In this document: in pieces, positions 1-64,000 of the stretch | Position numbering within the stretch: the stretch's first letter is position 1 | How the letters are laid out: each line of letters opens with the position of its first letter | NCBI RefSeq assembly: GCF_004300825.1 | Contig: NZ_CP036250.1 | Span: forward strand, 1 to 64,000 | DNA: 64,000 bases | DNA from: Egicoccus halophilus | Lineage (GTDB): Bacteria > Actinomycetota > Nitriliruptoria > Nitriliruptorales > Nitriliruptoraceae | Direction: 5' to 3' | Translations under genes and position numbers: made by a program | The notes under the pieces: generated by a model | The model's database searches: none | What the model was told of the DNA's origin: nothing | The model's input: the letters and a program-made list of their open reading frames with translations, nothing else

Positions 1-906
1 CCACACGTCGGCGGGCACGACCCCGAGCGCCGTCAGCAACGCCACCGTCAGCGCCGCCACCCCTCGGGTCGCGCCGTCGGTGGCCTTGACCGCGAACCCG
101 CGCGGCGAGCCGTCCGCTGCCTGCCACCCGACCCCGTAGACACCCTCGGCACCGACCTTCGCCACCACGCCGGCTCCCAGCAGCGCCGATTCGAGCCGGC
201 CCTCGCCACCGACCAGGCCGGGATGGGCGAACCCGGCCTCACGGACCGGCCGGTGGTCGTCGTCGACGGCGATCCGTCCGAACGCCCGCGCGAGTCCGGC
301 CAGCTCGACCGCCACCGCCGGCGCCCCGCACCCGTCGACCGCGACGGCCAGCAACGGACCGAGCCCGTCGGCGAGCCGCGCGAGCACGAGCCGTTGCAGC
401 GGCCCGTCCGGGTCGAGCAGTCCGGCCCGGTCGGTCCCCTGCTGCGCCCCGGCCAGGGCGAACAACGCGTGCTTGCCCGAACAGTTGTGCAGGATCCGGG
501 CCGGCGTGGCCCCGGGGTCCGCCTGCGGACTCGCCGGAGGGCACGTCAGCTGCTCGGGGGTGGTGCCCGAACGGTGGAGCAGGTCCCGGACCGCGTCGAC
601 GTGACGCGCCTCACCCCGGTGCGACGCCCACCCGACGGCGAGCTCCGGCGGGCTCGGCCGGCGGCTGTCGCCCAGCACCTCCAGACACGCGGTGGCCTGG
701 AGCGGCTTGGCGGCCGAACGCACGTAGGTGGGCAGGGACGGGTCCCCGACCGCCGCGAGCACCTCGCCGTCGGGGCCGGTCAGCACCGCGTGCCCGAGGT
801 GCACCGACTCGACCAGCTCGCGGCCGCTGCGCTCGTCGCGGCGGGTGACCTCCGCGAGCGGGACCCCGACCGTGGGGCCGGCGCCGGACGTGTGCGTGCC
901 CGTCAT
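1..906 (-). CDS. L-asparaginase II family protein, C-terminus cut by window edge
   Basis: Likely hydrolyses L-asparagine to aspartate and ammonia in the cytoplasm, in the actinobacterial and rhizobial asparaginase II family (unrelated to E. coli AnsB). The 302 residues in the window carry the family landmarks in order: RSAAKPLQA near residue 55, ASHRGEARH near 85, NCSGKHA near 135, VDGCGAP near 175, GAEGVYGVGW near 245 and FAVKATDG. The ATG at 904-906 overlaps the stop of the upstream RsiG-like gene as ATGA, so the two are probably translationally coupled. The C-terminus runs off the left edge and only the last few dozen residues should be missing. Family call is firm; substrate preference is not visible. 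Confidence 0.87.
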   Translation of the reverse strand, partial: MTGTHTSGAGPTVGVPLAEVTRRDERSGRELVESVHLGHAVLTGPDGEVLAAVGDPSLPTYVRSAAKPLQATACLEVLGDSRRPSPPELAVGWASHRGEARHVDAVRDLLHRSGTTPEQLTCPPASPQADPGATPARILHNCSGKHALFALAGAQQGTDRAGLLDPDGPLQRLVLARLADGLGPLLAVAVDGCGAPAVAVELAGLARAFGRIAVDDDHRPVREAGFAHPGLVGGEGRLESALLGAGVVAKVGAEGVYGVGWQAADGSPRGFAVKATDGATRGVAALTVALLTALGVVPADVW

Positions 907-1457
907 CGGTCGCCGAACAGGTCCCGCACGGCTGCGGACCCGTCCTTGTACCGGCGGGCGAGTTCGTCGCGGAGACGGTCGACGCGGTCGAACAGGCCAC
1001 GGCGGGCCGCCGACAGCTCGTGCTCGAGGGCGGCGAGCCGGTCGACCGCCGCGGACAGCTCCTCGGTGGGGCGACGCGACAGCTCCGCGAGGAACCCCTC
1101 GTCGACGGCCGCGTCCACCTCGTCGGCGTACGCCTCGGCCTCGGCCGGGACCCGCAGGCGCGTGGCCCGCGCCCGCATCGGGTCCGCCGGAGGCTGGTCG
1201 GTCGCCAGGATCGCCGGCAGCCGGGCGAGCACGTCGCTCGCCCCGGCGTCGGCCACCTCGGCGTCCCCGCGGCTGCGACGTTCGAGCTCGTCGCGCAGGA
1301 TGTCGAGCCGCCCCTGCGCGATCCGTCGCGCGTAGGAGACCGCTTCCTCCTCCGCCTCGCAGGTCGCGCGGGCGGTGCGGACCTCAGCGGTCGGCCACTC
1401 GGCGAGCCCGGCGAGGTACTCCTCGTCGAGCAGGCGCTGCAGCTGGTCTCGTCCCAC
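903..1457 (-). CDS. RsiG-like c-di-GMP-binding anti-sigma factor homologue
   Basis: A 184-residue, charged, almost wholly helical protein. Near residue 45 it has a perfect E(X)3S(X)2R(X)3Q(X)3D motif (from EEAVSYARR through QGRLD), the c-di-GMP signature defined in Streptomyces RsiG, which holds the sporulation/motility sigma factor WhiG inactive. A second copy near residue 155 (EHELSAARR through FDRVD) keeps E, S, R and D but has F in place of Q. Two motifs on two helices is the RsiG antiparallel hairpin layout. The GTG start at 1455-1457 follows a GGAGAAGGG ribosome site; the stop overlaps the asparaginase start. No sigma gene is in the window, so the partner is unknown. Motifs are seen; function is inferred. 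Confidence 0.72.
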   Translation of the reverse strand: MGRDQLQRLLDEEYLAGLAEWPTAEVRTARATCEAEEEAVSYARRIAQGRLDILRDELERRSRGDAEVADAGASDVLARLPAILATDQPPADPMRARATRLRVPAEAEAYADEVDAAVDEGFLAELSRRPTEELSAAVDRLAALEHELSAARRGLFDRVDRLRDELARRYKDGSAAVRDLFGDR

Positions 1458-1507
1458 GGCGGGTGCGCCCTTCTCCGGGCCGGTAAGGCGACGACCGTAG
1501 CGTGTCG

Positions 1508-2062
1508 TCAGACCGGGTAGCGGCGCGTCTCCACCGGGCCGTCGAAGCGCTCGCGCGACTCGGCGATGATCTCGATGGCGGCCTCCCGGTCCTTCCAGCC
1601 CCGCACCTCGACCAGCTTCTGCTCGAGGTCCTTGTAGATCTCGAAGAAGTGGGCGATCTCGTCGAGCAGGTGCTGGGGCACGTCGGCGAGGTCGCGCAGG
1701 TCCTGCCACCGCGGGTCGTGGTCGGCGACGGCGAGGATCTTCTCGTCGGGGCCCTTGTCGTCGCTCATGTCGAGCATCCCGAGCACCCGGGCGTGGATCG
1801 TGCAGCCGGGGAAGGTCGGCTCCCCGAGGATGCACACCACGTCGAGGTGGTCGCCGTCCAGTGCCAGCGTCTCGGGGATGAACCCGTAGTCGCCCGGGTA
1901 GCGCACCGCCGTGTACAGCATCCGGTCGAGGATGAAGGTCTCGCGTTCGAAGTCCCACTCGTACTTGTTGCGGGACCCCATGGGCACCTCGACGAAGAAC
2001 TCGATCGTTCCGTGGTCCGTGCCGTTGTCGGTGTCCGTGCCGTTGTCGGTGCCGTTGTCCAC
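1508..2062 (-). CDS. ppa: inorganic pyrophosphatase, family I
   Basis: Hydrolyses cytosolic pyrophosphate to two phosphates, pulling biosynthetic reactions forward. The 184 residues include the family I core: IEFFVEVPMGSRNKYEWD, LDRMLYTAVRYPGDYGFIPET and the metal-binding DGDHLDVVCILGEPTFPG. The GTG start at 2060-2062 is chosen because AGGAG lies about 10 bases upstream and the alternative ATG is inside the conserved core. The N-terminus holds an odd run of four DNGT/DHGT repeats encoded by short GGCACCGACAAC-like direct repeats; it looks like a slippage tract outside the fold. A membrane H+-pyrophosphatase lies 0.8 kb away, so the cell has both ways of clearing PPi. Confidence 0.93.
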   Translation of the reverse strand: MDNGTDNGTDTDNGTDHGTIEFFVEVPMGSRNKYEWDFERETFILDRMLYTAVRYPGDYGFIPETLALDGDHLDVVCILGEPTFPGCTIHARVLGMLDMSDDKGPDEKILAVADHDPRWQDLRDLADVPQHLLDEIAHFFEIYKDLEQKLVEVRGWKDREAAIEIIAESRERFDGPVETRRYPV

Positions 2063-2322
2063 GGTGGCGTGACTCCTGGTGCGAAGCGGGAAGGCGGGGG
2101 GAATCGGGCGTGCAGCGAGAGGCGCGGTGCCGCAGCCACGGGGAACGCGTCCCGTCGGCGGGCGGACCGGGCGGGGTCGCACCCCGGATGCGCCGGCCTG
2201 GCGACCGGTCTGGACCGGGCCGGGCGACGAAGGTAGTTCGCGGCGCCGACGCTAGCGTCGGACTCCCGACCGGGTCGCGCGACGCGCGCGGCCTCTCCCC
2301 CTTCGATCCAGGAGCGACGGTC

Positions 2323-2784
2323 ATGCTCGAGGCCGGCCAGCCCGCCCCCGACTTCACCCTGCCCGACCAGGACGGCGAGGCGGTCTCGCTGTCACAGTTC
2401 CGCGGCCGGCCCGTGGTCGTGTACTTCTACCCGCGCGACAACACGCCCGGGTGCACCACCCAGGCCTGCGACATCCGCGACCAGTGGGCCGAGTTCGAAG
2501 CCGCCGGTGCCGCCGTGCTGGGCATCTCGCCCGACTCGGTCGCGTCGCACGCGACGTTCCGCGGGCAGCACGACCTGCCGCACACCCTGCTCGCCGACCC
2601 GGACAAGACCGTGATGGAGCCCTGGGGCGCCTGGGGCGAGAAGGTCCTGTACGGCAAGAAGACCACCGGGGTGATCCGCTCCACCGTCCTGGTCGACGCC
2701 GAGGGCAACGTCGCCAAGATCTGGAAGCGCGTGCAGGCCAAGAAGCACGCCGACCAGGTCCTCAAGGCGCTGCAGGACCTCTAG
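2323..2784 (+). CDS. bcp: thiol peroxidase of the Bcp/PrxQ type
   Basis: Reduces hydrogen and organic peroxides in the cytoplasm using thioredoxin-type electrons. The 153-residue protein has the peroxiredoxin core: PAPDFTLPDQDG at the start, VVVYFYPRDNTPGCTTQACD with the peroxidatic Cys near residue 45 and a Cys five residues later (the PrxQ resolving position), then DPDKTVMEPWGAWGEK. Length is normal for the family. The ATG at 2323 follows a GGAG site. It faces the H+-pyrophosphatase gene and the two share a strong stem-loop between their ends. It reads alone, with no partner gene on its strand. Confidence 0.93.
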   Translation: MLEAGQPAPDFTLPDQDGEAVSLSQFRGRPVVVYFYPRDNTPGCTTQACDIRDQWAEFEAAGAAVLGISPDSVASHATFRGQHDLPHTLLADPDKTVMEPWGAWGEKVLYGKKTTGVIRSTVLVDAEGNVAKIWKRVQAKKHADQVLKALQDL

Positions 2785-2842
2785 CGGCACCGCGTCGGTC
2801 GCGGACGTCGTCGCCGTCGTCGACGTCGATGCCACGCGGGAC

Positions 2843-2880
2843 GAACGACGCCCCGCCGGTCCTCCGGCGGGGCGTCGTTC
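2843..2880. terminator. bidirectional stem-loop between bcp and hppA
   Basis: A perfect 17-bp inverted repeat (GAACGACGCCCCGCCGG, loop TCCT, then its complement) lies between two convergent genes. It starts 58 bases after the bcp stop and ends 20 bases before the hppA stop. No U-run is needed for it to act from both sides in a GC-rich actinobacterium. Confidence 0.85.
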
Positions 2881-2900
2881 TCGGCTGGTGTGGCCGGGGG

Positions 2901-4925
<2,025 letters not shown>

Positions 4926-5312
4926 GTCGTCTCCTGCGAACGCGCGCGCTGCCCCACGGCGACGCACGCAGCAGGACCTGAGGTCCCGCCAGGGTGGCGA
5001 CCGGGCGCCCACGACTCGCCCGCCCGGCCGAATGCGCCGGAACCTACCAATCACGGTCCGCAGACGTCGCCTCCGGGCGCGGCGAGGACGACCGGTGACG
5101 CCCCACCAGACCAGTCACGACATCCGTGCGTGCGGCTTGGTCCGCACCAGCGCCCTCCGGGACACACGTGCGTCGGCCGACCATCCGTGCGTGCGTCCTG
5201 GTCCGCACCACCACCGTCCCGGACGCACGTGCGTCACGGGTCCGGCCGGCGGCGGTCGCGGGCTGGCGGCGGTCGCGGGTCGGCGGCGGTCCGGGTCGGC
5301 GGCGGTCGCGGG
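4926..5312. other. non-coding spacer upstream of hppA
   Basis: No credible gene is seen in these 387 bases. The stretch holds two imperfect 55-bp direct repeats (5121-5235) and a GC-rich short tandem repeat that runs into the 3' end of the ygfZ-like gene. The promoter of hppA should lie in its left part. Confidence 0.6.
5121..5235. repeat. two direct copies of a palindromic repeat
   Basis: Two copies of about 55 bp start 61 bases apart at 5121 and 5182. Each opens with CATCCGTGCGTGCG, has a TGGTCCGCACCA core and closes with a CACGTGCGTC block. The closing block of copy two is a perfect 14-bp palindrome, GACGCACGTGCGTC (5222-5235). This resembles a REP-type intergenic repeat; whether it occurs elsewhere in the genome cannot be seen here. 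Confidence 0.6.
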
Positions 5313-5334
5313 TCAGCGGCGGTCGCGGCGGCGG
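5248..5334. repeat. GC-rich tandem repeat of 16-18 bp
   Basis: About five copies of a GGCGGCGGTCGCGGGTC-like unit run without spacers. The right part encodes the arginine-rich tail (RRRDRR) of the ygfZ-like protein, so the repeat has probably extended or rewritten that C-terminus. Confidence 0.6.
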
Positions 5335-6275
5335 GTGACGTCGGGGTCGGCGCCGGGCGGGGTGGCGGTGTCGCCGACCAGCGCCACCACCTCGACGTGC
5401 GGTCCACCCTCGTGGTCGCCGTCTTCGGGGAGCGTGGCGCCCACCTCGACGTCGCCGGGCACGAAGGCGAGCGCTTCGCCGCCGTCGGGCGCGAGGGAGG
5501 TGACGCGGACCTTGCGACGCCCCGAGCCGGCCTCCCATCCCGGTGCGACCTCGCCGTGCACGGCGACCCGGGCGAGCCGACGACGCGGTCGACCGAGCAT
5601 CCACATGCGTGCGACCGCCTCCTGCCCCGGGTAGCAACCCTTGGCCAGGTGCACGTGGGTGGGCAGCAGACCGAGCTCCTCGGGCAGGTGCGGGGACGTG
5701 ACCTCGACCCCCCAGGCCGGCTGCCCCGCCGCGATGCGCCAGCGTTCGGCGTCGGTGGCGTCGCCCCGCGTCGCACCGGCGTCGAGCAGGGCGGTGACCG
5801 CCCCCTCGACGGCGCCCGTGGGTCCGACGACGTCGACGCCGCCGTCCCGACCGATCACGAGCACGTCCCCGCCCGGGTGACAGCGACCCGTGCGGGCGTG
5901 CAGGCCGGCGGCCCGGGCGACCGCACCGTCGTCGTCGTCGCGCAGGGCGACCACCACGTGGTCGGTCGCCGCGAACCGGGCGTCGAGCAGGAAGGTCCGA
6001 CCGCCGAGCTGCTCGACCACGACCGCCTCCGCGTCGGCGGGCACCAGCAGCGCCAGCCGGTCGGGCAGCACGGCGACGTCGAACATCGCCTGGGGTGCCC
6101 CGTGGACGTCGAGGTACAGCGCCCCGTGGACCGTGCCGGGCGGGGCCGACGCCAGCGCCTGCGAGGTGACGTCCTCGAGGTAGCGCACCCGGTCGTCGCC
6201 GGTCACCTCGACGCGTCGCAAATCCAGGGGGAACACGATCGGCACGCCAGCACCTCGCTGCGTCGGAGAGCTCAT
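5313..6275 (-). CDS. ygfZ: YgfZ/GcvT-fold folate-binding protein
   Basis: Members of this family bind tetrahydrofolate and help maintain some iron-sulfur enzymes. The 320-residue protein has the diagnostic KGCYPGQEAVAR motif near residue 220, which in YgfZ is the conserved K-G-C-Y-x-G-Q-E, preceded by ERWRIAAGQPAWGVEV and LPEELGLL typical of the GcvT-like fold. The ATG at 6273-6275 is used. The C-terminus ends in an arginine-rich tail that overlaps a tandem DNA repeat. The gene lies alone between hppA and an acyl-CoA dehydrogenase gene. Family call firm; the exact client enzyme is unknown. Confidence 0.85.
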   Translation of the reverse strand: MSSPTQRGAGVPIVFPLDLRRVEVTGDDRVRYLEDVTSQALASAPPGTVHGALYLDVHGAPQAMFDVAVLPDRLALLVPADAEAVVVEQLGGRTFLLDARFAATDHVVVALRDDDDGAVARAAGLHARTGRCHPGGDVLVIGRDGGVDVVGPTGAVEGAVTALLDAGATRGDATDAERWRIAAGQPAWGVEVTSPHLPEELGLLPTHVHLAKGCYPGQEAVARMWMLGRPRRRLARVAVHGEVAPGWEAGSGRRKVRVTSLAPDGGEALAFVPGDVEVGATLPEDGDHEGGPHVEVVALVGDTATPPGADPDVTRRRDRR

Positions 6276-6364
6276 CGGGGGTCGCCTCGGGCCAACGCCG
6301 AGAAGCCTCGGACCCTTCCCGCGGTGACGATCCGGCGTGCACCCGCTCCGATCGCCGCCGGGGA

Positions 6365-7516
6365 TCAGCCGAGCAGCTGGCGGGCGATGAGCAGCTCCTG
6401 GATCTCGGTGGTACCCCCGCCGATCGCCGCCAGCTTGGCATCCCGCAGCGAGCGCTCGACGTGGAACTCGTCGACGTACCCCCAGCCGCCGTGCAGCTGC
6501 ACGGCGTCGAGCGCGGAGGCGACCGCGGCCTCGCCGACGTAGGCCTTCGCCATCGACGCCTCCAGCTGGTGCTCCTCGCCGGCGTCCTTGCGCCAGGCGG
6601 CCTGGCGCTGCAGGAACCGGGCGTTCTCCAGCCGGATGCGCATCTGTGCGAGCTTGTGCTGGATCGCGCCGAAGTCACCGATCGGCTTGCCGAAGGCTTC
6701 CCGCTCCCGTGCGTAGCGCACGCACTCGTCGAGGTCGCGGTGCATGCCGCCGACGGCGCTGGCGATCATGCAGCAGCGCTCCCAGTCGAAGCACTCGAAG
6801 CCGACCTTCCACAGCGCGGTGCCGGGCTCGCCGAGCACGGCGGCCTCGGGCACCTCGACGCCGGCGAAGGACAGCTCCACGGTCGGCGAGGTGCGGTTGC
6901 CGAGCTTGTGCAGTTCGCGCGAGACCTCGAAGCCGGCCCAGCCGGTCTCGACGAGGAACGCGGTGAACGCCTGGCTCGCCGGTGCGTCCGGGTCGGTGCG
7001 CGCGACGACGGTGACGACGTCGGCCAGCCCGCCGTTGGTGACGAACGTCTTGGTGCCGTCGAGGACGAAGACGTCGCCCTCGCGCCGGGCGGAGGTCCGC
7101 ATCGAGGCGGTGTCCGACCCCGCCTCGGGCTCGGTGATCGCGAACGCCCCGATCGACTCACCCCGTGCCATGCGCGGCAGCCAGCGCTGCCGCTGCTCCT
7201 CGGTGCCGTGCAGCACGATCGGCATGCACCCGATGGTCAGGTGGGCACCGAGCGAGAGGTTCAGCCCGGCGTCCCGTCCGCCGTGGGCCAGCGCCTCGAG
7301 CGCGAGCCCGGTGGTCAACACGTCGGCGCCCGACCCGCCGTAGGCCTCCGGGACGGGCAGACCGGCGAGGCCGAAGCCGGCCACCCGCGCCCACACGTCC
7401 GGGTCCCACCGGCCCGCGCGGTCCCGCTCGAGCACGGTCGGCTCGACGTGCTCGCGCGCGAAGGCGCGCACGCTGGCCGCGAAGGCCTCCTGTTCCTCGG
7501 TCAGCCGCAGGTCCAT
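6365..7516 (-). CDS. acyl-CoA dehydrogenase
   Basis: An FAD enzyme that introduces a trans-2 double bond into an acyl-CoA thioester, passing electrons to ETF. The 383 residues show the full family layout: N-terminal helical domain from MDLRLTEEQEAF, beta domain with AFAITEPEAGSD and GTKTFVTNGG, and C-terminal helical domain with REAFGKPIGDFGAIQHKLA, QLHGGWGYVDEFHVERSLRDAK and GGTTEIQ. The start at 7514-7516 gives the usual length. No beta-oxidation partner is next to it, so the chain-length or branched substrate cannot be named. Confidence 0.92.
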   Translation of the reverse strand: MDLRLTEEQEAFAASVRAFAREHVEPTVLERDRAGRWDPDVWARVAGFGLAGLPVPEAYGGSGADVLTTGLALEALAHGGRDAGLNLSLGAHLTIGCMPIVLHGTEEQRQRWLPRMARGESIGAFAITEPEAGSDTASMRTSARREGDVFVLDGTKTFVTNGGLADVVTVVARTDPDAPASQAFTAFLVETGWAGFEVSRELHKLGNRTSPTVELSFAGVEVPEAAVLGEPGTALWKVGFECFDWERCCMIASAVGGMHRDLDECVRYAREREAFGKPIGDFGAIQHKLAQMRIRLENARFLQRQAAWRKDAGEEHQLEASMAKAYVGEAAVASALDAVQLHGGWGYVDEFHVERSLRDAKLAAIGGGTTEIQELLIARQLLG

Positions 7517-7658
7517 ACCGCCCCACCCTCCGCCGCGGCACTCCCGGGCCGCCGGCCGCGGAGCGTGCCACGGCGACGGACGGAACGGCAAGGCCCGGAT
7601 CGTTCCGGCCATCGGTGCCCGTACCGATCGGCCGATTCCCCGGCGCGTGCGGTGGCGG

Positions 7659-8114
7659 TCAGGCGGCGGACGACTCCTCGAGGGGTTCGCCCTCGTCGAG
7701 CACGCGGCGCAACTCGTCGGCGGCCGGCACGCCGCTGCTGCGCGCCAGCACCCGGCGGTCGGCGTCGACGACGAACAGGGTCGGGACCCGCAGCACCCGG
7801 TGGGCCTCGGCGAGGTCGAGGTGGTCGGCCGCGTCGGCGTACACCCACGCGAAGTCGTCGCGCTCGGCCTCGAGGTCGTGCAGGATCCGCTTGACGGCGG
7901 TGCAGGGCGTGCAGGTCGGCGAACCGAGCAGCACGGCCCCGGCGGACCGGCCGTCGAGATCCAGGCCCACCGCCTCGAGGTGGTGGTCGGCCAAGCGCAC
8001 CGCAGCGTCGCCGGTCCGGACCCGGCCGTCGCGGCGGCGCCACACGGCACCGGCGGCGGTGACGAGCGCGACCAGCCCGACGACCAGCAGCAGACGCAGC
8101 AGCATCGGGTCCAT
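7659..8114 (-). CDS. membrane-anchored thioredoxin-like protein
   Basis: A 151-residue protein with one N-terminal membrane helix (about residues 5-24, LLRLLLVVGLVALVTAAGAV) followed by a thioredoxin fold. The redox motif is CTPC in GSPTCTPCTAVKRIL near residue 68, and the cis-Pro loop is seen in LRVPTLFVVD. It probably handles disulfides or persulfides at the membrane. Its ATG overlaps the stop of the DUF4395 gene (ATGA at 8111-8114), and the pair forms an operon with the HTH/TusA-like gene upstream. The Trx plus DUF4395 pairing recurs in actinobacteria with sulfur-transfer genes. Confidence 0.82.
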   Translation of the reverse strand: MDPMLLRLLLVVGLVALVTAAGAVWRRRDGRVRTGDAAVRLADHHLEAVGLDLDGRSAGAVLLGSPTCTPCTAVKRILHDLEAERDDFAWVYADAADHLDLAEAHRVLRVPTLFVVDADRRVLARSSGVPAADELRRVLDEGEPLEESSAA

Positions 8115-8614
8115 CAGGCGGCGCTCCGTTCGGTGTCGAGGTCAGAGCGGCCGCGCCGGCCGCCGCGCAGCCGCTGGCCGACGAGGTGGAGCTCGCATCC
8201 CACGCAGATCCCGGTGGTCGCCAGCAGCGCGGACAGGGCCAACACGACCGCGACCGCGACCCACCCGGCGGTGGCGGCGCCGAGCGCGAACAGGACCAAC
8301 GCGACGGTCGAGACGGCGAGCCCGCACGCCTGCGCGAACCGCGGCGGCCCCTCCGGTTCGGTCGCCGGCGGCGCCCCGAGGTCGAGTCGCCGCTTGAGGA
8401 AGCGGAACAGGTTGCCGTAGGGCGACCAGGCCAGCCCGAACACGGTCGAGATCGCGAACGCGAGCCACTGCCAGGCGACCAGCCCGACCCCGACGCCGCC
8501 CTGCACGACCAGCGCCGCGCCGAGCACGACGGTGGTCACCGTGGCGCCGAACCGGGGCCCGCGGACGTCGATGCGTCCACGGCCGTCGGCGTCACGCGCC
8601 AGCTGGGATGCCAT
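8114..8614 (-). CDS. DUF4395 family membrane protein
   Basis: A 166-residue membrane protein with about four helices arranged as two pairs. It carries the DUF4395 landmarks RIDVRGPRFGATVTTVVL near the start, SPYGNLFRF in the middle, PRFAQACGLAVS and a C-terminal TGICVGCELHLV with a Cys-x-x-Cys pair. The conserved cysteines and the coupled thioredoxin-like gene suggest a redox or sulfur-carrying role in the membrane, but the family has no established function. It overlaps the downstream thioredoxin-like gene by four bases. Confidence 0.8.
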   Translation of the reverse strand: MASQLARDADGRGRIDVRGPRFGATVTTVVLGAALVVQGGVGVGLVAWQWLAFAISTVFGLAWSPYGNLFRFLKRRLDLGAPPATEPEGPPRFAQACGLAVSTVALVLFALGAATAGWVAVAVVLALSALLATTGICVGCELHLVGQRLRGGRRGRSDLDTERSAA

Positions 8615-8658
8615 GGTCGTCGCTCCAGGAAGAGGTCGGGTGGTGGGGGTGGTCGGGG

Positions 8659-9663
8659 TCAGCTCCGCAGTGGGCCGGTGGCCTTGCGCAGCAGCAGCCG
8701 GACCGCGGCGCGGCCCTTGACGTCACGGGTGCGGGCCACGTCGACGAGCTGGTGTCCGGCGCGGTCGGCCCACCGGGCGTAGGCGGCCGGCGAGCCCTGC
8801 CCGTCGGTGAGGACCTCGAGGTGGTCGCCGGGGCGCAGCGGCACGATCGCGCGCATCGCGGCGACGACCCCCCGTTGGTAGGACTCCCCGCGGGCGTCGA
8901 CGGTGGCGACGGGACTCGGCTGCGCACCGAGGCCGGCCTCGTCGAGCTCAGCCTCGACGCGACCGCCGTGGGCGGTCACCGTCGCCGGCGCACCGGCGGC
9001 GGCGAGCGCACCGCGCAGGAACCCGGTCGCGAGCGCGTCCCCGACCTGTCCGTCGACCTCGCCGATCAGGCGCAGCCCGATCTCGAGCCCCTGCACGACC
9101 ACCCGGTCGCCCTCGACCTCGGCGACGCGGACCTCGGGGAAGGCGGCGCGCAGCGCCTCGACGGCGATGACGGCGGCGGCCTCGAAGTCGCGCGCGTCGG
9201 CGCGGCCACCGGTCGCGGCGACGAGCCTGCGGCCCTGCTCCTCGGCGAGCAACGTGAGCTTGGCCCGGTGCTCGGAGAGTCCGGCGATCAGCTGCACGAT
9301 CGTGTGCACGGCGAGCTGGCTGCCCTGCGGGACGTGCAGCTCGCGGCCGGGTGCCGCCTGCTCCCGGGCGACGTAGACCTTGGCGGGCCGACCTCCGCCG
9401 GGGTGCTTGCGCCGGCCGGTCACGACCAGACCGACGTCGGCGAGCTGGTCGAGGTGGTTGCGCGCGACGTTGGGATGCAGGCCGAACATGTCGGCGACCT
9501 CGCGGGCCGCGAGCGGCTGCCCCTCGGTGCGCAGGCGGCGGTAGATGCCGGCCCGGGTCGGGACGGCGAGCGCGCGTGCCACGGCGGCGTCGTCGGCAGC
9601 GGGCACGACGGGGTCGTCGCCGGACGGCGACGCGACCGCGGTGAGTGCCAGGCCTCCGAACAC
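8659..9663 (-). CDS. HTH regulator fused to a TusA-like sulfur-carrier domain
   Basis: About 334 residues. The N-terminal 80 residues form an ArsR/MarR-like winged helix (LAAREVADMFGLHPNVARNHLDQLADVGLV, then the wing with GRRKHPGGGRPAKVY). A middle domain resembles those seen in HTH transcription factors of this type. The last 70 residues (MRAIVPLRPGDHLEVLTDGQGSPAAYARWADRAGHQL...) match the TusA fold, which in other proteins carries a persulfide, although its usual CPxP Cys is absent here. It heads the DUF4395/Trx operon and probably regulates it. The GTG at 9661-9663 is a tentative start; later starts would still keep the HTH. Confidence 0.7.
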   Translation of the reverse strand: MFGGLALTAVASPSGDDPVVPAADDAAVARALAVPTRAGIYRRLRTEGQPLAAREVADMFGLHPNVARNHLDQLADVGLVVTGRRKHPGGGRPAKVYVAREQAAPGRELHVPQGSQLAVHTIVQLIAGLSEHRAKLTLLAEEQGRRLVAATGGRADARDFEAAAVIAVEALRAAFPEVRVAEVEGDRVVVQGLEIGLRLIGEVDGQVGDALATGFLRGALAAAGAPATVTAHGGRVEAELDEAGLGAQPSPVATVDARGESYQRGVVAAMRAIVPLRPGDHLEVLTDGQGSPAAYARWADRAGHQLVDVARTRDVKGRAAVRLLLRKATGPLRS

Positions 9664-9715
9664 GCTTCCTCGAATCCGACGAGTGGGCAACGACTGGGAT
9701 CGACGCGGGGGAACG

Positions 9716-9749
9716 ACGCGCGGACATGACGCGCGGACATGACGCGTGG
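9716..9749. repeat. 13-bp direct repeats upstream of the HTH/TusA gene
   Basis: Two full copies and one partial copy of GACGCGCGGACAT follow head to tail, about 55 bases upstream of the start of the HTH/TusA-like gene. Placement in the promoter region and the 13-base phasing would suit an autoregulatory operator, but slippage is an equally simple origin. Confidence 0.5.
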
Positions 9750-9849
9750 TGGGGACCACCGTGGAGCATGGTCGGCCCGACGGGGCCCGCCAGGGTGCCG
9801 GCACGGTACAAACCGTGCAAACCCGTGGCTCGGCCGGAGGGCCGGCGCC

Positions 9850-10758
9850 TCAGGCGGGCGGTGCGGGCGGGAAGGCGCCGTCGGCCAACACCGCGTGCAG
9901 CGCGACCGCCAACGCGTCGACCATCGCCGGCGTCAGGCCGTCCTCGGCGTGCCCGAACCCGGCCGGTCGGCGCCACAGCGTCGCGGGACCTGCGGCGCCC
10001 GCCACCAGCGCCGCGGCGTCCTCGACGGGGAAGTAGTCGTCGTCCTCGCCGTGGACGACCAGCAGCGGCACCGCCACGTCACGCACCATCTCGACCGGGT
10101 GGGCCGGTCCCCGCCAGCGCTCGGGTGCGGCGAGGTGCACGCCCACCAGCGTGCGCAGACCGGCCCGCTGCAGCGGGCTCTGCCACAGCGCGTGCAGCCG
10201 CCGCAGCGGAGCGGTGCGCGGCGGGTCGTGGAACCAGCCCGGGGCCGAGACGGTCGCGACGGCGTCGACCGCGACACCGGTCGCGACGGCGTGGAGCGCC
10301 GCGGTGCCGCCCATCGACGCGCCGAGCAGCGCCACCCGCCGGTAGCCGTAGGCCCGTAACCAGCGGACACCCGCGGCGACGTCGGCCACCTCGGCGTCAC
10401 CGAGGGTGCACTGCCCGGACGAGCCGCCGTGGCCGCGCAGATCGAGCGCCAGCACGCCGCAGCTGCGCGCCAGTCCGTCGGCGAGCCGGGCATAGGCGGG
10501 CTTGCGCCGGTTCGCGGCGAACCCGTGCAGCAGCAGCACGGCACCGGGGGCGGCCGCCGGTCCCGGCAGGTGGGTGCCGGCAAGCTCGGTGCCGTCGGCG
10601 GCGACCAACCGGGTGTGCACGTGCGGTGACCGGTGACCGCCGACGACCCCCCGGGTCTCGAGATAGCGCCGCAGCGGCCCGCGACGCGGCGCGCCACCCG
10701 ACGCACCGACGTGCGGCGGGTCGGGTTCCGGGCGGGGTGGATGGACGTCGGTGGTCAC
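9850..10758 (-). CDS. alpha/beta hydrolase
   Basis: A 302-residue serine hydrolase of unknown substrate. The oxyanion-hole strand is VLLLHGFAANRRK near residue 75, the nucleophile elbow is LLGASMGGTAA (Ser near 150), and the acid and base lie in VVHGEDDDYFP and AGFGHAEDG. LDLRGHGGSSG is the typical post-strand loop. The GTG at 10756-10758 is preferred as it abuts a promoter-side palindrome. It diverges from glnR with only 98 bases between starts, so the two share a regulatory region. A role in esterase or thioesterase chemistry is possible; nothing narrows it. Confidence 0.8.
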   Translation of the reverse strand: MTTDVHPPRPEPDPPHVGASGGAPRRGPLRRYLETRGVVGGHRSPHVHTRLVAADGTELAGTHLPGPAAAPGAVLLLHGFAANRRKPAYARLADGLARSCGVLALDLRGHGGSSGQCTLGDAEVADVAAGVRWLRAYGYRRVALLGASMGGTAALHAVATGVAVDAVATVSAPGWFHDPPRTAPLRRLHALWQSPLQRAGLRTLVGVHLAAPERWRGPAHPVEMVRDVAVPLLVVHGEDDDYFPVEDAAALVAGAAGPATLWRRPAGFGHAEDGLTPAMVDALAVALHAVLADGAFPPAPPA

Positions 10759-10759
10759 G

Positions 10760-10778
10760 GTCTGGCATCCTGCCAGAC
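10760..10778. promoter_or_regulatory. palindrome in the hydrolase/glnR divergent promoter
   Basis: GTCTGGCA, TCC, TGCCAGAC is a perfect 8-bp inverted repeat just upstream of the hydrolase start and about 80 bases from the glnR start. It does not resemble the GlnR operator as described in Streptomyces, so another regulator or an mRNA hairpin is possible. Confidence 0.5.
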
Positions 10779-10856
10779 GCACCGCCCCGGCAACGACGCC
10801 GCAACCACTGCTGTCCGTCGTGCGCTGGGGCGCACGTGTTTCGCGAGGAGTCCGGC

Positions 10857-11564
10857 ATGCACCTGCTGGTGTTGACCGACCGTCCGGGGGGAGGCAAGTC
10901 GCTCCTGCCGGCACTCGAGTACCTCGACCACACCCTGCAGGACGCCCCGCTCGACTCCTCGTCGCTGTTCGGGCTGACCAGCTGTGACGTGGTGCTCGTC
11001 GACGCGACCCGGGACCTGCGGGGCGCCACGGGCGCCTGCCGGGCCGCCTCGGTGCACGAGCTGCGCCGTCCGGTCGTGGTCGTGATGGGCGAGGGCGGCC
11101 TGGCGGCGCTCAAGGTCACCTGGGGCTTCGACGACTGGCTGCTGCCCCACGCCTCCCCCGCCGAGATCGAGACCCGGCTGCGGATCGCGCGCGAGCGCAT
11201 GGTCGCCGAGCGTCCGGCCCGTGCCGCCAGCGTCGGCGACCTCGTCGTGGACGAGGACAGCTACCAGGTCCGCCTGCGGGGCGTGCCGCTCGACCTCACC
11301 TTCAAGGAGTTCGAGCTGCTCAAGGCGCTCGCGAGCGCCCCCAACCGGGTGTTCACCCGCGACCTGCTGCTGCAGGACGTGTGGGGCTACGACTACTACG
11401 GCGGCTCGCGGACCGTGGACGTGCACGTCCGGCGGCTGCGCGCCAAGCTCGGCCCCGAGTACGAGTCGATGATCGTGACCGTGCGCGGCGTGGGCTACAA
11501 GCTCGTGCCGCCCGGACAGCGCCACGAGCACCGCCGTGAGTCCGGCGCCCCGGACGACGCCTGA
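10857..11564 (+). CDS. glnR: GlnR-type orphan response regulator of nitrogen metabolism
   Basis: OmpR-family regulator of 235 residues. The N-terminal receiver-like domain matches the Streptomyces GlnR pattern (LPALEYLDH, ADVVLVDATRDL-like segment, VVVMGEGGLAALKVTWGFDDWLL, PAEIETRLRIA) and not typical phospho-receivers. The C-terminal winged helix reads LDLTFKEFELLKALAS, RVFTRDLLLQDVWGYDYYGGSRTVDVHVRRLRAKLG and TVRGVGYKLV, nearly the family consensus. In actinobacteria GlnR controls glutamine synthetase, ammonium transport and nitrate genes without a cognate kinase. No kinase gene is adjacent, as expected. The ATG at 10857 has a GCGAGGAG site. Confidence 0.82.
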   Translation: MHLLVLTDRPGGGKSLLPALEYLDHTLQDAPLDSSSLFGLTSCDVVLVDATRDLRGATGACRAASVHELRRPVVVVMGEGGLAALKVTWGFDDWLLPHASPAEIETRLRIARERMVAERPARAASVGDLVVDEDSYQVRLRGVPLDLTFKEFELLKALASAPNRVFTRDLLLQDVWGYDYYGGSRTVDVHVRRLRAKLGPEYESMIVTVRGVGYKLVPPGQRHEHRRESGAPDDA

Positions 11565-11570
11565 CCCCGC

Positions 11571-11735
11571 CTCGCCGCCGCGCGCTTTCCCGCGCCCGCG
11601 ACGGCAACCGCACCGCCACTGCACCGACACCCCTCGCCGCCGCGCGGTCTCCCGCGCCCGCGACGGAAACCGCACCGCCACCGCACCGACACCCCTCGCC
11701 GCCGCGCGGTCTCCCGCGCTGGCGACGGAAACCGT
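11571..11735. repeat. 62-bp tandem repeat, about 2.7 copies
   Basis: Units begin with CTCGCCGCCGCGCG at 11571, 11633 and 11695; the first two are 62 bp each and the last is cut after about 40 bp. They fill the space between the convergent ends of glnR and mshD. Copies differ at only a few positions, so the expansion looks recent. There are no spacers, which excludes a CRISPR array. Confidence 0.85.
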
Positions 11736-11738
11736 CGC

Positions 11739-12713
11739 TCACGCGCCGGTGGTACGCGCGAAGGCGACGTCGTCCCAGCGGGTCGCGAAGCCGTTGCGCT
11801 CGTAGAGCCGAACGGCGCGGTCGTTGGCGCGGTCGACCCACAGCAGGACCTCGTCCTGGCCGATGCCGCGCAGGTGCGCGAGCCCGGCGGTCAGCAACGC
11901 CGGCCCGAGCCCGGCGCCCTGGGCGTGTGGCGCGACGGCGAGGTTGTAGACCTCGCCCTGGGTCGCGCTGCGCCGCTTGAGCCAGTGCAGGCCGCCCAGC
12001 CGACCGTCGGCGTCCTCGGCGACGAGCAGGTCCTCGGGCCGGAACCAGTCGTAGGCCTGCCGTTCACGCAATCGCGCGAGGTCCCAGCCGGCCTCGTCGG
12101 TGCCTTCGTACGCGGCGGCGAGGACGGCCACGACAGCCTCGTCGTCGGCGCCGGGACGCGAGGCACGGATCGTCCATCCCTCGCGCGGCGCGACCACCGC
12201 GAGGTCGTCGCCGAGTTCGCGCCCGAGCACGCCGAGCCGTCGGACCACCCGGAAGCCGGCCCGTTCGGCGGCGGCGAACTCGCCCTCCCCGGCGAGGCGC
12301 ACCCACACCTGGGTGCGCGCAGCGCCGGCGGCGTCGGCCGCGTCGGCGAGCGCCTCGAGCAGCGCCTGCAGCACCGCGCCCGGGTCGTCGGCCGTACCGA
12401 GGGCGGCGGCGTCACCCGCGGCCTCGCCCCCGGACCCGCTCCCGGCGTCGGTGTCGTGACCGGCGCCGGCGACGAGCAGGCCCGCGTAGCCGACCTCCTC
12501 GTCGTCGGCGTCGTGGGCGACGAACGGCGTCCAGCCCGTGGTGGTCCCGCCGCCGCCGGCAAGGCGGGCGAGCCGGGCGTGCTCGGCCTCGTCGACCAGG
12601 GAGGCGCCGCGGGCGGTTTCGTCGGCCTCGAGCAGTGCGAGCGCGGTCGGGGCGTCGGCGGCGTCGAGCGGTTCGACGCGCACCGCGGCGGCCGGCTCGG
12701 GAAGGTCGGGCAC
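11739..12713 (-). CDS. mshD: mycothiol synthase
   Basis: Last step of mycothiol synthesis: acetylates Cys-GlcN-inositol with acetyl-CoA, giving the main low-molecular-weight thiol of actinobacteria. The 324 residues hold two GNAT domains. The C-terminal, catalytically typical one shows GEVYNLAVAPHAQGAGLGPALL, then LRGIGQDEVLLWVDRANDRAVRLYERNGF; the N-terminal one is degenerate as in known MshD. DLLVAEDADGRLGGLHWLKRR is also characteristic. The GTG at 12711-12713 follows GAGGACC. Its presence is one of the stronger taxonomic markers in the window. Confidence 0.85.
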   Translation of the reverse strand: MPDLPEPAAAVRVEPLDAADAPTALALLEADETARGASLVDEAEHARLARLAGGGGTTTGWTPFVAHDADDEEVGYAGLLVAGAGHDTDAGSGSGGEAAGDAAALGTADDPGAVLQALLEALADAADAAGAARTQVWVRLAGEGEFAAAERAGFRVVRRLGVLGRELGDDLAVVAPREGWTIRASRPGADDEAVVAVLAAAYEGTDEAGWDLARLRERQAYDWFRPEDLLVAEDADGRLGGLHWLKRRSATQGEVYNLAVAPHAQGAGLGPALLTAGLAHLRGIGQDEVLLWVDRANDRAVRLYERNGFATRWDDVAFARTTGA

Positions 12714-12823
12714 GGGAGGTCCTCGTCGTCGACAGCGGTCGGTGCGGTGCCCGGTGCGGTCCGTCGGTGCGGCCCGTCGGCGTGGTCGGTCAGCGCGCGC
12801 ACGGTAGGCTCCGACTCCGCCGG

Positions 12824-12853
12824 TTGGCACCTGTGCGAGGGTCCGGGTATCGT
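12824..12853 (+). promoter_or_regulatory. likely sigma-70-type promoter of the tRNA cluster
   Basis: TTGGCA at 12824-12829 and TATCGT at 12848-12853 are separated by 18 bases, 35 bases upstream of the first tRNA gene. The spacing and the strong -35 suit a stable RNA promoter. Confidence 0.5.
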
Positions 12854-12887
12854 TCCCGCGCGCTGCACGGTCGCAGCCTGCCAGCCG

Positions 12888-12960
12888 GGGCCGCTAGCTC
12901 AACTGGCAGAGCATCGGACTTTTAATCCGCTGGTTGCAGGTTCGAGTCCTGCGCGGCCCA
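12888..12960 (+). tRNA. tRNA-Lys (anticodon TTT)
   Basis: A full cloverleaf can be drawn: acceptor GGGCCGC with GCGGCCC, D-arm GCTC/GAGC, anticodon loop CTTTTAA, T-arm GCAGG-TTCGAGT-CCTGC, discriminator A. CCA is not encoded. First gene of a three-tRNA cluster. Confidence 0.96.
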
Positions 12961-12976
12961 CGTGCAACGTCCACAG

Positions 12977-13051
12977 GGACCTGTGGAGCAGTTAGGAGTG
13001 CTCGCCACCCTGTCAAGGTGGAGGTCGCGGGTTCAAATCCCGTCAGGTCCG
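12977..13051 (+). tRNA. tRNA-Asp (anticodon GTC)
   Basis: Acceptor GGACCTG pairs with CAGGTCC, anticodon loop is CTGTCAA, T-loop is TTCAAAT, and the discriminator is G as expected for tRNA-Asp. It follows tRNA-Lys by 16 bases and is probably cotranscribed. Confidence 0.96.
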
Positions 13052-13144
13052 CTCACGGCCGGTCTCACGACCGGCCGTGCGTGCATCACCGGGCAACCGG
13101 GATGCATGGTTCGCCGCCAGGCTCTAGCCTGGTCCGGCGCACCT

Positions 13145-13220
13145 GGTCAGGTAGCTCAGTTGGTAGAGCACACGACTGAAAATCGTGGTGTCGGCGGTTC
13201 GACCCCGCCCCTGACCACCA
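13145..13220 (+). tRNA. tRNA-Phe (anticodon GAA)
   Basis: Acceptor GGTCAGG pairs with CCTGACC, anticodon loop is CTGAAAA, T-loop is TTCGACC, discriminator A, and the 3' CCA is encoded. A tyrosine integrase gene starts 139 bases downstream, so this tRNA gene is the natural candidate attachment site. Confidence 0.96.
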
Positions 13221-13223
13221 TCG

Positions 13224-13259
13224 AATTCGGGCTCCTAGGGGTATCTAGGAGCCCGAATT
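13224..13259 (+). terminator. terminator after tRNA-Phe
   Basis: A perfect 15-bp stem, AATTCGGGCTCCTAG and its complement, encloses the loop GGGTAT directly after the tRNA-Phe 3' end. It most likely ends the tRNA transcript. Confidence 0.85.
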
Positions 13260-13290
13260 GCGTTCCGGGCCAGAGTCTTCCACAGGCGCT

Positions 13291-13311
13291 CTGTCCAAAT
13301 TCTGTCCAAAT
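13291..13311. repeat. paired 10-bp direct repeat upstream of integrase
   Basis: CTGTCCAAAT occurs twice, at 13291-13300 and 13302-13311, 11 bases apart (one helical turn), between the tRNA-Phe terminator and the integrase start. Such helically phased repeats beside an integrase are typical of arm-binding sites; this is inference. Confidence 0.45.
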
Positions 13312-13358
13312 CGCGCTGAGCGGGCGACGGTCGCTGGGTCATGAACCCAGGAGTCGCC

Positions 13359-14459
13359 ATGAGCATCCGCCGCCGAGCCAACGGCTACCAAGCCCGCCTG
13401 ATGATCGACGGTCGCCCGTACGCCGCCACGCTCCCGACCCGCGAAGAAGCCCGTGACTGGGAGCGCATCATGCGCGCCCGAGCCGTCACCGGCATGCTCC
13501 CGCGCCGCATCACGGTGCGCGACTACGCCACCCACTGGATCGTGGGCTACGAGACCTCGCCGACCAATACGCGAGTGTTCCACGAGGTCAACCTCGCACG
13601 GATCGTCGAGGCCCTCGGCGCGACCCGCGTCAGCGAGGTCACGCCCTCGGACATCACCCGACTGATCAATGGTCTGATCGCCGACCGGTCCGCTGCGTTC
13701 GCCGAACGGGTCTACCGAACCGCCTCCGCGCTGTTCGCCTCCGCCGCCGCAGACGGGCTCTGCCCCAACGGCTCCCCCGTCCGCTCCAAGAAGCACCGGC
13801 CGCGCCGGCAGCGCGACCACCAGCCCGTCCTCGAGCGGCACCACGCCCGGCAGGTCCTCGCTGCCCTCACCGGCTGGCAACGCGACACGGCTCTCGTGCA
13901 ACTCGCTCTCGGAGCTCGCTTCGGCGAGATTGCCGGCCTCACGCGCCACGACGTCGACCTCGCCGCAGGCGTCCTGCACATCCGCCGGCGCTTCTCGGCG
14001 CACAGCAACACGGTCCGCGCGACCAAGAATCACCGACGGCGAACGCTCGAGCTCCCCCGCCTGATCATGCCGACACTCGAGCGCCGCATCGCCGTCGTCG
14101 GCGCCACCCCCGAGCTGCCGCCCCTCGCCGACCGAGAGCTGGATGCGCGACCCTTCGATGGGCTGTGGCTGCTGCAGACCTCGACCGGCCGCCCGCCGTC
14201 TCTCACTTCCTTCAACCGCGCCCTGGCAGAAGCCTGTGCCGACACCGGGTCGCCGCGAGTCTCGTCGCATGGTCTACGGCACACCTACGTCTCGTGGATG
14301 ATCGACGAGGGTCACAGCGCCGACAAGATCGCCTTCTGGATCGGCGATACGCCTCAGACGGTCAGGTTGGTCTACGCCCACATGCTCGAGGCATCCAGCG
14401 CGCCAGCCGCCGCAGCCATGCACGCAGCCCTCGGTGGCTTCGACCTACCGAACGGCTAG
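13359..14459 (+). CDS. tyrosine recombinase/phage-type integrase
   Basis: A 366-residue site-specific recombinase. The N-terminal part has an arm-type and a SAM-like core-binding domain; the catalytic domain shows the first Arg in ALGARFGEIAGLTRHDVDL, the box-II motif HGLRHTYVSWM and the catalytic Tyr in VRLVYAHM. Length fits actinobacterial integrative elements. The ATG at 13359 is chosen because AGGAG sits 6 bases upstream. Its place next to tRNA-Phe suggests an integrated element, but no cargo and no clear right attachment site are seen; the following DNA is IS and RHS debris, so the element is probably a decayed remnant with an intact integrase. Confidence 0.88.
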   Translation: MSIRRRANGYQARLMIDGRPYAATLPTREEARDWERIMRARAVTGMLPRRITVRDYATHWIVGYETSPTNTRVFHEVNLARIVEALGATRVSEVTPSDITRLINGLIADRSAAFAERVYRTASALFASAAADGLCPNGSPVRSKKHRPRRQRDHQPVLERHHARQVLAALTGWQRDTALVQLALGARFGEIAGLTRHDVDLAAGVLHIRRRFSAHSNTVRATKNHRRRTLELPRLIMPTLERRIAVVGATPELPPLADRELDARPFDGLWLLQTSTGRPPSLTSFNRALAEACADTGSPRVSSHGLRHTYVSWMIDEGHSADKIAFWIGDTPQTVRLVYAHMLEASSAPAAAAMHAALGGFDLPNG

Positions 14460-14468
14460 CGCCAGAAT

Positions 14469-14601
14469 GAGTGAGCCGTGGCGCCCCGGTGAGCAGAACT
14501 GACTCATGGGACTGCCCGGCTTCGGTTGACATCCAGCTCGACCCGCGAGAGTTCGGGAGATGTTGCGATGCCGAGGAAGTACCCGCCAGAGTTCCAAGCG
14601 T
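14469..14601 (+). mobile_element. 5' end fragment of an IS3-type element
   Basis: The DNA after the integrase opens with TGAGTGAGCCGTGGCGCC-type sequence and, about 100 bases on, an orfA start (14568) reading MPRKYPPEFQAL, the classic IS3 OrfA opening. Homology stops at about 14601 and the sequence switches to RHS coding DNA, so only the left end of the element survives. Confidence 0.6.
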
Positions 14602-14615
14602 TAAGACGTTTCCTG

Positions 14616-15797
14616 ACAGCCGTGGCACGATCGACTACGTCTACGACGCGGTCGGCAACCTCACGTCGATGACGGACGCGGCCGGCACGGTCGGCTACGC
14701 CTACAACGCAGTGAACCTGCCCACCACGATCACCGAACCGGGCGGACACGTCATCCGCTACGTCTACAAGCCCGACAGCGACGAGATCCACGAGGTGTCG
14801 TTTCCGACCGGGACCACCCGCGTCACCCAGACAATGGAATACCTCGGCGACGGCGAGATCAAAGAGATCACCGCCAAGCGGGGCACGGCGACGCTGAGCA
14901 AGGTGGCCTACACCTACACGCCCACGCCCAAGGGCGCCGACACCACCGGATCGTTGCGGCGAACCCGCGTGCTGAACAACGGCAACGGCAACGAGACGAC
15001 CACCTACGGCTATGACGACGCGGGCCGGCTCGAGCGGGCCACGACCGGGCAGCCCGGACAGTCCAGCCACTTCTACGAGTACGACCGGTCCGGCAACCGC
15101 ACCCGCCAGCTCGTCGTCACCAACCCCTACCAGGAAACCGACACGTTCTAGGGCTACGACGCGGCGTCGCAGCTGTGCTGGTCCGGTCCGGCTCGCGCCG
15201 GTACTTCGCCTACGGCGAACTACTGCACCTCGAACCCGTTCGGGTCGACCCGCTACGTCCACGACGCGGCCGGGAACCTGATCTCGGGTGGGGGCTACCA
15301 GCTCGGCTACGACCGGGCCAACCGCACCACGACGATGACCACCCCAACCGGTGGTGCGCTGCCGGCCTCGTATCCGGAGCAGGACAGGCCGAGCGGCTCA
15401 CCGCCGGTCCAGCGACGTTCACCTCGTCACTGCTCGGCGTCACCGGCGTCGTCGAAGGCAACCTGCGCACCGGATGGACCCGCGGGCCGGACGGAACCCT
15501 GCTCGGCCAGCGCCGCACCATCGGCGGGGTCACCACCCGCTCGTACTACCTGACCGACGGGCTCGGATCGGTCATCGCGGTCGTCAACCAGACCGGCACG
15601 GTCACCAACCGCTACGACTACGCCCCCTACGGCGAAACCGACGAACGGTGCCCCACCAGCGCCTGCGTCAACAACCCGTGGCGGTTCGCCGGCGAATACC
15701 AAGACACCCAGACGGGGCTATACAAGATCGGGCACCGCTACCTCGCACCCGAACTCGGCCGGTGGACCCAAGCCGACCCCGCCGCCAACCGCATCAA
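14616..15797 (+). pseudogene. RHS/YD-repeat protein fragment, broken
   Basis: Translation gives YD repeats (DYVYDAVGNLTSMTDAAG, TYGYDDAGRLERATTG, FYEYDRSGNRT) and then the RHS core end (YYLTDGLGSVIAVVNQ, YDYAPYGE, RFAGEYQDTQTGLYKIGHRYL, WTQADP). RHS proteins are large secreted or surface proteins, often with a toxic C-terminal tip. Here the reading frame has an in-frame TAG at 15149-15151 and a shift near 15375, the 5' end is replaced by an IS3 remnant, and the 3' end is cut by an ISL3-type element directly after the DP of the core motif. Neither toxin tip nor immunity gene remains. Confidence 0.85.
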
Positions 15798-15822
15798 ACC
15801 GGGTCTTCCCCACTGAAGTGGG

Positions 15823-16977
15823 TCACGCCGCGGTGGCGAAGCTGTAGGACCTGATCCTCGTGGTGGTCGGGACCCTACGCGGCTGACCGGCGTGGAGTCG
15901 GATGCGGGCCGCGTAGTTGCCGCAGTTGCGGAACCCACGGGCGGCGCGGCGGATCGACTTGATCTTGACGTTCGCGCTCTCGGTGGGGGCGTTCGAGGCC
16001 CGGGTGTCGAAGAACGCGAGGACCTCGTCCTGCCAGGTGTCGATCGTCCTGGCGAGCCGGGTGACCTCGGTGACGTCTACGGCGACAGCCCACTCGTAGA
16101 ACACGACCAGGCGCCGGTGCGCGGTGTCGCGGTCGGGCGCGGCGTACATCTTGCGCAGCAGATCCACGGCGACCCAGGCGGCGGCGACTTCGTCGTCGGT
16201 GTCGGCCTCGCGAAGCCGGTCGAAGATCTTGGCCACGACCGTCTCGTCGAGCCGTTCCTGCCCGACCCGCAGGACGCGACGGAGCCGGAACAGCGGGTCG
16301 TCCTTGTGCCCGCGGTGGCCGTGGATCTGCTGCTGCCGACGCCGTCGGACCTCGTCGAGCGCGTGCAGACCCAGCCTCACGAGATGGAAGACGTCGGCGA
16401 CCACGACCGCGTCCTCCAGGCTGTCGGCGGCCGACTTGAACCCGGAGAACAGATCGCACGCCACGACCTCGGCGTCGGGAGCGTGTTCGGCCAGTAGCGC
16501 GGTTGCAGAACGCTTGTCACGGCCCTGAGCGACCGCGACGACCAGCGAGGTGTCCAGGCACACCAGCGCGGTGAGGAACTCGCGCCGCCGGCGGGTGAGC
16601 CGGCCGGTGGTCATCACGGTCTCGTCGATCCCGACCCGGATGGGGCTGACAGTGGTGACCTGCTCGGCCGCGACCAGCACGGCGCGCATCACCGTGTTCC
16701 AGCCCACGCCGAAGTGCTTGCGGATCGTGTCGACAGGCACGTTGGCCTCCGACATCGCCACCGCCGCGCGCGCCGCCGCGCGGGTCCAGACCGCACCGGG
16801 CGCGATCGACGGGGTGCGCTCGACGAAGGTCCCGCACCCCTCGATGCACGCCAGCAGCCGCTTGCGCCACACCAGCCGTGTCGCTCGTCCGGCGACGGGC
16901 AGATGCCGCAGCGTGTGCCACCGGCGGTCATGCACGAGATGAAGGTCGATCAACCCGCAGCGATTGCAGGGCTGCAC
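15823..16977 (-). pseudogene. ISL3-family transposase, N-terminus lost
   Basis: The frame encodes an IS204/IS1001/ISL3-type transposase: a zinc-finger end (PCNRCG), RLVWRKRLLACIEGCGTF, a helix-turn-helix region, then the DDE domain with VGIDETVMTT, VVACDLFSGFK, VVADVFHLVRLGL and the final NAPTESANVKIKSIRRAARGFRN containing the catalytic Glu. About 385 residues remain where relatives have 430 or so. Roughly the first 50 residues are missing because an IS3 element lies at that point, and open frame continues artificially into the IS3 gene. It should be inactive. Confidence 0.8.
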
Positions 16978-17015
16978 ATCGCGGGGTGAGGGGGACCCGG
17001 TAGGTGGTCCAGGCG

Positions 17016-17878
17016 CTATGCGGCTTTCGGTTGGTTGCTGATCCAGCTGGTGGCGAACTCGGTTGGGGTGAGATCGCCGTGGGCGGTGTGGGGCCGGTTG
17101 CAGTTGTAGTCGATGCGCCAGTCGCCGAGGTGGACGCGGGCCTCGAGCAGCGAGTCGAACTGCCAGGCGTTGAGCAACTCGTCGCGAAGCCGGCTGTTGA
17201 ACGACTCGATCCAGGCGTTCTGCCAGGGCGAGCCCGGGTCGATGAACACGGTGTCCACGCCGTTGAACCGGCACCAGTCGGCCACGGGCGTGGGCGATGA
17301 ACTCTGGGCCGTTGTCGAACCGTAGGAACGCGGGTGGCCGGCCTCGCTCGATGGCGATCCGGTCGAGGACGGCGACGACCTGGTCGGCGTCGATGGAGCG
17401 GTCGACCTCGATGGCCAGCGCCTCGCGGGTGAACTCGTCGATGATGTTGAGCAGCTTGATGGTGCGGCCGTCAGCGGTGACGTCGAACTGGAAGTCGCAC
17501 GCCCACAACGCGTCGGGGCGGATCGGGCACATCGCCCCGACGTGGGTGCCGATCCCGGTCAGACGCTTCTTGCGTGACCGCTGAGGGACCTTGAGGCCTT
17601 CCTCGCGCCACAGCCGGCGGATGCGCTTGTCGTTGACCTGCCAGCCCGCCCGCCGGGCGGCCTTGGCAGCCCTGCGCCAGCCCCACCGCGGACGCCGCCG
17701 CGAGAACTCGATCAGGAACGTCCGCAACAGCATCTCGTCGTCGGACACCGCCGGGGCGGGCAGCCGCTGGGTGGAGCGGTGTTGGCCGACCACCTTGCAG
17801 GCACGGCGTTCTGAGACCCCGAACCGGTCACGCAGCATCTTGACGGCGCTGCGCTTGCGGTCCGGGGTCAGAAGTTTC
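17016..17878 (-). pseudogene. IS3 OrfB transposase with a one-base insertion
   Basis: The DDE integrase domain is present: WACDFQFDVTADGRTIKLLNI with the first Asp, FDNGPEFIAHA with the second, and WQNAWIESFNSRLRDELLN with the Glu. After FIAHA an extra C in the run CACGCCCGTGG (near 17288) shifts the frame; the rest, from VADWCRFNG to the stop at 17016, is readable in another frame. The break lies between the second and third catalytic residues, so no active full-length enzyme can be made without recoding. The N-terminus would normally come from an OrfA-OrfB frameshift. Confidence 0.8.
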
Positions 17879-18152
17879 CCTCCGAGATCTCGCGCAGCAT
17901 CGCCTTGTCCAGCTCCGCCTCGGCCAGCAGCTTCTTCAGCCGGGCGTTCTCGCCCTCGAGTTCCTTGAGCCGCTTGGCGTCGTTGGCCTTCATCCCGCCG
18001 TACTGCGACAGCCACCGATGCCAGGTCGACTCCGCGACCTCCAGGTGCCGGCAGACCTCGTCGAGCGGCTTGCCGGCCGCGAGCAGCTTGTGTCCCTCGT
18101 CGAGCTTGCGGATGATCTGGTCCGGCGTGTGCCGCCGGCGCTTGCTGCTCAT
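17868..18152 (-). CDS. IS3 OrfA
   Basis: A 94-residue protein with the IS3 OrfA layout: helix-turn-helix (TPDQIIRKLDEGHKLLAAGKPLDEVCRHLEVAESTWHRW) and a C-terminal leucine-zipper-like coiled coil (LKELEGENARLKKLLAEAELDKAMLREI). It binds the element ends and, by programmed frameshift, supplies the N-terminus of the transposase. CAGGAGG precedes the ATG at 18150-18152. The gene itself looks intact, but its OrfB partner is frameshifted. Confidence 0.85.
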   Translation of the reverse strand: MSSKRRRHTPDQIIRKLDEGHKLLAAGKPLDEVCRHLEVAESTWHRWLSQYGGMKANDAKRLKELEGENARLKKLLAEAELDKAMLREISEGNF

Positions 18153-18335
18153 CGTGTCGTGATCCTCCTGCCCGAACCCTCGGACATCAGAGTCGCACAA
18201 CACCTGGACCACTACGAAGGGCTCACCTCAGGGGTAGCTCGACCTCCGCGACGAGCTCGCCGTGCTCGTCCATAGTGGGTGACCCGGCTGCGGATGCTTG
18301 GTGAAGACACGTATGTTAAAGTCACAGTTCTTCAG

Positions 18336-18360
18336 TGCGACTCTGATGCCCGAGGATTCA
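18336..18360 (+). mobile_element. short fragment of a second related IS3 end
   Basis: GTGCGACTCTGATGCCCGAGG at 18336-18356 and the next few bases match the outer left end of the neighbouring IS3 element (its minus strand at about 18171-18196) with two mismatches. It is a diverged copy of the same end in the opposite orientation, left after a deletion. Confidence 0.5.
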
Positions 18361-18361
18361 C

Positions 18362-18636
18362 AAACCCCATCGCGACCAGCCGCTCGTGCACGCATCGGCG
18401 CGGATGTCGCCCTCGGAGCGCTCTACAAGCTCCTCGATCTTGGCCTGGCAGGCGTCGATCATCGACGGCCGCGGCACGCTGACCGCCGGGTCGGCAGCCG
18501 CGGCACGGCGCTCGACGTAGTGCTTGACGGTTTGTGCTCGCAGCCAGCCAACCTGGCCGCGCCGCGGTAGGTGCCTACGAGGTCGTAGGCCTCCAGAATC
18601 TCCATGATCTCTCCGGCAGACTTGATCTCGATCCCT
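18362..18636 (-). pseudogene. IS21 istA N-terminal fragment
   Basis: Reading the minus strand gives IEIKSAGEIMEILEAYDLVGTYRGAARLAGCEHK, the standard IstA N-terminal HTH, then, after one missing base, TVKHYVERR-like sequence, PSMIDACQAKIEELVERSEGDIRAD and a second shift before VHERLVAMGF. At least two frameshifts and truncation at about residue 90 make it dead. Upstream of it lie the multiple repeats of an IS21 left end. Confidence 0.8.
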
Positions 18637-18713
18637 CCTGGTCTGCGACGCTTCAGCAACCGCCGTCAGTACCGGGAGGAATCACTCGTTCACGACAACC
18701 GTGATGAGCACGA

Positions 18714-18830
18714 TGGACAACACCGGGGAGATCTGATGTCCGTCAGCGGGGAGCTTTCGTGTCCACCACCGGGGAGGTCCGCTGTCCACCTACGGGGAGA
18801 ATCTCATGTCCGCCGACACCGCCTGCTTCA
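18714..18830. repeat. IS21 left-end multiple repeats
   Basis: Copies of TGTCC-N8-GGGGAG recur at 23-24 bp spacing: GTCC occurs at 18738, 18761, 18784 and 18808, with a further partial unit near 18714. Tandem terminal repeats of this kind are typical transposase-binding sites of IS21 ends. Read on the minus strand they precede the istA fragment. The same unit is found at 49252-49318. Confidence 0.75.
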
Positions 18831-18858
18831 CGCAGGCGAGTGACATGCGCCAGCCCCA

Positions 18859-19157
18859 CTTACACCGTTCTCCGGACAGTCCCGTTGCTGATCATCGACG
18901 ACGTCGGCTACATCCCCTTCGACCCCGACGCCGCAGCGCTGCTGTTCGCCCTCATCAGCAGCCGCTACGAACGCGCCTCGATGATCGTGAGCTCCAACAA
19001 GACCTTCTCGGCCTGGACCGAAATCTTCGGCGACGCGGTCGCCGTCGCCGCCCTCGTGGACCGCCTCGTGCACCACGCCGAGGCCCTAGTATTGCGCGGC
19101 AACAGCTACCGCCTCAAAGACGAGAGCAAAGACGTGCTCGGGACCGACCCGAGCTGA
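18859..19157 (+). pseudogene. IS21 istB C-terminal fragment
   Basis: The frame gives PLLIIDDVGYIPFDPDAAALLFALISSRYERASMIVSSNKTFSAW, which holds the Walker B and sensor region of the IstB helper ATPase, then the usual ending DRLVHHAEALVLRGNSYRLKD. The Walker A half is missing. It points right, opposite to the neighbouring istA piece, so it comes from a different IS21 copy. Confidence 0.85.
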
Positions 19158-19489
19158 CCACCAACCCGCGCCCAGGGCCTTAAATTCGATCGTGAGGATC
19201 GGCGGGGTGGGTGTGAGGCCCGTGGCGTTCGTAAGGCTGGCGGTCATGGTGGATCTAGAACATGGCGCGGGTCTGCAGTCGTACCCCTGCTGTCCGCAGC
19301 AGCGGAGCACCGCATGCGGTACGCCTCGCTCCTCAAGTCAACGGCCCGACATCGACGTGTTGCGAGGCGTGATGCTTCGACTCGTTGCGTCCCGATGGCG
19401 TCGATCCTGGCAAGCCGGGACTCGACCAGAGTCACCCGCAGAGGCAGGACGCCCGTCGCTGCCGTCGCGACGAGGTGACGAGCGCTCGT
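19158..19489. other. spacer between istB fragment and CoA-transferase gene
   Basis: No gene is recognisable in these 332 bases. The first 40 are probably the remains of an IS21 right end. The rest shows only short open frames without family features, so it is likely mobile-element debris and the junction with the catabolic island. Confidence 0.5.
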
Positions 19490-20683
19490 TCATGTCACGA
19501 TCCCCCGAGCCCGCAGATCCGTCCGGGCCTCGACGTCGTAACCGAACTCATCGAGAATCTCGTCGGTGTGCTCTCCGAGCATTGGCGGGGCACGACGGAC
19601 TCGGGTGACCATCTCGGTAGCTCGGAAGGGCGAGGCCACCAACTCGATGGCGCGAGCGAGTCCAGGATGAAAAACCGTCTGGATCGTGTCGAGCTCGCGG
19701 ACCTGGGGATGCTCGACAACCTGGGCCACATCGTTGACGGGGGCTGCAGGCACCCCGGCCGCCTCAAGGATGTCGAGCAACTCGTCGCGAGGGAGGCGCG
19801 AGAGCACGGCGACGAGCTGTTCGTCGAGTTCCTGCCGGTGCTCGCGGCGGGCGGGCAGCGTCGAGAAACGCAGATCGTCGCGGAGGCGCTCCAGACCGAG
19901 CGCGTCGCAAAAGCGAGCCCAGAGCCCGTCGTTTCCGGCCGCGATGAACACCGACTCGTCGTCGGCGCACGGGTAGGCCCGGTAGGGCACCAGGGCAGCG
20001 TGCGCCGAACCACGTCGCTCGGGGACCTCGCCCGCGGACAGATAGCCCTGGGCGTGGTAGCCCAACAACGTCATGGCCGTCCCCAGCAGCGCCGTGTCGA
20101 CCCGCTGCCCCCGGCCCGTACGCTCCCGGTCGAGCAGCGCCGCGGTGACGGCGTGCGCCGTGAGGATCCCGGTGCCGAGATCGAGCAGGGACGGCCCTGA
20201 GCGGGCCGGCGGACCATCCGGGTCGCCCGTGATGCTCATCACCCCAGAGAAGGCCTGCAGGACCGCTTCGTACCCCGCACGCTCGGCGAGTTCACCTGTC
20301 CGGCCGAAAGCCGATATTGCGCTGTAGACCAGCCGCGGCGCATCGGTGCGCAGATCCTCATAGCCGAGTCCCCACCGTTCCATGGTGCCCGTACGGAAAT
20401 TCTCGATCACGACGTCGGCGCTGACGATCAGCTCGCGAACCAGGGCCCGCCCCTCGGGGGTCGTGAGGTCCACCGCGATCGAGCGCTTGTTGCGATTGAC
20501 CGAGAGGAACGCCGTCGACACGCCGTCGACGAAGGGAAGCCAACTACGGGTCTCGTCCCCGCCGTGGGGGGACTCCACCTTGACGACATCGGCGCCGAGG
20601 TCACCGAGCAGCGCCGCGCACTGAGGGCCGGCCAAGACCCTCGAGAGGTCGACGACACGGACACCTTCGCAAGGGGCGGACAT
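19490..20683 (-). CDS. CaiB/BaiF family CoA-transferase
   Basis: Type III CoA-transferase moving CoA between carboxylic acids. The 397 residues follow the family plan: VRVVDLSRVLAGPQCAALLGDLGADVVKVE at the N-terminus, NRNKRSIAVDL, ADVVIENFRTGTMERWGLGYEDL, and LDLGTGILTAHAV, which carries the likely catalytic Asp. The C-terminus has AAGVPAAPVNDVAQVVEHPQV. ATG at 20681-20683 with GGAG nearby. It is the first gene of the catabolic island and diverges from a carboxymuconolactone-decarboxylase-like gene. Its acid substrate is not visible; an aromatic acid or its ring-cleavage product is possible. Confidence 0.9.
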   Translation of the reverse strand: MSAPCEGVRVVDLSRVLAGPQCAALLGDLGADVVKVESPHGGDETRSWLPFVDGVSTAFLSVNRNKRSIAVDLTTPEGRALVRELIVSADVVIENFRTGTMERWGLGYEDLRTDAPRLVYSAISAFGRTGELAERAGYEAVLQAFSGVMSITGDPDGPPARSGPSLLDLGTGILTAHAVTAALLDRERTGRGQRVDTALLGTAMTLLGYHAQGYLSAGEVPERRGSAHAALVPYRAYPCADDESVFIAAGNDGLWARFCDALGLERLRDDLRFSTLPARREHRQELDEQLVAVLSRLPRDELLDILEAAGVPAAPVNDVAQVVEHPQVRELDTIQTVFHPGLARAIELVASPFRATEMVTRVRRAPPMLGEHTDEILDEFGYDVEARTDLRARGIVT

Positions 20684-20798
20684 GATCTCCCACTGTGCCG
20701 GCGGCCTCGTGAGGGGCAGATCGTAGGGTAATGGTCGGCCCTCGCACGGCTGGGCCCGGCACGCTCGCGCCCCCCGCCCCGAATCGCCGGAGGTCTTC

Positions 20799-21401
20799 AT
20801 GTCACGGCTACGCCCGTTGAAGCCGCAGGAACTCAACGCCGCACAACGCCAGCTTTACGGACAGGTCAGCGGCGGTCCGCGCGCCGCCGGTCCACAACGC
20901 TTCCGCCTCACCGCGGGCGACGGATCGTTGACGGGCCCCTTCAACGTCTTCCTGCACGCCCCCACGGTCGGGGCGGCCCTCAGCAGCGTCGGCGAGGCCA
21001 TACGGTACGGCACGAGCCTGCCGGCCCGCCTGCGCGAATTGGCCATCCTCACCGTCGCCGGGCATCGAGACAGCGCATTCGAGCGCTACGCCCACGAGCG
21101 GGTTGGTCGCTCAGTGGGGATCACCGAAGAGGAAATGCGAGCCCTGCGCAATCTCGACGACCTCGACCTCGATGATCCCGCGGAGGCTGCCGCGTACGCA
21201 TTCTGTAAACAGGCCCTTCGGAAACGCGGGGTCGACGACGCAATTTTCGCGGCAGCCGCCGAACAGCTCGGCGAACAGACGCTGGTCGAGCTCACGGCGC
21301 TGCTCGGCTACTACGAGGGAGTGGCGTTGCTGCTGTCGGTCTTCGACGTCGGGGTCCCCGACGACCCGGACGGCGTCTGCCACGCGGGCTGCGACGACTA
21401 G
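20799..21401 (+). CDS. carboxymuconolactone decarboxylase-like (AhpD fold) protein
   Basis: A 200-residue all-helical protein of the CMD family: GPFNVFLHAPTVGAALSSVGEAIRYGTSLPARLRELAILTVAGHRDSAFERYAHE is the typical core, but the CxxC of AhpD-type peroxidase helpers is absent, so it belongs with the enzyme-like or uncharacterised branch. In aromatic pathways CMD proteins decarboxylate gamma-carboxymuconolactone, yet many homologues in 4,5-cleavage clusters have no proven role. The ATG at 20799 follows GGAGG. It diverges from the CoA-transferase gene and probably shares control with it. Confidence 0.82.
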   Translation: MSRLRPLKPQELNAAQRQLYGQVSGGPRAAGPQRFRLTAGDGSLTGPFNVFLHAPTVGAALSSVGEAIRYGTSLPARLRELAILTVAGHRDSAFERYAHERVGRSVGITEEEMRALRNLDDLDLDDPAEAAAYAFCKQALRKRGVDDAIFAAAAEQLGEQTLVELTALLGYYEGVALLLSVFDVGVPDDPDGVCHAGCDD

Positions 21402-21442
21402 CACCGTGTCAGGCATGCGGCGGCCGACCGGATACCAGGAGG

Positions 21443-21775
21443 ATGAGCTGGCTCGACGTCCAAGGCGCCATGCACTCATCGTGGGGCGGGTGGCTTCGAA
21501 ACGGCGTGCGCCACCGCGCTGGTGGGCGAGGGCATTCGCGCCCATCTTGCCGACCGCGACCCGCAGCGGGTCTCGATCCCTCTCGGCGAGCCCCCGATCG
21601 GCCGCCTCTGGGATGTCATCGAGCCGGGCGCCTGCGAGGCGATGATCGCCGACGTAGACGAACCCGGTCCAGCAGGCGCGTCGATGGTTGGCCCAGCGCC
21701 GTTCCGGTGCTCGCCGAGAGCATCGTTCGTCACCGGGCAGGTCCTGTAGTCGACGGTGGGCGCGTCCTCGACTGA
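21443..21775 (+). pseudogene. decayed short-chain dehydrogenase
   Basis: No single frame is long, but pieces in different frames line up with an SDR: MSWLDVQG then RHALIVG at the N-terminal nucleotide fold, ALVGEGIRAHLADRDPQRV for the first beta-alpha-beta unit, PGACEAMIADVDE, and at the end ASFVTGQVL followed one frame over by VVDGGRVLD and a stop. The catalytic SYK region is gone, so an internal deletion and several shifts have removed function. GGAGG still precedes the old ATG. Confidence 0.6.
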
Positions 21776-21864
21776 ACCTCCATGCTCCCGCCGACCGCAC
21801 GCGGGCGTCTCTCGGCGCGATGCCTGAGGCGCCTCGCATACAGGGCAGGTGACCGGGCCGGCTA

Positions 21865-21888
21865 GGGTTGGAAAATATTTTCGAACCC
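21865..21888. promoter_or_regulatory. 24-bp palindrome upstream of MFS/galB operon
   Basis: GGGTTGGAAAAT followed by ATTTTCGAACCC is an inverted repeat with one mismatched pair, centred about 28 bases before the proposed MFS start. Its AT-rich core stands out in this GC-rich DNA and is a strong candidate operator. Confidence 0.65.
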
Positions 21889-21904
21889 GCTGGATGGAGA
21901 GGTC

Positions 21905-23107
21905 CTGTCCAGGCCCCGACTCGATGGTTCGCTAGGTCTACTGATTGCGGTGGCTCTGGTCGGCGTCTGCCAACACGCCGTCCGACCGACCGCGTCGTAC
22001 CGAACGCTGGAACTCGGCGGCACCGCGTCAACCATCGGCGTCATCGCCTCCTCGTATGCCGTCCTCGCGGTCCTGACGGCCATACCCCTGGGCCGAGCGC
22101 TGGACCGTGCGGATCCGAAGCGCTACTTCGTCTGGGGCGTGGGCATCCTCCTCGTCGGGACCATGGTGAGCGCACTGGCGCCGACGGTTGTGGCGCTCGG
22201 CGTCGGTCAGGCCTTCGCGGGGCTCGGGCGCATGACTTCCGCGGTGAGCATCCAGACCTTGGTCGCGAACCGGCGGCACTCCAATCGGGACCAAGGCTTC
22301 GCCCGACTCGCCGTCGCCAACTCGATCGGGCAGCTCCTCGGCCCGTCGATCGCGGGGGGCGCCCTCGACCTCGCTCCCGACGTCGTTCCCGAATTCTCGC
22401 CATCCAGTCTGTCGTTCATCGTCGCCGCCGCCTTCGGCCTGGCCGGGACCCTCGTCGCCGTTCGCGCGATCGACTCCGAACCGAGCCGGCGAACGGGTCC
22501 GTCCTCCACCGACGAGTCTCGGGCCCCCGTGACGACCATCCTGCGGCGCAAGGGAGTGCCGCAATCCCTCCTTGTCGGCCTGGCGGTCATGACGGCGATC
22601 GACCTGACGACCGTTTACCTCCCCCTGCTGGGCGAATCCCGCGGCATTGCGGCGTCGACCATCGGGCTCCTCCTGTCGATCCGGGCGGTTGCCGGACTTC
22701 TGTCGCGACTAGCGCTCACGTATACGCTGCAGCGTTTTGGGCGACGGCGACTGCTTCTCGTGTCCCTGCTCGCCGCCGGGGGTGCCGTCCTCGGCATCGC
22801 CACGTTCGAGACGTTCCTGCTTCTGGCGCCCATGCTGTTCGTCATGGGATACGGCCTCGGGATCGGGACCCCGCTCACGATGTCCTGGCTCGCGGTCCAG
22901 GCGCCGCGGGAAGAGCGCGGCACGGCACTCGCGATCCGCATGACCGGCAGTCGCCTCGCCCAGATCGTCCTGCCCGTGACCTTCGGCGGGCTGGCCTCGC
23001 TCCTCGGACCAGGTGCCGTGTTCGTCGGCATGGCCGTCACGCTGCTGGCGGGCGCCAGCGTCCTGCGCGCATCACCGGTCGAGCCGCCAGCGGGCCGTGG
23101 AACGTGA
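21905..23107 (+). CDS. MFS transporter
   Basis: A 12-helix major facilitator of about 400 residues. The first half starts LLIAVALVGVCQHAVRPTASYRTLELG and has the inter-helix loop LGRALDRADPKRY; the second half has LLLSIRAVAGLLSRLALTYTLQRFGRR. It is a clear relative of the MFS protein at 40594-41781, which shares the RPxxSYRxLELG segment. The start is uncertain: CTG at 21905 has a good GGAG and fits the relative in length, while GTG at 21950 would cut the first helix. It heads an operon with galB, galC and ligC, so import of an aromatic acid or pathway intermediate is likely. Confidence 0.85.
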   Translation: MSRPRLDGSLGLLIAVALVGVCQHAVRPTASYRTLELGGTASTIGVIASSYAVLAVLTAIPLGRALDRADPKRYFVWGVGILLVGTMVSALAPTVVALGVGQAFAGLGRMTSAVSIQTLVANRRHSNRDQGFARLAVANSIGQLLGPSIAGGALDLAPDVVPEFSPSSLSFIVAAAFGLAGTLVAVRAIDSEPSRRTGPSSTDESRAPVTTILRRKGVPQSLLVGLAVMTAIDLTTVYLPLLGESRGIAASTIGLLLSIRAVAGLLSRLALTYTLQRFGRRRLLLVSLLAAGGAVLGIATFETFLLLAPMLFVMGYGLGIGTPLTMSWLAVQAPREERGTALAIRMTGSRLAQIVLPVTFGGLASLLGPGAVFVGMAVTLLAGASVLRASPVEPPAGRGT

Positions 23108-23189
23108 CGAGCACCCCATCACCCTGCCTTGTCCGGTCGCGGATGACCGCCTAGCTTGGGCTGCCCCCGGGCGACGAAGGACGAATGCC

Positions 23190-23936
23190 GTGGCCGACAC
23201 CGAGTCCTGTCCCACCCAGTCCATGCTGGTGATCAGTGCTCACGCCGCCGACTTCGTCTGGCGTGCCGGAGGCGCGATGGCGCTGTACGCGTCGCGTGGG
23301 CACCGCGTGACACTGGTCTGCCTCTCCTACGGCGAACGCGGCGAATCCGCACGCCTCTGGCGGCAGGGACTGGACCTGGAACAGGTGAAGCGTGTGCGCC
23401 ACGACGAGGCCGCGGCGGCGGCGGCGAAGCTGGGCGCCGAACTGCACACGCTCGATGTCGGTGACTACCCGATCGTGGAGACGCCAGAACTCCTCGACCG
23501 ACTCGTCGGCCTCTATCGCGGCGTCCAGCCGTCGCTGGTCCTGACACATACCGAAAGCGACCCGTGGAACACCGATCACGCCCTCACTCACCACCTGGCC
23601 ATGAAGGCTCGGATCATCGCGCAAGCGCCCGGCTACGACCCCTCCGGGGAGGTCATCGGCGCACCACCGGTCTTCCTCTTCGAGCCCCATCAAACGGAGT
23701 ACTGCGGCTTCCAACCCAACGTGCTGCTCGACATCACCGACGTCTGGGAAACGAAGTACGAGGCCATGCAGTGCATGGGGGGCCAACAGCACCTGTGGGA
23801 GTACTACACGGACGTCGGCAAACGCCGTGGCGTTCAGGCGAAACGCAACTCCGGTCCGAACCTCGGCCTCGTGACGGATGCTCGGGCCGAGGCGTTCATG
23901 CGGGTCTATCCGCAGGTCGCCGACGAGCTCGCCTGA
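23190..23936 (+). CDS. galB: 4-oxalomesaconate hydratase, PIG-L type
   Basis: Hydrates 4-oxalomesaconate to 4-carboxy-4-hydroxy-2-oxoadipate in the gallate and protocatechuate 4,5-cleavage routes. The 248 residues follow Pseudomonas putida GalB closely: LVISAHAADFVWRAGGAMAL, VCLSYGERGESARLWR, TLDVGDYPIVET, LTHTESDPWNTDHALTHHLAMKARIIAQAPGY, GAPPVFLFEPHQTEYCGFQPN and QCMGGQQHLWEYYT with GVQAKRN. The zinc site of the PIG-L fold is in AHAAD and the TDH motif. GTG at 23190 is used; an ATG at 23224 would remove only a variable end. Second gene of the MFS-galB-galC-ligC operon. Confidence 0.9.
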   Translation: MADTESCPTQSMLVISAHAADFVWRAGGAMALYASRGHRVTLVCLSYGERGESARLWRQGLDLEQVKRVRHDEAAAAAAKLGAELHTLDVGDYPIVETPELLDRLVGLYRGVQPSLVLTHTESDPWNTDHALTHHLAMKARIIAQAPGYDPSGEVIGAPPVFLFEPHQTEYCGFQPNVLLDITDVWETKYEAMQCMGGQQHLWEYYTDVGKRRGVQAKRNSGPNLGLVTDARAEAFMRVYPQVADELA

Positions 23937-23955
23937 CGGCGTGAGAGGCTCCCGT

Positions 23956-24654
23956 ATGCTTGCCGTGCACGGAATCGTCCGCAACATCGAGCGAGCGGAC
24001 GCGGCCCATATCCGTGCGCTCGCCGGCGCCGGTGTCGCGACGGTCCATGAGACGACAAGGCGACGCGGCCCTCTGAGACCGAGCATCCGGCCGGCCCGAG
24101 CCGGAAGCAGCGTCGCCGATTCGGCCGTGACGGTGTCCTGCCAGGCAGGCGACCATTTCATGATTCATGCCGCCGTCGAGGGCGTCCGGGAGGGCGACAT
24201 GGTCGTCATGGGAACGACCTCCCGCTCAACCGACGGGATGTTCGGCGAGCTCCTGGCGACCTCATCCCGTGCGGCCGGGTGCGCCGGCGTCTACCCCGAT
24301 GCGGACGTTCGCGACGTCAGCGAACTGAACGCGATGGGTTTCCCGGTCTGGTGCCGTGCTGTGCACACCCAGGGCACGGTGAAGGCGACACCGGGGTCGG
24401 TGAACGTCCCCGTCGTGCTCGCGGGCATGTTGGTACGACCGGGCGACGTCGTGGTGGCCGACGACGACGACGGCGTCGGGGTGCCTCGGGACGGAACAGA
24501 GCAGATCGCGGACGCCAGTCGGCAACGGCTACAGCGCGAGGAGGCGACGCGGGAACGGCTCGCGAATGCGGAGCTCGACCTGGACATCTACGGCCTTCGC
24601 GAGCGGCTGGCGGATGTTGGTGTCGTCCATCAGGACCATGGGGGCGACGCGTGA
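23956..24654 (+). CDS. galC: 4-carboxy-4-hydroxy-2-oxoadipate aldolase, RraA-like
   Basis: Splits 4-carboxy-4-hydroxy-2-oxoadipate to pyruvate and oxaloacetate, the last step of the 4,5-cleavage pathway (LigK/GalC family). The 232 residues carry VATVHETTRRRG, GSSVADSAVTVSCQAGDHFMIHAA, DGMFGELLATSSRAAG, DADVRDVSELNAMGFPVW, GTVKATPGSVNVPVVLAGMLVRPGDVVVADDDD: the Arg-Asp metal-binding signature and the pyruvate site of RraA-fold aldolases. It starts 20 bases after galB and its stop overlaps the ligC start (GTGA), so the trio is coupled. Confidence 0.9.
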   Translation: MLAVHGIVRNIERADAAHIRALAGAGVATVHETTRRRGPLRPSIRPARAGSSVADSAVTVSCQAGDHFMIHAAVEGVREGDMVVMGTTSRSTDGMFGELLATSSRAAGCAGVYPDADVRDVSELNAMGFPVWCRAVHTQGTVKATPGSVNVPVVLAGMLVRPGDVVVADDDDGVGVPRDGTEQIADASRQRLQREEATRERLANAELDLDIYGLRERLADVGVVHQDHGGDA

Positions 24655-25595
24655 AGGTCCTACTCGCCGGCGAGGGCGCCATCGGACAGAAGCACCTCCA
24701 GGCCCTGCAACGCATCGAGGGCGTCGAGGTCGTCGGTCTTGCCGGCGGCGAGGAGCAGGCGACGGCACGCGTGGCCGCGGAGAACGGCATCCCGCACTGG
24801 TCGATCGGTGTGGACGGGTTCCTCGACAGCCCGGAGATCGAGGCCGTCGTGCTGGCCACGCCGACACCGCTACACGCCGACCAGGCGGTGTCCTGCCTGC
24901 AGGCAGGCAAGCACGTCCTCATCGAGATTCCCGTCGCCGAATCGCTCGCCGACGCGGAGCGCGTCGCAACGATCGCACGCGAGGCCGAGCGGATCGCAAT
25001 GGTCTGCCACACCCGCCGGTTCAATCCTGGGCACCGGTGGTTGCACGCCCGCATCGCGACGGCAGAATTCCGCCTTCAGCATCTCCTGGCGACGACCGTC
25101 TTCCTGCGCCGGGAGAACCGCAATGCTCTCGGCCAGCCTCGCTCCTGGACCGATCACCTGCTCTGGCACCATGCCTGCCACACCGTTGACCTGTTCGTTC
25201 ATCAGACCGGGCAGGAACCGGACCACGTCTGGGCCCTGCAGGGACCCATCCACCCGGAGCTTGGCATCGCCATGGACATGAGCGTCGGACTCGCGAACGA
25301 CGGGGGCGCGATCTGCACGCTGGCCCTGTCGTTCAATCATGATGGGCCGCTCGGAACCCGCTTCTGCTACATCGGCGACACCGGGACCTATACGGCGTTC
25401 TACGACGACTTGAAGGACGGATTCGGCAACGAGATCGACCTCGGCGAACTCAACGCCATCCCCGATGGAATTGAGGTTCAGGACCGCGAGTTCGTGGCGT
25501 CGATCCTCGAACGACGCATGCCAGCGTCAACGGTCTCTGACATCATGCCGACCATGCGGACGTTGGACCGCCTCGACCGTGCGCTCAACCGCTGA
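24651..25595 (+). CDS. ligC: 4-carboxy-2-hydroxymuconate-6-semialdehyde dehydrogenase, LigC-like
   Basis: Gfo/Idh/MocA-type oxidoreductase of 314 residues that in Sphingobium oxidises the protocatechuate 4,5-cleavage product (as its hemiacetal) to 2-pyrone-4,6-dicarboxylate with NADP. Similarity to LigC is extensive: LAGEGAIGQKHLQAL, VLATPTPLHADQAVSCLQAGKHVLIEIPVA, VCHTRRFNPGHRW, FLRRENRNALGQPRSWTDHLLWHHACHTVDLF, GPIHPELGIAMDMS, LSFNHDGPLGT and VQDREFVASI. GTG start overlaps the galC stop. Its 3' end overlaps the convergent ligI gene by 11 bases. Substrate assignment is strong because ligI follows. Confidence 0.9.
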   Translation: MKVLLAGEGAIGQKHLQALQRIEGVEVVGLAGGEEQATARVAAENGIPHWSIGVDGFLDSPEIEAVVLATPTPLHADQAVSCLQAGKHVLIEIPVAESLADAERVATIAREAERIAMVCHTRRFNPGHRWLHARIATAEFRLQHLLATTVFLRRENRNALGQPRSWTDHLLWHHACHTVDLFVHQTGQEPDHVWALQGPIHPELGIAMDMSVGLANDGGAICTLALSFNHDGPLGTRFCYIGDTGTYTAFYDDLKDGFGNEIDLGELNAIPDGIEVQDREFVASILERRMPASTVSDIMPTMRTLDRLDRALNR

Positions 25596-26463
25596 GCGGA
25601 TAGAGCCGCCGCGGATTGTCCACAAGCACGGCTTGGCGCGAGCGCTCCGACCCGAGCACGTCCGCGAGCAGGTCGACCAGGTCCCCGTCGTCTGGCATGA
25701 AGCGGACGTTCGGGTGCGGCCAGTCGGTTCCCCAGAGCACGCGGTCCGGGGCCTGATCGACGAGGGCCACCATGAACGGGACGACATCGCGGTAGCGCGT
25801 AGATCCGTCGGTCCCTGTCAGACGTTCGGCACCGGAGATCTTGACCCAGCACCGCTCGTCCTCGAGCAGCTCCAGCAAGGCGACGAATGCCGGCTGGTCG
25901 ACGCCGGCCGAAGCATCGACCCGCGCCATGTGGTCGATGACGAAGGCCACCGGCAGTCGCTGCAGGGCCGCTCCCATCCCGAGAAGGTCCTTCGCGTCGA
26001 GATGTAGGACGGCGTGCCAGCCGAGCGGCGCGATCCGCTCGATCACGCGCCGGAACACGCCCATGTCCGGCGCGCCCCCGAGATGCTTGACGAAGTTGAA
26101 CCGCGCCCCACGCACCCCCGCCGCGTGGAGTTCCTGCAACTGCTGATCGCCGACGCGATCGTCCACCATGGCGACGCCCGCGTAGCGCCCTGCGCCACGC
26201 CGGAGAGCATCGAGCATCGCGCGGTTGTCCGTGCCGTGACACGATGCCTGGACGAAGACGGCGTGACGCATCCCCAAGGTCCGCTGGAGCTCCTCGAAGT
26301 GCTCCAAGCCGGCGTCAGGCGGCGTGTACGCCCGCCCAGGCGCGAACGGGAAGCGGTCGGCCGGACCGAAGATGTGGCAGTGAGCGTCGCACGCGCCGGC
26401 CGGTGCGACGAACCGGCGTGGAGGATGCGGCGCCGGATGCGGACCAGGGATCGTCGGTTTCAT
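25585..26463 (-). CDS. ligI: 2-pyrone-4,6-dicarboxylate hydrolase, LigI-like amidohydrolase
   Basis: Opens the lactone ring of 2-pyrone-4,6-dicarboxylate to 4-oxalomesaconate. The 292-residue TIM-barrel amidohydrolase has D26-A-H28-C-H30 in ACDAHCHIFGPADRFPFAPGRAYTPPDA, VFVQASCHGTDNRAML, VRGARFNF, VIDHMARVDA, WVKISGAERL and the metal/acid motif LWGTDWPHPN near residue 247, as in LigI. AGGAGG precedes the ATG at 26461-26463. It is divergent from the hydrolase gene at 26580 and the shared promoter contains the AAGGTTATACCTT palindrome. Confidence 0.92.
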   Translation of the reverse strand: MKPTIPGPHPAPHPPRRFVAPAGACDAHCHIFGPADRFPFAPGRAYTPPDAGLEHFEELQRTLGMRHAVFVQASCHGTDNRAMLDALRRGAGRYAGVAMVDDRVGDQQLQELHAAGVRGARFNFVKHLGGAPDMGVFRRVIERIAPLGWHAVLHLDAKDLLGMGAALQRLPVAFVIDHMARVDASAGVDQPAFVALLELLEDERCWVKISGAERLTGTDGSTRYRDVVPFMVALVDQAPDRVLWGTDWPHPNVRFMPDDGDLVDLLADVLGSERSRQAVLVDNPRRLYPLSG

Positions 26464-26550
26464 GCGGCCTCCTTGACGACCAGATCCGCACGGCCGGCCG
26501 GACGTCACGACGTCGAATCTCTGGGCGAGCCTAGCCGGATCGTCTAGGCT

Positions 26551-26563
26551 AAGGTTATACCTT
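26551..26563. promoter_or_regulatory. operator-like palindrome A (AAGGTTATACCTT)
   Basis: Arms AAGGT and ACCTT flank TAT in the ligI/hydrolase divergent promoter, 17 bases before the hydrolase GTG. The same 13 bases occur in the ridA/nitroreductase divergent promoter at 37721-37733, and weaker versions at two tctC promoters. Probably the operator of a pathway regulator. Confidence 0.7.
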
Positions 26564-26579
26564 CAATAAGGAGCCGCCC

Positions 26580-27389
26580 GTGGCCGACGACATCCGCAGC
26601 CAGACCGTGTCCATGAGCCACGGCACCACGCGCTACTTCGAGGTCGGTTTCGGTGAGCAGGCCGCGCTGCTGCTCCACGGGGTCGGCTACAGCCCTGCGG
26701 CCACGAGCTGGCTCCCGACGATGGGGCTGATGCGCGATTCGGGGATCCGCCTCATCGCCCCGGACTTCGTCGGGTGGGGCGAGGGGGACGTCCTGGAGCA
26801 GGAGTACTCGTTCGCCTACCTGGTGGACTTCGTCCGCGAGTTCCAGGACGCACTCGGGCTCACGCGGACGCACATCGTCGGACACTCCATGGGTGGATGG
26901 ATCGCGTCGATTTTCGCCTACGAGAGCCCGAACCGCGTGGAGAAGCTCGTCCTGATCGGCAGTGGTGGGATCGCGACCCGCAAACTTGCGTCCATGGTGG
27001 AGTGGCAGCCCCCCACCGAGGAAGAGGTCCGGGCGGACATGGCGTTCCTCGCCGAACAGGACATGCCGCGTCAGGACCTGCTCGACGAGGCGCTGGCCCG
27101 CGCGTCGGACGAGGCCCACATCGGTAGCTACCGCCGCATCAAGACGCACATGAGCGTCCCCGAGACGCGCACTCGATACCAGACCGTGCGGCGACTCCCC
27201 CACGTGCACAACGATGCGCTGGTGCTCTGGGGGACCGACGACGACATCAACGACATGTCGCTGGCGGAGAAGACTCACGAATTGCTCCCGAACAGCACCC
27301 TGCACGCACACCCCGGGCTGGGGCACTTCCTGCCGCAACAGAATCCGGACGTCGTCGCCGACGAACTGCGCACCTTCCTGAAGGGCTGA
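26580..27389 (+). CDS. alpha/beta hydrolase, meta-cleavage-hydrolase-like
   Basis: A 269-residue hydrolase with the catalytic triad of the MhpC/BphD-like group: LLLHGVGYSP for the oxyanion hole, IVGHSMGGWIAS with the nucleophile Ser near residue 105, LWGTDDDIND for the Asp and HPGLGHFLPQQNP for the His. YFEVGFG at the start and NRVEKLVLIGSGGI are common in C-C bond hydrolases. GTG at 26580 follows AAGGAG. It sits alone on its strand next to ligI and under the A palindrome, so a step in the aromatic pathway is likely. A plain esterase or lactonase cannot be excluded. Confidence 0.82.
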   Translation: MADDIRSQTVSMSHGTTRYFEVGFGEQAALLLHGVGYSPAATSWLPTMGLMRDSGIRLIAPDFVGWGEGDVLEQEYSFAYLVDFVREFQDALGLTRTHIVGHSMGGWIASIFAYESPNRVEKLVLIGSGGIATRKLASMVEWQPPTEEEVRADMAFLAEQDMPRQDLLDEALARASDEAHIGSYRRIKTHMSVPETRTRYQTVRRLPHVHNDALVLWGTDDDINDMSLAEKTHELLPNSTLHAHPGLGHFLPQQNPDVVADELRTFLKG

Positions 27390-27410
27390 TCGGTAAGGCA
27401 CCCGTACCAC

Positions 27411-27445
27411 CGCCCAGGGCTGACGCCTTGTCGTCGCCCTGGGCG
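27411..27445. terminator. stem-loop between hydrolase and tctA
   Basis: CGCCCAGGGC at 27411-27420 pairs with GCCCTGGGCG at 27436-27445, followed on the plus strand by TTCGATTTT. It lies between two convergent genes and can end both transcripts. Confidence 0.75.
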
Positions 27446-27526
27446 TTCGATTTTGCGAGGGGGCCGCTGCCCGAGTCGCGCGGCGGCGCCAGCGGGACGC
27501 GACGGGGGCCGGTCGCAGCGCTGGCG

Positions 27527-29038
27527 TTACGACGTCGGGCCCACCAGCTCGGCGTCCCGTCGCCGGTTGCGCTGGTCCGCGTACAGCTTGGCGCCGATGA
27601 CGAGCACCGGGATGCTGAGGATGGCCATCGTCCACGGGCGAAGGAGGAAGGACCATCCGAACAGCCGCTGCGACAGGATGTAGTTGCGCTCGAGCAGCGG
27701 CCCCAGCACGAAACCGATGACGAAGGTCGACCGGGAATAGCCGTAGCGCTTCAGGGCGTAGCCGAGGAAACCGAACCCGACCACGACGAACAGGTCCCCG
27801 GCGTTGAACGATGCCGTGAATCCTCCCCACAGGCAGATGAGGATGATCGCGGGGATGAGCCGCTCACCCTTGACCATGGTGAGACGTGCGAGCGGTATCG
27901 CGGCCCCCAGCGAGAGCAACGTCGCCATGATGTTCGAGATGACGATGAGCCAGATGATCATCCACGTCAGTGGCAGCTGGGTCGTCACCATCTCTGGCCC
28001 GGGGGTGATACCAATTCCGATGAAGGCCGCCAGAAGTATGGCCATGTTCGCAGAGCCCGGCACCCCGAAGACCAAGGTCGGAACGAGACTCCCGCCCTCC
28101 TTGCTGTTGGTGGCGGCATCCGACGAGATGACGCCCTCGACGGCGCCCTTTCCGAATTGTGCGCGGTTCGGCGACACGGTGGCCGCGCGACCGTAGGCAA
28201 GGAATTGCGCTGCGCCCGAGCCCATGCCCGGGATGATGCCGACGATGACACCGATCAGACTGCTGGAGACCGTCGTCTTCCAGTACACTAGGACGTCCTT
28301 CGCCCCTTGCACCGTTCCACTCCACCCCAGACCCATGGAGTCGGTGCTCGCGTCCGCTGCGATGGCCGTCCTCCTGCGGCCGAGATCGATCATCTCGGTG
28401 ATGGCGAAGAGTCCGATCACCACGGCGATCAGCGGGAAGCCCTCGCTCAGATAGCCGGAGCCGAAGGTGAATCGGAACTGGGCGGTCGCGCCCTCGACGC
28501 CGACGTAGGCAGCCATGAAACCGAGCCCCCCCGCGACCAGGCTTCGCGAGGTCTCACCGTCCTGGATCTGCGCGATCACGATGACCGCCACCAGCACCAG
28601 TGCGAAGAACTCGGGCGGCCCGAAGGCGAGCACCATTGGCCGGGCAATAGGCAGCACCGCACCGAGCGCGACGGCTCCGAGGATGCCACCTGCCAACGAC
28701 GCGACGAGTCCTGCAGACACCGCACGGCCGCCCTCGCCGCGTTGCGCCATGGGGTAGCCGTCGAAGATGGTGGCGACACCGGAGGCGGAACCGGGAATGC
28801 CGAACAGCACGCCGGTAATGGTGTTGGCCGTCGAGGTCACCACGATCGCCGCGGTGAGAATCGCCACCGCTTCGATGGGTTCGAGCGCGAACGCGAAGGG
28901 AATGAGGATTGCCAGGACGAACGCACCACCCAGGCCCGGCATGACGGAGATCGAGGACGCGAGCAGGACTCCGAGGGCCGCCCACCCCAAAATGTCCCAA
29001 CTGAGCAGGGCGAAGCCCTCGGCCATCCCCGAAAACAT
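27527..29038 (-). CDS. tctA: tripartite tricarboxylate transporter, large membrane subunit TctA
   Basis: The 503-residue protein has about 11-12 helices and the TctA hallmarks GLGGAFVLAILIPFAF, GIPGSASGVATIFDGYPMAQRGEGGRAVSAG, FGPPEFFALVLVAV, IPGMGSGAAQFLAYG, FGKGAVEGVISSDAATNSKEGGSLVPTLVFGVPGSANMAIL. It forms the membrane channel with TctB and takes substrate from the TctC lipoprotein; the system imports di- and tricarboxylates, including aromatic diacids in known cases. Order tctC-tctB-tctA on the minus strand, with 50 bases between tctB and tctA. Confidence 0.93.
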   Translation of the reverse strand: MFSGMAEGFALLSWDILGWAALGVLLASSISVMPGLGGAFVLAILIPFAFALEPIEAVAILTAAIVVTSTANTITGVLFGIPGSASGVATIFDGYPMAQRGEGGRAVSAGLVASLAGGILGAVALGAVLPIARPMVLAFGPPEFFALVLVAVIVIAQIQDGETSRSLVAGGLGFMAAYVGVEGATAQFRFTFGSGYLSEGFPLIAVVIGLFAITEMIDLGRRRTAIAADASTDSMGLGWSGTVQGAKDVLVYWKTTVSSSLIGVIVGIIPGMGSGAAQFLAYGRAATVSPNRAQFGKGAVEGVISSDAATNSKEGGSLVPTLVFGVPGSANMAILLAAFIGIGITPGPEMVTTQLPLTWMIIWLIVISNIMATLLSLGAAIPLARLTMVKGERLIPAIILICLWGGFTASFNAGDLFVVVGFGFLGYALKRYGYSRSTFVIGFVLGPLLERNYILSQRLFGWSFLLRPWTMAILSIPVLVIGAKLYADQRNRRRDAELVGPTS

Positions 29039-29088
29039 AGGAAGCCTCCACGGTCATTCGGTTCATCTGGATGAACCGCAACGTCACT

Positions 29089-29766
29089 TCACAGGCCGAG
29101 GCGACCCGGAAGGTCCAACAACCCCTCGTAGGGGCGGATTCCTACCCACATGATGAAGAAGGCGTATACGGCCGCACAGAAGACGGCCGTGTAGATGACG
29201 GTGAAGAAGTAACTTTCCTCCGCCTGCAACCGCAGGTACAACAGCAGGAACACGGGAAACCCGAGTACGAAGCCCATGGTCATCGGGATGAGACACGCCA
29301 ACGCCACCCAGACGATCGAGCGGCGTGCGTTGATGCGGTCCCTGCGACGGCTCAGCTTCTCGCTCTCGTCGACATCGGGACCTCTCACCGCGGCCCTGTC
29401 CGCCGAGGGCTGCGACGTCGGTCCGTTCGGCGTTCGGATCGTGCGGAGGTAGCGCAGTACGCTCCTACCGGTCACGGTCGCCAGGATCACGAAAGCGGGC
29501 AGCGCCGTTGCAACGGGCAACAGGCGCGCTTCGGTCGAGTAGCTGAACGACCGAACGATATAGGCGATCACCAGCAGCATCAGGAAGGTGCTGACCCAGA
29601 TGTCCGACCGCGTACCGACGCGGGTGGCACCGATCACCTCTTCGGCTCGGACGTCCACCTCGCCCGGCACCGGCTGGTCCCCTGCCGGGTCCTCCGGGGC
29701 TCCCACGTCACCCGGTTGGCGCACTCCGTTCCGTTGTGGTCCAGAAACGTCATCCGTTGCGTCCAT
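29089..29766 (-). CDS. tctB: tripartite tricarboxylate transporter, small membrane subunit TctB
   Basis: A 225-residue protein with four predicted helices: two after the hydrophilic N-terminal 50 residues (IWVSTFLMLLVIAYIV, LLPVATALPAFVILAT) and two in the C-terminal half (VWVALACLIPMTMGFVLGFPVF, FTVIYTAVFCAAVYAFFIMWVG), the usual TctB layout with a long polar loop between. The sequence is weakly conserved, as normal for TctB; the position between tctC and tctA secures it. The ATG at 29764-29766 has GGGAGAG upstream. The polar N-terminus is longer than common. Confidence 0.85.
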   Translation of the reverse strand: MDATDDVSGPQRNGVRQPGDVGAPEDPAGDQPVPGEVDVRAEEVIGATRVGTRSDIWVSTFLMLLVIAYIVRSFSYSTEARLLPVATALPAFVILATVTGRSVLRYLRTIRTPNGPTSQPSADRAAVRGPDVDESEKLSRRRDRINARRSIVWVALACLIPMTMGFVLGFPVFLLLYLRLQAEESYFFTVIYTAVFCAAVYAFFIMWVGIRPYEGLLDLPGRLGL

Positions 29767-29849
29767 GGCGTCTCTCCCGTCCGCGCGCCGCCACCTGTGC
29801 GGCGGCGGTGGCACGCGACGACTCGCCGCGCCCCACCGCCGCTCGCCGG

Positions 29850-31013
29850 CTAGTCGGCGACGTTGATCAGTTCGATGTACGCGTCCGGGATCGACTCGGC
29901 GACGTTGACGATCAGTGACTGCAGCTCCTCACCACCGATGGCGTCGACGGGACGCCCGTCAGCCTCCATCTGCGACAGCCACTCCTCGTCTAGGATCATG
30001 TTCCGGAAGGCATCACGAAGCGCTGCGAGCTGGTTGGCGTCGAGATCCGGCGGCGCGAAGAGACCACGACCCATTTCGATGATGTTCGAGTGGGTCTCGA
30101 GCAGAAGGCTGCCCTCCTCACCATCGATCAGGTGATCGAGATCGCTCGCCAGCGTGACACGGGAGATGTCGACGACTTCGTCTTCGCCGGGCATCGCGCC
30201 GATGGCCCCGATCTGCAGGATGTCGCCGGCCTGCTCCGCACCGAGTCGCGAGGCCGGGCTCCCGGTCTGTGCATCGACGTCACCCCGGATCACCGCCAGC
30301 TCCGTGGCCGCGCTTCCTTCGAAGCCCGCGACGACTTCGGCGTCCAGGCCGAAGGCGTTGACGATTACCGTCGCATCGACCCAGTCGCCACCGCCGAGGT
30401 CGGTTGCCCCGAAGCGCAGACCCTCCGTCGTGAGCATCTCCTCGAGGCTCTCGATCCCGGTGTGGGCGCCGACCGAGATCGCCCGGGGTTCGGCCACCAC
30501 ACGGCCGATTGCGTTCCACTCGGTGATGTCGTAATTGACACGCTCATCGCCCGTCAGCTGGCTGAGCACCCAACCGCTCACCCGGTTGAAGGTCAACACC
30601 GTGGCATTCCCCGCGTTGGACGTCAGCCAGTTCCCGACGGTCGCTCCACCAGCCCCCGTGCGGTGTGTCACCTGAATCGAGTTGTCGAGTTGTTCCGCCA
30701 GTCCGGCCGCGATCGCGCGCGCGTACGCGTCCATCCCGCCACCCGGATCGACCGCGAGGGCCATCTCGATGTCGTTCTCGGCGAAGAAGGCATAGCCAGC
30801 TTCGAGGTCGATCTCGCCGGATCCGTTCGGATCGTCCTCGCCGGATCCGTTCGGATCGTCCTCGCCGGATCCGTTCAGATCGTCCTCGTCGGTCTGTTCC
30901 GGCTCCATGGTCGCCGCATCTTCGGCGGCACCGTCGGCGTCAGGCTCCGCTCCGCCACATGCGGCGGCGAGCAGCATGACCGCGGAGGCCAATGCGAGCA
31001 AGCGTGGCTTCAT
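29850..31013 (-). CDS. tctC: tripartite tricarboxylate transporter substrate-binding lipoprotein TctC
   Basis: Extracytoplasmic binding protein of 387 residues. A lipoprotein signal (MKPRLLALASAVMLLAAACGG) ends with the lipobox Cys at about residue 20, then an acidic linker built from a 24-bp DNA repeat. The binding fold shows VDPGGGMDAYARAIAAGL, THRTGAGGATVGNWL and DVDAQTGSPASRL, close to the TctC/Bug family where these loops hold the carboxylates. First gene of the tctCBA unit; a degenerate A-type palindrome lies about 150 bases upstream. The ligand is probably an aromatic or other diacid. Confidence 0.9.
   Translation of the reverse strand: MKPRLLALASAVMLLAAACGGAEPDADGAAEDAATMEPEQTDEDDLNGSGEDDPNGSGEDDPNGSGEIDLEAGYAFFAENDIEMALAVDPGGGMDAYARAIAAGLAEQLDNSIQVTHRTGAGGATVGNWLTSNAGNATVLTFNRVSGWVLSQLTGDERVNYDITEWNAIGRVVAEPRAISVGAHTGIESLEEMLTTEGLRFGATDLGGGDWVDATVIVNAFGLDAEVVAGFEGSAATELAVIRGDVDAQTGSPASRLGAEQAGDILQIGAIGAMPGEDEVVDISRVTLASDLDHLIDGEEGSLLLETHSNIIEMGRGLFAPPDLDANQLAALRDAFRNMILDEEWLSQMEADGRPVDAIGGEELQSLIVNVAESIPDAYIELINVAD
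30814..30885. repeat. 24-bp tandem repeat coding the TctC linker
   Basis: Three consecutive 24-bp units (TCGCCGGATCCGTTCGGATCGTCC; third with one change) start at 30814, 30838 and 30862. They encode repeats of GEDDPNGS in the stretch between the lipid anchor and the binding domain of TctC. In-frame copy number change could vary the tether length. Confidence 0.9.
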
Positions 31014-31142
31014 CTCGAGATCCTCTCCCTGGGTCTTCGATCGACTGGTCGACGGGGCATCGTCGCCGCCCGTTCACGCGGGCAAGGGTCGTGCCCCTCC
31101 GCGCTCGCGCTTCAGCGGCCGTGACCTTAATCACGTGAAGCC

Positions 31143-31180
31143 GATCTGCATGCAAATCTTCATACCTTTTGCGACTAGCG
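31143..31180. promoter_or_regulatory. tctC upstream palindrome and degenerate operator C
   Basis: GATCTGCATGCAAATC (31143-31158) is a 16-bp palindrome with one mismatched pair. Immediately beside it, AAATCTTCATACCTTTT (31154-31170) matches 12 of 17 bases of the palindrome at 37719-37735, with a perfect right half. This lies 130-170 bases upstream of tctC, and suggests tctCBA has its own controlled promoter. Confidence 0.45.
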
Positions 31181-31282
31181 AACTATCAAGCTCGTAAGCG
31201 CACACGGAACCGTGCAGCCCTCGGCCAGCCGGAGGTCGCTCCGGTCCGGGAGCAGGTCGGGTCGACGGTCCGCGGATGTCGG

Positions 31283-32545
31283 TCATCGTGCCGCCGACGC
31301 GTCCGGGGACGGACCTGTCCGCCCACGCACGGCCGCAACCGCGATCGCGGCGGCGGCCACGGCGGCACTCAACGGGAAGGCCAGGACCATGCCGACGCCC
31401 GCGACCAACGGCCCGACCACGATCGGCGCCGTGCTTCCTGCGACGTTGTTGACCGTCTGACGCAGCCCGAGCACCAGGCCCCGCTGGCTCTCGCTGGCAC
31501 TGTTGGTCACGATCGTCAACAACAGGGGAAGACTCAGCCCGCTGCCGATCCCGAACATCGCCGCCGGCAGGTAGACCAAGGGCGGCTGCACCAACTGTGG
31601 CCCGAAGGCGATGCCGACTGCTGCGCACCCCAACGCGCTGGCACAGACGGTGGCGGGCCGAGCGAAGCGGCACCAGAACCCCGCCGTCGGCGCCATCATG
31701 GTCGCCACCAGACCGCTCATGGCGATCACGGAGCCCGCGACGGCCGGGTCGACACCCGCTTCCACGATCAGGACCGGGAAGAAACCGGTGAACGTCTTCG
31801 CCAACCAGAGCCTGGCACCGGTGAGGAAAAGCGCGGCCTGCACGCCCGGCACGGCCACCAGACCAAGCGCGCGGCGGAAGCCCACGTCGCGACGCCTGCG
31901 TTTCGCCGAGATCGAGACCCGTCCCGACCACTTCAGGCCTAGGCCCAGCACGAAGAAGACGCCGGCATAGGCGGCGATGAACAAGAAAGCCCATCGGAAT
32001 CCGACGAACTGCGCGACCACGCCCGTCAGCAGCGGCGCGATCATGGTCCCGGCGTTGCTGAACAGGCTGAACCGGCCGGTGTTGGCGGCACGCGCGGTTC
32101 CTGTGGCCATGCCGGTGACGTAGGACTGCGAAGCGATCCATCCGAGCCCACGCGTGGCGCCGAAGGCGAGCTGCAACACAAGCAGGACCCAGTGGTTGAC
32201 CACCAGGGCGGCGAGCGCCGCCACGATCGCCGACGTGCCCGCTCCAAGGAGAAAGCCGCGCCGCGGACCGAACCGGTCGACCACCTCGCCGAGTGGCACG
32301 GCGAGGAGCACCGGCAGGATCGACGCGGCTGCGACGAGCAGCCCGATGAACTCGAAGGACGCACCGAGCTCCCGCGCCCGTAGCGGCATCAGGAACACCA
32401 TCGAGTTGCCGATGCCGAGACCGAAGGCGCCGATCGCGTAGGCCAACAGCCGGGCGCTGCCCGACATGGGCTCGGCCTGCCCCGTTGGTCCCCCGTCCCG
32501 CTCGGACGACGCCGGTGTTGCGGCTCCGGTCTGGTCTTCAGGCAC
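31283..32545 (-). CDS. MFS transporter
   Basis: A 420-residue protein with 12 predicted helices. Helices 2-3 carry PLGEVVDRFGPRRGFLL, the A-type loop of the superfamily, and the second half opens with FLTGARLWLAKTFTGFFP. It is a different subfamily from the MFS proteins at 21905 and 40594. The start overlaps the end of the SDR gene by 8 bases, so it is the last gene of the long ridA-to-MFS minus-strand operon. Either uptake of an aromatic substrate or efflux of a toxic intermediate is possible. Confidence 0.87.
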   Translation of the reverse strand: MPEDQTGAATPASSERDGGPTGQAEPMSGSARLLAYAIGAFGLGIGNSMVFLMPLRARELGASFEFIGLLVAAASILPVLLAVPLGEVVDRFGPRRGFLLGAGTSAIVAALAALVVNHWVLLVLQLAFGATRGLGWIASQSYVTGMATGTARAANTGRFSLFSNAGTMIAPLLTGVVAQFVGFRWAFLFIAAYAGVFFVLGLGLKWSGRVSISAKRRRRDVGFRRALGLVAVPGVQAALFLTGARLWLAKTFTGFFPVLIVEAGVDPAVAGSVIAMSGLVATMMAPTAGFWCRFARPATVCASALGCAAVGIAFGPQLVQPPLVYLPAAMFGIGSGLSLPLLLTIVTNSASESQRGLVLGLRQTVNNVAGSTAPIVVGPLVAGVGMVLAFPLSAAVAAAAIAVAAVRGRTGPSPDASAAR

Positions 32546-33374
32546 GGACGTCGTGCCCGTCTTCCAGGCCCAGACGCTGGGCCTCCGCCAGGTGCGCGGC
32601 TTCGAGCGAGTCGACGAGCGGACCGAGGTGCGGGGGGCCGCCCACGAGATAGCGAGATCTCGGAGCCGAGTCCGTTGCCGCAGCGAGCACGGCCCGAGTA
32701 ACCGGCGTCAGGTCGTCCGGGCCGCCCTCGATCCGTTCGGCGAGCCCGCTCGCAAAGTCCTCCACAAGTTCGGCGTAGGCGCCGGGCGGTTCAGCATCGC
32801 CCGACAGGTTCGCGGCGATCGCTGTCCGGAACGCACCGGGCAGCACGGAACACACGCGAACCCCGAAGCTTCGAACTTCGAGATCCATGGACGCCGACGC
32901 GGAATCGAGTGCGTGTTTGGTCGCACAGTACGCACCGAGAAACGGGGTGCACAGAACCGCACCGATGGCCGTCACGTTGACGATGCGTCCCGCGCCCCGT
33001 GCGCGCATCTGCGGGAGAAGCCGTCGCGCGAGGTCGACCGGCCCGAAAAAATTGGTGGCGAACATCTGCTCCAACGTCTTCGGAGGCATGTCCTCGAGGG
33101 AGCCGACGCGAAGAATGCCCGCGTTGTTCACCAGCACGTCGATCGCCCCATAACGCGTGAAAACCTCGTCGATGGCCTGTTCCCGCGACGACTCAACCGC
33201 GACGTCGAGCACCGCGACGTCGACGGCCCCCCTTCCACCTTCACGCTCCCGGCGCAGGTCGGCTGCCGCCTCAGGGCGCCGTGCTGAAGCCACGACGTCC
33301 ATTCCCGCGTCCGCGAGTTGTCCGACGATGGCGCGCCCGAAACCGGAGTTGCTTCCAGTGACCAACGCTCTCAC
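32538..33374 (-). CDS. short-chain dehydrogenase/reductase
   Basis: Classical SDR of 278 residues: cofactor loop TGSNSGFG at residues 6-13, NNAGIL near 88, the active-site Ser region in IVNVTAIGAVLCTPFLG (Ser is not in its usual place; Thr/Ala-Ile occupy it) and YCATK with Tyr and Lys near residue 153. GTG at 33372-33374 follows GGAGAGA. It lies in the operon of the LigB-type dioxygenase, where a dihydrodiol or alcohol dehydrogenase step would fit. The unusual catalytic Ser region makes the reaction uncertain. Confidence 0.85.
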   Translation of the reverse strand: MRALVTGSNSGFGRAIVGQLADAGMDVVASARRPEAAADLRREREGGRGAVDVAVLDVAVESSREQAIDEVFTRYGAIDVLVNNAGILRVGSLEDMPPKTLEQMFATNFFGPVDLARRLLPQMRARGAGRIVNVTAIGAVLCTPFLGAYCATKHALDSASASMDLEVRSFGVRVCSVLPGAFRTAIAANLSGDAEPPGAYAELVEDFASGLAERIEGGPDDLTPVTRAVLAAATDSAPRSRYLVGGPPHLGPLVDSLEAAHLAEAQRLGLEDGHDVRA

Positions 33375-33437
33375 AGCATCTCTCCACCCATGTTGGCAGC
33401 AATGCAACGGCGTGTGTCGGCCTGCCGACTGAGACGA

Positions 33438-33728
33438 TCAGCGGCGCGGTGCACCGGCACGATCTGCACGACGGACGAACTCCTCGATGGCCGGCCAGCT
33501 TTCGGGGCCGAAGACCTGTTCCACGAGCTGGTGCGCCATTCGGTCGTCTTTCCCGCGCCGCCATCGGTCCTGCAGCCGCCACGCTTCGGCTTTCGACACC
33601 ACCGGTGGCAGGGTCGGCGGCAGTCGACCGCGGTTCTGGGCTCCCGCGGCGAGCAGGTAGGCCAATGGCGGATCCATCTTGCGGCGGAGGCGGTAGAACG
33701 TCATCAGCGACCGCAGGTCGTTGATCAC
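33438..33728 (-). CDS. small protein of unknown function in the LigB operon
   Basis: I do not recognise this 96-residue protein. GTG at 33726-33728 follows a strong GGGGGAGG, and the frame has normal codon bias. It is mostly helical and basic (INDLRSLMTFYRLRRKMDPPLAYLLA, then KAEAWRLQDRWRRGKDDRMAHQLVEQVFGPESWPAIEEFVRRAD) with no signal peptide, membrane helix or cysteines. It lies between the Pht5-like decarboxylase and the SDR on the same strand. The size is near that of LigA, the small subunit of protocatechuate 4,5-dioxygenase, but no LigA motif is seen. Confidence 0.6.
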   Translation of the reverse strand: MINDLRSLMTFYRLRRKMDPPLAYLLAAGAQNRGRLPPTLPPVVSKAEAWRLQDRWRRGKDDRMAHQLVEQVFGPESWPAIEEFVRRADRAGAPRR

Positions 33729-33789
33729 CGAAACCTCCCCCACCGAGCGCCGCCGCAAGTCTGTGGAGACGACGCGCCGGGCGCCTGAA

Positions 33790-34779
33790 TCAGAGTTGCA
33801 GCGTTCGTTCGTCGAAGATGTCGCTGGAGCTCAGTTGCCGCGCAGTGAGCCCCTGCTCATGGGCGTAGCGACCAAGCGTTTCGAGTTCTGGCGCATTGTC
33901 GATCGCGCCGTAGCGGAAGGGATTCTCCGTGATCGGCTCGGGACGGCCCGGTACGACGAAATCTTTGGCCAGTTCGACGGTACGCCGGTACGCGACGTCG
34001 TTCGCACGGAGGAAGGCCGAGTACGCGTTCAGAACCACCCAGGGGTGCGCTTCGACCAACGAACGGCGGATGACAACCGCGTGATTGATGGGGTACAGAC
34101 CCGACTTCTCGTAGTAGCGGGCGGATTCCTCAGCCGCGTGGAACAGCGGCAGGACCTCACCACCGTCGGTAATCTCCCCCCGACTGCGGTCGACGAGATT
34201 TTCGTCCTTGATGTACATCAGGGAGGCGTCGATCGCCCTCTTCTGCAGGAAGGTCGCCATGGTCTCTTCGCGGGGGATCCGGTTGATGACCACACCGTCC
34301 GGGGGCGTGAACCCGGTTCCCGAGGCATGATCCATGCCGTCGCCGCGTTCCATGTACCAGGTGATGTCTCGTGGCGTGACGTCGAAGTGGTCCTCGAGAA
34401 CTCCTCGCGTCCAGACCGCGGCCGTCTGCTGATACTCCGGCACCCCCACCTTTCGGCCCTTGAGGCCGCCTGGGTCGGTGATGCCGCTGTCGGCCCGGAC
34501 GTGGATACCGGTGTGGAAGAATCGCCGAGACGTGAAGATCGGGATGGCGACCCAGTCCAACGCGTCCTTGCCAAACCGGTCGGCCATCACGTACAGCGAG
34601 GCGAGAGACATCTCCGAGATGTCGAAATCTCCGAAATGGAGTTGCCGCCAAAACATTTCCGACGGGTGGACGCTCGAGATCACGAGGTCCATCCCTTGCG
34701 CCTGAACGGAACCATCGGACAACGGTTGCGTCCTCGGATTGTCACTGAGGACGGCGCTGAGCTGCAGCGTTTTTTTCAT
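33790..34779 (-). CDS. 4,5-dihydroxyphthalate decarboxylase-like protein (Pht5 family)
   Basis: Pht5 of Pseudomonas decarboxylates 4,5-dihydroxyphthalate to protocatechuate; the fold is that of periplasmic binding proteins but the protein is cytoplasmic. The 329 residues, without signal peptide, show the family string: VLSDNPRTQPLSDGSVQAQGMDL, FGDFDISEMSLASL, AIPIFTSRRFFHTGIHVRADSGI, GLKGRKVGVPEYQQTAAVWTRGVLEDHF, YEKSGLYPINHAVVIRRSLVEAHPWV and RYAHEQGLTARQL. ATG at 34777-34779. Its place between RraA-like genes and the SDR in the LigB operon supports making protocatechuate for ring cleavage. The exact diacid is inferred. Confidence 0.85.
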   Translation of the reverse strand: MKKTLQLSAVLSDNPRTQPLSDGSVQAQGMDLVISSVHPSEMFWRQLHFGDFDISEMSLASLYVMADRFGKDALDWVAIPIFTSRRFFHTGIHVRADSGITDPGGLKGRKVGVPEYQQTAAVWTRGVLEDHFDVTPRDITWYMERGDGMDHASGTGFTPPDGVVINRIPREETMATFLQKRAIDASLMYIKDENLVDRSRGEITDGGEVLPLFHAAEESARYYEKSGLYPINHAVVIRRSLVEAHPWVVLNAYSAFLRANDVAYRRTVELAKDFVVPGRPEPITENPFRYGAIDNAPELETLGRYAHEQGLTARQLSSSDIFDERTLQL

Positions 34780-34820
34780 GTCACCACTTCCCTGGGCGCA
34801 CTGGATGCCCCGATCTGTGT

Positions 34821-35480
34821 TCAGCGAAGACCGAGCAGGTCCAGCGTGCTGGCGCCCTGCCTGATCTGCTCGACCATCGTTCGTTCTTTCTCGATGCGTT
34901 GCACGGCGGCGTCCACGACCCGATCCGCGTTGCGTGCGGGGACGACGACCACGCCATCCACGTCGCCGACGATCAGGTCGCCGGTGCGGATGCGGGCGGT
35001 TCCGAGGGTGATCGGCAGACGGACGAAACCTGCACTGTCCGGGTCCTTCACGGTCCCGCGGATGCACAACTGCCCCGCGAAGATCGGAAACGGCAGCTCC
35101 ACGAGCACCGCGGCATCCCGGACCCCACCGTCGAAGACCAACCCGCGCAGGCCCCGCGCCATGGCGGCCTCGGTCGTGATCTCGCCCCAGTATCCGGCCT
35201 CCGCAGGCTGCGTCTGCCCGGCGACGAGCACACTGCCCTCGGGGGCCGCCGAGATCGCCCGGTGCAGCCACAGGTTGTCACCGGGGGGGACGGCCACCGT
35301 GTAGGCCGGCCCCCAGACCTGCATGGCCGGGTTGATCGGCTTGATCCGCGCGGGGAGGTCACCCGTCCGGCCCTGTGCCTCGTGCAGGTCAGCCGCGGTC
35401 GGGGGCGGCTGGTCACCGAGCCAACGCAGGTCGGTCCCAAGCCAGCGCCCGCCGTTCGCTTGCGCATTTTGCTCGCTCAT
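34821..35480 (-). CDS. RraA-like aldolase/decarboxylase family protein (copy 1)
   Basis: 219 residues with the RraA/HMG-aldolase fold: a CIRGTVKDPDSAGFV-type loop, GLRGLVFDGGVRDAAVLVELPFPIFA with the Asp-Gly-x-x-Arg-Asp metal site, and IRTGDLIVGDVDGVVVVPAR at the C-terminal side. It differs from GalC at 23956 in the first 80 residues, where an odd segment WLGTDLRWLGDQPPPTAADLHEAQG replaces the usual STVHEA motif. Same operon as the LigB-type dioxygenase, 64 bases after the second RraA-like gene. Possible roles are a further aldol cleavage or a beta-keto acid decarboxylation. Confidence 0.85.
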   Translation of the reverse strand: MSEQNAQANGGRWLGTDLRWLGDQPPPTAADLHEAQGRTGDLPARIKPINPAMQVWGPAYTVAVPPGDNLWLHRAISAAPEGSVLVAGQTQPAEAGYWGEITTEAAMARGLRGLVFDGGVRDAAVLVELPFPIFAGQLCIRGTVKDPDSAGFVRLPITLGTARIRTGDLIVGDVDGVVVVPARNADRVVDAAVQRIEKERTMVEQIRQGASTLDLLGLR

Positions 35481-35544
35481 CCGCACAGTTCCCGTTCTGA
35501 TGTCGTCATGGCTCGGCAGGGCGTTGCCTAGGCGGTCGGAAGCG

Positions 35545-36207
35545 TCAATCGCTGTCGCTCTGGCGGCTCTGGAGCTTGTGGTACTGCGCGCGCTCGCGTG
35601 CCTCCCTGATGGAGTGGCCCTGCTCGAGCAACGACTCGATCTGGGCCTCCGCCTCGTTGATGCGCTTCGCCGCGTCAAGCACCGCCGCCTCGACGGCTTG
35701 GGGCACGACCACCACGCCATCACAATCGCCGACGATCAGGTCGCCGGGCGCGACCTGCACGCCGGACAAGGACACCGGTTCCTGCACGTCCGAGACTTCG
35801 ACCCGGTCCTTGCCCGTGCGCATGGTGCGGACGCGCGAGTACAACGGATACCCGAGATCGACGGCGCGTTGCGTGTCGCGACAGGCACCGTCGATGACCG
35901 TGCCGGCGACGCCTTTCCGCGAGGCCATCTGGGTGAGGATGTCCCCCCAGACGGTGCACGACTCGTCGCCGGCGTTGTCGAGCACCACGACCGCCCCGGC
36001 CGGGACGTCATCGAGGTAGTCGCCCACCGTCCCTGGGTCGGTCGGGCTGATCCGCCGGTAGCGCACGGTGAAAGCGCGGCCCGCCATGGCGACCGAACGA
36101 TCGATCGGCATCAGGCCGAGCGCGCATCCCTCGATGCCTTGACTGTCCAGCGCGTCCGAAATCGTGGCGGTCCCGAACGTCGTCCAAACCGAGAGGTCCT
36201 CGTTCAT
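35545..36207 (-). CDS. RraA-like aldolase/decarboxylase family protein (copy 2)
   Basis: 220 residues with FGTATISDALDSQGIEG, AGRAFTVRYRR, AVVVLDNAGDESCTVWGDILTQMASRKGVAGTVIDGACRDTQRAVDLGYPLYSR, and VAPGDLIVGDCDGVVVVPQ: a complete RraA-fold aldolase signature including D-G-x-C-R-D. The ATG at 36205-36207 overlaps the stop of the LigB-type gene (ATGA); an ATG six bases earlier is also possible. Direct coupling to the ring-cleavage enzyme suggests it acts on a cleavage product. Copy 1 follows it, so the operon has two non-identical members beside galC elsewhere in the island. Confidence 0.87.
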   Translation of the reverse strand: MNEDLSVWTTFGTATISDALDSQGIEGCALGLMPIDRSVAMAGRAFTVRYRRISPTDPGTVGDYLDDVPAGAVVVLDNAGDESCTVWGDILTQMASRKGVAGTVIDGACRDTQRAVDLGYPLYSRVRTMRTGKDRVEVSDVQEPVSLSGVQVAPGDLIVGDCDGVVVVPQAVEAAVLDAAKRINEAEAQIESLLEQGHSIREARERAQYHKLQSRQSDSD

Positions 36208-37172
36208 TCCCATACGGCAAATCCCATCCCGACGCCGGATCCCGCGGGAGAGCGGTAGTACGGCACATAGTCGATGACCTTGAAGTCGAGGTGCTCCGCA
36301 GCCCCCGCGGCAGTGATCCAGTTCTTCGCTTCCGAACTGCCCGACAGCAGACGGTCGGGGTCGATCTGCTCGATGTGTTCGCGGTCCCCCTGAGCGATCG
36401 CGTCCAACAGTCCGCGGTCGAGTTCCTCGTCCACGACGAAGTGGCTGAGACCACCGGAGCCGACGACGCAGACGTTGAGGTCCTCGTCCCACGATTCCAC
36501 CGCGCGGCGAAGCCCCTGTCCCAACTCGAAACAACGGCCGGGCGCGGGCGTGTTCGGCGGGTAGTAGGTGTTGAGGTACACCGGGAGAACCGGGAGATCG
36601 AACTGATGCTCCAGGATGCGGTGGTAGACGAACGTCCACGCGTGACCGAGGGGCTTGTCCGTGGGCTGTTGGCGAAAGCTGTAGACATCGAAGTGCTGCT
36701 TGGTCAGCTCAGCGATGACGTGGCGACCCAGATCCCCATGCACCCGGACGGTGTGGTTGGTGCCGTCGCCGTGGTAGCCCCAGTAGGCGGAACGAAGGGT
36801 CGGATGCATGTGCTCGACATCCGGTGGCCGCGTTTCCACCTGATCATTCCAGTAGACGCCGAGAGCTGGAATGTTCTCCTTGTCGAACCATTCCTCCTGG
36901 TCATCACCCACGATGAGCAGCAAGTCGATGTCCCGCTCGCGGATCGTGGCCCCGAGTTTCGCAATCGCCGCCTGACACGCGTCGTTCTTGGCCGCGACGA
37001 CATCGTCGGTCAACTGATCGGCGAGTTGCTCGCGGAGTCGCTCGGTTCGGCCGGCGTAGTCGGGGATCTGGGGGTTCTTCGCGTCGCGGCTGGCGTGCCC
37101 CTCGAACTCGTCGATCGGCGTACTCAACATCGGACTGTGCGAGGTTCCGATGCCCAACGTGATCTTTGCCAT
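36204..37172 (-). CDS. class III extradiol ring-cleavage dioxygenase, LigB type
   Basis: Fe(II) dioxygenase cleaving a catechol-type ring next to a hydroxyl. The 322 residues begin MAKITLGIGTSHSPML with the iron ligand His12 as in LigB; further family segments are LLLIVGDDQEEWFD (metal-site acid region), PVLPVYLNTYYPPNTPAPGRCFELGQGLRRAVES and VCVVGSGGLSHFVVDEEL with the catalytic His. No LigA-like small subunit is encoded next to it, so it resembles the single-chain gallate/3-O-methylgallate branch as much as protocatechuate 4,5-dioxygenase. Overlaps the RraA-like gene downstream. Given LigC and LigI nearby, protocatechuate or a methoxylated relative is the probable substrate. Confidence 0.85.
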   Translation of the reverse strand: MAKITLGIGTSHSPMLSTPIDEFEGHASRDAKNPQIPDYAGRTERLREQLADQLTDDVVAAKNDACQAAIAKLGATIRERDIDLLLIVGDDQEEWFDKENIPALGVYWNDQVETRPPDVEHMHPTLRSAYWGYHGDGTNHTVRVHGDLGRHVIAELTKQHFDVYSFRQQPTDKPLGHAWTFVYHRILEHQFDLPVLPVYLNTYYPPNTPAPGRCFELGQGLRRAVESWDEDLNVCVVGSGGLSHFVVDEELDRGLLDAIAQGDREHIEQIDPDRLLSGSSEAKNWITAAGAAEHLDFKVIDYVPYYRSPAGSGVGMGFAVWE

Positions 37173-37230
37173 GTTCAGTCTTTCTTCTCGCGTGCGGCGC
37201 ACCACCGACAACCGCCGCGCCGGGTGGCGG

Positions 37231-37620
37231 TCAGGAAGCCATCGCGACGATCTGCAGTTGGATGTTCATCTCGCCCGGCAAGTCCACACGAGAAACGTGG
37301 CGCACAGGGCGGTCGTCGTCATCCGGGAAGTACTTGAGCCAGTTGTCGTTGACGAAGTTGCGATGCGCCTTGTCGCGCAAACTCACATCCACCTTCGTGA
37401 CATCGCCCCACGCGACCCCGGCCGCCTCGAGGACCGCTCCGAGATTGTCGAATGCGTTCGCGATCTCGGTCGCGACCTGATCGGGGAAGGTGCCCGTGGC
37501 TCGGTCGATACCGGGGACCGTGCCAGTGAAGAGCCAGCCACCCGCTTTGACCGCGACCGGAATGGGGTTGTCCCCGTGACCGAGCCCCTCGACTTCGATG
37601 ACTTGGCGTTTCGCTGGCAC
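37231..37620 (-). CDS. RidA/YjgF family protein
   Basis: 129 residues with the RidA plan: GHGDNPIPVAVKAGGWLFTGTVPGID, TFPDQVATEIANAFDNLGAVLEAAG, VTKVDVSLRD and the C-terminal RVDLPGEMNIQLQIVAMA. Standard RidA deaminates reactive enamines; the catalytic Arg-Glu pair is only partly evident here (the usual R at the subunit interface is RPVRHVSR-like), so it is a side branch of the family, as often found in catabolic operons. GTG at 37618-37620. First gene of the operon that runs through the LigB-type dioxygenase to the MFS gene at 31283; operator B lies upstream. Confidence 0.85.
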   Translation of the reverse strand: MPAKRQVIEVEGLGHGDNPIPVAVKAGGWLFTGTVPGIDRATGTFPDQVATEIANAFDNLGAVLEAAGVAWGDVTKVDVSLRDKAHRNFVNDNWLKYFPDDDDRPVRHVSRVDLPGEMNIQLQIVAMAS

Positions 37621-37718
37621 GCTGCTCTCCTCTGTCGGCGTGGCACCAAGGCTGCATCACACGCGGGCCGCGCTCGCCGGTGGCACATCGCCAGCCGTCG
37701 CCGCTTTCCCTGCGGGAG

Positions 37719-37735
37719 AAAAGGTTATACCTTTT
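37719..37735. promoter_or_regulatory. operator-like palindrome B (AAAAGGTTATACCTTTT)
   Basis: A perfect 17-bp inverted repeat with 7-bp arms around TAT, about 100 bases from each of two divergent starts (ridA-like and nitroreductase). Its inner 13 bases are identical to site A at 26551-26563. Strong candidate for the main operator of the catabolic island. Confidence 0.8.
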
Positions 37736-37822
37736 TTCCGCGAGAGGGGCAAGCCTTCGCACGACGCCGATGCGACGTGCCGAGCCGCCCCCCACGACGA
37801 GCACGGGTGACAAGGCGCGCCG

Positions 37823-38500
37823 ATGGACCTCACGCACTGCGACCAGGCCTCAATCGACTACATCCTGAGCACCACGCGGACCGTCCGGCGGCGGCTCGAA
37901 CTCGATCGGCCCGTTCCCGACGAAGTCCTGCTCGATTGCCTTCGGCTGGCGGTCCAGGCGCCCTCTGGCGGAGACCGTCAGCCATGGCGCTTCGTGGTCG
38001 TACGGGACCAGGAGCGGCGTGCCGCGATCGGCGCGTTGTTTCGGTCGCGAGGCGAGGCCTACCTGCGCGAGCGCCGCACGGGCGACCGCGCGCCGCGGGA
38101 CGAGGTCCGGCTGCATCGGTCGGTGCGCCATCTGCTCGACACGATCGACCGGGTCCCGGTCCTGGTCATCCCCTGCCTGCTCGGCCGTCCACCCGCCGGC
38201 GTCGGCGCGGCAGCCTTCTACGGCTCGATCTACCCGGCGGTGTGGAGCTTCATGCTCGCGCTCCGCTCCCGTGGCTTGGGCGCCGCATGGACGACGTTCC
38301 ACCTGCACCACGAGCGCGAGGCAGCCAGCATTCTCGACATCCCCCACGACGAGGTGACGCAGACCGCGCTGCTGCCTGTGGCCTACACGGTCGGATCCTC
38401 CTTCGCCGCGGCTCGTCGAACCCCCGCCGAACACGTCACCTACGTCGATCGCTGGGGCCATCCTGCATCGCCTTCTGCCACCACCACACGCGACGGCTGA
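37823..38500 (+). CDS. nitroreductase family protein
   Basis: A 225-residue FMN-dependent oxidoreductase. The N-terminal region ILSTTRTVRRRLELDRPVPDEVLLDCLRLAVQAPSGGDRQPWRFVVV holds the FMN phosphate-binding Arg and the S/N-x-Q-P-W motif; GLGAAWTTFHLHHE near residue 155 is the second FMN contact. Typical for the family that reduces nitro groups, quinones or enones with NAD(P)H. It diverges from the ridA/LigB operon at operator B and is followed after 5 bases by a TauE/SafE-like gene. A role in reducing an enone or quinone intermediate is plausible. Confidence 0.88.
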   Translation: MDLTHCDQASIDYILSTTRTVRRRLELDRPVPDEVLLDCLRLAVQAPSGGDRQPWRFVVVRDQERRAAIGALFRSRGEAYLRERRTGDRAPRDEVRLHRSVRHLLDTIDRVPVLVIPCLLGRPPAGVGAAAFYGSIYPAVWSFMLALRSRGLGAAWTTFHLHHEREAASILDIPHDEVTQTALLPVAYTVGSSFAAARRTPAEHVTYVDRWGHPASPSATTTRDG

Positions 38501-38505
38501 CGCCG

Positions 38506-39306
38506 ATGTCCGCGCTCCAGGTCGTCATCCTCTTCTTCGCCGCCGCCGGGGCCGGTGCCGTGAACGCGGTCGTCGGCGCAGGAACACTGATCACGTTCCC
38601 GACCCTGTTGGCCATGGGGGTGCCGCCGGTCACGGCGAACGTGTCGAACGCGGTCGGGCTGGTGCCCGGGGGCCTGGCCGCTGCAGGGGCCTACCATCGG
38701 GTCCTGCACAGCCAGCGGCGGCTGGTGGCACGACTGCTCGTGCCCTCGGCCGCCGGGGCCGCACTCGGTGGCCTGCTCGTGCTCGCCTTCGACCCTGCGG
38801 TCTTCGCCGCCGCCGTCCCGGTGCTGCTCGTCGGCTCGGCCGTTCTCGCGCTGGCCCAACCGCGCATCACGCAGCTCATGCGGTCCCGGCCAGGACGCCG
38901 GACGGTCCCGTCGCGGCCGGCCGCCCGCGACGAGGACGCCGTCGGCGTGACGGGCGCAAGTGCGCCGCTGATGCTCGGCGTCGGGCTGACGGGCATCTAC
39001 GGAGGCTACTTCGGCGCCGCGCAGGGGGTGGTGCTGCTCTGCCTGCTCGGCCTCCTGCTCCAGGCCGAGCTGACGGCCGTGAACGGGCTGAAGAACCTGC
39101 TGTCGACCACGGCCAACCTGTTGGCCGCATCGATCTTCGTGGTGGCCGGCGTCGTCGACTGGCGAATCGCCGGCGTCGTTGCCGTCGGCTCCGTGCTCGG
39201 CGGCTGGTTCGGCGCCAAGGGCGCGCAACGGCTGAACCCACGTCTGCTGCGCCTGAGCCTCGTCGTGGTGGCGGTCGCGGCCGCCATCCGCCAGATCGTG
39301 ACCTGA
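38506..39306 (+). CDS. TauE/SafE family membrane permease
   Basis: A 266-residue protein with about eight helices in two halves. The first half has VNAVVGAGTLITFPTLLAMGVPPVTANVSNAVGLVPG and the second GLTGIYGGYFGAAQGVVLLCLLGLLLQ, both typical of TauE/SafE (DUF81) exporters of sulfonates, sulfite and small organic anions. A polar loop of 30 residues (SRPGRRTVPSRPAARDED) separates them. The ATG at 38506 lies 5 bases after the nitroreductase stop, so the two are cotranscribed. Direction and ligand are not evident. Confidence 0.88.
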   Translation: MSALQVVILFFAAAGAGAVNAVVGAGTLITFPTLLAMGVPPVTANVSNAVGLVPGGLAAAGAYHRVLHSQRRLVARLLVPSAAGAALGGLLVLAFDPAVFAAAVPVLLVGSAVLALAQPRITQLMRSRPGRRTVPSRPAARDEDAVGVTGASAPLMLGVGLTGIYGGYFGAAQGVVLLCLLGLLLQAELTAVNGLKNLLSTTANLLAASIFVVAGVVDWRIAGVVAVGSVLGGWFGAKGAQRLNPRLLRLSLVVVAVAAAIRQIVT

Positions 39307-39465
39307 GCCACTGGCCAGGTGGGCTGCCCGTCCCGCACGCTGGATCCCCAAAATGAATATTGTCAGACCATTCGCCGTGTTGCTAGCGTCGTGCGTACCA
39401 GGGACGGCCGTGACCTCGCTGAGGCGTTGCCGCGCTCGTACGACGACCGTCTGAAAGGAAGAGGG

Positions 39466-40479
39466 ATGTACAACGGCAAGAAGGTCTTCGACGTGCATGG
39501 GCACGTCTCCGCCCCGATGGGGGGCGTCGGTCGCTTCAACATGGTGCTGCAGGCGACCAACATGGTGATCAACAACCCCATGGGTGATCCGACCCTGGCC
39601 GGGGTGTTCGGTCTGGAGGACGACGACTGGGACACGTCGGTCGGCAACCACCTCAAGGTGATGGACGAGCGTGACATCGACGTCCAGATCATCGGTCCAC
39701 GGCCCTACCTCATGTTCGGGTGGATGCAGCCCCACCTGCTGCCGGTCTGGACACGGTTCGTGAATGACTCGATCGCCAAGCAGGTCGGGATGTTCCCCGA
39801 GCGGTTCCTGGGTGCCTGCCAGCTTCCGCAGAGCATCACCGAACCGGATGCGACGCACATGCTCGACGAACTCAACCGCTGCGTCGACGACTTCGGCTTC
39901 GTCGCCGCGTACGTGTCGCCGGACCCCACCGGGCGGCGCGACGGTCCCGGGCTCGCGGAGTCCTACTGGGACCCGCTGTACAAGCGGTGCGTCGAACTCA
40001 ACGTCCCCATCATCATCCACGGGACCAACGTGCACGACCCGCGCTTCGCCCTGGTGCCGCACAACTACCAGCTGGGGTTCGTCGCCGAGCAGTACTGGGC
40101 CAACCAGGTCCTCTCGCACAGCGACGTGTTCGAGCGCTTCCCCGATCTCAAGGTCGTGATCTGCCACTGCGGGGGCTCGCTGGACCGCTGGATCCCGACG
40201 GATCCGCACCTCGCGCAGAAGGATCTGTCCGACAACCTGTTCTACGACACCTGTGCCCACGACGTGCACTACCTCGAGGCGGCGATCAAGCAGCGCACGG
40301 TCAAGCGGATGCTGTTCGGAACCGAGGCGCCCGGCTCGGGCAAGGCCATCCGTCCGGAGACGGGGCGTTCCGCCGACGACCTGGTCCCGGTCATCAGCGC
40401 GTACGACTTCCTGTCCGAGGAGGACAAGCTGGACATCTTCCACAACAACCCAGCCAAGATCTTCCCGCAGTTCACGTGA
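39466..40479 (+). CDS. amidohydrolase-2 family protein (ACMSD/LigJ-like)
   Basis: A 337-residue TIM-barrel metalloenzyme. VFDVHGHV near residue 10 is the first metal motif (D-x-H-x-H), CQLPQSITEPDATHMLDELNRCVDDFGFVAAYVSPDP resembles the central strand of LigJ (4-oxalomesaconate hydratase) and related decarboxylases, PIIIHGTNVHDP and VVICHCGGSLDRW give two more metal His, and LFGTEAPGSGKA the late acidic region. AAAGGAAGAGGG precedes the ATG. It may be a second OMA hydratase, a vanillate- or resorcylate-type decarboxylase, or a hydrolase. It ends at a strong terminator facing an MFS gene. Confidence 0.82.
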   Translation: MYNGKKVFDVHGHVSAPMGGVGRFNMVLQATNMVINNPMGDPTLAGVFGLEDDDWDTSVGNHLKVMDERDIDVQIIGPRPYLMFGWMQPHLLPVWTRFVNDSIAKQVGMFPERFLGACQLPQSITEPDATHMLDELNRCVDDFGFVAAYVSPDPTGRRDGPGLAESYWDPLYKRCVELNVPIIIHGTNVHDPRFALVPHNYQLGFVAEQYWANQVLSHSDVFERFPDLKVVICHCGGSLDRWIPTDPHLAQKDLSDNLFYDTCAHDVHYLEAAIKQRTVKRMLFGTEAPGSGKAIRPETGRSADDLVPVISAYDFLSEEDKLDIFHNNPAKIFPQFT

Positions 40480-40519
40480 CCGACGCGCCCCGACGCTCAA
40501 CGGGGCGCGGCGCTCGGAA

Positions 40520-40550
40520 GGAGCGAGGGGGCCATCGGCCCCCTCGCTCC
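40520..40550. terminator. bidirectional terminator between amidohydrolase and MFS genes
   Basis: GGAGCGAGGGGGCC, loop ATC and the exact complement form a 14-bp stem. A second, shorter stem (GCGCCCC/GGGGCGC, 40485-40507) lies directly before it. Both fall between convergent genes. Confidence 0.85.
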
Positions 40551-40593
40551 GCTGTCGCCGGGATCGAGCTGCCGTTGCCGGCATCCGCCCCGC

Positions 40594-41781
40594 TCATCGC
40601 CGCGCTGGATCGACCTCGGGGAACTCGGCGGTGAGCACCGCCCCGGCGCTGCCCGCCAGCATCAGTCCCATGGCGACGAACACGGCCGGGACGCCCGCGG
40701 CGCCGCCCACCGCTCCCACCACCACGGGCAGCAGGAGCTGACCGCCCCGGTTGCCCGTGAGACGGATCCCGAGGGCGATGCCTCGCCGTTCCGGCGGCAC
40801 GGCCTGGGACACCCACGCGAGCGACATCGGCTGGCCGAGGCCGAGGCCGAAGCCAGCGAGCGCCATCAGGGCGAAGCCCAGTGCGACATTGGCGGACCAG
40901 GGCAGAACCGTGAGGGCGATGGCGGGGACGACCAACCCGTAGAGGAAGAGGTTGCGGCGGCCCAGCGCGCGCAGCATCGGCATCAGGAGCAACCGCGAGG
41001 CGCCCGAGGCCGCGGCCCGAACCGCCAGCAGGGCTCCGACGGTGGCAGCCGAGAGTCCCCTGGCCTCACCGTAGACGGGGACGTACGCGACGAGGATGTC
41101 GATCGTGGCCATGACCGCGATGCTGACGGACATGGCCTGCGGCATCGATGGCAGGCGGAGGACGACGCCCGCCGAACGAAGGAGCGAGCCGCCCGTCCCG
41201 GCTCCCGGGCGACCGGCGCTCACGGAGGGCGGAGGCCGGCGCACGAGGGACACGGCCATCACCAGCAGCGGCAGGACGAACACCTGGCTCGCCAGGAACG
41301 CCAGGGTCGTGCTGCCGGTGCTGGTCAGCAGCACGCCGGCCGCGAACGGTCCCGCCACCTGACCGATGGAGGCCGCGAACGCGAACATGCCGTAGTGCGC
41401 GTCGCGGCGCTCCGAGGTCGTGCCGTTCGCGATCAGCGCCTGGATCGCGATCAGGCAGAACACCTGCCCGAGCCCGAGCAGCGCCTGCGCGACCGCGAGG
41501 ACACCGAGGTTCGGCGCCGCCGCCAGCAGTCCGATCGTGGCCGCGAGCACCAGCGCACCGAAAACGATGAAAGTCGACGGCCCCCGGCGGTCGATCCAGC
41601 GGCCGGCCGGTATCGCGAGGGCGAACGACAGCACGGCATACGAGCCCGCGATGAGGCCGATCTGGGCCACCGTGGCCCCCAGTTCGAGCGCCCGGTAGGA
41701 GACCAGGGGCCGAACCAGGTCCAGGGTCGCGGTCAGCAGCACCACGCCGACCAACGTCCGCATGAACCAACTCGTTCGCAT
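40594..41781 (-). CDS. MFS transporter
   Basis: A 395-residue 12-helix permease. LDLVRPLVSYRALELGATVAQIGLIAGSYAVLSFALAIPAGRWIDRRGP at the start aligns with the MFS protein of the galB operon (RPTASYRTLELG and a matching A-loop), so the two are paralogues inside one island. The ATG at 41779-41781 is used. It diverges from the flavin monooxygenase gene over a 148-base region with a palindrome (41833-41853), which suggests joint control and that it imports the monooxygenase substrate. Confidence 0.88.
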   Translation of the reverse strand: MRTSWFMRTLVGVVLLTATLDLVRPLVSYRALELGATVAQIGLIAGSYAVLSFALAIPAGRWIDRRGPSTFIVFGALVLAATIGLLAAAPNLGVLAVAQALLGLGQVFCLIAIQALIANGTTSERRDAHYGMFAFAASIGQVAGPFAAGVLLTSTGSTTLAFLASQVFVLPLLVMAVSLVRRPPPSVSAGRPGAGTGGSLLRSAGVVLRLPSMPQAMSVSIAVMATIDILVAYVPVYGEARGLSAATVGALLAVRAAASGASRLLLMPMLRALGRRNLFLYGLVVPAIALTVLPWSANVALGFALMALAGFGLGLGQPMSLAWVSQAVPPERRGIALGIRLTGNRGGQLLLPVVVGAVGGAAGVPAVFVAMGLMLAGSAGAVLTAEFPEVDPARR

Positions 41782-41832
41782 GATCGACGCCTCCGCCTGC
41801 CGGGTCGGGACGGCATGACTCTACGCGCAGAT

Positions 41833-41853
41833 GGACTTTAGAACTAAAGGTCC
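41833..41853. promoter_or_regulatory. palindrome in MFS/monooxygenase divergent promoter
   Basis: GGACTTTAGAACTAAAGGTCC contains the perfect inner palindrome TTTAG-AA-CTAAA and imperfect GGAC/GGTCC outer arms. It is about 52 bases from the MFS start and 77 from the monooxygenase start. It is not the A/B operator, so a different regulator (MarR- or TetR-type) is likely. Confidence 0.6.
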
Positions 41854-41929
41854 GACCGATAGGCTGACGCGCGGGAGCGCGAGTCGGGCCGGTCGGGCAG
41901 GCAGGGCGCGCCGGAGGCAGGAGGCCGCC

Positions 41930-43537
41930 ATGGGGAACCACGATCACGAAGTCATCATCGTCGGCGGGGGCCCGGTCGGCGTCGGGCTGGCCATCGCCCT
42001 CGGCCAGCGCGGCGTCGACTGCGTCGTATTGGAGCAACGCACGGAGCTGTCCCCGATCCCGAAGGGGCAGGGGCTCGCACAGCGTACCATGGAGCACTTC
42101 CACTTCTTCGGCGTCGAGCCGGAGATCCGCGCGGCACGCACCATGCCGCGTGGTCACCCCATCGGCCAGATCACGGCCTACGGCTCACTGATGAGCGACT
42201 TCTGGCACGCTCCGGCCGGACGAGAGGTCGTGCGCAGCTACTACTTCCAGGCCAACGAACGCCTTCCGCAGTACCGGACCGAGGCGGTGCTGCGACGACG
42301 GCTCGACGAGCTGACGAACGTGACCCTGCACCTCGGCGCGGTCGCCACCGAGGTCACGCAGTCCGACGACGGGGCCCGGGTCGAGGTCGAGATCGACGGT
42401 GAGCGCCGGTGGCTCAGCGCTCGCTACGTCGTCGGGTGTGACGGCGGCCGTTCGATGGTGCGTGAGCACGCCGACATCACGCGTCACGGCACCGACTGGG
42501 GCGAACTCGTGTCGTTGATCGTGTTCCGTTCCCGCGACCTGCACGAAGCGCTGGAGCGGTTCCCGGCTCGCTCGACCTACCGGGTGATGCATCCGGCGCT
42601 GCAGGGCTACTGGCAGTTCTTCGGCCGGGTCGACGTGGGCGAATCGTTCTTCTTCCACGCCCCCATTCCTCACGGAACCGACCTCGAGCACTTCGACGCG
42701 CTCGCACAACTCCGCGAGGCGGCCGGTTTCGATCTCGATGCCACGATCGACCACGTCGGGTTCTGGGATCTGCGGGTGCAGGTCGCCGACCGCTACCGCC
42801 GGGGCAACGTCTTCATCGCGGGTGACGCCGCCCACACCCATCCGCCCTACGGCGGGTACGGGCTCAACAACGGGATGGAGGACGCCGTCAACCTCGCCTG
42901 GAAGCTCACCGCCGCCCTGCGCGGCTGGGGCGGTGAACAGCTGCTCGACTCGTACACCGAGGAGCGACAGGCCATCTTCTCCGACATCGGCGAGCGACTG
43001 ATCGGAGGATGGATCGAGCACGATCGCGAATGGCTGGCGACCTACGCTCCCGAGACGCACCCGGACTTCCAGGAGCGGTTCGCCGACTTCGCCGACAGTT
43101 TCGGCCGCAAGGTCTCCACCTTCGAACCGCACTACGAGGGTTCGTCGGTCATCGTCGGCGCCCCCGAGGGCGGGGTCAGCAGCGCGCTGGGAGAACACAC
43201 CTACCGGGCGCGCCCGGGTCACCACCTGCCGCCGCTGCGACTGGCAGACGACCGCAACGTCTTCGAGGCGCTCGGCGCCGGGTTCGCGCTCATCGCGGTC
43301 GGAGCCGCCGATGCGGACCTCGAGACGTTCGAGGAGGCCGCACGGGCGACCGGCACCCCGCTGCACATCGTCCGTGATCCGGCCGGTGGCGAGACGCAGC
43401 AGTTCGACGCCGGGCTCGTCCTTGTCCGTCCCGACCAGTACATCGCATGGACCGGCGACACCGTCCCGGCCGATCCGGGAGCATTGCTCGCCCGCGTCAC
43501 CGGCCGCGGAGCCATCACGACAGGAGCGACGGCATGA
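41930..43537 (+). CDS. FAD-dependent aromatic monooxygenase
   Basis: Class A flavoprotein hydroxylase of 535 residues. It has the N-terminal FAD fold IIVGGGPVGVGLAIALGQRG (residues 9-28), VVGCDGGRSMVREHADI (the DG motif) and NVFIAGDAAHTHPPYGGYGLNNGMEDAVNLAWKL (the GD motif and active-site loop), then a C-terminal thioredoxin-like domain as in phenol and 3-hydroxybenzoate/2,4-dichlorophenol hydroxylases. It hydroxylates a phenolic ring with NAD(P)H and O2, so it could feed a catecholic acid into ring cleavage. The ATG at 41930 follows GGAGGC. Its stop overlaps the next gene (ATGA). Confidence 0.9.
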   Translation: MGNHDHEVIIVGGGPVGVGLAIALGQRGVDCVVLEQRTELSPIPKGQGLAQRTMEHFHFFGVEPEIRAARTMPRGHPIGQITAYGSLMSDFWHAPAGREVVRSYYFQANERLPQYRTEAVLRRRLDELTNVTLHLGAVATEVTQSDDGARVEVEIDGERRWLSARYVVGCDGGRSMVREHADITRHGTDWGELVSLIVFRSRDLHEALERFPARSTYRVMHPALQGYWQFFGRVDVGESFFFHAPIPHGTDLEHFDALAQLREAAGFDLDATIDHVGFWDLRVQVADRYRRGNVFIAGDAAHTHPPYGGYGLNNGMEDAVNLAWKLTAALRGWGGEQLLDSYTEERQAIFSDIGERLIGGWIEHDREWLATYAPETHPDFQERFADFADSFGRKVSTFEPHYEGSSVIVGAPEGGVSSALGEHTYRARPGHHLPPLRLADDRNVFEALGAGFALIAVGAADADLETFEEAARATGTPLHIVRDPAGGETQQFDAGLVLVRPDQYIAWTGDTVPADPGALLARVTGRGAITTGATA

Positions 43538-44472
43538 TTCTCATCACCGGCGGCATGGGCTTCATCGGGCTGCACACCGCTCGGCGGCTCGTCGACCGAG
43601 GCGAGCGCCTCGTGCTGACGCAGTTCCGACGCCGACGGGAACCGGCGTTCCTGTCCGAGGAATTCGGCAGAAGTGTCGCCGTGGAGCAACTCGACGTCGT
43701 GGACAAGGAGGCGCTCGAGGCGCTCGTCCGGCGGCATCGGGTCGACAGCATCATCCACCTGGCGGTGCCCGGGCTGGGTGCGCTCGACGCCGCGGCGGAG
43801 TACCGCACGAACACCGAGGCGCTGCTGAACGTGCTCGAGGTCGCACGCGACATCGGCGGCCGGGTGACGATCGCCAGTTCCGTGGCGGTCTACTCCGGAT
43901 GCGACGACGGGCCGTTCGTCGAGGACCGTCCCCTGCCCGTCACCTCCGCAAGCTCCACGGAGGCCTACAAGAAGGCCGAGGAGATCCTGGGGCTGCACCT
44001 GAGCGGTCCACTCGACATCGACAGCCGCTACCTACGGATCGCCCAGATCTACGGTCCGCTGTACCACAGCATGCGCAATCTGCCCAGCCGTGTCGCCCAC
44101 GCCGCCGCGCGTGGGGCCGCGCTCGAGCTCCATGACGCGGAGCGCGCGAGCTCGGCGGCGCACCGCAGTGCCGATCTGTGCTACGTCACGGACTGCGCCG
44201 AGGGCATCGCACTCGCCCACACGAGCGACCGGCTCAACCACCGGGTCTACAACCTCGGCGCTGGCCAGGGCGTCGCACCAGCCGACGTCATCGACGCCGC
44301 CCGGGCCGCAGCCCCGGACGCCGGCCTCCCGCACGAAGGTGCCGGCACGGCTGACCACCAGCAGTACATGTCCATCGATCGACTGCGCGAGGACACCGGC
44401 TACTCGCCGGCCTTCGACATCGGTCGCGGCATGGCCGCCTACATCGACTGGCTACGCAGCAACGACCTCTGA
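43534..44472 (+). CDS. NAD(P)-dependent epimerase/dehydratase family protein
   Basis: Extended SDR of 312 residues: ILITGGMGFIGLHTARRL at the nucleotide fold, DSIIHLAVPGLGALDAAAEYRTNTEALLNVLE, VTIASSVAVYSG and YLRIAQIYGP. The Tyr near residue 150 sits in AYKKAEE, so the usual Y-x-x-x-K does not read in register, an oddity for catalysis. Its ATG overlaps the monooxygenase stop. Epimerases of sugar nucleotides look like this, but the coupling to a phenol hydroxylase argues for a small-molecule dehydrogenase or reductase acting on the hydroxylated product. Confidence 0.82.
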   Translation: MILITGGMGFIGLHTARRLVDRGERLVLTQFRRRREPAFLSEEFGRSVAVEQLDVVDKEALEALVRRHRVDSIIHLAVPGLGALDAAAEYRTNTEALLNVLEVARDIGGRVTIASSVAVYSGCDDGPFVEDRPLPVTSASSTEAYKKAEEILGLHLSGPLDIDSRYLRIAQIYGPLYHSMRNLPSRVAHAAARGAALELHDAERASSAAHRSADLCYVTDCAEGIALAHTSDRLNHRVYNLGAGQGVAPADVIDAARAAAPDAGLPHEGAGTADHQQYMSIDRLREDTGYSPAFDIGRGMAAYIDWLRSNDL

Positions 44473-44490
44473 CGCGGCGCGGGCCGTCCC

Positions 44491-45189
44491 TCACCAGAGG
44501 TAGTGCGCGCCCTTCTCCAGATAGTGGTTCCAGATCTTGGACGCCCGACCCGACGGGCTGCCGAAGCTCGCTCGCAACGCCTCGATCTCGTCGTCCTCGA
44601 ACGGCAGGGGCGTGCCGACCATCGACGCCTGGATCTGCGCCTTGGCGTTCTCCTCCAGGTCGAGGCAGTTCGAGAAGAGCTCCTTGACGCTGCCTCCCAC
44701 GACCACGGTCCCGTGGCCACGCAGCAGGCAGACCAGGTGGTCGCCGAGCGTCTTCGCCAGCTCCTCGCCCTGCGCCTGCGACCGGATGTGCGTCCCGTCG
44801 CGATGCACCGGTACGCCGTCCGCGATCCGCTGGGCGAAGTTCCGCATCGGGCGCATCGGGACATCCACGGTGGAGAACACCGTCGAGTGGAGCGGATGGC
44901 CGTGACAGACCGCGTGCGCGTCCGGGCGGGCCCGGTAGACGCCCGTGTGCAGCGCCGTCTCCGAGGGCAGCTCGCCGTCGCCCTCGACCAGGTTGCCGTC
45001 GAGGTCCGCGACCAGGAGGTCTTCGGGGCGCAGGACCGAGCGTCCGACGAGCCGTGGTTGGATCAGCATGTGGTCGCTCCCGGGGATCCGCGCGCTGACG
45101 TGCCCGCTGAAGTCGATGATCCCCTCGGGGACCATCAAGCGGGTGCACGCGGCGACCTGCTCGCGCAGTTCCATGTTCGTCAGGGTCAT
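44491..45189 (-). CDS. class II aldolase/adducin family protein (copy 1)
   Basis: 232 residues of the zinc-dependent class II aldolase/adducin fold: CTRLMVPEGIIDFSGHVSARIPG, LPSETALHTGVYRARPDAHAVCHGHPLHSTVFS with two His ligands (HGH) and VCLLRGHGTVVVGGSVKELF with the third. Relatives include fuculose aldolases and also decarboxylases of dihydroxylated aromatic acids (for example 3,4-dihydroxyphthalate and 2,3-dihydroxy-p-cumate decarboxylases). It ends the tctCBA-2 operon, 82 bases after tctA, so it probably acts on the imported compound or its product. Confidence 0.87.
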   Translation of the reverse strand: MTLTNMELREQVAACTRLMVPEGIIDFSGHVSARIPGSDHMLIQPRLVGRSVLRPEDLLVADLDGNLVEGDGELPSETALHTGVYRARPDAHAVCHGHPLHSTVFSTVDVPMRPMRNFAQRIADGVPVHRDGTHIRSQAQGEELAKTLGDHLVCLLRGHGTVVVGGSVKELFSNCLDLEENAKAQIQASMVGTPLPFEDDEIEALRASFGSPSGRASKIWNHYLEKGAHYLW

Positions 45190-45270
45190 GCTCGTCCCAT
45201 CTTTGCGTTGTCTCGCGGCACCGCCGGTTGGCGGTCGCCTGCGCGCCCCACGGCGGGCGCTGGGCGTCTT

Positions 45271-46824
45271 TCACCCACGGGGTGCGGAGTCCTCATTCTC
45301 CGGCGCCCGGGCCGCAGCTTCGCTCGGCCCGCTTCGGCCACGACCGAACCGTTGCCTGAGAATCGGGAAGGTGAGCGAGAGCACGGTCGTGATCAGGATC
45401 AGCTGCACGAGTGGCCGCTGCAGGAAGCCCCAGCCATGGATGTTGTAGGAGAGCATCAGGCCGCGCTCGGCGAGGGGTGCGAGCACGAAGCCGATGACGA
45501 GGGTCGCGCGGCTGTAGTCGTGCTTCTTCATGAAGTAGCCGAGCGCCCCGAAGATGAACAACACGAAGATGTCGCGGATGTTCAGTCGCGTTGCGTAGGC
45601 ACCGAACAGCGACACGCACAGGATGATCGGGGCCAAAATGGATCCCCTGGTCGACGCGAGTTTCGTCAGCGGCCGCATGAGCGCCATGACGAGACCGGTC
45701 GACAACACGCTGGACAGGACCAGGATGAAGATGATCAGCCAGACGATCGACAGCCCGTCGCCCTCCATCATCGATCGTCCCGGCTGGATCCCGAGCATCA
45801 CCATGGCGCCAAGCAGGATCGCCATCGAGGAGCTGCCCGGGATCCCGAAGGCCAGGGTCGGGATGAACCCGCCGCCATCCTTCGCATTCGTGGCGGCATC
45901 CGCGGCGATCACCCCTTCGATCGCGCCCTTGCCGAACTCGTACTCCGTCTTGCCCTTCATTGCCTTGGCAACGCTGCCGTACGCGATGAACTGGGAGGCC
46001 GCCATGCCGAGACCGGGGAGCAGACCGACGCCCATGCCGACCATGGACGAGCGAAGCGTCGCTGGCCAGTGGGCGAAGACGTCACGTATGCCCTGCTTCA
46101 ACTGGGACCGCTCGCCGGGCGCTGGCGGTTTCGCCGTCGGAATGAGCCGCCCCCCGCGACGCATCAGGGCCATCATCTCCGCGAACGCGAACAGGCCCAG
46201 GAGCATCGGCACGAGCGGCAGCCCGTCCCACAGGTAGTACGAGCCCATCGTGTAACGGGTCGCGCTCGTGGCCGGCTCCAGCCCCATGAGCCCCAGCAGC
46301 ATGCCGATCCCGCCGGAGAGCAGGCTGCGCGAGAACGAGGCCTCGCCGACGTAGCCGATGAAGACGATCGCGACCAAGGTCAGCGCGAAGAACTCCGGCG
46401 GCCCCAGGCTCAGGACGATGGGCCGGACCGCGGGGATGATGACCACCATCGCCATCGCACCGAAGATGCCGCCGACCATCGAGGCCGTCAGGCCAGCCGA
46501 CAGTGCCCGCTGCCCTTCGCCGCGTCTGGCCATGGGGTGGCCGTCGAAGATGGATGCGACACCGCCCCCGGACCCCGGAACCGCGAAGTAGATTGAACTT
46601 ACGGTGTTGCCGGTTCCCGTCGCCGTCGTCGTCGCGACGAGCAGGGCCAGCCCCGGCACGAGGTCCTGCACCACAGCGAACGGGACGATGAGCGCCAGCA
46701 TGAAGGGGCCACCCAGCCCCGGGATCACCGCGATGAACTGCGAGTAGACGATCCCGATCACGACCATGATGAGGACGCGATAGTCGAACAAGAGGCCCAG
46801 GCCTCCCAGCATGGCCTCGAGCAT
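45271..46824 (-). CDS. tctA: second TctA-type large transport subunit
   Basis: 517 residues with the TctA string: VIPGLGGPFMLALIVPFAV, FAVPGSGGGVASIFDGHPMARRGEGQRALSAG, LGPPEFFALTLVAIVF, LLPGLGMAASQFIAYG, FGKGAIEGVIAADAATNAKDGGGFIPTLAFGIPGSSSMAIL. It is a paralogue of the TctA at 27527 but clearly diverged, so the two systems probably take different ligands. The ATG at 46822-46824 is chosen; a TTG at 46830 would overlap the tctB stop. It is followed by a class II aldolase gene. Confidence 0.92.
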   Translation of the reverse strand: MLEAMLGGLGLLFDYRVLIMVVIGIVYSQFIAVIPGLGGPFMLALIVPFAVVQDLVPGLALLVATTTATGTGNTVSSIYFAVPGSGGGVASIFDGHPMARRGEGQRALSAGLTASMVGGIFGAMAMVVIIPAVRPIVLSLGPPEFFALTLVAIVFIGYVGEASFSRSLLSGGIGMLLGLMGLEPATSATRYTMGSYYLWDGLPLVPMLLGLFAFAEMMALMRRGGRLIPTAKPPAPGERSQLKQGIRDVFAHWPATLRSSMVGMGVGLLPGLGMAASQFIAYGSVAKAMKGKTEYEFGKGAIEGVIAADAATNAKDGGGFIPTLAFGIPGSSSMAILLGAMVMLGIQPGRSMMEGDGLSIVWLIIFILVLSSVLSTGLVMALMRPLTKLASTRGSILAPIILCVSLFGAYATRLNIRDIFVLFIFGALGYFMKKHDYSRATLVIGFVLAPLAERGLMLSYNIHGWGFLQRPLVQLILITTVLSLTFPILRQRFGRGRSGPSEAAARAPENEDSAPRG

Positions 46825-46826
46825 GG

Positions 46827-47414
46827 TCAACCGCCTAGGAGAAGTGGAAGGAGCTCACGCGCCACATACCCCCGATAGACCTGGGCACGCAGCAATTGGA
46901 CGAAGAAGAAGTACATGAACCCTGCGGTCGCGGCTCCGACGAACAGCGAGAGAAGACGCCCTTCCCTGCCGATGAGCAGCATGTAGCCCGTGACGAACAC
47001 GAAGGTGGCAGCCACCAGGCCGAAGAGCCAGAACGTGACGAACAGCACGGCCAGCACCACGAACACGCGCCGCTCGCTCATCGCCGGCACGGCGTCGCCG
47101 TCGCTCGCCTCGACGCTGTAGCGGCCGCCCTGGTCGGTCTGCCCGCGCGCAGCGGGACGGGCCCCGAAGGCGTTCACGAGGCGCCGGACATCGCCGACCA
47201 GCGCCGACAGTCCGAGCAGGACCGCCGGCACACCCACGATCAGCGGCATGTATCGGCCGGTGGCGGTCAGTTCGAAGGCGAAGTACACGAACAGTCCGGA
47301 GGCGACGACGAAGGCCAGCGTCAACAGCAACCGCTGGATCGCACCCACTCGTTCGGACTGGTGTGACGGAGGAGTTTCGGACGTCGTCTCGACAGCATCC
47401 GGCTCGTGCGGCAT
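46827..47414 (-). CDS. tctB: second TctB-type small transport subunit
   Basis: 195 residues with four hydrophobic stretches (LLLTLAFVVASGLFVYFAF, YMPLIVGVPAVLLGLSALVG, VFVVLAVLFVTFWLFGLVAATFVFVTGYMLLI, LLSLFVGAATAGFMYFFFVQLL) and a central polar loop, the normal TctB topology. Position between tctC and tctA decides the call. Its stop lies 3 bases upstream of the tctA ATG, so the two are tightly coupled. Confidence 0.87.
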   Translation of the reverse strand: MPHEPDAVETTSETPPSHQSERVGAIQRLLLTLAFVVASGLFVYFAFELTATGRYMPLIVGVPAVLLGLSALVGDVRRLVNAFGARPAARGQTDQGGRYSVEASDGDAVPAMSERRVFVVLAVLFVTFWLFGLVAATFVFVTGYMLLIGREGRLLSLFVGAATAGFMYFFFVQLLRAQVYRGYVARELLPLLLGG

Positions 47415-47609
47415 CTCCCTGCCTCTTCGGGAACCCCAACGACGTGGGGCCGTCTTGATGTACTGGACAGCGTGTGCGTGAAGTGGTTCCCCCGGCGGCC
47501 TCGCCTGGTCGCCGGCTCGGGCCGGGCCCGGCCCCCGTTTCGGCGAGACGTGCTGGCGCGAAAAGAGCGGGCGGTGAGCCGGATCGGCCCACCGCCCACC
47601 CCGCGACGA

Positions 47610-48791
47610 TCAGTCCTCGCCTTCGGCGGTGACGGCGATCAGGAAGTCGCGGTACTCGTCCGGTGCGTTCAGGACGACCTGGACCTCATCACGGAACCAG
47701 GCACCGTTCTGCACGTTGAGTTCACGCTCCTGTTCTTCCATGACGGCGTGGAATTCGGGATTGTTCAGCGCGCGCTCGATGGCCTGTTCGAGGTAGAGCA
47801 GCCGGTCCTCGGGGATGCGCGACGAGGCGACGATCCCGCGAGCCGAGCTGTAGACGCTGGCGTGCGCCTGCAGGATCTCGAGCAGGTCCGGGTCATCGAC
47901 GTAGTCGAACACGCTGTGCAGGGTGTCCGGCGCACCGTCGGGCATGTTCCCTGGCTCGATGAAGGCCAGCACCGGCTGGGCCTCGCCGGCGCGGTACTGG
48001 GCCAGCGCACTGCCGATGCTGCCGGCGAGCATGTCGATGTCACCGGCGGACATGGACAGGTTCATCTCCGCGCTGCTGCCGTAGCCGCTGACGACATCCA
48101 TGTTCAGGTCGAAGACGTCATCGAGCAGCGCCAGCGTGAAGTGCGGTGACGACCCGAAGCCCGTCAGCCCGTAGCGCAGCTGCCGATCCGCCGCGAGCAC
48201 GTCGTCCCACGTCTCGAACGGTCCGTCCTGAGCCACGCTCACCGCCGCAGGCTCGTCCACGAACACGCCCAGCCAGGCGATGTCCTCGGCTTCGAACTCG
48301 ACGGCGTCGTTCCCGGTGAGCAGGTGCATCAGCACCCCGGCCGTCGGGATGTTGGCGATCCGTGTCCCGTCGGGGTTGGGCTCGTTTGCCCAGCGGTTGG
48401 TCGCCAGCATCGCGCCTGCGCCGGGTTCGTTGGAGATGACGACGTCCGCGCCGAGCTCTTCGGCCAGGAACGGCACGAAAGCGCGGGGGTAGGCATCGTG
48501 ACCGCCACCCGGGTCATAGGGCACCACCCAGGTCACCGTGTTGCCCTCATAGAAGGCCGCGGCGTCGCTCAGGTCGATCTCGTCGGATGCCGCGTCGGCA
48601 TCGGCCTCCGGTTCGTCGCCCTCGGGCTTCTCTGCCTCGGGTGCCTCGGGCTCTTCGGCGGCGGGTGCGGCCTGGTCTTCCTCGCCCGCGCCACCGCAGG
48701 CCGCCAGCAGGAGCGCCAGTGCGGCCCCTCCCGCGGTGAAGCGGCCGAGCCTCCGTCGTTTCGTCCCCGACCTTCTGTTTGCTGCTCTCAT
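47610..48791 (-). CDS. tctC: second TctC-type substrate-binding lipoprotein
   Basis: 393 residues. A twin-arginine-like basic start (RRSGTKRRRLGRF) and hydrophobic run lead to the lipobox LLLAACGG near residue 31, followed by an acidic E/P/A-rich linker. The binding domain has VVPYDPGGGHDAYPRAFVPFLAEEL, ISNEPGAGAMLATNRWANEPNPDGTRIAN and IPEDRLLYLEQAIERALNNPEF, as in TctC/Bug proteins. The ATG at 48789-48791 has GGAGTGA upstream. A variant of the A/B palindrome lies about 210 bases upstream. It begins the tctCBA-aldolase operon. Confidence 0.9.
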   Translation of the reverse strand: MRAANRRSGTKRRRLGRFTAGGAALALLLAACGGAGEEDQAAPAAEEPEAPEAEKPEGDEPEADADAASDEIDLSDAAAFYEGNTVTWVVPYDPGGGHDAYPRAFVPFLAEELGADVVISNEPGAGAMLATNRWANEPNPDGTRIANIPTAGVLMHLLTGNDAVEFEAEDIAWLGVFVDEPAAVSVAQDGPFETWDDVLAADRQLRYGLTGFGSSPHFTLALLDDVFDLNMDVVSGYGSSAEMNLSMSAGDIDMLAGSIGSALAQYRAGEAQPVLAFIEPGNMPDGAPDTLHSVFDYVDDPDLLEILQAHASVYSSARGIVASSRIPEDRLLYLEQAIERALNNPEFHAVMEEQERELNVQNGAWFRDEVQVVLNAPDEYRDFLIAVTAEGED

Positions 48792-48992
48792 GGGTTCACT
48801 CCGGGTGGAACGGTGTAGGGATACGATCCACTGCTCACGACCGGACAATTCCGAGCTGGCCCGGTCTGGTCCGACGTCGGCGCTGACGGCCGGGGAGAGC
48901 GCCGCGACCCGCCTGCGGGCCGTCGCGGTGCGGCGGCCCGGGGCACTACGTCCCGGCGGAGCGAGCCCTGCCGGTTCTCCCGCGACCACTCT

Positions 48993-49013
48993 GGTCTATA
49001 GGTTAGACCTTGT
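48993..49013. promoter_or_regulatory. operator-like palindrome D upstream of tctC-2
   Basis: TAGGTTAGACCTT (48999-49011) matches 11 of 13 bases of site A/B. The overlapping GGTCTA-TAGGT-TAGACC (48993-49009) is itself a perfect inverted repeat. The site lies about 205 bases before tctC-2 and touches the end of an IS110 fragment. Confidence 0.6.
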
Positions 49014-49261
49014 CAATAGTTTGCTCCGACAGTGGTCGTAGCCTGCATGCGGCGCGCAAGCTGTGCACGAGCTATCCCACGGTCGTAGCTGTCAAGCGTC
49101 ATGCGGTGTGCCCAGGCGGTGTGTTCGTCGTAGGGGGTGTGGTGTCGGAGGCAATCCGTGGAGGTCCCGAGGAGCCGGTTGCCCAGGGCACGGAGGGCGC
49201 GGTGGTGGGTTCGCCTGCTGCGCGTGTCAACGGCCATTTCGAGCTCACTGCTGGCGGCCAT
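49013..49261 (-). pseudogene. IS110 transposase C-terminal fragment
   Basis: The frame ends with HHRALRALGNRLLGTSTDCLRHHTPYDEHTAWAHR, the standard C-terminal end of IS110-family (DEDD) transposases, and a TGA at 49013-49015. The rest of the gene is missing here; an N-terminal and central part of an IS110 transposase on the same strand stands at 52040-52705, so the two were probably one gene before other elements entered. Confidence 0.75.
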
Positions 49262-49318
49262 GAGATCTCCCCGCTGGCGGACACGAGTTCTCCCCGCTGG
49301 CGGACATGAGTTCTGCCC
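49252..49318. repeat. IS21 right-end repeats
   Basis: GGCGGACAcGAGttCTCCCCG-like units repeat at 23-bp spacing in the direction toward the istB fragment. They match the unit at 18714-18830, which stands outside an istA start. Together they are a left and a right end of related IS21 elements. Confidence 0.7.
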
Positions 49319-49327
49319 GGCCGGAGG

Positions 49328-49452
49328 TCAAGCCAAGGGCGTCACCCCCTTGCCGTCGCGGGCTTGTGCGAACCGGTACGAGTCGCCTTCGGTGACCACG
49401 ACGTGGGCGTGATGCATGAACCGGTCGACCGCGGCGGTGGCGATCGGGGCGG
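49328..49452 (-). pseudogene. IS21 istB C-terminal fragment
   Basis: About 41 residues, PIATAAVDRFMHHAHVVVTEGDSYRFAQARDGKG, match the last part of IstB helper ATPases. The frame is cut on its 5' side exactly at the end of an IS3 element (49453), and IS21 end repeats follow its stop. No other part of this copy is left in the window. Confidence 0.75.
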
Positions 49453-50747
49453 TGGACCTCCCCCCTGCAGCCGGACACCCTGGATGACAGGATGTCCGCA
49501 TGGGACACGACAACGAACGACGACAACCAAGACCGCGCCGCAAGTTCTCCGACGAGTTCAAGCGCGACGCGGTCGACCTGGTGCTCACGACCGGCCGCCC
49601 GGTCGCGGAGGTCGCCGCGGAGCTGGGGATCTACGACTCCACGCTGGGCAACTGGGTGCGTCGCCACCAGGACGAACAGGCCGCCGGCAGCGGCATCGCA
49701 CCTGACGAGCGCGCCAGATTGAAAGAGCTCGAGGCGGAGAACGCCAAGCTTCGGATGGAGCGTGATCTGCTCAAACGAACCGTGGCCTTCTGGGTGAAGG
49801 AGTCACCGCAGTGACGCGCTATCGCTGCGTGGCCGCCCGGAAGGCCGAAGGGTTCAACGTCAACGCTGCCTGCGCCGCCGCCGGTGTGTCGCGATCGGCG
49901 TTCTACGCCTGGCTCGAGCGCGGCGAGGGGCCGACCGAGGCGGAGTGGGACGAAGCGCGGCTGATCAACGAGATCCGTGATCTGCACGCCGCCTCGGACG
50001 GGACCTACGGCGAGCCGCGCATGACGGCGGAGCTCGTCGAGAAGGGGTGGGTGCTCAACCGCAAGCGCACCGCCCGGCTGATGCGCCAGGAACGGCTGCA
50101 GGGCCATCGTCCCCGGCGTCGTCGGTCGTTGACCAAAGCGGATGAGGCCGCGCCGGCGATCGAGGATCTGGTCGGCCGTAGGTTCCAGCCGCAACTGCTC
50201 GACACCGTCTGGGCCGGTGACATCACCTACGTCCGCACCGGTCAGGGATGGCTGTACCTGGCCACCGTGATCGACCTGGCATCCCGGCGGCTGATCGGCT
50301 GGTCCATGGGTGACCGCCACGACGCGACGCTGGTCGTCGATGCGCTCGAGATGGCGGTCGCCGCCCGTGGGCGACGCAAGATGGACGGCACGATCTTTCA
50401 TCACGACCGCGGCTCGGAGTACACCTCCGAGACGTTTCGAACCGCGTGCCGCGACCTGGGTGTCACCCAGTCGTGCGGGCGGACCGGCTCGTGCCTCGAT
50501 AACGCGGTTGCTGAGAGCTTCTTCGCGACGTTGAAGGTTGAGCTCATCCACCGGCTGCACCTACCGACCCGAGCCGCCGCCCGCCGGGCGATCTTTGTCT
50601 GGGTCCATCGCTACAACCATCGACGGCGGCACTCCACGATCGGGATGATCCCGCCAGCCCTCTACGAACAGCACCAACGGCAGACCCAGTCGCTACCGTC
50701 GACGGTGGCCGCATATGCCGGTGTCCGGCCCGCGGGGGGGAAGTCCA
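49453..50747 (+). mobile_element. IS3-family element A with CGG target duplication
   Basis: Terminal inverted repeats begin TGGACCTCCCCCC at 49453 and end GGGGGGAAGTCCA at 50747, matching over about 27 bp with few differences. A 3-bp direct repeat CGG flanks both sides (49450-49452 and 50748-50750), the usual IS3 target duplication. It contains orfA and orfB without visible damage. On the left it cuts istB. Confidence 0.85.
49500..49814 (+). CDS. IS3 element A OrfA
   Basis: 104 residues: an HTH of the IS3 OrfA type (RRKFSDEFKRDAVDLVLTTGRPVAEVAAELGIYDSTLGNWVRRH) and a heptad-repeat coiled coil (RLKELEAENAKLRMERDLLKRTVAFW). It binds the element ends and joins to OrfB by frameshift; its stop overlaps the OrfB start (GTGA at 49811-49814). 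Confidence 0.9.
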   Translation: MGHDNERRQPRPRRKFSDEFKRDAVDLVLTTGRPVAEVAAELGIYDSTLGNWVRRHQDEQAAGSGIAPDERARLKELEAENAKLRMERDLLKRTVAFWVKESPQ

Positions 50748-50833
50748 CGGGTCATTGGATTCCAACCGGCTGGTTGGTCTCGCTGCGTGACGGTAGTGGG
50801 CGTCTTCGTACTCGGTCGGTGGGATGTCGTTGA
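49811..50833 (+). CDS. IS3 element A OrfB transposase
   Basis: DDE integrase-like transposase. After HTH_21 (GTYGEPRMTAELVEKGWVLNRKRTARLMRQ) come WAGDITYVRTGQGWLYLATVIDL with the first Asp, FHHDRGSEYTSETF with the second, and SCGRTGSCLDNAVAESFFATLKVEL with the Glu. No stop occurs inside the element: the frame leaves the right end at 50747 and stops only at 50833 in the neighbouring element, adding about 28 foreign residues. The catalytic part is intact, so activity is possible. Confidence 0.88.
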   Translation: MTRYRCVAARKAEGFNVNAACAAAGVSRSAFYAWLERGEGPTEAEWDEARLINEIRDLHAASDGTYGEPRMTAELVEKGWVLNRKRTARLMRQERLQGHRPRRRRSLTKADEAAPAIEDLVGRRFQPQLLDTVWAGDITYVRTGQGWLYLATVIDLASRRLIGWSMGDRHDATLVVDALEMAVAARGRRKMDGTIFHHDRGSEYTSETFRTACRDLGVTQSCGRTGSCLDNAVAESFFATLKVELIHRLHLPTRAAARRAIFVWVHRYNHRRRHSTIGMIPPALYEQHQRQTQSLPSTVAAYAGVRPAGGKSTGHWIPTGWLVSLRDGSGRLRTRSVGCR

Positions 50834-51650
50834 GGGTGCCGTGGAGGCGGACGGTGTTGAACCAGTTGACCCAGGTGAGGGTGGCGAGCTCGACGTCGTC
50901 GACGGACTTCCAGGGGCCTTGCTGGCGGATCAGCTCGGTCTTGTACAGGCCGTTGACGGCCTCGGCCAGGGCGTTGTCGTAGGAATCGCCGACGGAGCCG
51001 ATGGAGGGCACCGCGCCGATCTCGGCGAGCCGCTCGCCGTAGCGCAGCGACGTGAATTGACTGCCCGCATCCGAGTGGCACACGAGTCCTTCGAGCGTGG
51101 TGCCGCGTGAGAAGCGGGCCATCTCGAGCGCGTCGAGGACCGTCTGGGTGCGCATGTTCGACGCGCACCGCCAACCGACGATCATGCGTGAGAACGCGTC
51201 GATGATGAAACACACGTAGGCGACCCCGGACCAGGTCGGTACGAAGGTGAGGTCGGTGACCCACAACTGGTTCGGACCGGCAGCGACGAACTGGCGGTCC
51301 ACCAGGTCGGGGTGCCGGTCGGCCTGCCCGTCGGGGCGCGTGGTGCGGACCTTCTTCGACCGGTTCACCCCACGAATGCCGAGCTGGCGCATCAGACGCG
51401 CCACTTGGTCTCGTCCGACATCATGCTCGGCACGACGGGCGGCCTTCCACAGCTTGCGGGCCCCGTAGACCCGGAAGTTGTCCTTCCACAGCTGCAGCAG
51501 CGCCGGTTTCAGCACCGCGTCACGCTGGGCCCGCGCGGACGACGGCCGGGTCTTGGCGGCGTAGTAGGTCGACGGGGCGATCGGCAGCACCTGGCAGATC
51601 GGCTCGATCCCGTAGACGTCTTTGTGAAGGTCGATGTAGTCGACCATCAC
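50544..51650 (-). CDS. IS3 element B OrfB transposase
   Basis: The DDE domain reads LWVTDLTFVPTWSGVAYVCFIIDAFSRMIVGW, VCHSDAGSQFTSLRYGERLAEIGAVPSIGSVGDSYDNALAEAVNGLYKTELI with the second Asp and the Glu, all in one frame. GTG at 51648-51650 overlaps the OrfA stop. The C-terminal WVNWFNTVRLHGTLNDIPPTEYEDAHYR is the normal family end, but no stop follows before the element border; the frame runs about 200 bases into element A, antisense to its orfB. The extra tail may be harmless. Confidence 0.85.
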   Translation of the reverse strand: MMVDYIDLHKDVYGIEPICQVLPIAPSTYYAAKTRPSSARAQRDAVLKPALLQLWKDNFRVYGARKLWKAARRAEHDVGRDQVARLMRQLGIRGVNRSKKVRTTRPDGQADRHPDLVDRQFVAAGPNQLWVTDLTFVPTWSGVAYVCFIIDAFSRMIVGWRCASNMRTQTVLDALEMARFSRGTTLEGLVCHSDAGSQFTSLRYGERLAEIGAVPSIGSVGDSYDNALAEAVNGLYKTELIRQQGPWKSVDDVELATLTWVNWFNTVRLHGTLNDIPPTEYEDAHYRHAARPTSRLESNDPWTSPPRAGHRHMRPPSTVATGSAVGAVRRGLAGSSRSWSAAVDGCSDGPRQRSPGGRRLGSVGAAGG

Positions 51651-52047
51651 CGCAGTGGGCGGTCGAGCTCCGCCGCGAAGAAAGTTGCTGACGACTTCAA
51701 GATCGAGTTCGCGCGCCGAAGCTCACGGACCTCCTGCTCCAGCTCGGCGATCCTCGCCTTGTCCGCCGACGTTGTCCCCGCAGCGGCGCCGGCGTCGATG
51801 TCGGCCTGCTTGACCCAGCCGCGCACGGACTCGACCCCGTAGCCGAGCTGATCGGCGACCCGCTTGACCGTGCCCTGCGAGGTGCCGAGCTCCTCCCGGA
51901 GCGCATGCACCATCCGGACCGCCTGCTCCTTCTCCCGCGGCGTGTAGCGCCGCGACTGCGGCTTGCCTGAACTCCCCATCGTGGACATAGCTCCTCCTTG
52001 GAAACCAAGGTTAGGAGCCTCCACCAGAACCAGGGTGGATCAGGTTC
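50748..52047 (-). mobile_element. IS3-family element B, abutting element A
   Basis: orfA and orfB of a second, unrelated IS3 subgroup on the minus strand start right beside element A's right end. The outer end lies near 52047, where an IS110 transposase reading stops making sense. Inverted ends are not clear enough by eye to fix the borders exactly. Confidence 0.65.
51647..51988 (-). CDS. IS3 element B OrfA
   Basis: 113 residues: HTH segment RRYTPREKEQAVRMVHALREELGTSQGTVKRVADQLGYGVESVRGWV, then a coiled coil KARIAELEQEVRELRRANSILKSSATFFAAELD, typical of the OrfA of the IS51/IS407-like groups. AAGGAGGAG precedes the ATG at 51986-51988. Stop overlaps the OrfB start. Confidence 0.88.
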   Translation of the reverse strand: MSTMGSSGKPQSRRYTPREKEQAVRMVHALREELGTSQGTVKRVADQLGYGVESVRGWVKQADIDAGAAAGTTSADKARIAELEQEVRELRRANSILKSSATFFAAELDRPLR

Positions 52048-52705
52048 GGGTCATCGCCGAACTCAGCGAGCACCCGGGCGCCGAGGATCATCCCGAGCCC
52101 TGGCAGGGAACGGATGATCGTGGCGTCCGAGTGCGCCTCAAAGTGTTCGCTCAGTTGTTGCTCGAGCTGGCCGATCTGGGTCTGCAGCGTGTCGATCACC
52201 GCAACCAGAGAGGCCAGGGCGGTGCCCATCGCATCAACGACGAGCACCGGTGCTTCGAGCTGCTCGCTGCGCAGCGCGGTCTGGATCTCGATGACGCGCT
52301 TCTCGATGTTGCGTTGACGGCCGCCACGCCGTAGCGCCGCAGCGATCTTCGAACGTGACAGCCGCCGACCCTGAATCGGGGTCGGGACCACCTTCAACAC
52401 GGCACATCGCTCGACGACAGATCGGGGAACGCCTCGAGCGCGCCCGGGGAGAACTCCCGCAGCGCGGAGCGCAGCTGGTTGGTCTGCCGCTGCCGGGTCC
52501 ACACCAGGCCCTGATGGGCCCGCGCCAGCGTCTTGACCGCTTCAGCCAACTCGCTGTCACCAGCGACCGGCCGGTGATTGTGACGGTCGGTACGGGTCAG
52601 ATCGGCCAGCACCTTGGCATCCCCCGGATCGGACTTCGCGCCCGAGGTCGAATGCCGGGTCCGGTAGCTGCGGACAGCTCTCGGTCCGAATCGGCGAGCC
52701 TAATG
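52040..52705 (-). pseudogene. IS110 transposase N-terminal and central fragment
   Basis: Minus-strand translation gives YRTRHSTSGAKSDPGDAKVLADLTRTDRHNHRPVAGDSELAEAVKTLARAHQGLVWTRQRQTNQLRSALREF, part of the DEDD domain, a one-base shift near 52400, and then TIIRSLPGLGMILGARVLAEFGDDPN of the C-terminal domain. The start is missing and the frame breaks into IS3 element B at about 52045. The missing C-terminal end is probably the fragment at 49013. Confidence 0.8.
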
Positions 52706-52752
52706 GGTGTCGACCGTCCGGCGTTGGTGCATGCCCGACGCCGCACCGCTGC

Positions 52753-52774
52753 CGACACGGCCGAGGCCGTGTCG
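52753..52774 (-). terminator. stem-loop after the Rieske operon
   Basis: CGACACGGC, loop CGAG, GCCGTGTCG gives a perfect 9-bp stem 80 bases downstream of the last gene of the Rieske operon and just before the IS110 debris. It is a reasonable end of that transcript. Confidence 0.55.
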
Positions 52775-52853
52775 CCGAGCGCGGCACACGACAACGGACC
52801 CACGAAACCAGTTGACCGTCACGGGCTGGGGCGCGGGTCCGGGCCACGGAAGG

Positions 52854-53186
52854 TCAGGGACGCCTGCCGCGCCAGGGGTGGGGGTCATTGCCGCGCGAAC
52901 GGAAAAGCGCGGCGATGCGGTTCCAGAACATCTCCGGCTCGATGAACAGCACGTCACCCTCCTCGGAGCGCACCGCGACGGGGTCGCCCCACGCATCGGG
53001 GTCGCGGTGGGCATCGTCGGGGGCCGCGGCCGCGGAACCCGGGATGGCTTCCATGTCGTTGAGGAAGTCCGCGATCGCCTCCGGGTCGGCGAACCATGCC
53101 TGGACGACGGCGTTCGATCCGCCGTCCACCATGACGAGCGTGTTCTCGTCCTCATGGTGGCTGCGCCACTCAATGCGTCGTGAAAT
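52854..53186 (-). CDS. small unknown protein at the end of the Rieske operon
   Basis: I do not recognise this protein of about 110 residues. Reading RIEWRSHHEDENTLVMVDGGSNAVVQAWFADPEAIADFLNDMEAIPG, it looks like a compact alpha/beta domain, with a C-terminal EEGDVLFIEPEMFWNRIAALF. No ATG fits the full conserved-looking frame: ATT at 53184-53186 (or ATC at 53189) lies behind GAAGGGG and follows the beta-subunit stop by a few bases, while the first ATG at 53130-53132 would remove the RIEWRS segment. It is the fourth gene of the oxygenase operon, so a chaperone, ligand-binding or regulatory role there is possible. Confidence 0.6.
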   Translation of the reverse strand: MSRRIEWRSHHEDENTLVMVDGGSNAVVQAWFADPEAIADFLNDMEAIPGSAAAAPDDAHRDPDAWGDPVAVRSEEGDVLFIEPEMFWNRIAALFRSRGNDPHPWRGRRP

Positions 53187-53200
53187 GATCGCGCCCCTTC

Positions 53201-53746
53201 TCAGAAAAACGTGTTGATGACCTTGGCCAGGAGCACGTTCTGGGCCAGCAGGATCTTGCGCTTCGCCACCTTGAAGCCGGTTCCCGGGTCGCGACGCAGG
53301 ATGTCGTAGCGGCGCCCGACGAAGTGATTCACCTCGTCCGCCAACCGGTTCTGGTAGCAGAAGAACTTGCTGTTGACGTGCAGTTCGTCCCCATCGACTT
53401 CGACGATCTCGACGTTCGTGACGATGTGTTCGAACCTCGAGACGGGTTCCTCAGCCCAGTGGACGCCGGTGTTCAGCTGTCGAATCCGACCGGTGAGGAT
53501 GTCCTTGCCTTCGTCGAAGTACGAGATCTCGTTCTCCGGGTCGGACTCCTCCAGATCCCAGTCGTTGTACTTGACGTTGCGACGGATCGGCGCGAAGTAG
53601 TGGATGTCCTCGGCGAGCAGGTCGAGCCACTCGGTCAACCGCCGCTCGTCCAGCAGGCGTGCCTCGAGGAACAGGAAACGCTCGACCTCCAACTGCAGTT
53701 CGGGCGTCACGGCCGTCGTCGGCGGAGCTTGCTTGAGATCTGTCAC
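53201..53746 (-). CDS. aromatic ring-hydroxylating dioxygenase beta subunit
   Basis: The 181 residues form the cone-shaped SnoaL-like small subunit of Rieske oxygenases: VERFLFLEARLLDERRLTEWLDLLAEDIHYFAPIRRNV at the start, TGVHWAEEPVSRFEHIVTNVEIVE in the middle and NSKFFCYQNRL, GRRYDILRR, KVAKRKILLAQNVLLAKVINTFF at the end. The beta subunit supports the alpha3beta3 hexamer and does not carry metal. The ATG at 53744-53746 overlaps the stop of a small gene (ATGA). Operon: alpha, small unknown, beta, small unknown. Confidence 0.92.
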   Translation of the reverse strand: MTDLKQAPPTTAVTPELQLEVERFLFLEARLLDERRLTEWLDLLAEDIHYFAPIRRNVKYNDWDLEESDPENEISYFDEGKDILTGRIRQLNTGVHWAEEPVSRFEHIVTNVEIVEVDGDELHVNSKFFCYQNRLADEVNHFVGRRYDILRRDPGTGFKVAKRKILLAQNVLLAKVINTFF

Positions 53747-54003
53747 TTCGCGTCCTCCCCAGGGATCGAGACAACCGAGTCGACGTCGGAGTAGAAGACG
53801 GTTTCTTCCTCGCCAACCCGCGCTGGATCATTCGGGTCGGACGTGACTTCGATCATCACGAACGCACCGTCACCGGGGTTGGCGAGGATCTTTCCCTCCG
53901 ACCCGTCGGTCATCCTGAGCGTGAGCCCTTCAGGCAGATCACGGAACACCTCGGCCCCGTGCATGCCTTTCAGGTTGTAGTCGTTGTCGGCGCTTGCGCC
54001 CAT
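53743..54003 (-). CDS. 86-residue unknown protein between Rieske alpha and beta genes
   Basis: I do not recognise it. ATG at 54001-54003 (behind GGGAGTAG) gives MGASADNDYNLKGMHGAEVFRDLPEGLTLRM, then DGSEGKILANPGDGAFVMIEVTSDPNDPARVGEEETVFYSDVDSVVSI. It is acidic, beta-rich, with no cysteines, so it is not a ferredoxin. It lies 60 bases after the alpha gene and overlaps the beta start by four bases, so its product should be made in step with both. A structural or assembly role is a guess. Confidence 0.65.
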   Translation of the reverse strand: MGASADNDYNLKGMHGAEVFRDLPEGLTLRMTDGSEGKILANPGDGAFVMIEVTSDPNDPARVGEEETVFYSDVDSVVSIPGEDAK

Positions 54004-54063
54004 CCATCTACTCCCGGGTGGCATCGTCTCGGCGCCGCACGCCGTGACGGCAGCGGTTTGCAT

Positions 54064-55452
54064 TCACCAGATGCGGTGGTTGGCGTCGGCGAGCGCGGGG
54101 TAGAGCTCGTCCCACGTCTCCGCCTCCATCATGGCGACCCAGCGACTGAACCGCGCTCGATGAGCCTCTTCGGTCCTGTGGTCGTTGAAGACGAGCCCCG
54201 GGTGCATGTCCTCGCGGGTCTTGCCGCGGCCCAGGCCGTTCGCGAAGTTGTAGTTCCACTTCTGGGCTTCCGCGCCGAGGCTGGCCGGGTAGACGTAGTT
54301 CCAGTTCTCCATGTCGTCCGACTCGGTACAGCCGGTCGGCCCGTTGTAGCGCATCACGTAGTGCCGGACGGCGTCCTTGACGACTTTCGGCGCGTTCTTG
54401 TCGACACCGAAGAGGCTCCAGCGCTCGACCACACCGAGTTCGTGCGGATGCCAGATCCGCCACCGCCACGCATCCATGATGAAGTTCGGGAAGACGCAGA
54501 TGTGCCCGGCGTCGTGGCCGGAGGCCGGAGCGATCCGGTCCTTGTACTTCTGCTGCTTCTTCTGATGCATCTCGCGGAAATAGTCGTCGACGCCCTCCTC
54601 GTACCAGCCGTCGACGTAGTCGGCGACCCCTGGCACGTGGTAATCCGTCCACGCTCCGCCGTGGCCGAGGTTGTGGTCACCGACCACGTAGGTCGTGTTG
54701 GGCAGCAGGTTGCGTTTCTTCTGCCGCTCGCCGCCTGCCAGAGTGCGCATCGGGCCGATTGCTGCCGCGTTGACACTGCGGTGCGTCAGCGCGGCGTGCT
54801 CCGGGTCGCGCGACGACGTGAAGGCCGGCACCTTCCAGTTGGTCGGCAACCGCCACCGCTGCCACGGCTTGAAGACCTCGAGACCGTTGTCCTCGCCGTC
54901 GCTGCCCTCGCACATGTAGCGCACCGCTTCGGCGAACGGTCCGAGATAGTCCTCGAAGGATGGCGCGTCCTTGTCCCATGTCGCCCACAGGGTGCCGTAG
55001 TAGTTCTTGAATTGTGCGACCTCGACGAGGCTCCACTCGTCCTTGTTGAGCGCGCCGGCGTAGGAGTCCGGGTGCTTCTGACCCGCGGCGCCGACGAGCG
55101 TGCCCTTCGAGTCGTAGGTCCAGGCATGGAACGGGCAGGTGAAAACCAGCGCGTTGCCCTCGTCGTAGCGGCACACCTTCTCGCCACGGTGGCGACAGCT
55201 GTTGAGGAAGGCACGGATCTGCTTGTCCTTGCGATCCCGTACGAGCAGCACCTCCTCGGTGCCCATCCTGGTCAGCACGAAGTCGCCAGGGTTGGGCACG
55301 AGCGTCTCATGGCCGAGGAAGAGCCAGCAGCGACGGAAGATCCGCTCCTGTTCCTGTCGGAAGATGTCCTCCCGCGTGTAGAGCTCGCGGCTGATCGTGC
55401 CGTTCTCGGCATCGATCAGCCCTCGCAGCGAGTCGGTCCTTGTCGCGGGCAT
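54064..55452 (-). CDS. aromatic ring-hydroxylating dioxygenase alpha subunit (Rieske)
   Basis: Catalytic subunit that adds O2 to an aromatic ring to give a cis-dihydrodiol. The 462 residues carry the Rieske [2Fe-2S] ligands C86-R-H88 (NSCRHRGEK) and C106-P-F-H109 (TCPFHAW), and the mononuclear iron motif D216-x2-H219-x4-H224 in SRDPEHAALTH. ATG at 55450-55452 follows GGAGG. The C-terminal half is rich in aromatic residues (DAWRWRIWHPHEL). Reductase and ferredoxin genes are not in this operon, so electrons come from elsewhere. With Pht4- and Pht5-type partners in the region, a phthalate-like substrate is likely. Confidence 0.92.
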   Translation of the reverse strand: MPATRTDSLRGLIDAENGTISRELYTREDIFRQEQERIFRRCWLFLGHETLVPNPGDFVLTRMGTEEVLLVRDRKDKQIRAFLNSCRHRGEKVCRYDEGNALVFTCPFHAWTYDSKGTLVGAAGQKHPDSYAGALNKDEWSLVEVAQFKNYYGTLWATWDKDAPSFEDYLGPFAEAVRYMCEGSDGEDNGLEVFKPWQRWRLPTNWKVPAFTSSRDPEHAALTHRSVNAAAIGPMRTLAGGERQKKRNLLPNTTYVVGDHNLGHGGAWTDYHVPGVADYVDGWYEEGVDDYFREMHQKKQQKYKDRIAPASGHDAGHICVFPNFIMDAWRWRIWHPHELGVVERWSLFGVDKNAPKVVKDAVRHYVMRYNGPTGCTESDDMENWNYVYPASLGAEAQKWNYNFANGLGRGKTREDMHPGLVFNDHRTEEAHRARFSRWVAMMEAETWDELYPALADANHRIW

Positions 55453-55742
55453 ACGGGGCACCTCCAGACGACCAGCAGGGTCAACGGTCCTACATTCGTA
55501 CCTTGCAATTACCATAGCGACCCGTCCCACCGTTGCCAACCACAGCGACGGCGCTGTGCCCCTGCTCGCGCGGGCGGATGCGGCGAGCGCGTCGCGTGCG
55601 GTCTCGCATGGTCTAGGGTTCAGACCAGATGCGTCGCCACGGGGTCTCGGCCCGGCGCCGTGCGGGACCGTCGCACCCTCGGTCCGGGCCGGTGGACGCA
55701 CCGGACACCACACGCTCCTGGCCGCGGCTGGTGGGAGGACGC

Positions 55743-56972
55743 ATGGGTCGGCGCGACACGCCAATGCGCAACGCCAACTTCCTGCTGTACTTCGCTGGCG
55801 TCGTGTTCTCCGAGATCGGTGTGCGAGGCACGCTGGCGATCAACCTGTACCACGTGTACCTGTTGACCGAATCCAGCCTGTTCGTCGGGCTCGTGGGCCT
55901 GTTCCAGTTCCTGGCCGTCATCACCCTCGGCCCGCTCGGGGGAGCGCTGGCCGACCGGATCGACCGGCGCCGACTCGTCCAGGTCATGCAGGCGGGGTCG
56001 TTCGTCACTAGCGCCGGGCTCGCGCTGGTCACCTGGCTCGGCGTCGTCGAGCCGTGGCACATCTACCTGGCCGTGCTCTTGAATGCCACGGCAGCCGCCT
56101 TCGACAATCCGGCTCGGCGCGCACTCATCCCGAACCTGGTCCCCCGCCACCAGCTCGTCCAGGCGTTCGCGCTGGTGACACCCGCCCGGGAGCTGTCGTT
56201 CATGATCGGTCCCGCGCTGGGCGGCATCCTGGTCGCGGTCCACGGACCGGAGCTGATGTACGCGTTCGACGCGCTGTCGTACCTGTTCCTGATCGTCGCG
56301 CTAGCCGTGCTCAGGCTCAAGCCGGGCGACAAGCCGACCACGCGAGCGCCGTTCATACGGAGCGTCGGGGCGGGGTTCTCCTACGTGCGGCGTCGTCCCA
56401 TCATCGGCCAACTGCTCGGCCTCGACGTGATCGCGACGTTGTTCGGGGCGTATCGGGCGATTCTCCCGGAGCTCGCTGAGGATGTCTTGCAGGCCGGAGC
56501 CACGGGGTATGGGCTGTTGTCGGCGGCTGTCCCGGCTGGTGCACTGTTGGGCTCGTGGTTCGTCTATCGAAATATCCAGCACCTTCACGGCGGCCGGCTG
56601 GTGCTCTGGTCCGTCGCCGGGTACGGACTCGCCTGCGTCGCACTCGCGCAGGCGCCGATCCTGTGGCTCGCACTCGCAGCCGCGGCTGCCATCGGCGCGA
56701 TGGACGCCATGGGCTCGACGGTCCGACAGGCGGCCATACAGGTCGAGATTCCGGACGACATCCGGGGCCGCATCACGGCCATCCAGCAGATTGCGACCCG
56801 TGGCGGACCGTCGCTCGGGATTCTCAACGTCGGGGCGGTCGCCGGCGTGATCGGACCGGTCCTGGCCCTGTCGATCGGCGGTCTCGTGCCCGTCGCCGTC
56901 GCCGGACTGGCCGCTCGAGCCAGCCGCACGCTCCGCGCCTACGACGTCCCGACGTCGGAAGCTGAGGGTTGA
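55743..56972 (+). CDS. MFS transporter of the EntS-like group
   Basis: 409 residues, 12 helices. NFLLYFAGVVFSEIGVRGTLAINLYHVYLLTESSLFVGLVGLFQFLAV, GPLGGALADRIDRRRLVQVMQ with the A loop, and FDNPARRALIPNLVPRHQLVQAFAL are typical of the MFS_3 (enterobactin exporter-like) group, mostly drug and siderophore exporters. GGGAGG precedes the ATG at 55743. It diverges from the Rieske operon with a 290-base gap, so it may export an intermediate or, less usually, import the substrate. Confidence 0.87.
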   Translation: MGRRDTPMRNANFLLYFAGVVFSEIGVRGTLAINLYHVYLLTESSLFVGLVGLFQFLAVITLGPLGGALADRIDRRRLVQVMQAGSFVTSAGLALVTWLGVVEPWHIYLAVLLNATAAAFDNPARRALIPNLVPRHQLVQAFALVTPARELSFMIGPALGGILVAVHGPELMYAFDALSYLFLIVALAVLRLKPGDKPTTRAPFIRSVGAGFSYVRRRPIIGQLLGLDVIATLFGAYRAILPELAEDVLQAGATGYGLLSAAVPAGALLGSWFVYRNIQHLHGGRLVLWSVAGYGLACVALAQAPILWLALAAAAAIGAMDAMGSTVRQAAIQVEIPDDIRGRITAIQQIATRGGPSLGILNVGAVAGVIGPVLALSIGGLVPVAVAGLAARASRTLRAYDVPTSEAEG

Positions 56973-57000
56973 CCCATCGGCCGTGCCGTCGGCGAGGCCG

Positions 57001-57738
57001 TCACGCCTCGCCGGCGAGCTGGCGGTAGCCCGTCCAGTTGGCGAGCACTCCGGCCTGCCCACCGGCGGCGCCGAACGGTCGATCCGGATCCAACGGCTTG
57101 GCAATGGCCGCGCGCTCCTCCTCTGGCAGCTCCGGAGGTTCGCCGCCCAGCAGGTACGCCTTGTAGGTGATGTCCGTCAATTCCTTCAGTACGAGGGTGT
57201 CCACCGCGGCTTCCTCGATACTGCCACCGGCGACGGCGACACCGTGGGCGCGCATGAGGCACGCCCGCCGGTCGCCGAAGAACTCGGCGAACTCACGGCC
57301 ACGGTCGTGGTCACTGACCGTCAGGCTGTTCGGGTAGGTGGGGATGCCCTCTGCCGCCATGCGACCACCCTGGCCGTACGCACCGTAGATCGTGCGCAAC
57401 GGAAGATCGTGTATCGTGAGCAGCAGCGCCGACTCCGGATGCATGTGCACCACCGACTCCACGTCGGGGCGTAGGCGATAGATCCACGCGTGCAGGAAGC
57501 TCTCGCTGGGCGGACGCACGTCGGGGTCCCCGTCGACCTGTTCCACGTCGAAGCTGACGCTGATGATGTCGCTGGCCTGTGTGTCGCGCAGCCCTGCCTG
57601 TCCCTTGCCCTTCCCCTTGATGAGCATGCTGTCGTCCCCCGCTCGCACGCTGACATGCCCGTACGCCCCGTGTGTCGCGTCGAGTTTTCCCAACACGCGG
57701 CAGGCCGTCGCGACGCGTTCGATCTGATCCGGATCCAT
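57001..57738 (-). CDS. class II aldolase/adducin family protein (copy 2), decarboxylase-like
   Basis: 245 residues: ATACRVLGKLDATHGAYGHVSVRAGDD, PPSESFLHAWIYRLRPDVESVVHMHPESALLLT with two His ligands and ACLMRAHGVAVAGGSIEEAAV with the third; the fold is the zinc class II aldolase. It follows the Pht4-like dehydrogenase by 46 bases and ends the GntR-headed operon. In actinobacterial phthalate pathways, a protein of this fold decarboxylates 3,4-dihydroxyphthalate to protocatechuate, which would fit. An aldolase in a ring-cleavage route is the alternative. ATG at 57736-57738. Confidence 0.87.
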   Translation of the reverse strand: MDPDQIERVATACRVLGKLDATHGAYGHVSVRAGDDSMLIKGKGKGQAGLRDTQASDIISVSFDVEQVDGDPDVRPPSESFLHAWIYRLRPDVESVVHMHPESALLLTIHDLPLRTIYGAYGQGGRMAAEGIPTYPNSLTVSDHDRGREFAEFFGDRRACLMRAHGVAVAGGSIEEAAVDTLVLKELTDITYKAYLLGGEPPELPEEERAAIAKPLDPDRPFGAAGGQAGVLANWTGYRQLAGEA

Positions 57739-57784
57739 GAGAAGTCCTCGCCGTTTGGAGCGTTCGATTCGGTCTGTCTGAGAC

Positions 57785-58975
57785 TTAGTGCTCCAGGCTG
57801 CGTAAGGGCGCATCGTCCGTGAGAAACCCATCTGCGGTGAACGCTTGGTGCTGTAACTGCACTGCTTCGCCCACCATTGCGGACTCGCGGACCGCCACGC
57901 AGAGTTCCAGGCACGCCAGCCCCCATGATCCGTCGTGCGCGGGTGCCGTGCCGTGCCGGATCGCCTCATGCAGTTCGGCCACGATCAAATCGGTGCCCGC
58001 AGGCCCGTCGACCGTCACGCGCCGACGCCCGGAACGTCCGTAGACCCAGGCCGATCCGTTCGGCGCGGTCCGGACGTCACCAGCTCCACACATCGCGAAG
58101 GAGAACCCGTACAGGTCCTCGAGCAACTCCGGCGCGCGCGGGTGGCCGACCGTCTGCTTGAGCCGGTACTCATCCGCACCGGCCTGCATGTGCTGTCGGT
58201 AGGTGCGGTGCGTGGCGCCGATCAAGCCTGGGGGAAGCAGGCCGGCCGTGAGTTCGTCCGACCGAAAGCGGTCGTACCCGCTGTACACCGAGGTGGCCAT
58301 CGAGCCGTCACTACACTCGATCCACGCCGAGTAGGCCCCCTCGCCGGGAAGCTCATCGGCCAGGTCGCCGACCCAGCCGCGCAGCCGGACCGGCGCACTC
58401 GGCAGCAGGCCGCGCAGGATGTCGAACTCGTGGGCGCCCTGCCGCAATACGACACCACCGACGGCCGGATCGCGTTCCTCGGCTGCCCGCCAGCGGTACA
58501 TCCAGTCCGAGAAGTGCAACCGGCTCGTCCATCGAGGCGTTCCGATGTCCCCCCGGCGAATGGCCGCACGCATGGCGAGGACCTCACGATCCGCGCTGCG
58601 CTTGTGGTTCACCATCAGGACACCATCGTGCCGACGGGCCTCGGCGATCATGTGGACGGCCTCGTCCAAATCGAGAGCGATCGGCTTCTCGACGAGGACG
58701 CTGGCGCCAGTCGCTAGCGCCTGCACCGACAGGTCGTGGTGTGTCCTCGTCGGCGTCGCGACATAGACGACGTCGGGTTCGACGTCGTCTAGCATGCGAT
58801 CCATCGAATCGTAGGCGCCGCTGCCGAACTTCTCCTCGAACTGGTGCCGTGCCAGCTGGGACGGGTCGACACACGCGCGGATGTCGAAGCCGCCGTGCGC
58901 GAGGAAGGCGCGCTCGACGGGGGCCACGGCGAGCCCGTACCCCACGATCGCGACGCGCAGTGCGTCACCCATCAA
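57785..58975 (-). CDS. Gfo/Idh/MocA oxidoreductase, Pht4-like dihydrodiol dehydrogenase
   Basis: 396 residues. Rossmann domain VAIVGYGLAVAPVERAFL, VVYVATPTRTHHDLSVQALATGASVLVEKPIAL (the EKP motif), then GGVVLRQGAHEFDILRGLLPSAPVRLRGWVGDLADELPGEGAYSAWIECSDGSMATSVYSGYDRFRSDE, which follows Pseudomonas Pht4 (phthalate 4,5-cis-dihydrodiol dehydrogenase) closely in layout. It would oxidise the Rieske product to a dihydroxyphthalate-like acid with NAD(P). It starts inside the end of the molybdenum-subunit gene (11-base overlap). A different member of the family could be a sugar oxidoreductase, but the context supports the aromatic role. Confidence 0.84.
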   Translation of the reverse strand: MMGDALRVAIVGYGLAVAPVERAFLAHGGFDIRACVDPSQLARHQFEEKFGSGAYDSMDRMLDDVEPDVVYVATPTRTHHDLSVQALATGASVLVEKPIALDLDEAVHMIAEARRHDGVLMVNHKRSADREVLAMRAAIRRGDIGTPRWTSRLHFSDWMYRWRAAEERDPAVGGVVLRQGAHEFDILRGLLPSAPVRLRGWVGDLADELPGEGAYSAWIECSDGSMATSVYSGYDRFRSDELTAGLLPPGLIGATHRTYRQHMQAGADEYRLKQTVGHPRAPELLEDLYGFSFAMCGAGDVRTAPNGSAWVYGRSGRRRVTVDGPAGTDLIVAELHEAIRHGTAPAHDGSWGLACLELCVAVRESAMVGEAVQLQHQAFTADGFLTDDAPLRSLEH

Positions 58976-61124
58976 GGTTCTCCTCTGCAGGTCCGGACCG
59001 CAGCGCGTCCCAGACGTCGTTGGCAGTCATCGGCAGGTGCCGCAGCCGGATGCCGGTCGCATCGGCCAAGGCGTTCGCGATGGCCGGCGCCACACCGAGG
59101 TTGACGAGCTCACCGACCCCACCCCGAACCTCTGACGAACCGCCCTGTCGGGAATCCGGGAGCAACTCCATGGTCAGCGGGGGCATGTCGGCGGCGACGG
59201 CACACTTGTAGTCGCCGAGGTTGCCCGTCACGATCTGGCCGCCTTCCGACACGAGCGATTCGTACAGCGCCTGGCTGAGCCCGAACGCGAACCCACCTTC
59301 GAGTTGGCCGCGATACGACACGGCGTCGAGCACCGGGCCTCCGTCGACCACCAGATGGGCGCGCTGCAGCTCGAGATGGCCGCTCTCCGAGTCCACCGCG
59401 AGGTCGACCAGCAACCCCCCGTAGGTGGGCTTCGCCTTCCCGCTGGCGCCGTAGGTACCGCGCGCCGTCACCGGCGCGGCCCCCTCTCCCAACACGGCAC
59501 CCGGCCAATAGTCGCCGGTCACTTCGACAGGGCGGCCCCCGAGGAGATCGCGGACGGCTACGCAGGCGTCACGGACCGCCTGGCCCGCGACGACGGTGAC
59601 CCGGCTGGCGCCGGCGCCGCGATCGGGCAGTTCATCGCTGGTCGGCGCCGTCTCGACGCGGATCCGGTCAGCCGGCAGCCGCAACACGTCCGCGGCGATG
59701 CGACGGAAGACCTCGTACATCCCGGATCCCTGCTCTGGGACCGAGAGACGAATCAGCACCCCGTCGCGATCGACGGACGCCACGGCTTCAGTGTGCCCCC
59801 TCCCACCGGCTCGTTGGAAGATTGCAAGGCCCAGCCCGCGTCGACGGGTGCGTTCATCGCCGGCCGCAGCCTCCCGCCGCCAGCGATCCCGGACCACGCG
59901 GAGTCGCTCAAGAATGTCCTTGTATGCGACACCGGAGACCAGGCGCACCCGATAGTCGAGGGGATCGATCCCGGCACGTCGAGCCAGGACGTCGACATGC
60001 GACTCGCCCGCAAAAGTGCTCTGCATCTCTCCAGGCGCCCGCACGTGCCCACCGGGGAGGGTGTTCGAGTAGGTGACGGCGACACGTTCGTCCAGGGCTG
60101 GCAACCGGTAGGGAGCGAACGGCATGCCGATGATGGAGATGACGCGGGTCGGCTGCGGCTTGATCGCGGCGAAGGCGCCGCCATCGAGCAGTGTCTCCAC
60201 CTCGACCGCGCTGGGCATGCCGTCGTCATCGGTCGCCACGCGGATCGTCATGCGACCAGGGTGGCGAGCGGAAGTCGTGGTGAGTTCCTCGACGTACGAC
60301 ATCGTGGCTCGAACCGGCCGGCCGTTGCGAAGGGAGGCGATCATGCACGGCGCGTCCAAGAACGGCGAGGCCTTCGAACCGAAATCTCCCCCGACCGGGA
60401 GAGGGCGGACAACAACCCGCTCGACCGGGACATCCGCCAGCCGAGCCAGGGTTTCGCGCAGACGGAACGGCTCCTTCGTGGTCGAGCGGACGTCGATCCT
60501 GGAGGCAGTCGCATCGACGACGCAGGCGTGGGGTTCGAGCGGGGCTGCATGCGAGCGTTCCCAGCGGTAGGTCGCCTCTGCAACCGCTGGCGCGCGGTCG
60601 ATCACCGCCTGCGCTCGCGGGTCCGCCCTCATGTCGCCGCCCTGATAATTGCCGTCGGGGTGATCGGGGTCACTGCCGGAGTACGCGCGAACGTTGCGAT
60701 GCACAGCACGCGCGGGGCCGTACGCCAGCGCCTCGTCCACGGTGAGGACCGGGTCCTCCTCGACGAGCTGCAATTCGACGAGATCCACCCCTTGCGCAGC
60801 CGCCTCGGGCGTCTCGGCGACGACGACCGCGATCCGCTGCCCGACGAAACGCACCTCGTCCCTGGCGAGCACCGGATAGTCCTCCAGTGAACGGCCGAAG
60901 TACCGCGGCTCGAGGTCGCGCCCGCTGAACGCATCGACGACCCCCGGAACCGCCAGCGCGGGCGCGAGAGCCACGTCGACGACGCGGGCGCGTGCCGACG
61001 GTGAGAGCACGAAGGCGGCATGCAGGGCACCGTCATGGCTTTCCTCGACCGTGTACCGCAGCGCTCCAGTGAGGCGGGCGTCGTCGGGGCTGCGTAGGGT
61101 GGTCAGGACCGAGTCGTCGTTCAC
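58965..61124 (-). CDS. xanthine dehydrogenase-family molybdenum hydroxylase, large subunit
   Basis: 719 residues, binding the molybdopterin cofactor and hydroxylating an activated C-H with water. Landmarks: LTGALRYTVEESHDGALHAAFVLS at the N-terminus (hammerhead domain), LPVGGDFGSKASPFL for the Mo-cofactor loop, NTLPGGHVRAPGEMQSTFAGESHVDVLARRAGIDP, and the late GGVGELVNLGVAPAIANAL, in which Glu is the catalytic base. GTG at 61122-61124 overlaps the stop of the FAD subunit (GTGA). With subunits for FAD and 2x[2Fe-2S] upstream this is a complete enzyme. Substrate unknown; aromatic, heteroaromatic or aldehyde. Confidence 0.92.
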   Translation of the reverse strand: MNDDSVLTTLRSPDDARLTGALRYTVEESHDGALHAAFVLSPSARARVVDVALAPALAVPGVVDAFSGRDLEPRYFGRSLEDYPVLARDEVRFVGQRIAVVVAETPEAAAQGVDLVELQLVEEDPVLTVDEALAYGPARAVHRNVRAYSGSDPDHPDGNYQGGDMRADPRAQAVIDRAPAVAEATYRWERSHAAPLEPHACVVDATASRIDVRSTTKEPFRLRETLARLADVPVERVVVRPLPVGGDFGSKASPFLDAPCMIASLRNGRPVRATMSYVEELTTTSARHPGRMTIRVATDDDGMPSAVEVETLLDGGAFAAIKPQPTRVISIIGMPFAPYRLPALDERVAVTYSNTLPGGHVRAPGEMQSTFAGESHVDVLARRAGIDPLDYRVRLVSGVAYKDILERLRVVRDRWRREAAAGDERTRRRGLGLAIFQRAGGRGHTEAVASVDRDGVLIRLSVPEQGSGMYEVFRRIAADVLRLPADRIRVETAPTSDELPDRGAGASRVTVVAGQAVRDACVAVRDLLGGRPVEVTGDYWPGAVLGEGAAPVTARGTYGASGKAKPTYGGLLVDLAVDSESGHLELQRAHLVVDGGPVLDAVSYRGQLEGGFAFGLSQALYESLVSEGGQIVTGNLGDYKCAVAADMPPLTMELLPDSRQGGSSEVRGGVGELVNLGVAPAIANALADATGIRLRHLPMTANDVWDALRSGPAEENLDG

Positions 61125-61993
61125 GCCGAACTCCTCGGTCCGGCCGACGCGTCGTCCCGCAGGGCAGCGTCCACTGCACGTCGCACGGCCACCTGAGCCA
61201 GTGCGGCCTTGTAGGCCGGCGTGCCTTTCCGGTCGTGCTGCGGGCGGATGGTCGCCAGGGCTTCGGTGACGGCGCTGGGCAGCCCTGCCTCCAACGAATC
61301 GACATCCACATCCGGGACATCGAGAACGAACGGCGTCGCGACAACCGCCCCGACGACGATCCGCAGCGACCACCCGGAGCCGTCGGGGGTCGACTCGAGC
61401 GCAACCGCGGCGTTCGCCGTTCCGTAGTCGTCATGCGAGTTCGGTGTCAGCTTGCAGTACCCGAAGCGCCGCGACGTGGCCGGGACCGGCACGCGCACGC
61501 GCGCGATCACCTCGTCGGCTTCGAGCGCCGTCTCGAAGACGCCGGTGGCGAGTTCCGCGACGGCCACGTCCCGTGTACCGCGCACGGATCTGACCTCGGC
61601 GACCGCCCGAGCGGCAGCCAACAGCAGGGGCGGATCCTGCGCCGGATCCGCGTGCGCAAGATTCCCGCCCAGCGTGCCGGCGTTTCGGACCCTGCTGTTC
61701 CCGATCCCCCCGAACACCCGAGGGGCGCAGCCAATCACCTCCCTCACGGACTCGGAGTGTGCCAACCGGTCGTGGGTGACACGGGCTCCGAGCACGAGTG
61801 CCCCGTCGACCCGGGCCATTTCCCCAAGCCCATCGACGCGACCGAGGCCCACGAGGTGGTCCGTCTCGACGAACCCCTCACGAACCATCAGGGAGAGACT
61901 GACCCCCCCGGCGATGAGGTGCGCGTCGTCGAGTTCCGCGAGCAGTTCACATGCAGCCATCAGCGACGTGGGGTGGTGGAACGTCAACGGCAC
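61121..61993 (-). CDS. molybdenum hydroxylase FAD subunit
   Basis: 290 residues of the CoxM/XdhB type: TFHHPTSLMAACELLAEL, AHLIAGGVSLSLMVREG (FAD pyrophosphate loop), FGGIGNSRVRNAGTLGGNLAHADPAQDPPLLLAA (the T-x-G-G-N motif near residue 110) and RFGYCKLTPNSHDDYGTANAAV. It passes electrons from the iron-sulfur subunit to its acceptor. GTG at 61991-61993 overlaps the small-subunit stop by 10 bases, and its own stop overlaps the large-subunit start. Confidence 0.92.
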   Translation of the reverse strand: MPLTFHHPTSLMAACELLAELDDAHLIAGGVSLSLMVREGFVETDHLVGLGRVDGLGEMARVDGALVLGARVTHDRLAHSESVREVIGCAPRVFGGIGNSRVRNAGTLGGNLAHADPAQDPPLLLAAARAVAEVRSVRGTRDVAVAELATGVFETALEADEVIARVRVPVPATSRRFGYCKLTPNSHDDYGTANAAVALESTPDGSGWSLRIVVGAVVATPFVLDVPDVDVDSLEAGLPSAVTEALATIRPQHDRKGTPAYKAALAQVAVRRAVDAALRDDASAGPRSSA

Positions 61994-62418
61994 GACGCGA
62001 CCGCCTCGATCGCCCGTCGGATGCCGTAGTAGCCCGTGCACCGGCAGAGATTGTCCACGTCCTCGGTCTCGCGACCGTTTCGCAGCCGCCAGTACGCCGC
62101 GACCAGATGTCCCGGGGTACAGAAGCCGCATTGGAAGCCACCGTGTTCTGCGAAGGCTCGACGCAGATCACACATCTGCGGTTCCTCGAGCATCCCTTCA
62201 AGCGTCTGCACCGCCCTCCCATCGAGCTGACCGATCAGCAGGCAGCACGAGCTGACGAGTTCGCCATCGACGAGGACACTGCACGCGCCGCAGACCCCGA
62301 TCTCGCAAGACGGCTTGGCCGCGGTGAGATCGAACTCCTCCCGCAGCACGGTGAGGAGCGAACGATCCGGCGGTCCGGAATAGCTCGTGTCCTGACCGTT
62401 GAGGTCGAAGGTGACCAT
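61984..62418 (-). CDS. molybdenum hydroxylase 2x[2Fe-2S] subunit
   Basis: 144 residues carrying both clusters: plant-type ferredoxin ligands C38, C43, C46 and C58 in PSCEIGVCGACSVLVDGELVSSC, and the alpha-helical cluster with C98, C101, C126 and C128 in QCGFCTPG and LCRCTGY. All eight cysteines are present, so electron transfer from molybdenum to FAD should work. ATG at 62416-62418 follows CAGAGGAGCC. First gene of the three-subunit set. Confidence 0.95.
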   Translation of the reverse strand: MVTFDLNGQDTSYSGPPDRSLLTVLREEFDLTAAKPSCEIGVCGACSVLVDGELVSSCCLLIGQLDGRAVQTLEGMLEEPQMCDLRRAFAEHGGFQCGFCTPGHLVAAYWRLRNGRETEDVDNLCRCTGYYGIRRAIEAVASCR

Positions 62419-62441
62419 GCCTGGCTCCTCTGGCGGGCGGC

Positions 62442-63389
62442 TCAGTACCCGCGGTCGAGATCGATGACCCCAAGTGGACGTTCGCCCTGGCGCAACCGGC
62501 GCAGGTTCTCCCGTACCCGGCTGGCGTAGTGGGGCAACAGGACGGGTGGTGGGCAGGCGACGTGCGGTGTGATCAACACCCGTGCGTGCGACCACAGGGG
62601 ATGGTCTTCGGGCAACGGCTCCGGATCGGTGACGTCAAGCGCTGCGCCAGCGATGCGACCGTCGTCGAGGGCGGCGAGGAGGGCGCCGGTATCGACCAGG
62701 GAGCCACGCGCCAGGTTGTGCAGCCACGCGGTGGAGCGCATCGCCTCGAGTTCCGCCGCGCCCACCAAGGAGCGCGTCGCGTCCGTCGCCGGTGCGAGCA
62801 GGACCACGTGATCGACGATGGGCCAGAGCTCGTTCAGTTGTGACGCAGCCAGACTGCGTGTCGCTCCCTCCACGGTCCTTCCGCTGCGGGTGACCGCAAC
62901 GACACTCGCCCCGAGCGGCCGCAGCAGCGCGAGGAGACGTTCGCCGATCCCGCCACAACCGACGATGCCGACGACCGAGCCGTCGAGAGAGGTCCCCGCC
63001 CGCTCCCACCGCTTCCCCCAGTCCGAGGCACGGGCGCACTCATGGAGGCGTCGGCAGGCGGCAAGCAGCAGCGCCAGGGCGTGCTCTGCCACCGGGGCGG
63101 CATAGACACCAGCGGCAGCCGCGTAGGTCCAGCGAGCATCGATACTGCCCTCGGCCACCCACCGGTCGATGCCGGCGAATGGCAACTGGACCAGGGCGAT
63201 GTCGTCGTGGCGTGCATCGAGGAACCCGTCGCCGTCGATGTTGGCCCAGACGATGACGTTCGCGTCAGCGGCGTCCGCGACGAGCGTCGCCTCCGAGGTG
63301 ACGGCCTCGACGAGTTCCGGTGGCGCGCCGGGCTGCAGATACACCCGTGGCGGCACATTCGCCGGCAAGGCGATGACTCCTGAGGTCAC
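62442..63389 (-). CDS. D-2-hydroxyacid dehydrogenase family protein
   Basis: 315 residues of the D-isomer-specific hydroxyacid dehydrogenase family: IALVQLPFAGIDRWV, GVYAAPVAEHALALLLAACRRL, nucleotide loop VVGIVGCGGIGERLLALLRPLG (residues 135-156), WLHNLARGSLVDTGALLAALDDGRIAGAALDVTDPEPLPEDHPLW with the catalytic Arg, and LITPHVACPP with the catalytic His. GTG at 63387-63389 overlaps the regulator stop. Its place in an aromatic operon suggests it interconverts a 2-oxo and 2-hydroxy acid intermediate. Confidence 0.9.
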   Translation of the reverse strand: MTSGVIALPANVPPRVYLQPGAPPELVEAVTSEATLVADAADANVIVWANIDGDGFLDARHDDIALVQLPFAGIDRWVAEGSIDARWTYAAAAGVYAAPVAEHALALLLAACRRLHECARASDWGKRWERAGTSLDGSVVGIVGCGGIGERLLALLRPLGASVVAVTRSGRTVEGATRSLAASQLNELWPIVDHVVLLAPATDATRSLVGAAELEAMRSTAWLHNLARGSLVDTGALLAALDDGRIAGAALDVTDPEPLPEDHPLWSHARVLITPHVACPPPVLLPHYASRVRENLRRLRQGERPLGVIDLDRGY

Positions 63390-64000
63390 GAGCGACCCTT
63401 CAGATCCTCGAGCCGCCGGTTCAGACGCTGCGTCTGCCGTTTCAGGTGGTGCTGCATGATCTCGACCGCCTGGCCCTCGTCCCGCGAGGAGATCGCGGTG
63501 ACGATGTCGCGGTGCTCGTTCCGGTCGGGCCCGATCCCGTAGTCCTGCGACCCTTCCTTGGCCTCCGCGAGCGAAACGAGCATCGGCCAGTAGAGCGCCT
63601 CCACGACCAGGGCGAATGCCGGGTTGTGGCTTGCCGCGGCCAACCGAACATGGAACTCTGCCGACAAACGGATGTCGTAGTCGCCACTCTCGATTGCGGC
63701 GTCCCGGCGCGCACAGATGTCGAACAGTTCGTCGATGTCGTCGTCGGTGGCCCGGGTACAGGCGAGCCGGACGGCCTCCACCTCCAAGGCGAGTCGCACC
63801 TCGGTCACATCCATGGCGGTGACATCCGACAGGATCAACAGGTTCGCCAGGCCTTCGCGCAGCATCGTCGGGGGCGGCGTCGTCACGAACGCCCCGCCCT
63901 TCGCGCCTGCGCGGATGCGGATCAGCCCCTTGGCCTCCAGCACCCGCAACGCGTCACGCACGGTGACCCGACTCACGCCGGACTGTTCGGCGAGTTCGCG
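63386..64000 (-). CDS. GntR-family transcriptional regulator, FCD/FadR type, N-terminus cut by window edge
   Basis: 205 residues are visible; the first 30 or so lie beyond the right edge. The winged-helix end reads RELAEQSGVSRVTVRDALRVLEAKGLIRIRAGAKGGAFV, then the all-helical FCD domain: VRLALEVEAVRLACTRATDDDIDEL, the metal/ligand His residues in SAEFHVRLAAASHNPAFALVVEALY, DRNEHRDIVTAISSRDEGQAVEIMQHHLKR. FCD regulators sense carboxylic acids and bind short palindromes. It begins the operon that continues through the dehydrogenase and the molybdenum hydroxylase, and it is the only regulator gene in the catabolic region, so it is the best candidate for the A/B operators. Confidence 0.9.
   Translation of the reverse strand, partial: RELAEQSGVSRVTVRDALRVLEAKGLIRIRAGAKGGAFVTTPPPTMLREGLANLLILSDVTAMDVTEVRLALEVEAVRLACTRATDDDIDELFDICARRDAAIESGDYDIRLSAEFHVRLAAASHNPAFALVVEALYWPMLVSLAEAKEGSQDYGIGPDRNEHRDIVTAISSRDEGQAVEIMQHHLKRQTQRLNRRLEDLKGRS

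Follow-up and report, generated by a model that had tools for sequence, protein, structure and literature searches.

The window analysed here covers the first 64,000 nucleotides of the contig NZ_CP036250.1 of Egicoccus halophilus, whose genome consists of a single contig of 3.98 Mb; NCBI places the family Nitriliruptoraceae, to which this species belongs, within Nitriliruptoria, a poorly studied class. Near the start of the window, a reading frame of 184 codons is open from a GTG start (Table 1) and, judged by its sequence, is rsiG, encoding a Nitriliruptoria RsiG of the twin-motif type. RsiG is known as a c-di-GMP-sensing brake that restrains the sigma factor WhiG. The protein matched the Pfam model PF22802 in two stretches (E 8.1e-24, 83.5 bits, cut-off 27 bits), and no RsiG model in the NCBIfam library matched it. 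The best solved chain was Streptomyces venezuelae RsiG (6pfj_T, E 9e-17), aligned over residues 23-181, in which F156 stands opposite the Gln of the second motif. Because of the Pfam match and this alignment, homology to RsiG is favoured over a chance motif. A structure model calculated from this protein together with 35 relatives (mean pLDDT 87.4) placed the motifs on two long antiparallel helices, and only three Foldseek hits fell below E 0.001, all of them S. venezuelae RsiG chains of 6pfv (TM 0.66-0.76). Motif 1 (EEAVSYARRIAQGRLD) has the key residues E37, S41, R44, Q48 and D52, and motif 2 (EHELSAARRGLFDRVD) has E145, S149, R152, F156 and D160, thus retaining four of the five contact residues with Phe at the Q/H position. 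The preliminary description had proposed an RsiG-type anti-sigma factor with one exact motif and one Gln-to-Phe motif on two long helices, and the profile, structural and sequence data bear this out.

Table 1. Features of the rsiG locus (window positions) and the gene of the putative partner sigma factor (position in the genome contig, C1)
Feature	Position	Strand	Basis
rsiG, 184 aa, predicted twin-motif c-di-GMP-dependent anti-sigma factor	903..1457	(-)	PF22802, 6pfj_T, predicted model and Foldseek
First long helix, residues 23-62	1272..1391	(-)	Predicted model
Motif 1, residues 37-52, exact E(X)3S(X)2R(X)3Q(X)3D	1302..1349	(-)	Sequence
Second long helix, residues 131-172	942..1067	(-)	Predicted model
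Motif 2, residues 145-160, E..S..R..F..D	978..1025	(-)	Sequence
TTC codon of Phe156, Gln position of motif 2	990..992	(-)	Sequence; lineage-wide
Asparaginase II	1..906	(-)	PF06089, E 2.7e-68; runs over contig start
WhiG equivalog, one in genome	C1:3183536-3184312		NF004935, 375.2 bits, cut-off 343

The stop codon of rsiG and the start codon of the asparaginase II gene share four bases (ATGA, 903-906), and the asparaginase frame extends across the contig junction. What had been called a fusion by overlap is therefore an overlap of two separate genes. The locus had also been described as lying outside a Streptomyces-like context, with rsiG next to asparaginase II instead of a sigma gene, and the view of a non-Streptomyces-like context is not supported. 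On the same strand, asparaginase II immediately follows rsiG at 38 of 49 loci from relatives and at 36 of the 80 named loci, with 24/54 for Streptomycetaceae and 3/9 for Pseudonocardiaceae, and several of the loci without it have just ~1.2 kb of flank. In Streptomyces noursei, the neighbour was confirmed by Pfam as asparaginase II. A WhiG-like gene (E ≤ 1e-20) was present in none of 163 rsiG loci. By gene order, the asparaginase context is an old actinobacterial arrangement, and therefore no link between asparaginase and the switch need be assumed. Upstream of rsiG lies a minus-strand gene (1508..2062) that we take from its translation to encode a soluble inorganic pyrophosphatase, and many relatives carry a same-strand homologue there. 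The gene at 2901-4925 is, by eye, presumably a membrane pyrophosphatase, which would bring soluble and membrane pyrophosphatase genes near each other beside rsiG. Autoregulation of rsiG as a general feature was rejected, since a WhiG-type promoter site (see below) was found upstream of the gene in one of 49 loci. At this sole locus (L030, G041:C199) the site lies 274 bases before the motif-1 codons and suggests a local autoregulation. Inspection of positions 13341-64000 by eye indicated transposase-like and integrase-like genes in an apparent aromatic-degradation region that also has genes resembling those for ring-hydroxylating dioxygenases and tripartite transporters.

The search of the genome for WhiG, the partner that the preliminary description presupposed, yielded one equivalog, whose gene is flanked by a tyrosine-recombinase gene and the rpsB-tsf region and lies away from rsiG. 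Its best solved match is S. venezuelae WhiG (6pfj_A, E 1.6e-88), of which residues K57, G61 and R62 contact c-di-GMP according to PMC8325347. Their counterparts K39, G43 and R44 are invariant among the 30 relatives examined. In the flagellar cluster, the FliA-like paralogue has G, N and Q at these three positions. Regarding the signal supply, 25 GGDEF matches were counted in the genome. The gene of the flagellar FliA-like sigma factor was observed in two near-identical copies (L061, 3544-4431, and L192, 18104-18991; 98.5% over 894 bases), which differ in ten residues and of which one is found at the flagellar cluster and the other 440 kb away.

The residue that takes the place of the motif-2 Gln was followed across lineages. 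In an alignment of 53 rows (the window RsiG, S. venezuelae RsiG and 51 frames of class relatives), this position is occupied by Phe in 24, Leu in 21, Met, Ile and Gln in two each and Pro in one, with a gap in one; S, R and D of motif 2 are retained in 52 rows, the remaining row being the gap, and E in 51. Of the 48 Nitriliruptoria rows in a tree built from 106 twin-motif proteins, 47 have a hydrophobic residue here and one has Gln, the other relative families being counted as Nitriliruptoria via the class code they share with the Nitriliruptoraceae relatives. All ten rows of a separate clade holding the named Ilumatobacteraceae/Acidimicrobiia loci have Phe, and Actinomycetes rows have Gln or His. 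At least five changes at this position are required by the tree, in which 39 of 103 inner branches are open (many weak) and the Nitriliruptoraceae grouping is starred. It includes 22 of the 80 named loci and leaves out 26 RsiG frames, namely single-motif proteins, fragments and frames with motifs outside the search pattern, among them the relic of genome G053 and the broken second copy of G060 described below. On the basis of these rows, Phe156 is a lineage trait that is class-wide in Nitriliruptoria and was acquired separately by the Acidimicrobiia clade, and the hydrophobic residue seems to have replaced Gln secondarily, in proteins that already had both motifs. The accessible text of PMC8325347 terms motif 2 strikingly conserved and gives a Gln-to-His exchange in motif 1 as the only exception among 130 twin-motif proteins; that part of its main text makes no mention of Nitriliruptoria or a motif-2 Phe. 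Given a hydrophobic residue in 47/48 rows, either the published motif is drawn too tightly or this half-site deviates. With the motif-2 Gln lost across the class, the published RsiG signature appears lineage-biased, and an exact-motif search would miss or doubt most RsiG proteins of Nitriliruptoria and of the Ilumatobacteraceae type.

At high c-di-GMP, RsiG of E. halophilus would take up an intercalated dimer of c-di-GMP between the long helices and, thus armed, would keep WhiG from RNA polymerase, whereas a falling c-di-GMP level would free the sigma factor. The stacking Gln of motif 2 is replaced by Phe here and by Leu, Met or Ile in sister families, and a hydrophobic side chain would be expected to pack on the guanine. 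Since the other four contact residues of motif 2 are retained, we expect the switch to be functional, perhaps with altered affinity. Alternatively, Phe156 may have disabled the second half-site, leaving an RsiG that is constitutive and c-di-GMP-independent, acts through a single site or binds WhiG weakly. This would agree with the published rating of motif 2 as conserved and with the solved complex, in which its Gln stacks on guanine (PMC8325347), and neither Phe nor Leu is capable of hydrogen-bonding. However, the contact residues of a dead half-site ought to drift, yet E, S, R and D are almost invariant and variation is confined to the Gln position, and the c-di-GMP contacts of WhiG are kept as well. 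Moreover, in genome G053, which has lost WhiG and PilT, motif 1 of the RsiG-like frame does not align and the motif-2 position holds Pro. A disabled half-site is therefore considered improbable. The RsiG relic of G053 (L057, 4966-6039), a genome without WhiG and PilT, scored 22.8 bits against the cut-off of 27; motif 1 was not found in it.

The distribution of the switch was compared with that of pili and flagella in 61 genomes, of which 50 had RsiG, 47 WhiG, 49 PilT and 26 flagellin. Among the 33 good genomes (≥ 90% complete, ≤ 5% contaminated), WhiG and PilT were both present in 27 and both absent in six, a concordance of 33/33, and RsiG was concordant with them in 32, the exception being G053 with its relic. 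In genomes of lower quality, WhiG was absent from G020, G023 and G031, RsiG from G006 and PilT from G023 and G057, with a partial PilT in G058; all of these are incomplete assemblies. Given that the genomes are related, these co-occurrences and the pilus-cluster counts below are not independent observations.

In the type IV pilus cluster of E. halophilus (C1:2424464-2439434, L188), a sequence CTCAAG-N14/15-GCCGAC was identified upstream of pilA, pilM and a minor-pilin-like gene, two of the three sites having a spacer of 14 bases instead of 15. The -10 part of the TCAAG/GCCGA pattern agrees with the published flagellar/WhiG consensus (TAAA, GCCGATAA); an actinobacterial FliA promoter consensus was not found in the accessible parts of the literature searched. 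Because the pattern was derived from these three sites, counting it in the same genome would be circular, and the pilus clusters of relatives serve as the independent test. Twenty such clusters on long contigs were taken from 48 PilT-positive relatives. In their 353,198 bases, TCAAG-N15-GCCGA occurred 28 times, compared with 0 to 5 occurrences for other spacings from N10 to N21, and none of 300 permuted patterns came up to 28 (mean 0.73, maximum 20). With spacers of 13-17, there were 30 matches, of which 27 were intergenic; at least one intergenic match was present in 15 of the 20 clusters and absent in five. Gene starts and intergenic status were taken from our own codon-usage script, not from a published gene finder. 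The sites precede genes for pilins, PilM, ATPases, Roadblock-like proteins and excisionase-type regulators. The genome of E. halophilus overall is not enriched (CTCAAG-N13-17-GCCGA, 29 matches versus 32 with the pattern reversed), and the case for WhiG-type promoters is based on the pilus clusters. Further intergenic WhiG-type sites in this genome lie upstream of a GGDEF-EAL gene (L219) and an FlgN-like/flgK operon (L203). The textbook flagellar promoter (TAAA-N15-GCCGATAA, ≤ 2 mismatches) was uninformative in the own genome, with 12 matches versus 9 for the reversed control, and exact TAAA-N14-16-GCCGAT occurred 0 times in it. The genome-wide count of CTCAAG-N15-GCCGAY in 61 genomes exceeded that of the reversed control only slightly and, on visual inspection, did not distinguish genomes with WhiG from those without; it was not used.

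Two further features of the pilus clusters were observed. Small excisionase-type helix-turn-helix genes (L227, 8708-8923; L229, 12153-12401; L230, 10041-10250; L237, 9446-9655) are each preceded by a WhiG-type site and are weakly BldC-like (27.8 bits against 77). Genes for a Roadblock/LC7 protein and a small GTPase at the cluster start (L188, 16443-17435; L230, 3168-3764) recall, in our opinion, the MglAB polarity module.

Judging from promoters and co-occurrence, released WhiG would transcribe the type IV pilus cluster and probably also the GGDEF-EAL gene and one flagellar operon, and its target is probably type IV pili rather than spores. We consider it likely that a c-di-GMP-dependent twin-motif RsiG restrains WhiG and that the released sigma factor drives the pilus cluster. 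It could be argued that RsiG and WhiG chiefly control flagella, as FlgM and FliA do elsewhere, with the pilus link being secondary. Flagellin was found in RsiG-positive genomes only (26/26), FlgM had no match over the cut-off in the E. halophilus genome, and one WhiG-type site lies before the FlgN-like/flgK genes. However, flagellin is missing in 35 of the 61 genomes, many of which retain both RsiG and WhiG; a separate FliA-like sigma factor that lacks the c-di-GMP contacts is encoded in the flagellar cluster; and the sites persist in pilus clusters of flagellin-negative genomes. Primary control of flagella thus appears improbable, and pilus control by RsiG-WhiG is preferred. The flagellar sigma factor, instead of WhiG, might use these promoters, which the one flagellar match would favour, but five of the eight flagellin-negative clusters analysed keep an intergenic match.

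The protein family and its mechanism are already known, and we infer the mechanism in E. halophilus from sequence. Its RsiG resembles the twin-motif monomeric anti-WhiG factor of S. venezuelae (6PFJ, 6PFV) in length, in the two antiparallel helices with both motifs, in WhiG being encoded elsewhere and in the downstream asparaginase II of many Streptomycetaceae, but differs in the motif-2 Phe and in the target, which is probably type IV pili instead of sporulation. In Rubrobacter radiotolerans, RsiG (7LQ2-7LQ4) has one motif per chain and forms a homodimer, in contrast to the two motifs in one chain here, and published evidence points to type IV pilus and DGC/PDE targets; the output would be the same in E. 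halophilus, with type IV pili and a GGDEF-EAL gene behind WhiG-type promoters. The twin-motif RsiG of the Acidimicrobiia (Ilumatobacteraceae type) shares the motif-2 Phe but falls into a separate clade, and asparaginase was not found downstream in four named Acidimicrobiia/Ilumatobacteraceae loci. FlgM likewise acts as anti-sigma factor on a sigma factor of the FliA/WhiG family, but is unrelated to RsiG. Published work on RsiG evolution associates the single-motif form with type IV pili (Rubrobacter) and the twin-motif form with sporulation (Streptomyces). Pilus control here would carry what is published for Rubrobacter over to the twin-motif form and to a second class; if true, gene duplication and target change can be separated, and the pili may be the more ancient target. 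In the literature searched, no earlier description was found of a class-wide altered motif 2 or of a pilus output of a twin-motif RsiG.

The start of PilB of E. halophilus matches the MshE-related c-di-GMP-binding model NF053729 (48.6 bits, cut-off 38) and the Pfam MshEN domain. Because PilB carries this MshE-type domain, c-di-GMP may promote pilus assembly while blocking transcription. We tentatively hypothesize that in Nitriliruptoria c-di-GMP acts in both ways, blocking pilus transcription via RsiG-WhiG and promoting assembly via PilB, and that the hydrophobic motif-2 residue, which would have arisen independently in Acidimicrobiia, shifts the c-di-GMP threshold of the transcriptional arm.

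The preliminary description had further seen in this RsiG a possible intermediate between single-motif homodimeric and twin-motif monomeric forms, which is very improbable because, although motif 2 matches the consensus less well than motif 1, the protein has the full twin-motif architecture (full length, complete second helix, four of five motif-2 contacts), is nested in the twin-motif clade, and carries a substitution derived within at least two separate twin-motif clades. Three other loci stood out during the comparison. The 174-aa protein of L329 (G159:C2, 3710-4231; family f45) has two His-type motifs 85 residues apart and forms the longest branch of the tree; two other f45 members examined are single-motif proteins, and it is perhaps an independent twin-motif duplication. 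At L058 (G060:C8, 5345-6020 and 4134-4886), the intact rsiG is accompanied ~0.5 kb upstream by a further RsiG-like copy, which looks broken because its motifs 1 and 2 are in different frames. The RsiG of L144, from a contig labelled Candidatus Melainabacteria, falls among Pseudonocardiaceae rows of the tree, and this contig is probably mislabelled or contaminating.

Follow-up and report, generated by a model that had tools for sequence, protein, structure and literature searches.

In the FadR (FCD) family autoregulation is usual, and within the FadR subfamily repression that is lifted by a ligand is common. The curated members PdhR, LldR, GlcC and FadR combine a GntR with an FCD domain and bind a GT-N3-AC palindromic operator with A/T-rich flanks; the published consensus is TKGT-N3-ACMA, an A/T-rich palindrome whose GT and AC are usually 3 nt apart, and an arginine at position 28 of the helix-turn-helix prefers a G/C pair (PMC4494728). 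The regulators of the catabolic island described here share these domains and, as predicted, this operator type, and differ from the curated members in their predicted aromatic catabolism targets and in apparently tolerating an A before GGT. Atu1419 of Agrobacterium fabrum is likewise a GntR repressor with one short palindrome at several ferulate-degradation promoters, including its own, but its palindrome is ATGTATACAT, its effector is another one and its target set is far smaller (PMC7797058). GntR1 and GntR2 of Corynebacterium glutamicum are reported to be two paralogous, functionally equivalent FadR-subfamily regulators with common targets (PMC2230225); they govern gluconate metabolism and, unlike the island pair, are not 94%-identical tandem twins in a catabolic island. 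A further counterpart is found on plasmid 2 of Arthrobacter sp. FB24 and on pASPHE302 of P. phenanthrenivorans, where a 45%-identical FadR/GntR regulator is encoded with an MFS gene. These clusters resemble the island in that they combine TctABC with a class II aldolase and an operon for an HcaE/F-like dioxygenase. Sites precede the operon of the MFS gene and regulator, that of the dioxygenase (AAATGGTCTAACCATTA) and tctA, with strong matches alone being relied on, since a reversed control gave 2-3 matches at low threshold. In contrast to the island, these clusters are smaller, plasmid-borne and have a single regulator. A literature search found no study of this plasmid regulator, no described target set for the actinobacterial regulator subfamily considered here, and no actinobacterial FCD regulator that controls aromatic catabolism.

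The window, i.e., the whole stretch of DNA analysed, comprises the first 64 kb of a genome that consists of one 3.98-Mb contig; its features and the regulator gene just beyond it are collected in Table 1. A search of the window gives exact copies of AAGGTTATACCTT at 26551-26563 and 37721-37733, the second of which extends to AAAAGGTTATACCTTTT (37719-37735), and TAGGTTAGACCTT at 48999-49011 agrees with AAGGTTATACCTT in 11 of 13 positions; all of these had been reported, at the same positions, in the first-pass annotation. Its fourth site, AAATCTTCATACCTTTT at 31154, is correctly located, whereas its agreement with the long form is 13 of 17 by hand count rather than 12 of 17, with one good half-site kept and the other lost. 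With up to 2 mismatches allowed, shuffles predict 0.05 matches in the window, and 3 are present. Two inverted 5-bp arms, AAGGT and ACCTT, enclose TAT in the 13-mer (5+3+5), and its three central bases are asymmetric. Exact symmetry of the whole 13-mer was dropped as a description because the centre is not palindromic, and a test of half-sites and spacers was consequently used instead.

Table 1. Predicted operators, predicted target units and regulator genes in and next to the window (17-mer or 13-mer limits for operators)
Feature	Position	Strand	Remark
Predicted operator AAGGTTATACCTT	26551-26563	+	between divergent LigI-like amidohydrolase and alpha/beta hydrolase; matrix score 19.9
Predicted operator AAATCTTCATACCTTTT, weak	31154-31170	+	upstream of tctC-1; one good half-site; matrix score 13.4
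Predicted operator AAAAGGTTATACCTTTT	37719-37735	+	between divergent ridA and nitroreductase; matrix score 21.1
Predicted operator ATATTGTCAGACCATTC	39357-39373	+	amidohydrolase leader; matrix score 18.1
Predicted operator TAAAGGTCCGACCGATA	41845-41861	+	FAD aromatic hydroxylase leader; matrix score 14.9
Predicted operator TAGGTTAGACCTT	48999-49011	+	upstream of tctC-2; matrix score 17.2
Target unit: LigI-like amidohydrolase (-), alpha/beta hydrolase (+)	25585-27389
LigI-like amidohydrolase	25585-26508	-
alpha/beta hydrolase	26580-27389	+
Target unit: TctA-1, TctB-1, TctC-1 transporter	27527-31013	-
tctC-1	29850-31013	-
Target unit: LigB-type dioxygenase and ridA (-), nitroreductase (+)	36204-38500
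ridA	37231-37620	-
nitroreductase	37823-38500	+
Target unit: amidohydrolase	39319-40479	+	likely true start about 39466 (domain position)
Target unit: FAD aromatic hydroxylase and NAD-dependent epimerase/dehydratase	41831-44472	+
FAD aromatic hydroxylase	41831-43537	+	likely true start about 41930
Target unit: TctA-2, TctB-2, TctC-2 transporter	45271-48989	-
tctC-2	47610-48989	-	likely true start about 48791, signal-lipoprotein Met
GntR-FCD (FadR-subfamily) regulator, copy 1	63386-64159	-	window holds 63386-64000
GntR-FCD regulator, copy 2	64740-65663		94% identical to copy 1

Counted by pattern search over the whole genome, AAGGTTATACCTT occurs exactly twice against 0.006 copies expected from base composition, which bears out the earlier judgement that the repeat is unlikely by chance. 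Up to 2 mismatches, four places are found, all between 26 and 74 kb, the fourth being ATGGTTATACCTT at 74026, just past the window end; the reversed control pattern has no match genome-wide at this threshold. Up to 3 mismatches, 8 of the 18 distinct places fall in the first 100 kb, and 5 of 15 still do so when the three sites already named are left aside (P about 2e-5). Eight places fit the general form WWGGTNNNACCWW; seven of these (26551, 37721, 48999, 74026, 75913, 94408 and 105311) lie within the first 106 kb. As had been proposed, the island sites sit in leaders and divergent gaps, once start codons are set by domain position, and many copies inside unrelated coding DNA, the finding that had been named as speaking against a regulon, do not occur.

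Three further genomes of the genus show the same confinement of WWGGTNNNACCWW to islands with FCD regulators: 8 of 9 places lie within one 41-kb stretch in G010, all 7 within one 54-kb stretch in G011, and 8 of 13 on one contig of G009, with 2 more on another, each site-bearing stretch carrying FCD-GntR genes. Homologous targets retain the site as well. It is kept by the aromatic hydroxylase homologues (59-63% identical) in G000, G010 and G011, with a leader site in G010 and G011, by LigXa genes in the same three genomes, and by TctC in G009. Among 35 genomes surveyed in the family, a close regulator homologue is present only in two genera (g1 and g4), where the sites cluster mainly on the contig of the regulator; the family genomes without a homologue show scattered matches, mostly with GC-rich centres, and no clustered sites.

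An independent test drew on 80 loci, 1.43 Mb in all, of Streptomyces, Mycolicibacterium, Blastococcus, Pseudonocardia and other actinobacteria; a single search by homology to the FCD alignment, made without use of the motif, had fetched them. Against all 30 letter permutations of the half-site combined with spacers of 0-8 (270 controls), WWGGT-3-ACCWW ranked first, with 82 matches versus a mean of 5.9, followed by WTGGW at spacer 3 with 81. The spacing is strict: WWGGT gives 82 matches at spacer 3, 1 at spacer 2 and 3 at spacer 4, so that an operator of the HutC subfamily, in which GT and AC are 4 nt apart in most sites, can be set aside. Of the 82 matches, 69 fall in leaders, against a 31% share of leaders in the sequence. 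Furthermore, with up to one mismatch the 400 bp ahead of the regulator gene hold the motif at 1.39/kb, a ten-fold enrichment over the 0.145/kb elsewhere, and inside that gene it is found at 0.018/kb, while two composition-matched control palindromes reach 0.10 and 0.25/kb in the same upstream regions. An observed/expected ranking of all 4-mer palindromes was discarded as uninformative without composition-matched permutations, being dominated by codon-periodic words such as TCGA and GTCG. These counts also bear on the reading of the sites as promoter elements (an extended -10 or start-site motif) or as AT-rich words arisen by chance, in either case without a binding protein of their own. The core TATACC does resemble a -10 hexamer and is located where promoters are expected; nevertheless, 0.006 exact copies expected genome-wide, inverted half-sites at a fixed 3-bp spacing in other genera, and confinement to islands rather than to promoters generally make this reading very improbable, and for the cluster as a whole it is already contradicted. 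Single weak sites, namely 31154 and 77272, could be chance.

A matrix drawn from other-genus loci only (the genus locus L057 being left out), with underlying sites that were pattern-selected and a scan covering the fetched regions, has the consensus WTGGTNNNACCAW and finds 13 sites in this genome between 26 and 105 kb (17-mer starts 26549, 31154, 37719, 39357, 41845, 48997, 74024, 75911, 77272, 84467, 94406, 105309 and 105408). At a score of at least 12, the genus islands contain 0.56 sites/kb in leaders against 0.03/kb in coding DNA; in the comparison regions coding DNA yields none and leaders two, which are 105309 and 105408. The matrix lends moderate independent support to 31154 as a putative operator, the weakest of the four sites first proposed. 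All four are among the matrix sites, and the proposed regulon grows to 13 predicted sites reaching past the window.

The target units of the window, from the LigI-like amidohydrolase/alpha-beta hydrolase pair through ridA with LigB dioxygenase/nitroreductase, the amidohydrolase and the FAD aromatic hydroxylase to TctABC-1 and TctABC-2, were assigned by Pfam. Further predicted targets, also from Pfam, are three Rieske oxygenases of the LigXa type, with an aldo-keto reductase and TctABC-3 after the first of them; an MFS gene with an aldo-keto reductase; an ABC transporter; and the RraA-like aldolase/LigB dioxygenase pair at 105 kb. In this last, divergent pair (104583-106701) two predicted operators lie between or at the genes, and the predicted regulon thus extends 41 kb beyond the window. 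Taking into account what is known of these families, the LigXa, LigB, LigI-like, GFO/IDH and RraA content points to degradation of aromatic acids akin to the protocatechuate/gallate 4,5-cleavage route. No Pfam match is obtained for TctC-1, which is homologous to TctC-2 (28%) and to the TctC of G009 (34%); judged by these homologies, it is a solute-binding protein so divergent that the profile misses it. Long open reading frames on both strands at 33721-36258 likewise have no Pfam match. Two LigXa-type genes (72652-73986 and 74506-75846) are 97.5% identical, which by this measure is a second recent duplication within the island. A phage-type integrase and ISL3 and rve/IS3-type transposases are found beside and inside the island (13341-18015 and 49500-52024), two of them overlapping on opposite strands at 49811-51650; their presence fits acquisition by transfer.

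The candidate regulator had been sought in the FCD gene at 63386, and this assignment is well supported by the comparisons above, with the addition of a tandem twin. Five genes with an FCD domain and twelve with a GntR domain (ten outside the island pair) score over the profile cut-offs in this genome, and the island holds only two of the FCD genes (63386-64159 and 64740-65663). Both copies have an N-terminal GntR winged helix-turn-helix (PF00392, E 4.5e-17 and 1.7e-18) and a C-terminal helical FCD domain (PF07729, E 7.6e-24 and 2.5e-24). The recognition helix GVSRVTVRDALR occurs in this genome only in these two proteins, the other three FCDs being different, and it is common to most other island FCDs of the genus, with the variants GVSRGSVRDALR in G011_C8_212 and GVSRSSVRDGVR in G010_C6. 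The best solved relatives are 2di3, 6on4 (NanR) and 9jpj (PdhR), 2di3 being LldR of C. glutamicum (PMC4494728). Orthology with any curated member was rejected because the scores lie far under the equivalog cut-offs, as for NanR (117.5 bits versus a cut-off of 260), PdhR (103 versus 330) and LldR (91.5 versus 311). A NanR-type operator was rejected as well: that operator is reported as direct repeats of GGTATA (PMC8012715), whereas the island sites are inverted repeats.

Judged from the comparison with relatives, it is very probable that the palindrome is the landing site of these two near-identical GntR/FadR-type regulators of the island. Sites and proteins fit the published operator pattern of the FadR subfamily (PMC4494728): GT and AC are 3 nt apart, and several sites have A for the T of TKGT. 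Two observations run counter to this assignment. In the AAGGT sites GGT is preceded by an A, at variance with TKGT, an A that is present also in other loci with the same regulator subfamily, and a clear own-gene site is missing for both copies, whose leaders have a half-site at best in this genome, unlike those of relatives. The word AAAGTTACACCCT at 64297 was considered, on its mismatch count, as an autoregulatory site and rejected, with a score of 4.6 in the independent matrix and no conservation in the duplicated leader. This missing site, together with the ten further GntR-domain genes, would favour operators of a regulator outside the FCD pair, either another GntR protein or one of another family, beside which the nearby FCD genes are incidental. 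Such a regulator is nevertheless unlikely, because the motif was recovered around homologues of this FCD by a motif-blind search and upstream of their genes, family genomes without a homologue have no clustered sites, and the other FCDs of this genome have different recognition helices.

The regulator gene and its leader form a tandem duplication of about 930 bp (63377-64308 and 64732-65661) with 95% DNA identity, which by that identity is recent. The earlier proposal of a regulon run by one protein is well supported as to the regulon, given island-confined sites, a motif that follows the regulator homologues across genera and the match to the FadR-subfamily operator (PMC4494728), and is amended as to the one protein, there being a 94%-identical twin and maybe two proteins at work. 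The twins differ mainly in the FCD (ligand) domain and in the promoter end of the leader. They may divide sites or ligands between them, giving two overlapping regulons with different inducers, a rather doubtful arrangement: the location of the differences speaks for it, as do relatives in which a single island holds 3-4 diverged paralogues whose helices are nearly the same, but 94% identity and a recent duplication make redundancy as likely, and GntR1 and GntR2 of C. glutamicum are reported as functionally equivalent (PMC2230225).

Collectively, the reading in which the palindrome is the operator of both island FadR-subfamily regulators, a dimer of which would repress about 13 sites until released by an aromatic acid or pathway intermediate, is held with high confidence from the computed patterns. 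The dimer would read one GGT half-site on each strand, with three bases between the two; as long as the FCD domain is without inducer, it would stay on the promoters of about 13 sites over 26-105 kb and repress them. An aromatic acid or intermediate of the pathway would release it, and release would turn on uptake (TctABC, MFS and ABC transporters) and degradation (Rieske oxygenases, hydroxylase, LigB dioxygenases, amidohydrolases and aldolase). We infer binding itself, the copy or copies that bind, repression rather than activation, and the ligand. At 26551 the operator ends 16 nt ahead of the alpha/beta hydrolase start codon, and for that unit steric block is thus favoured over activation.

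The regulator and its operators are, as predicted from sequence, a new regulon of a known kind, that of the FadR subfamily. It would join an 80-kb, mostly unassigned set of aromatic-catabolic genes, so that genes of unknown role may be placed in a common pathway, and it supplies a searchable operator for this regulator subfamily across Actinomycetota, from Streptomyces, Mycolicibacterium and Blastococcus to the Arthrobacter plasmids. Each of the genus relatives has 3-4 diverged FCD paralogues with nearly the same helix and about 43-54% identity to copy 1. It is a tentative possibility that in this genus several such paralogues with diverged ligand domains, here the two near-identical copies, converge on one common operator and feed several aromatic signals into one island-wide regulon; if true, this would be a design of many sensors and one operator for large catabolic islands.
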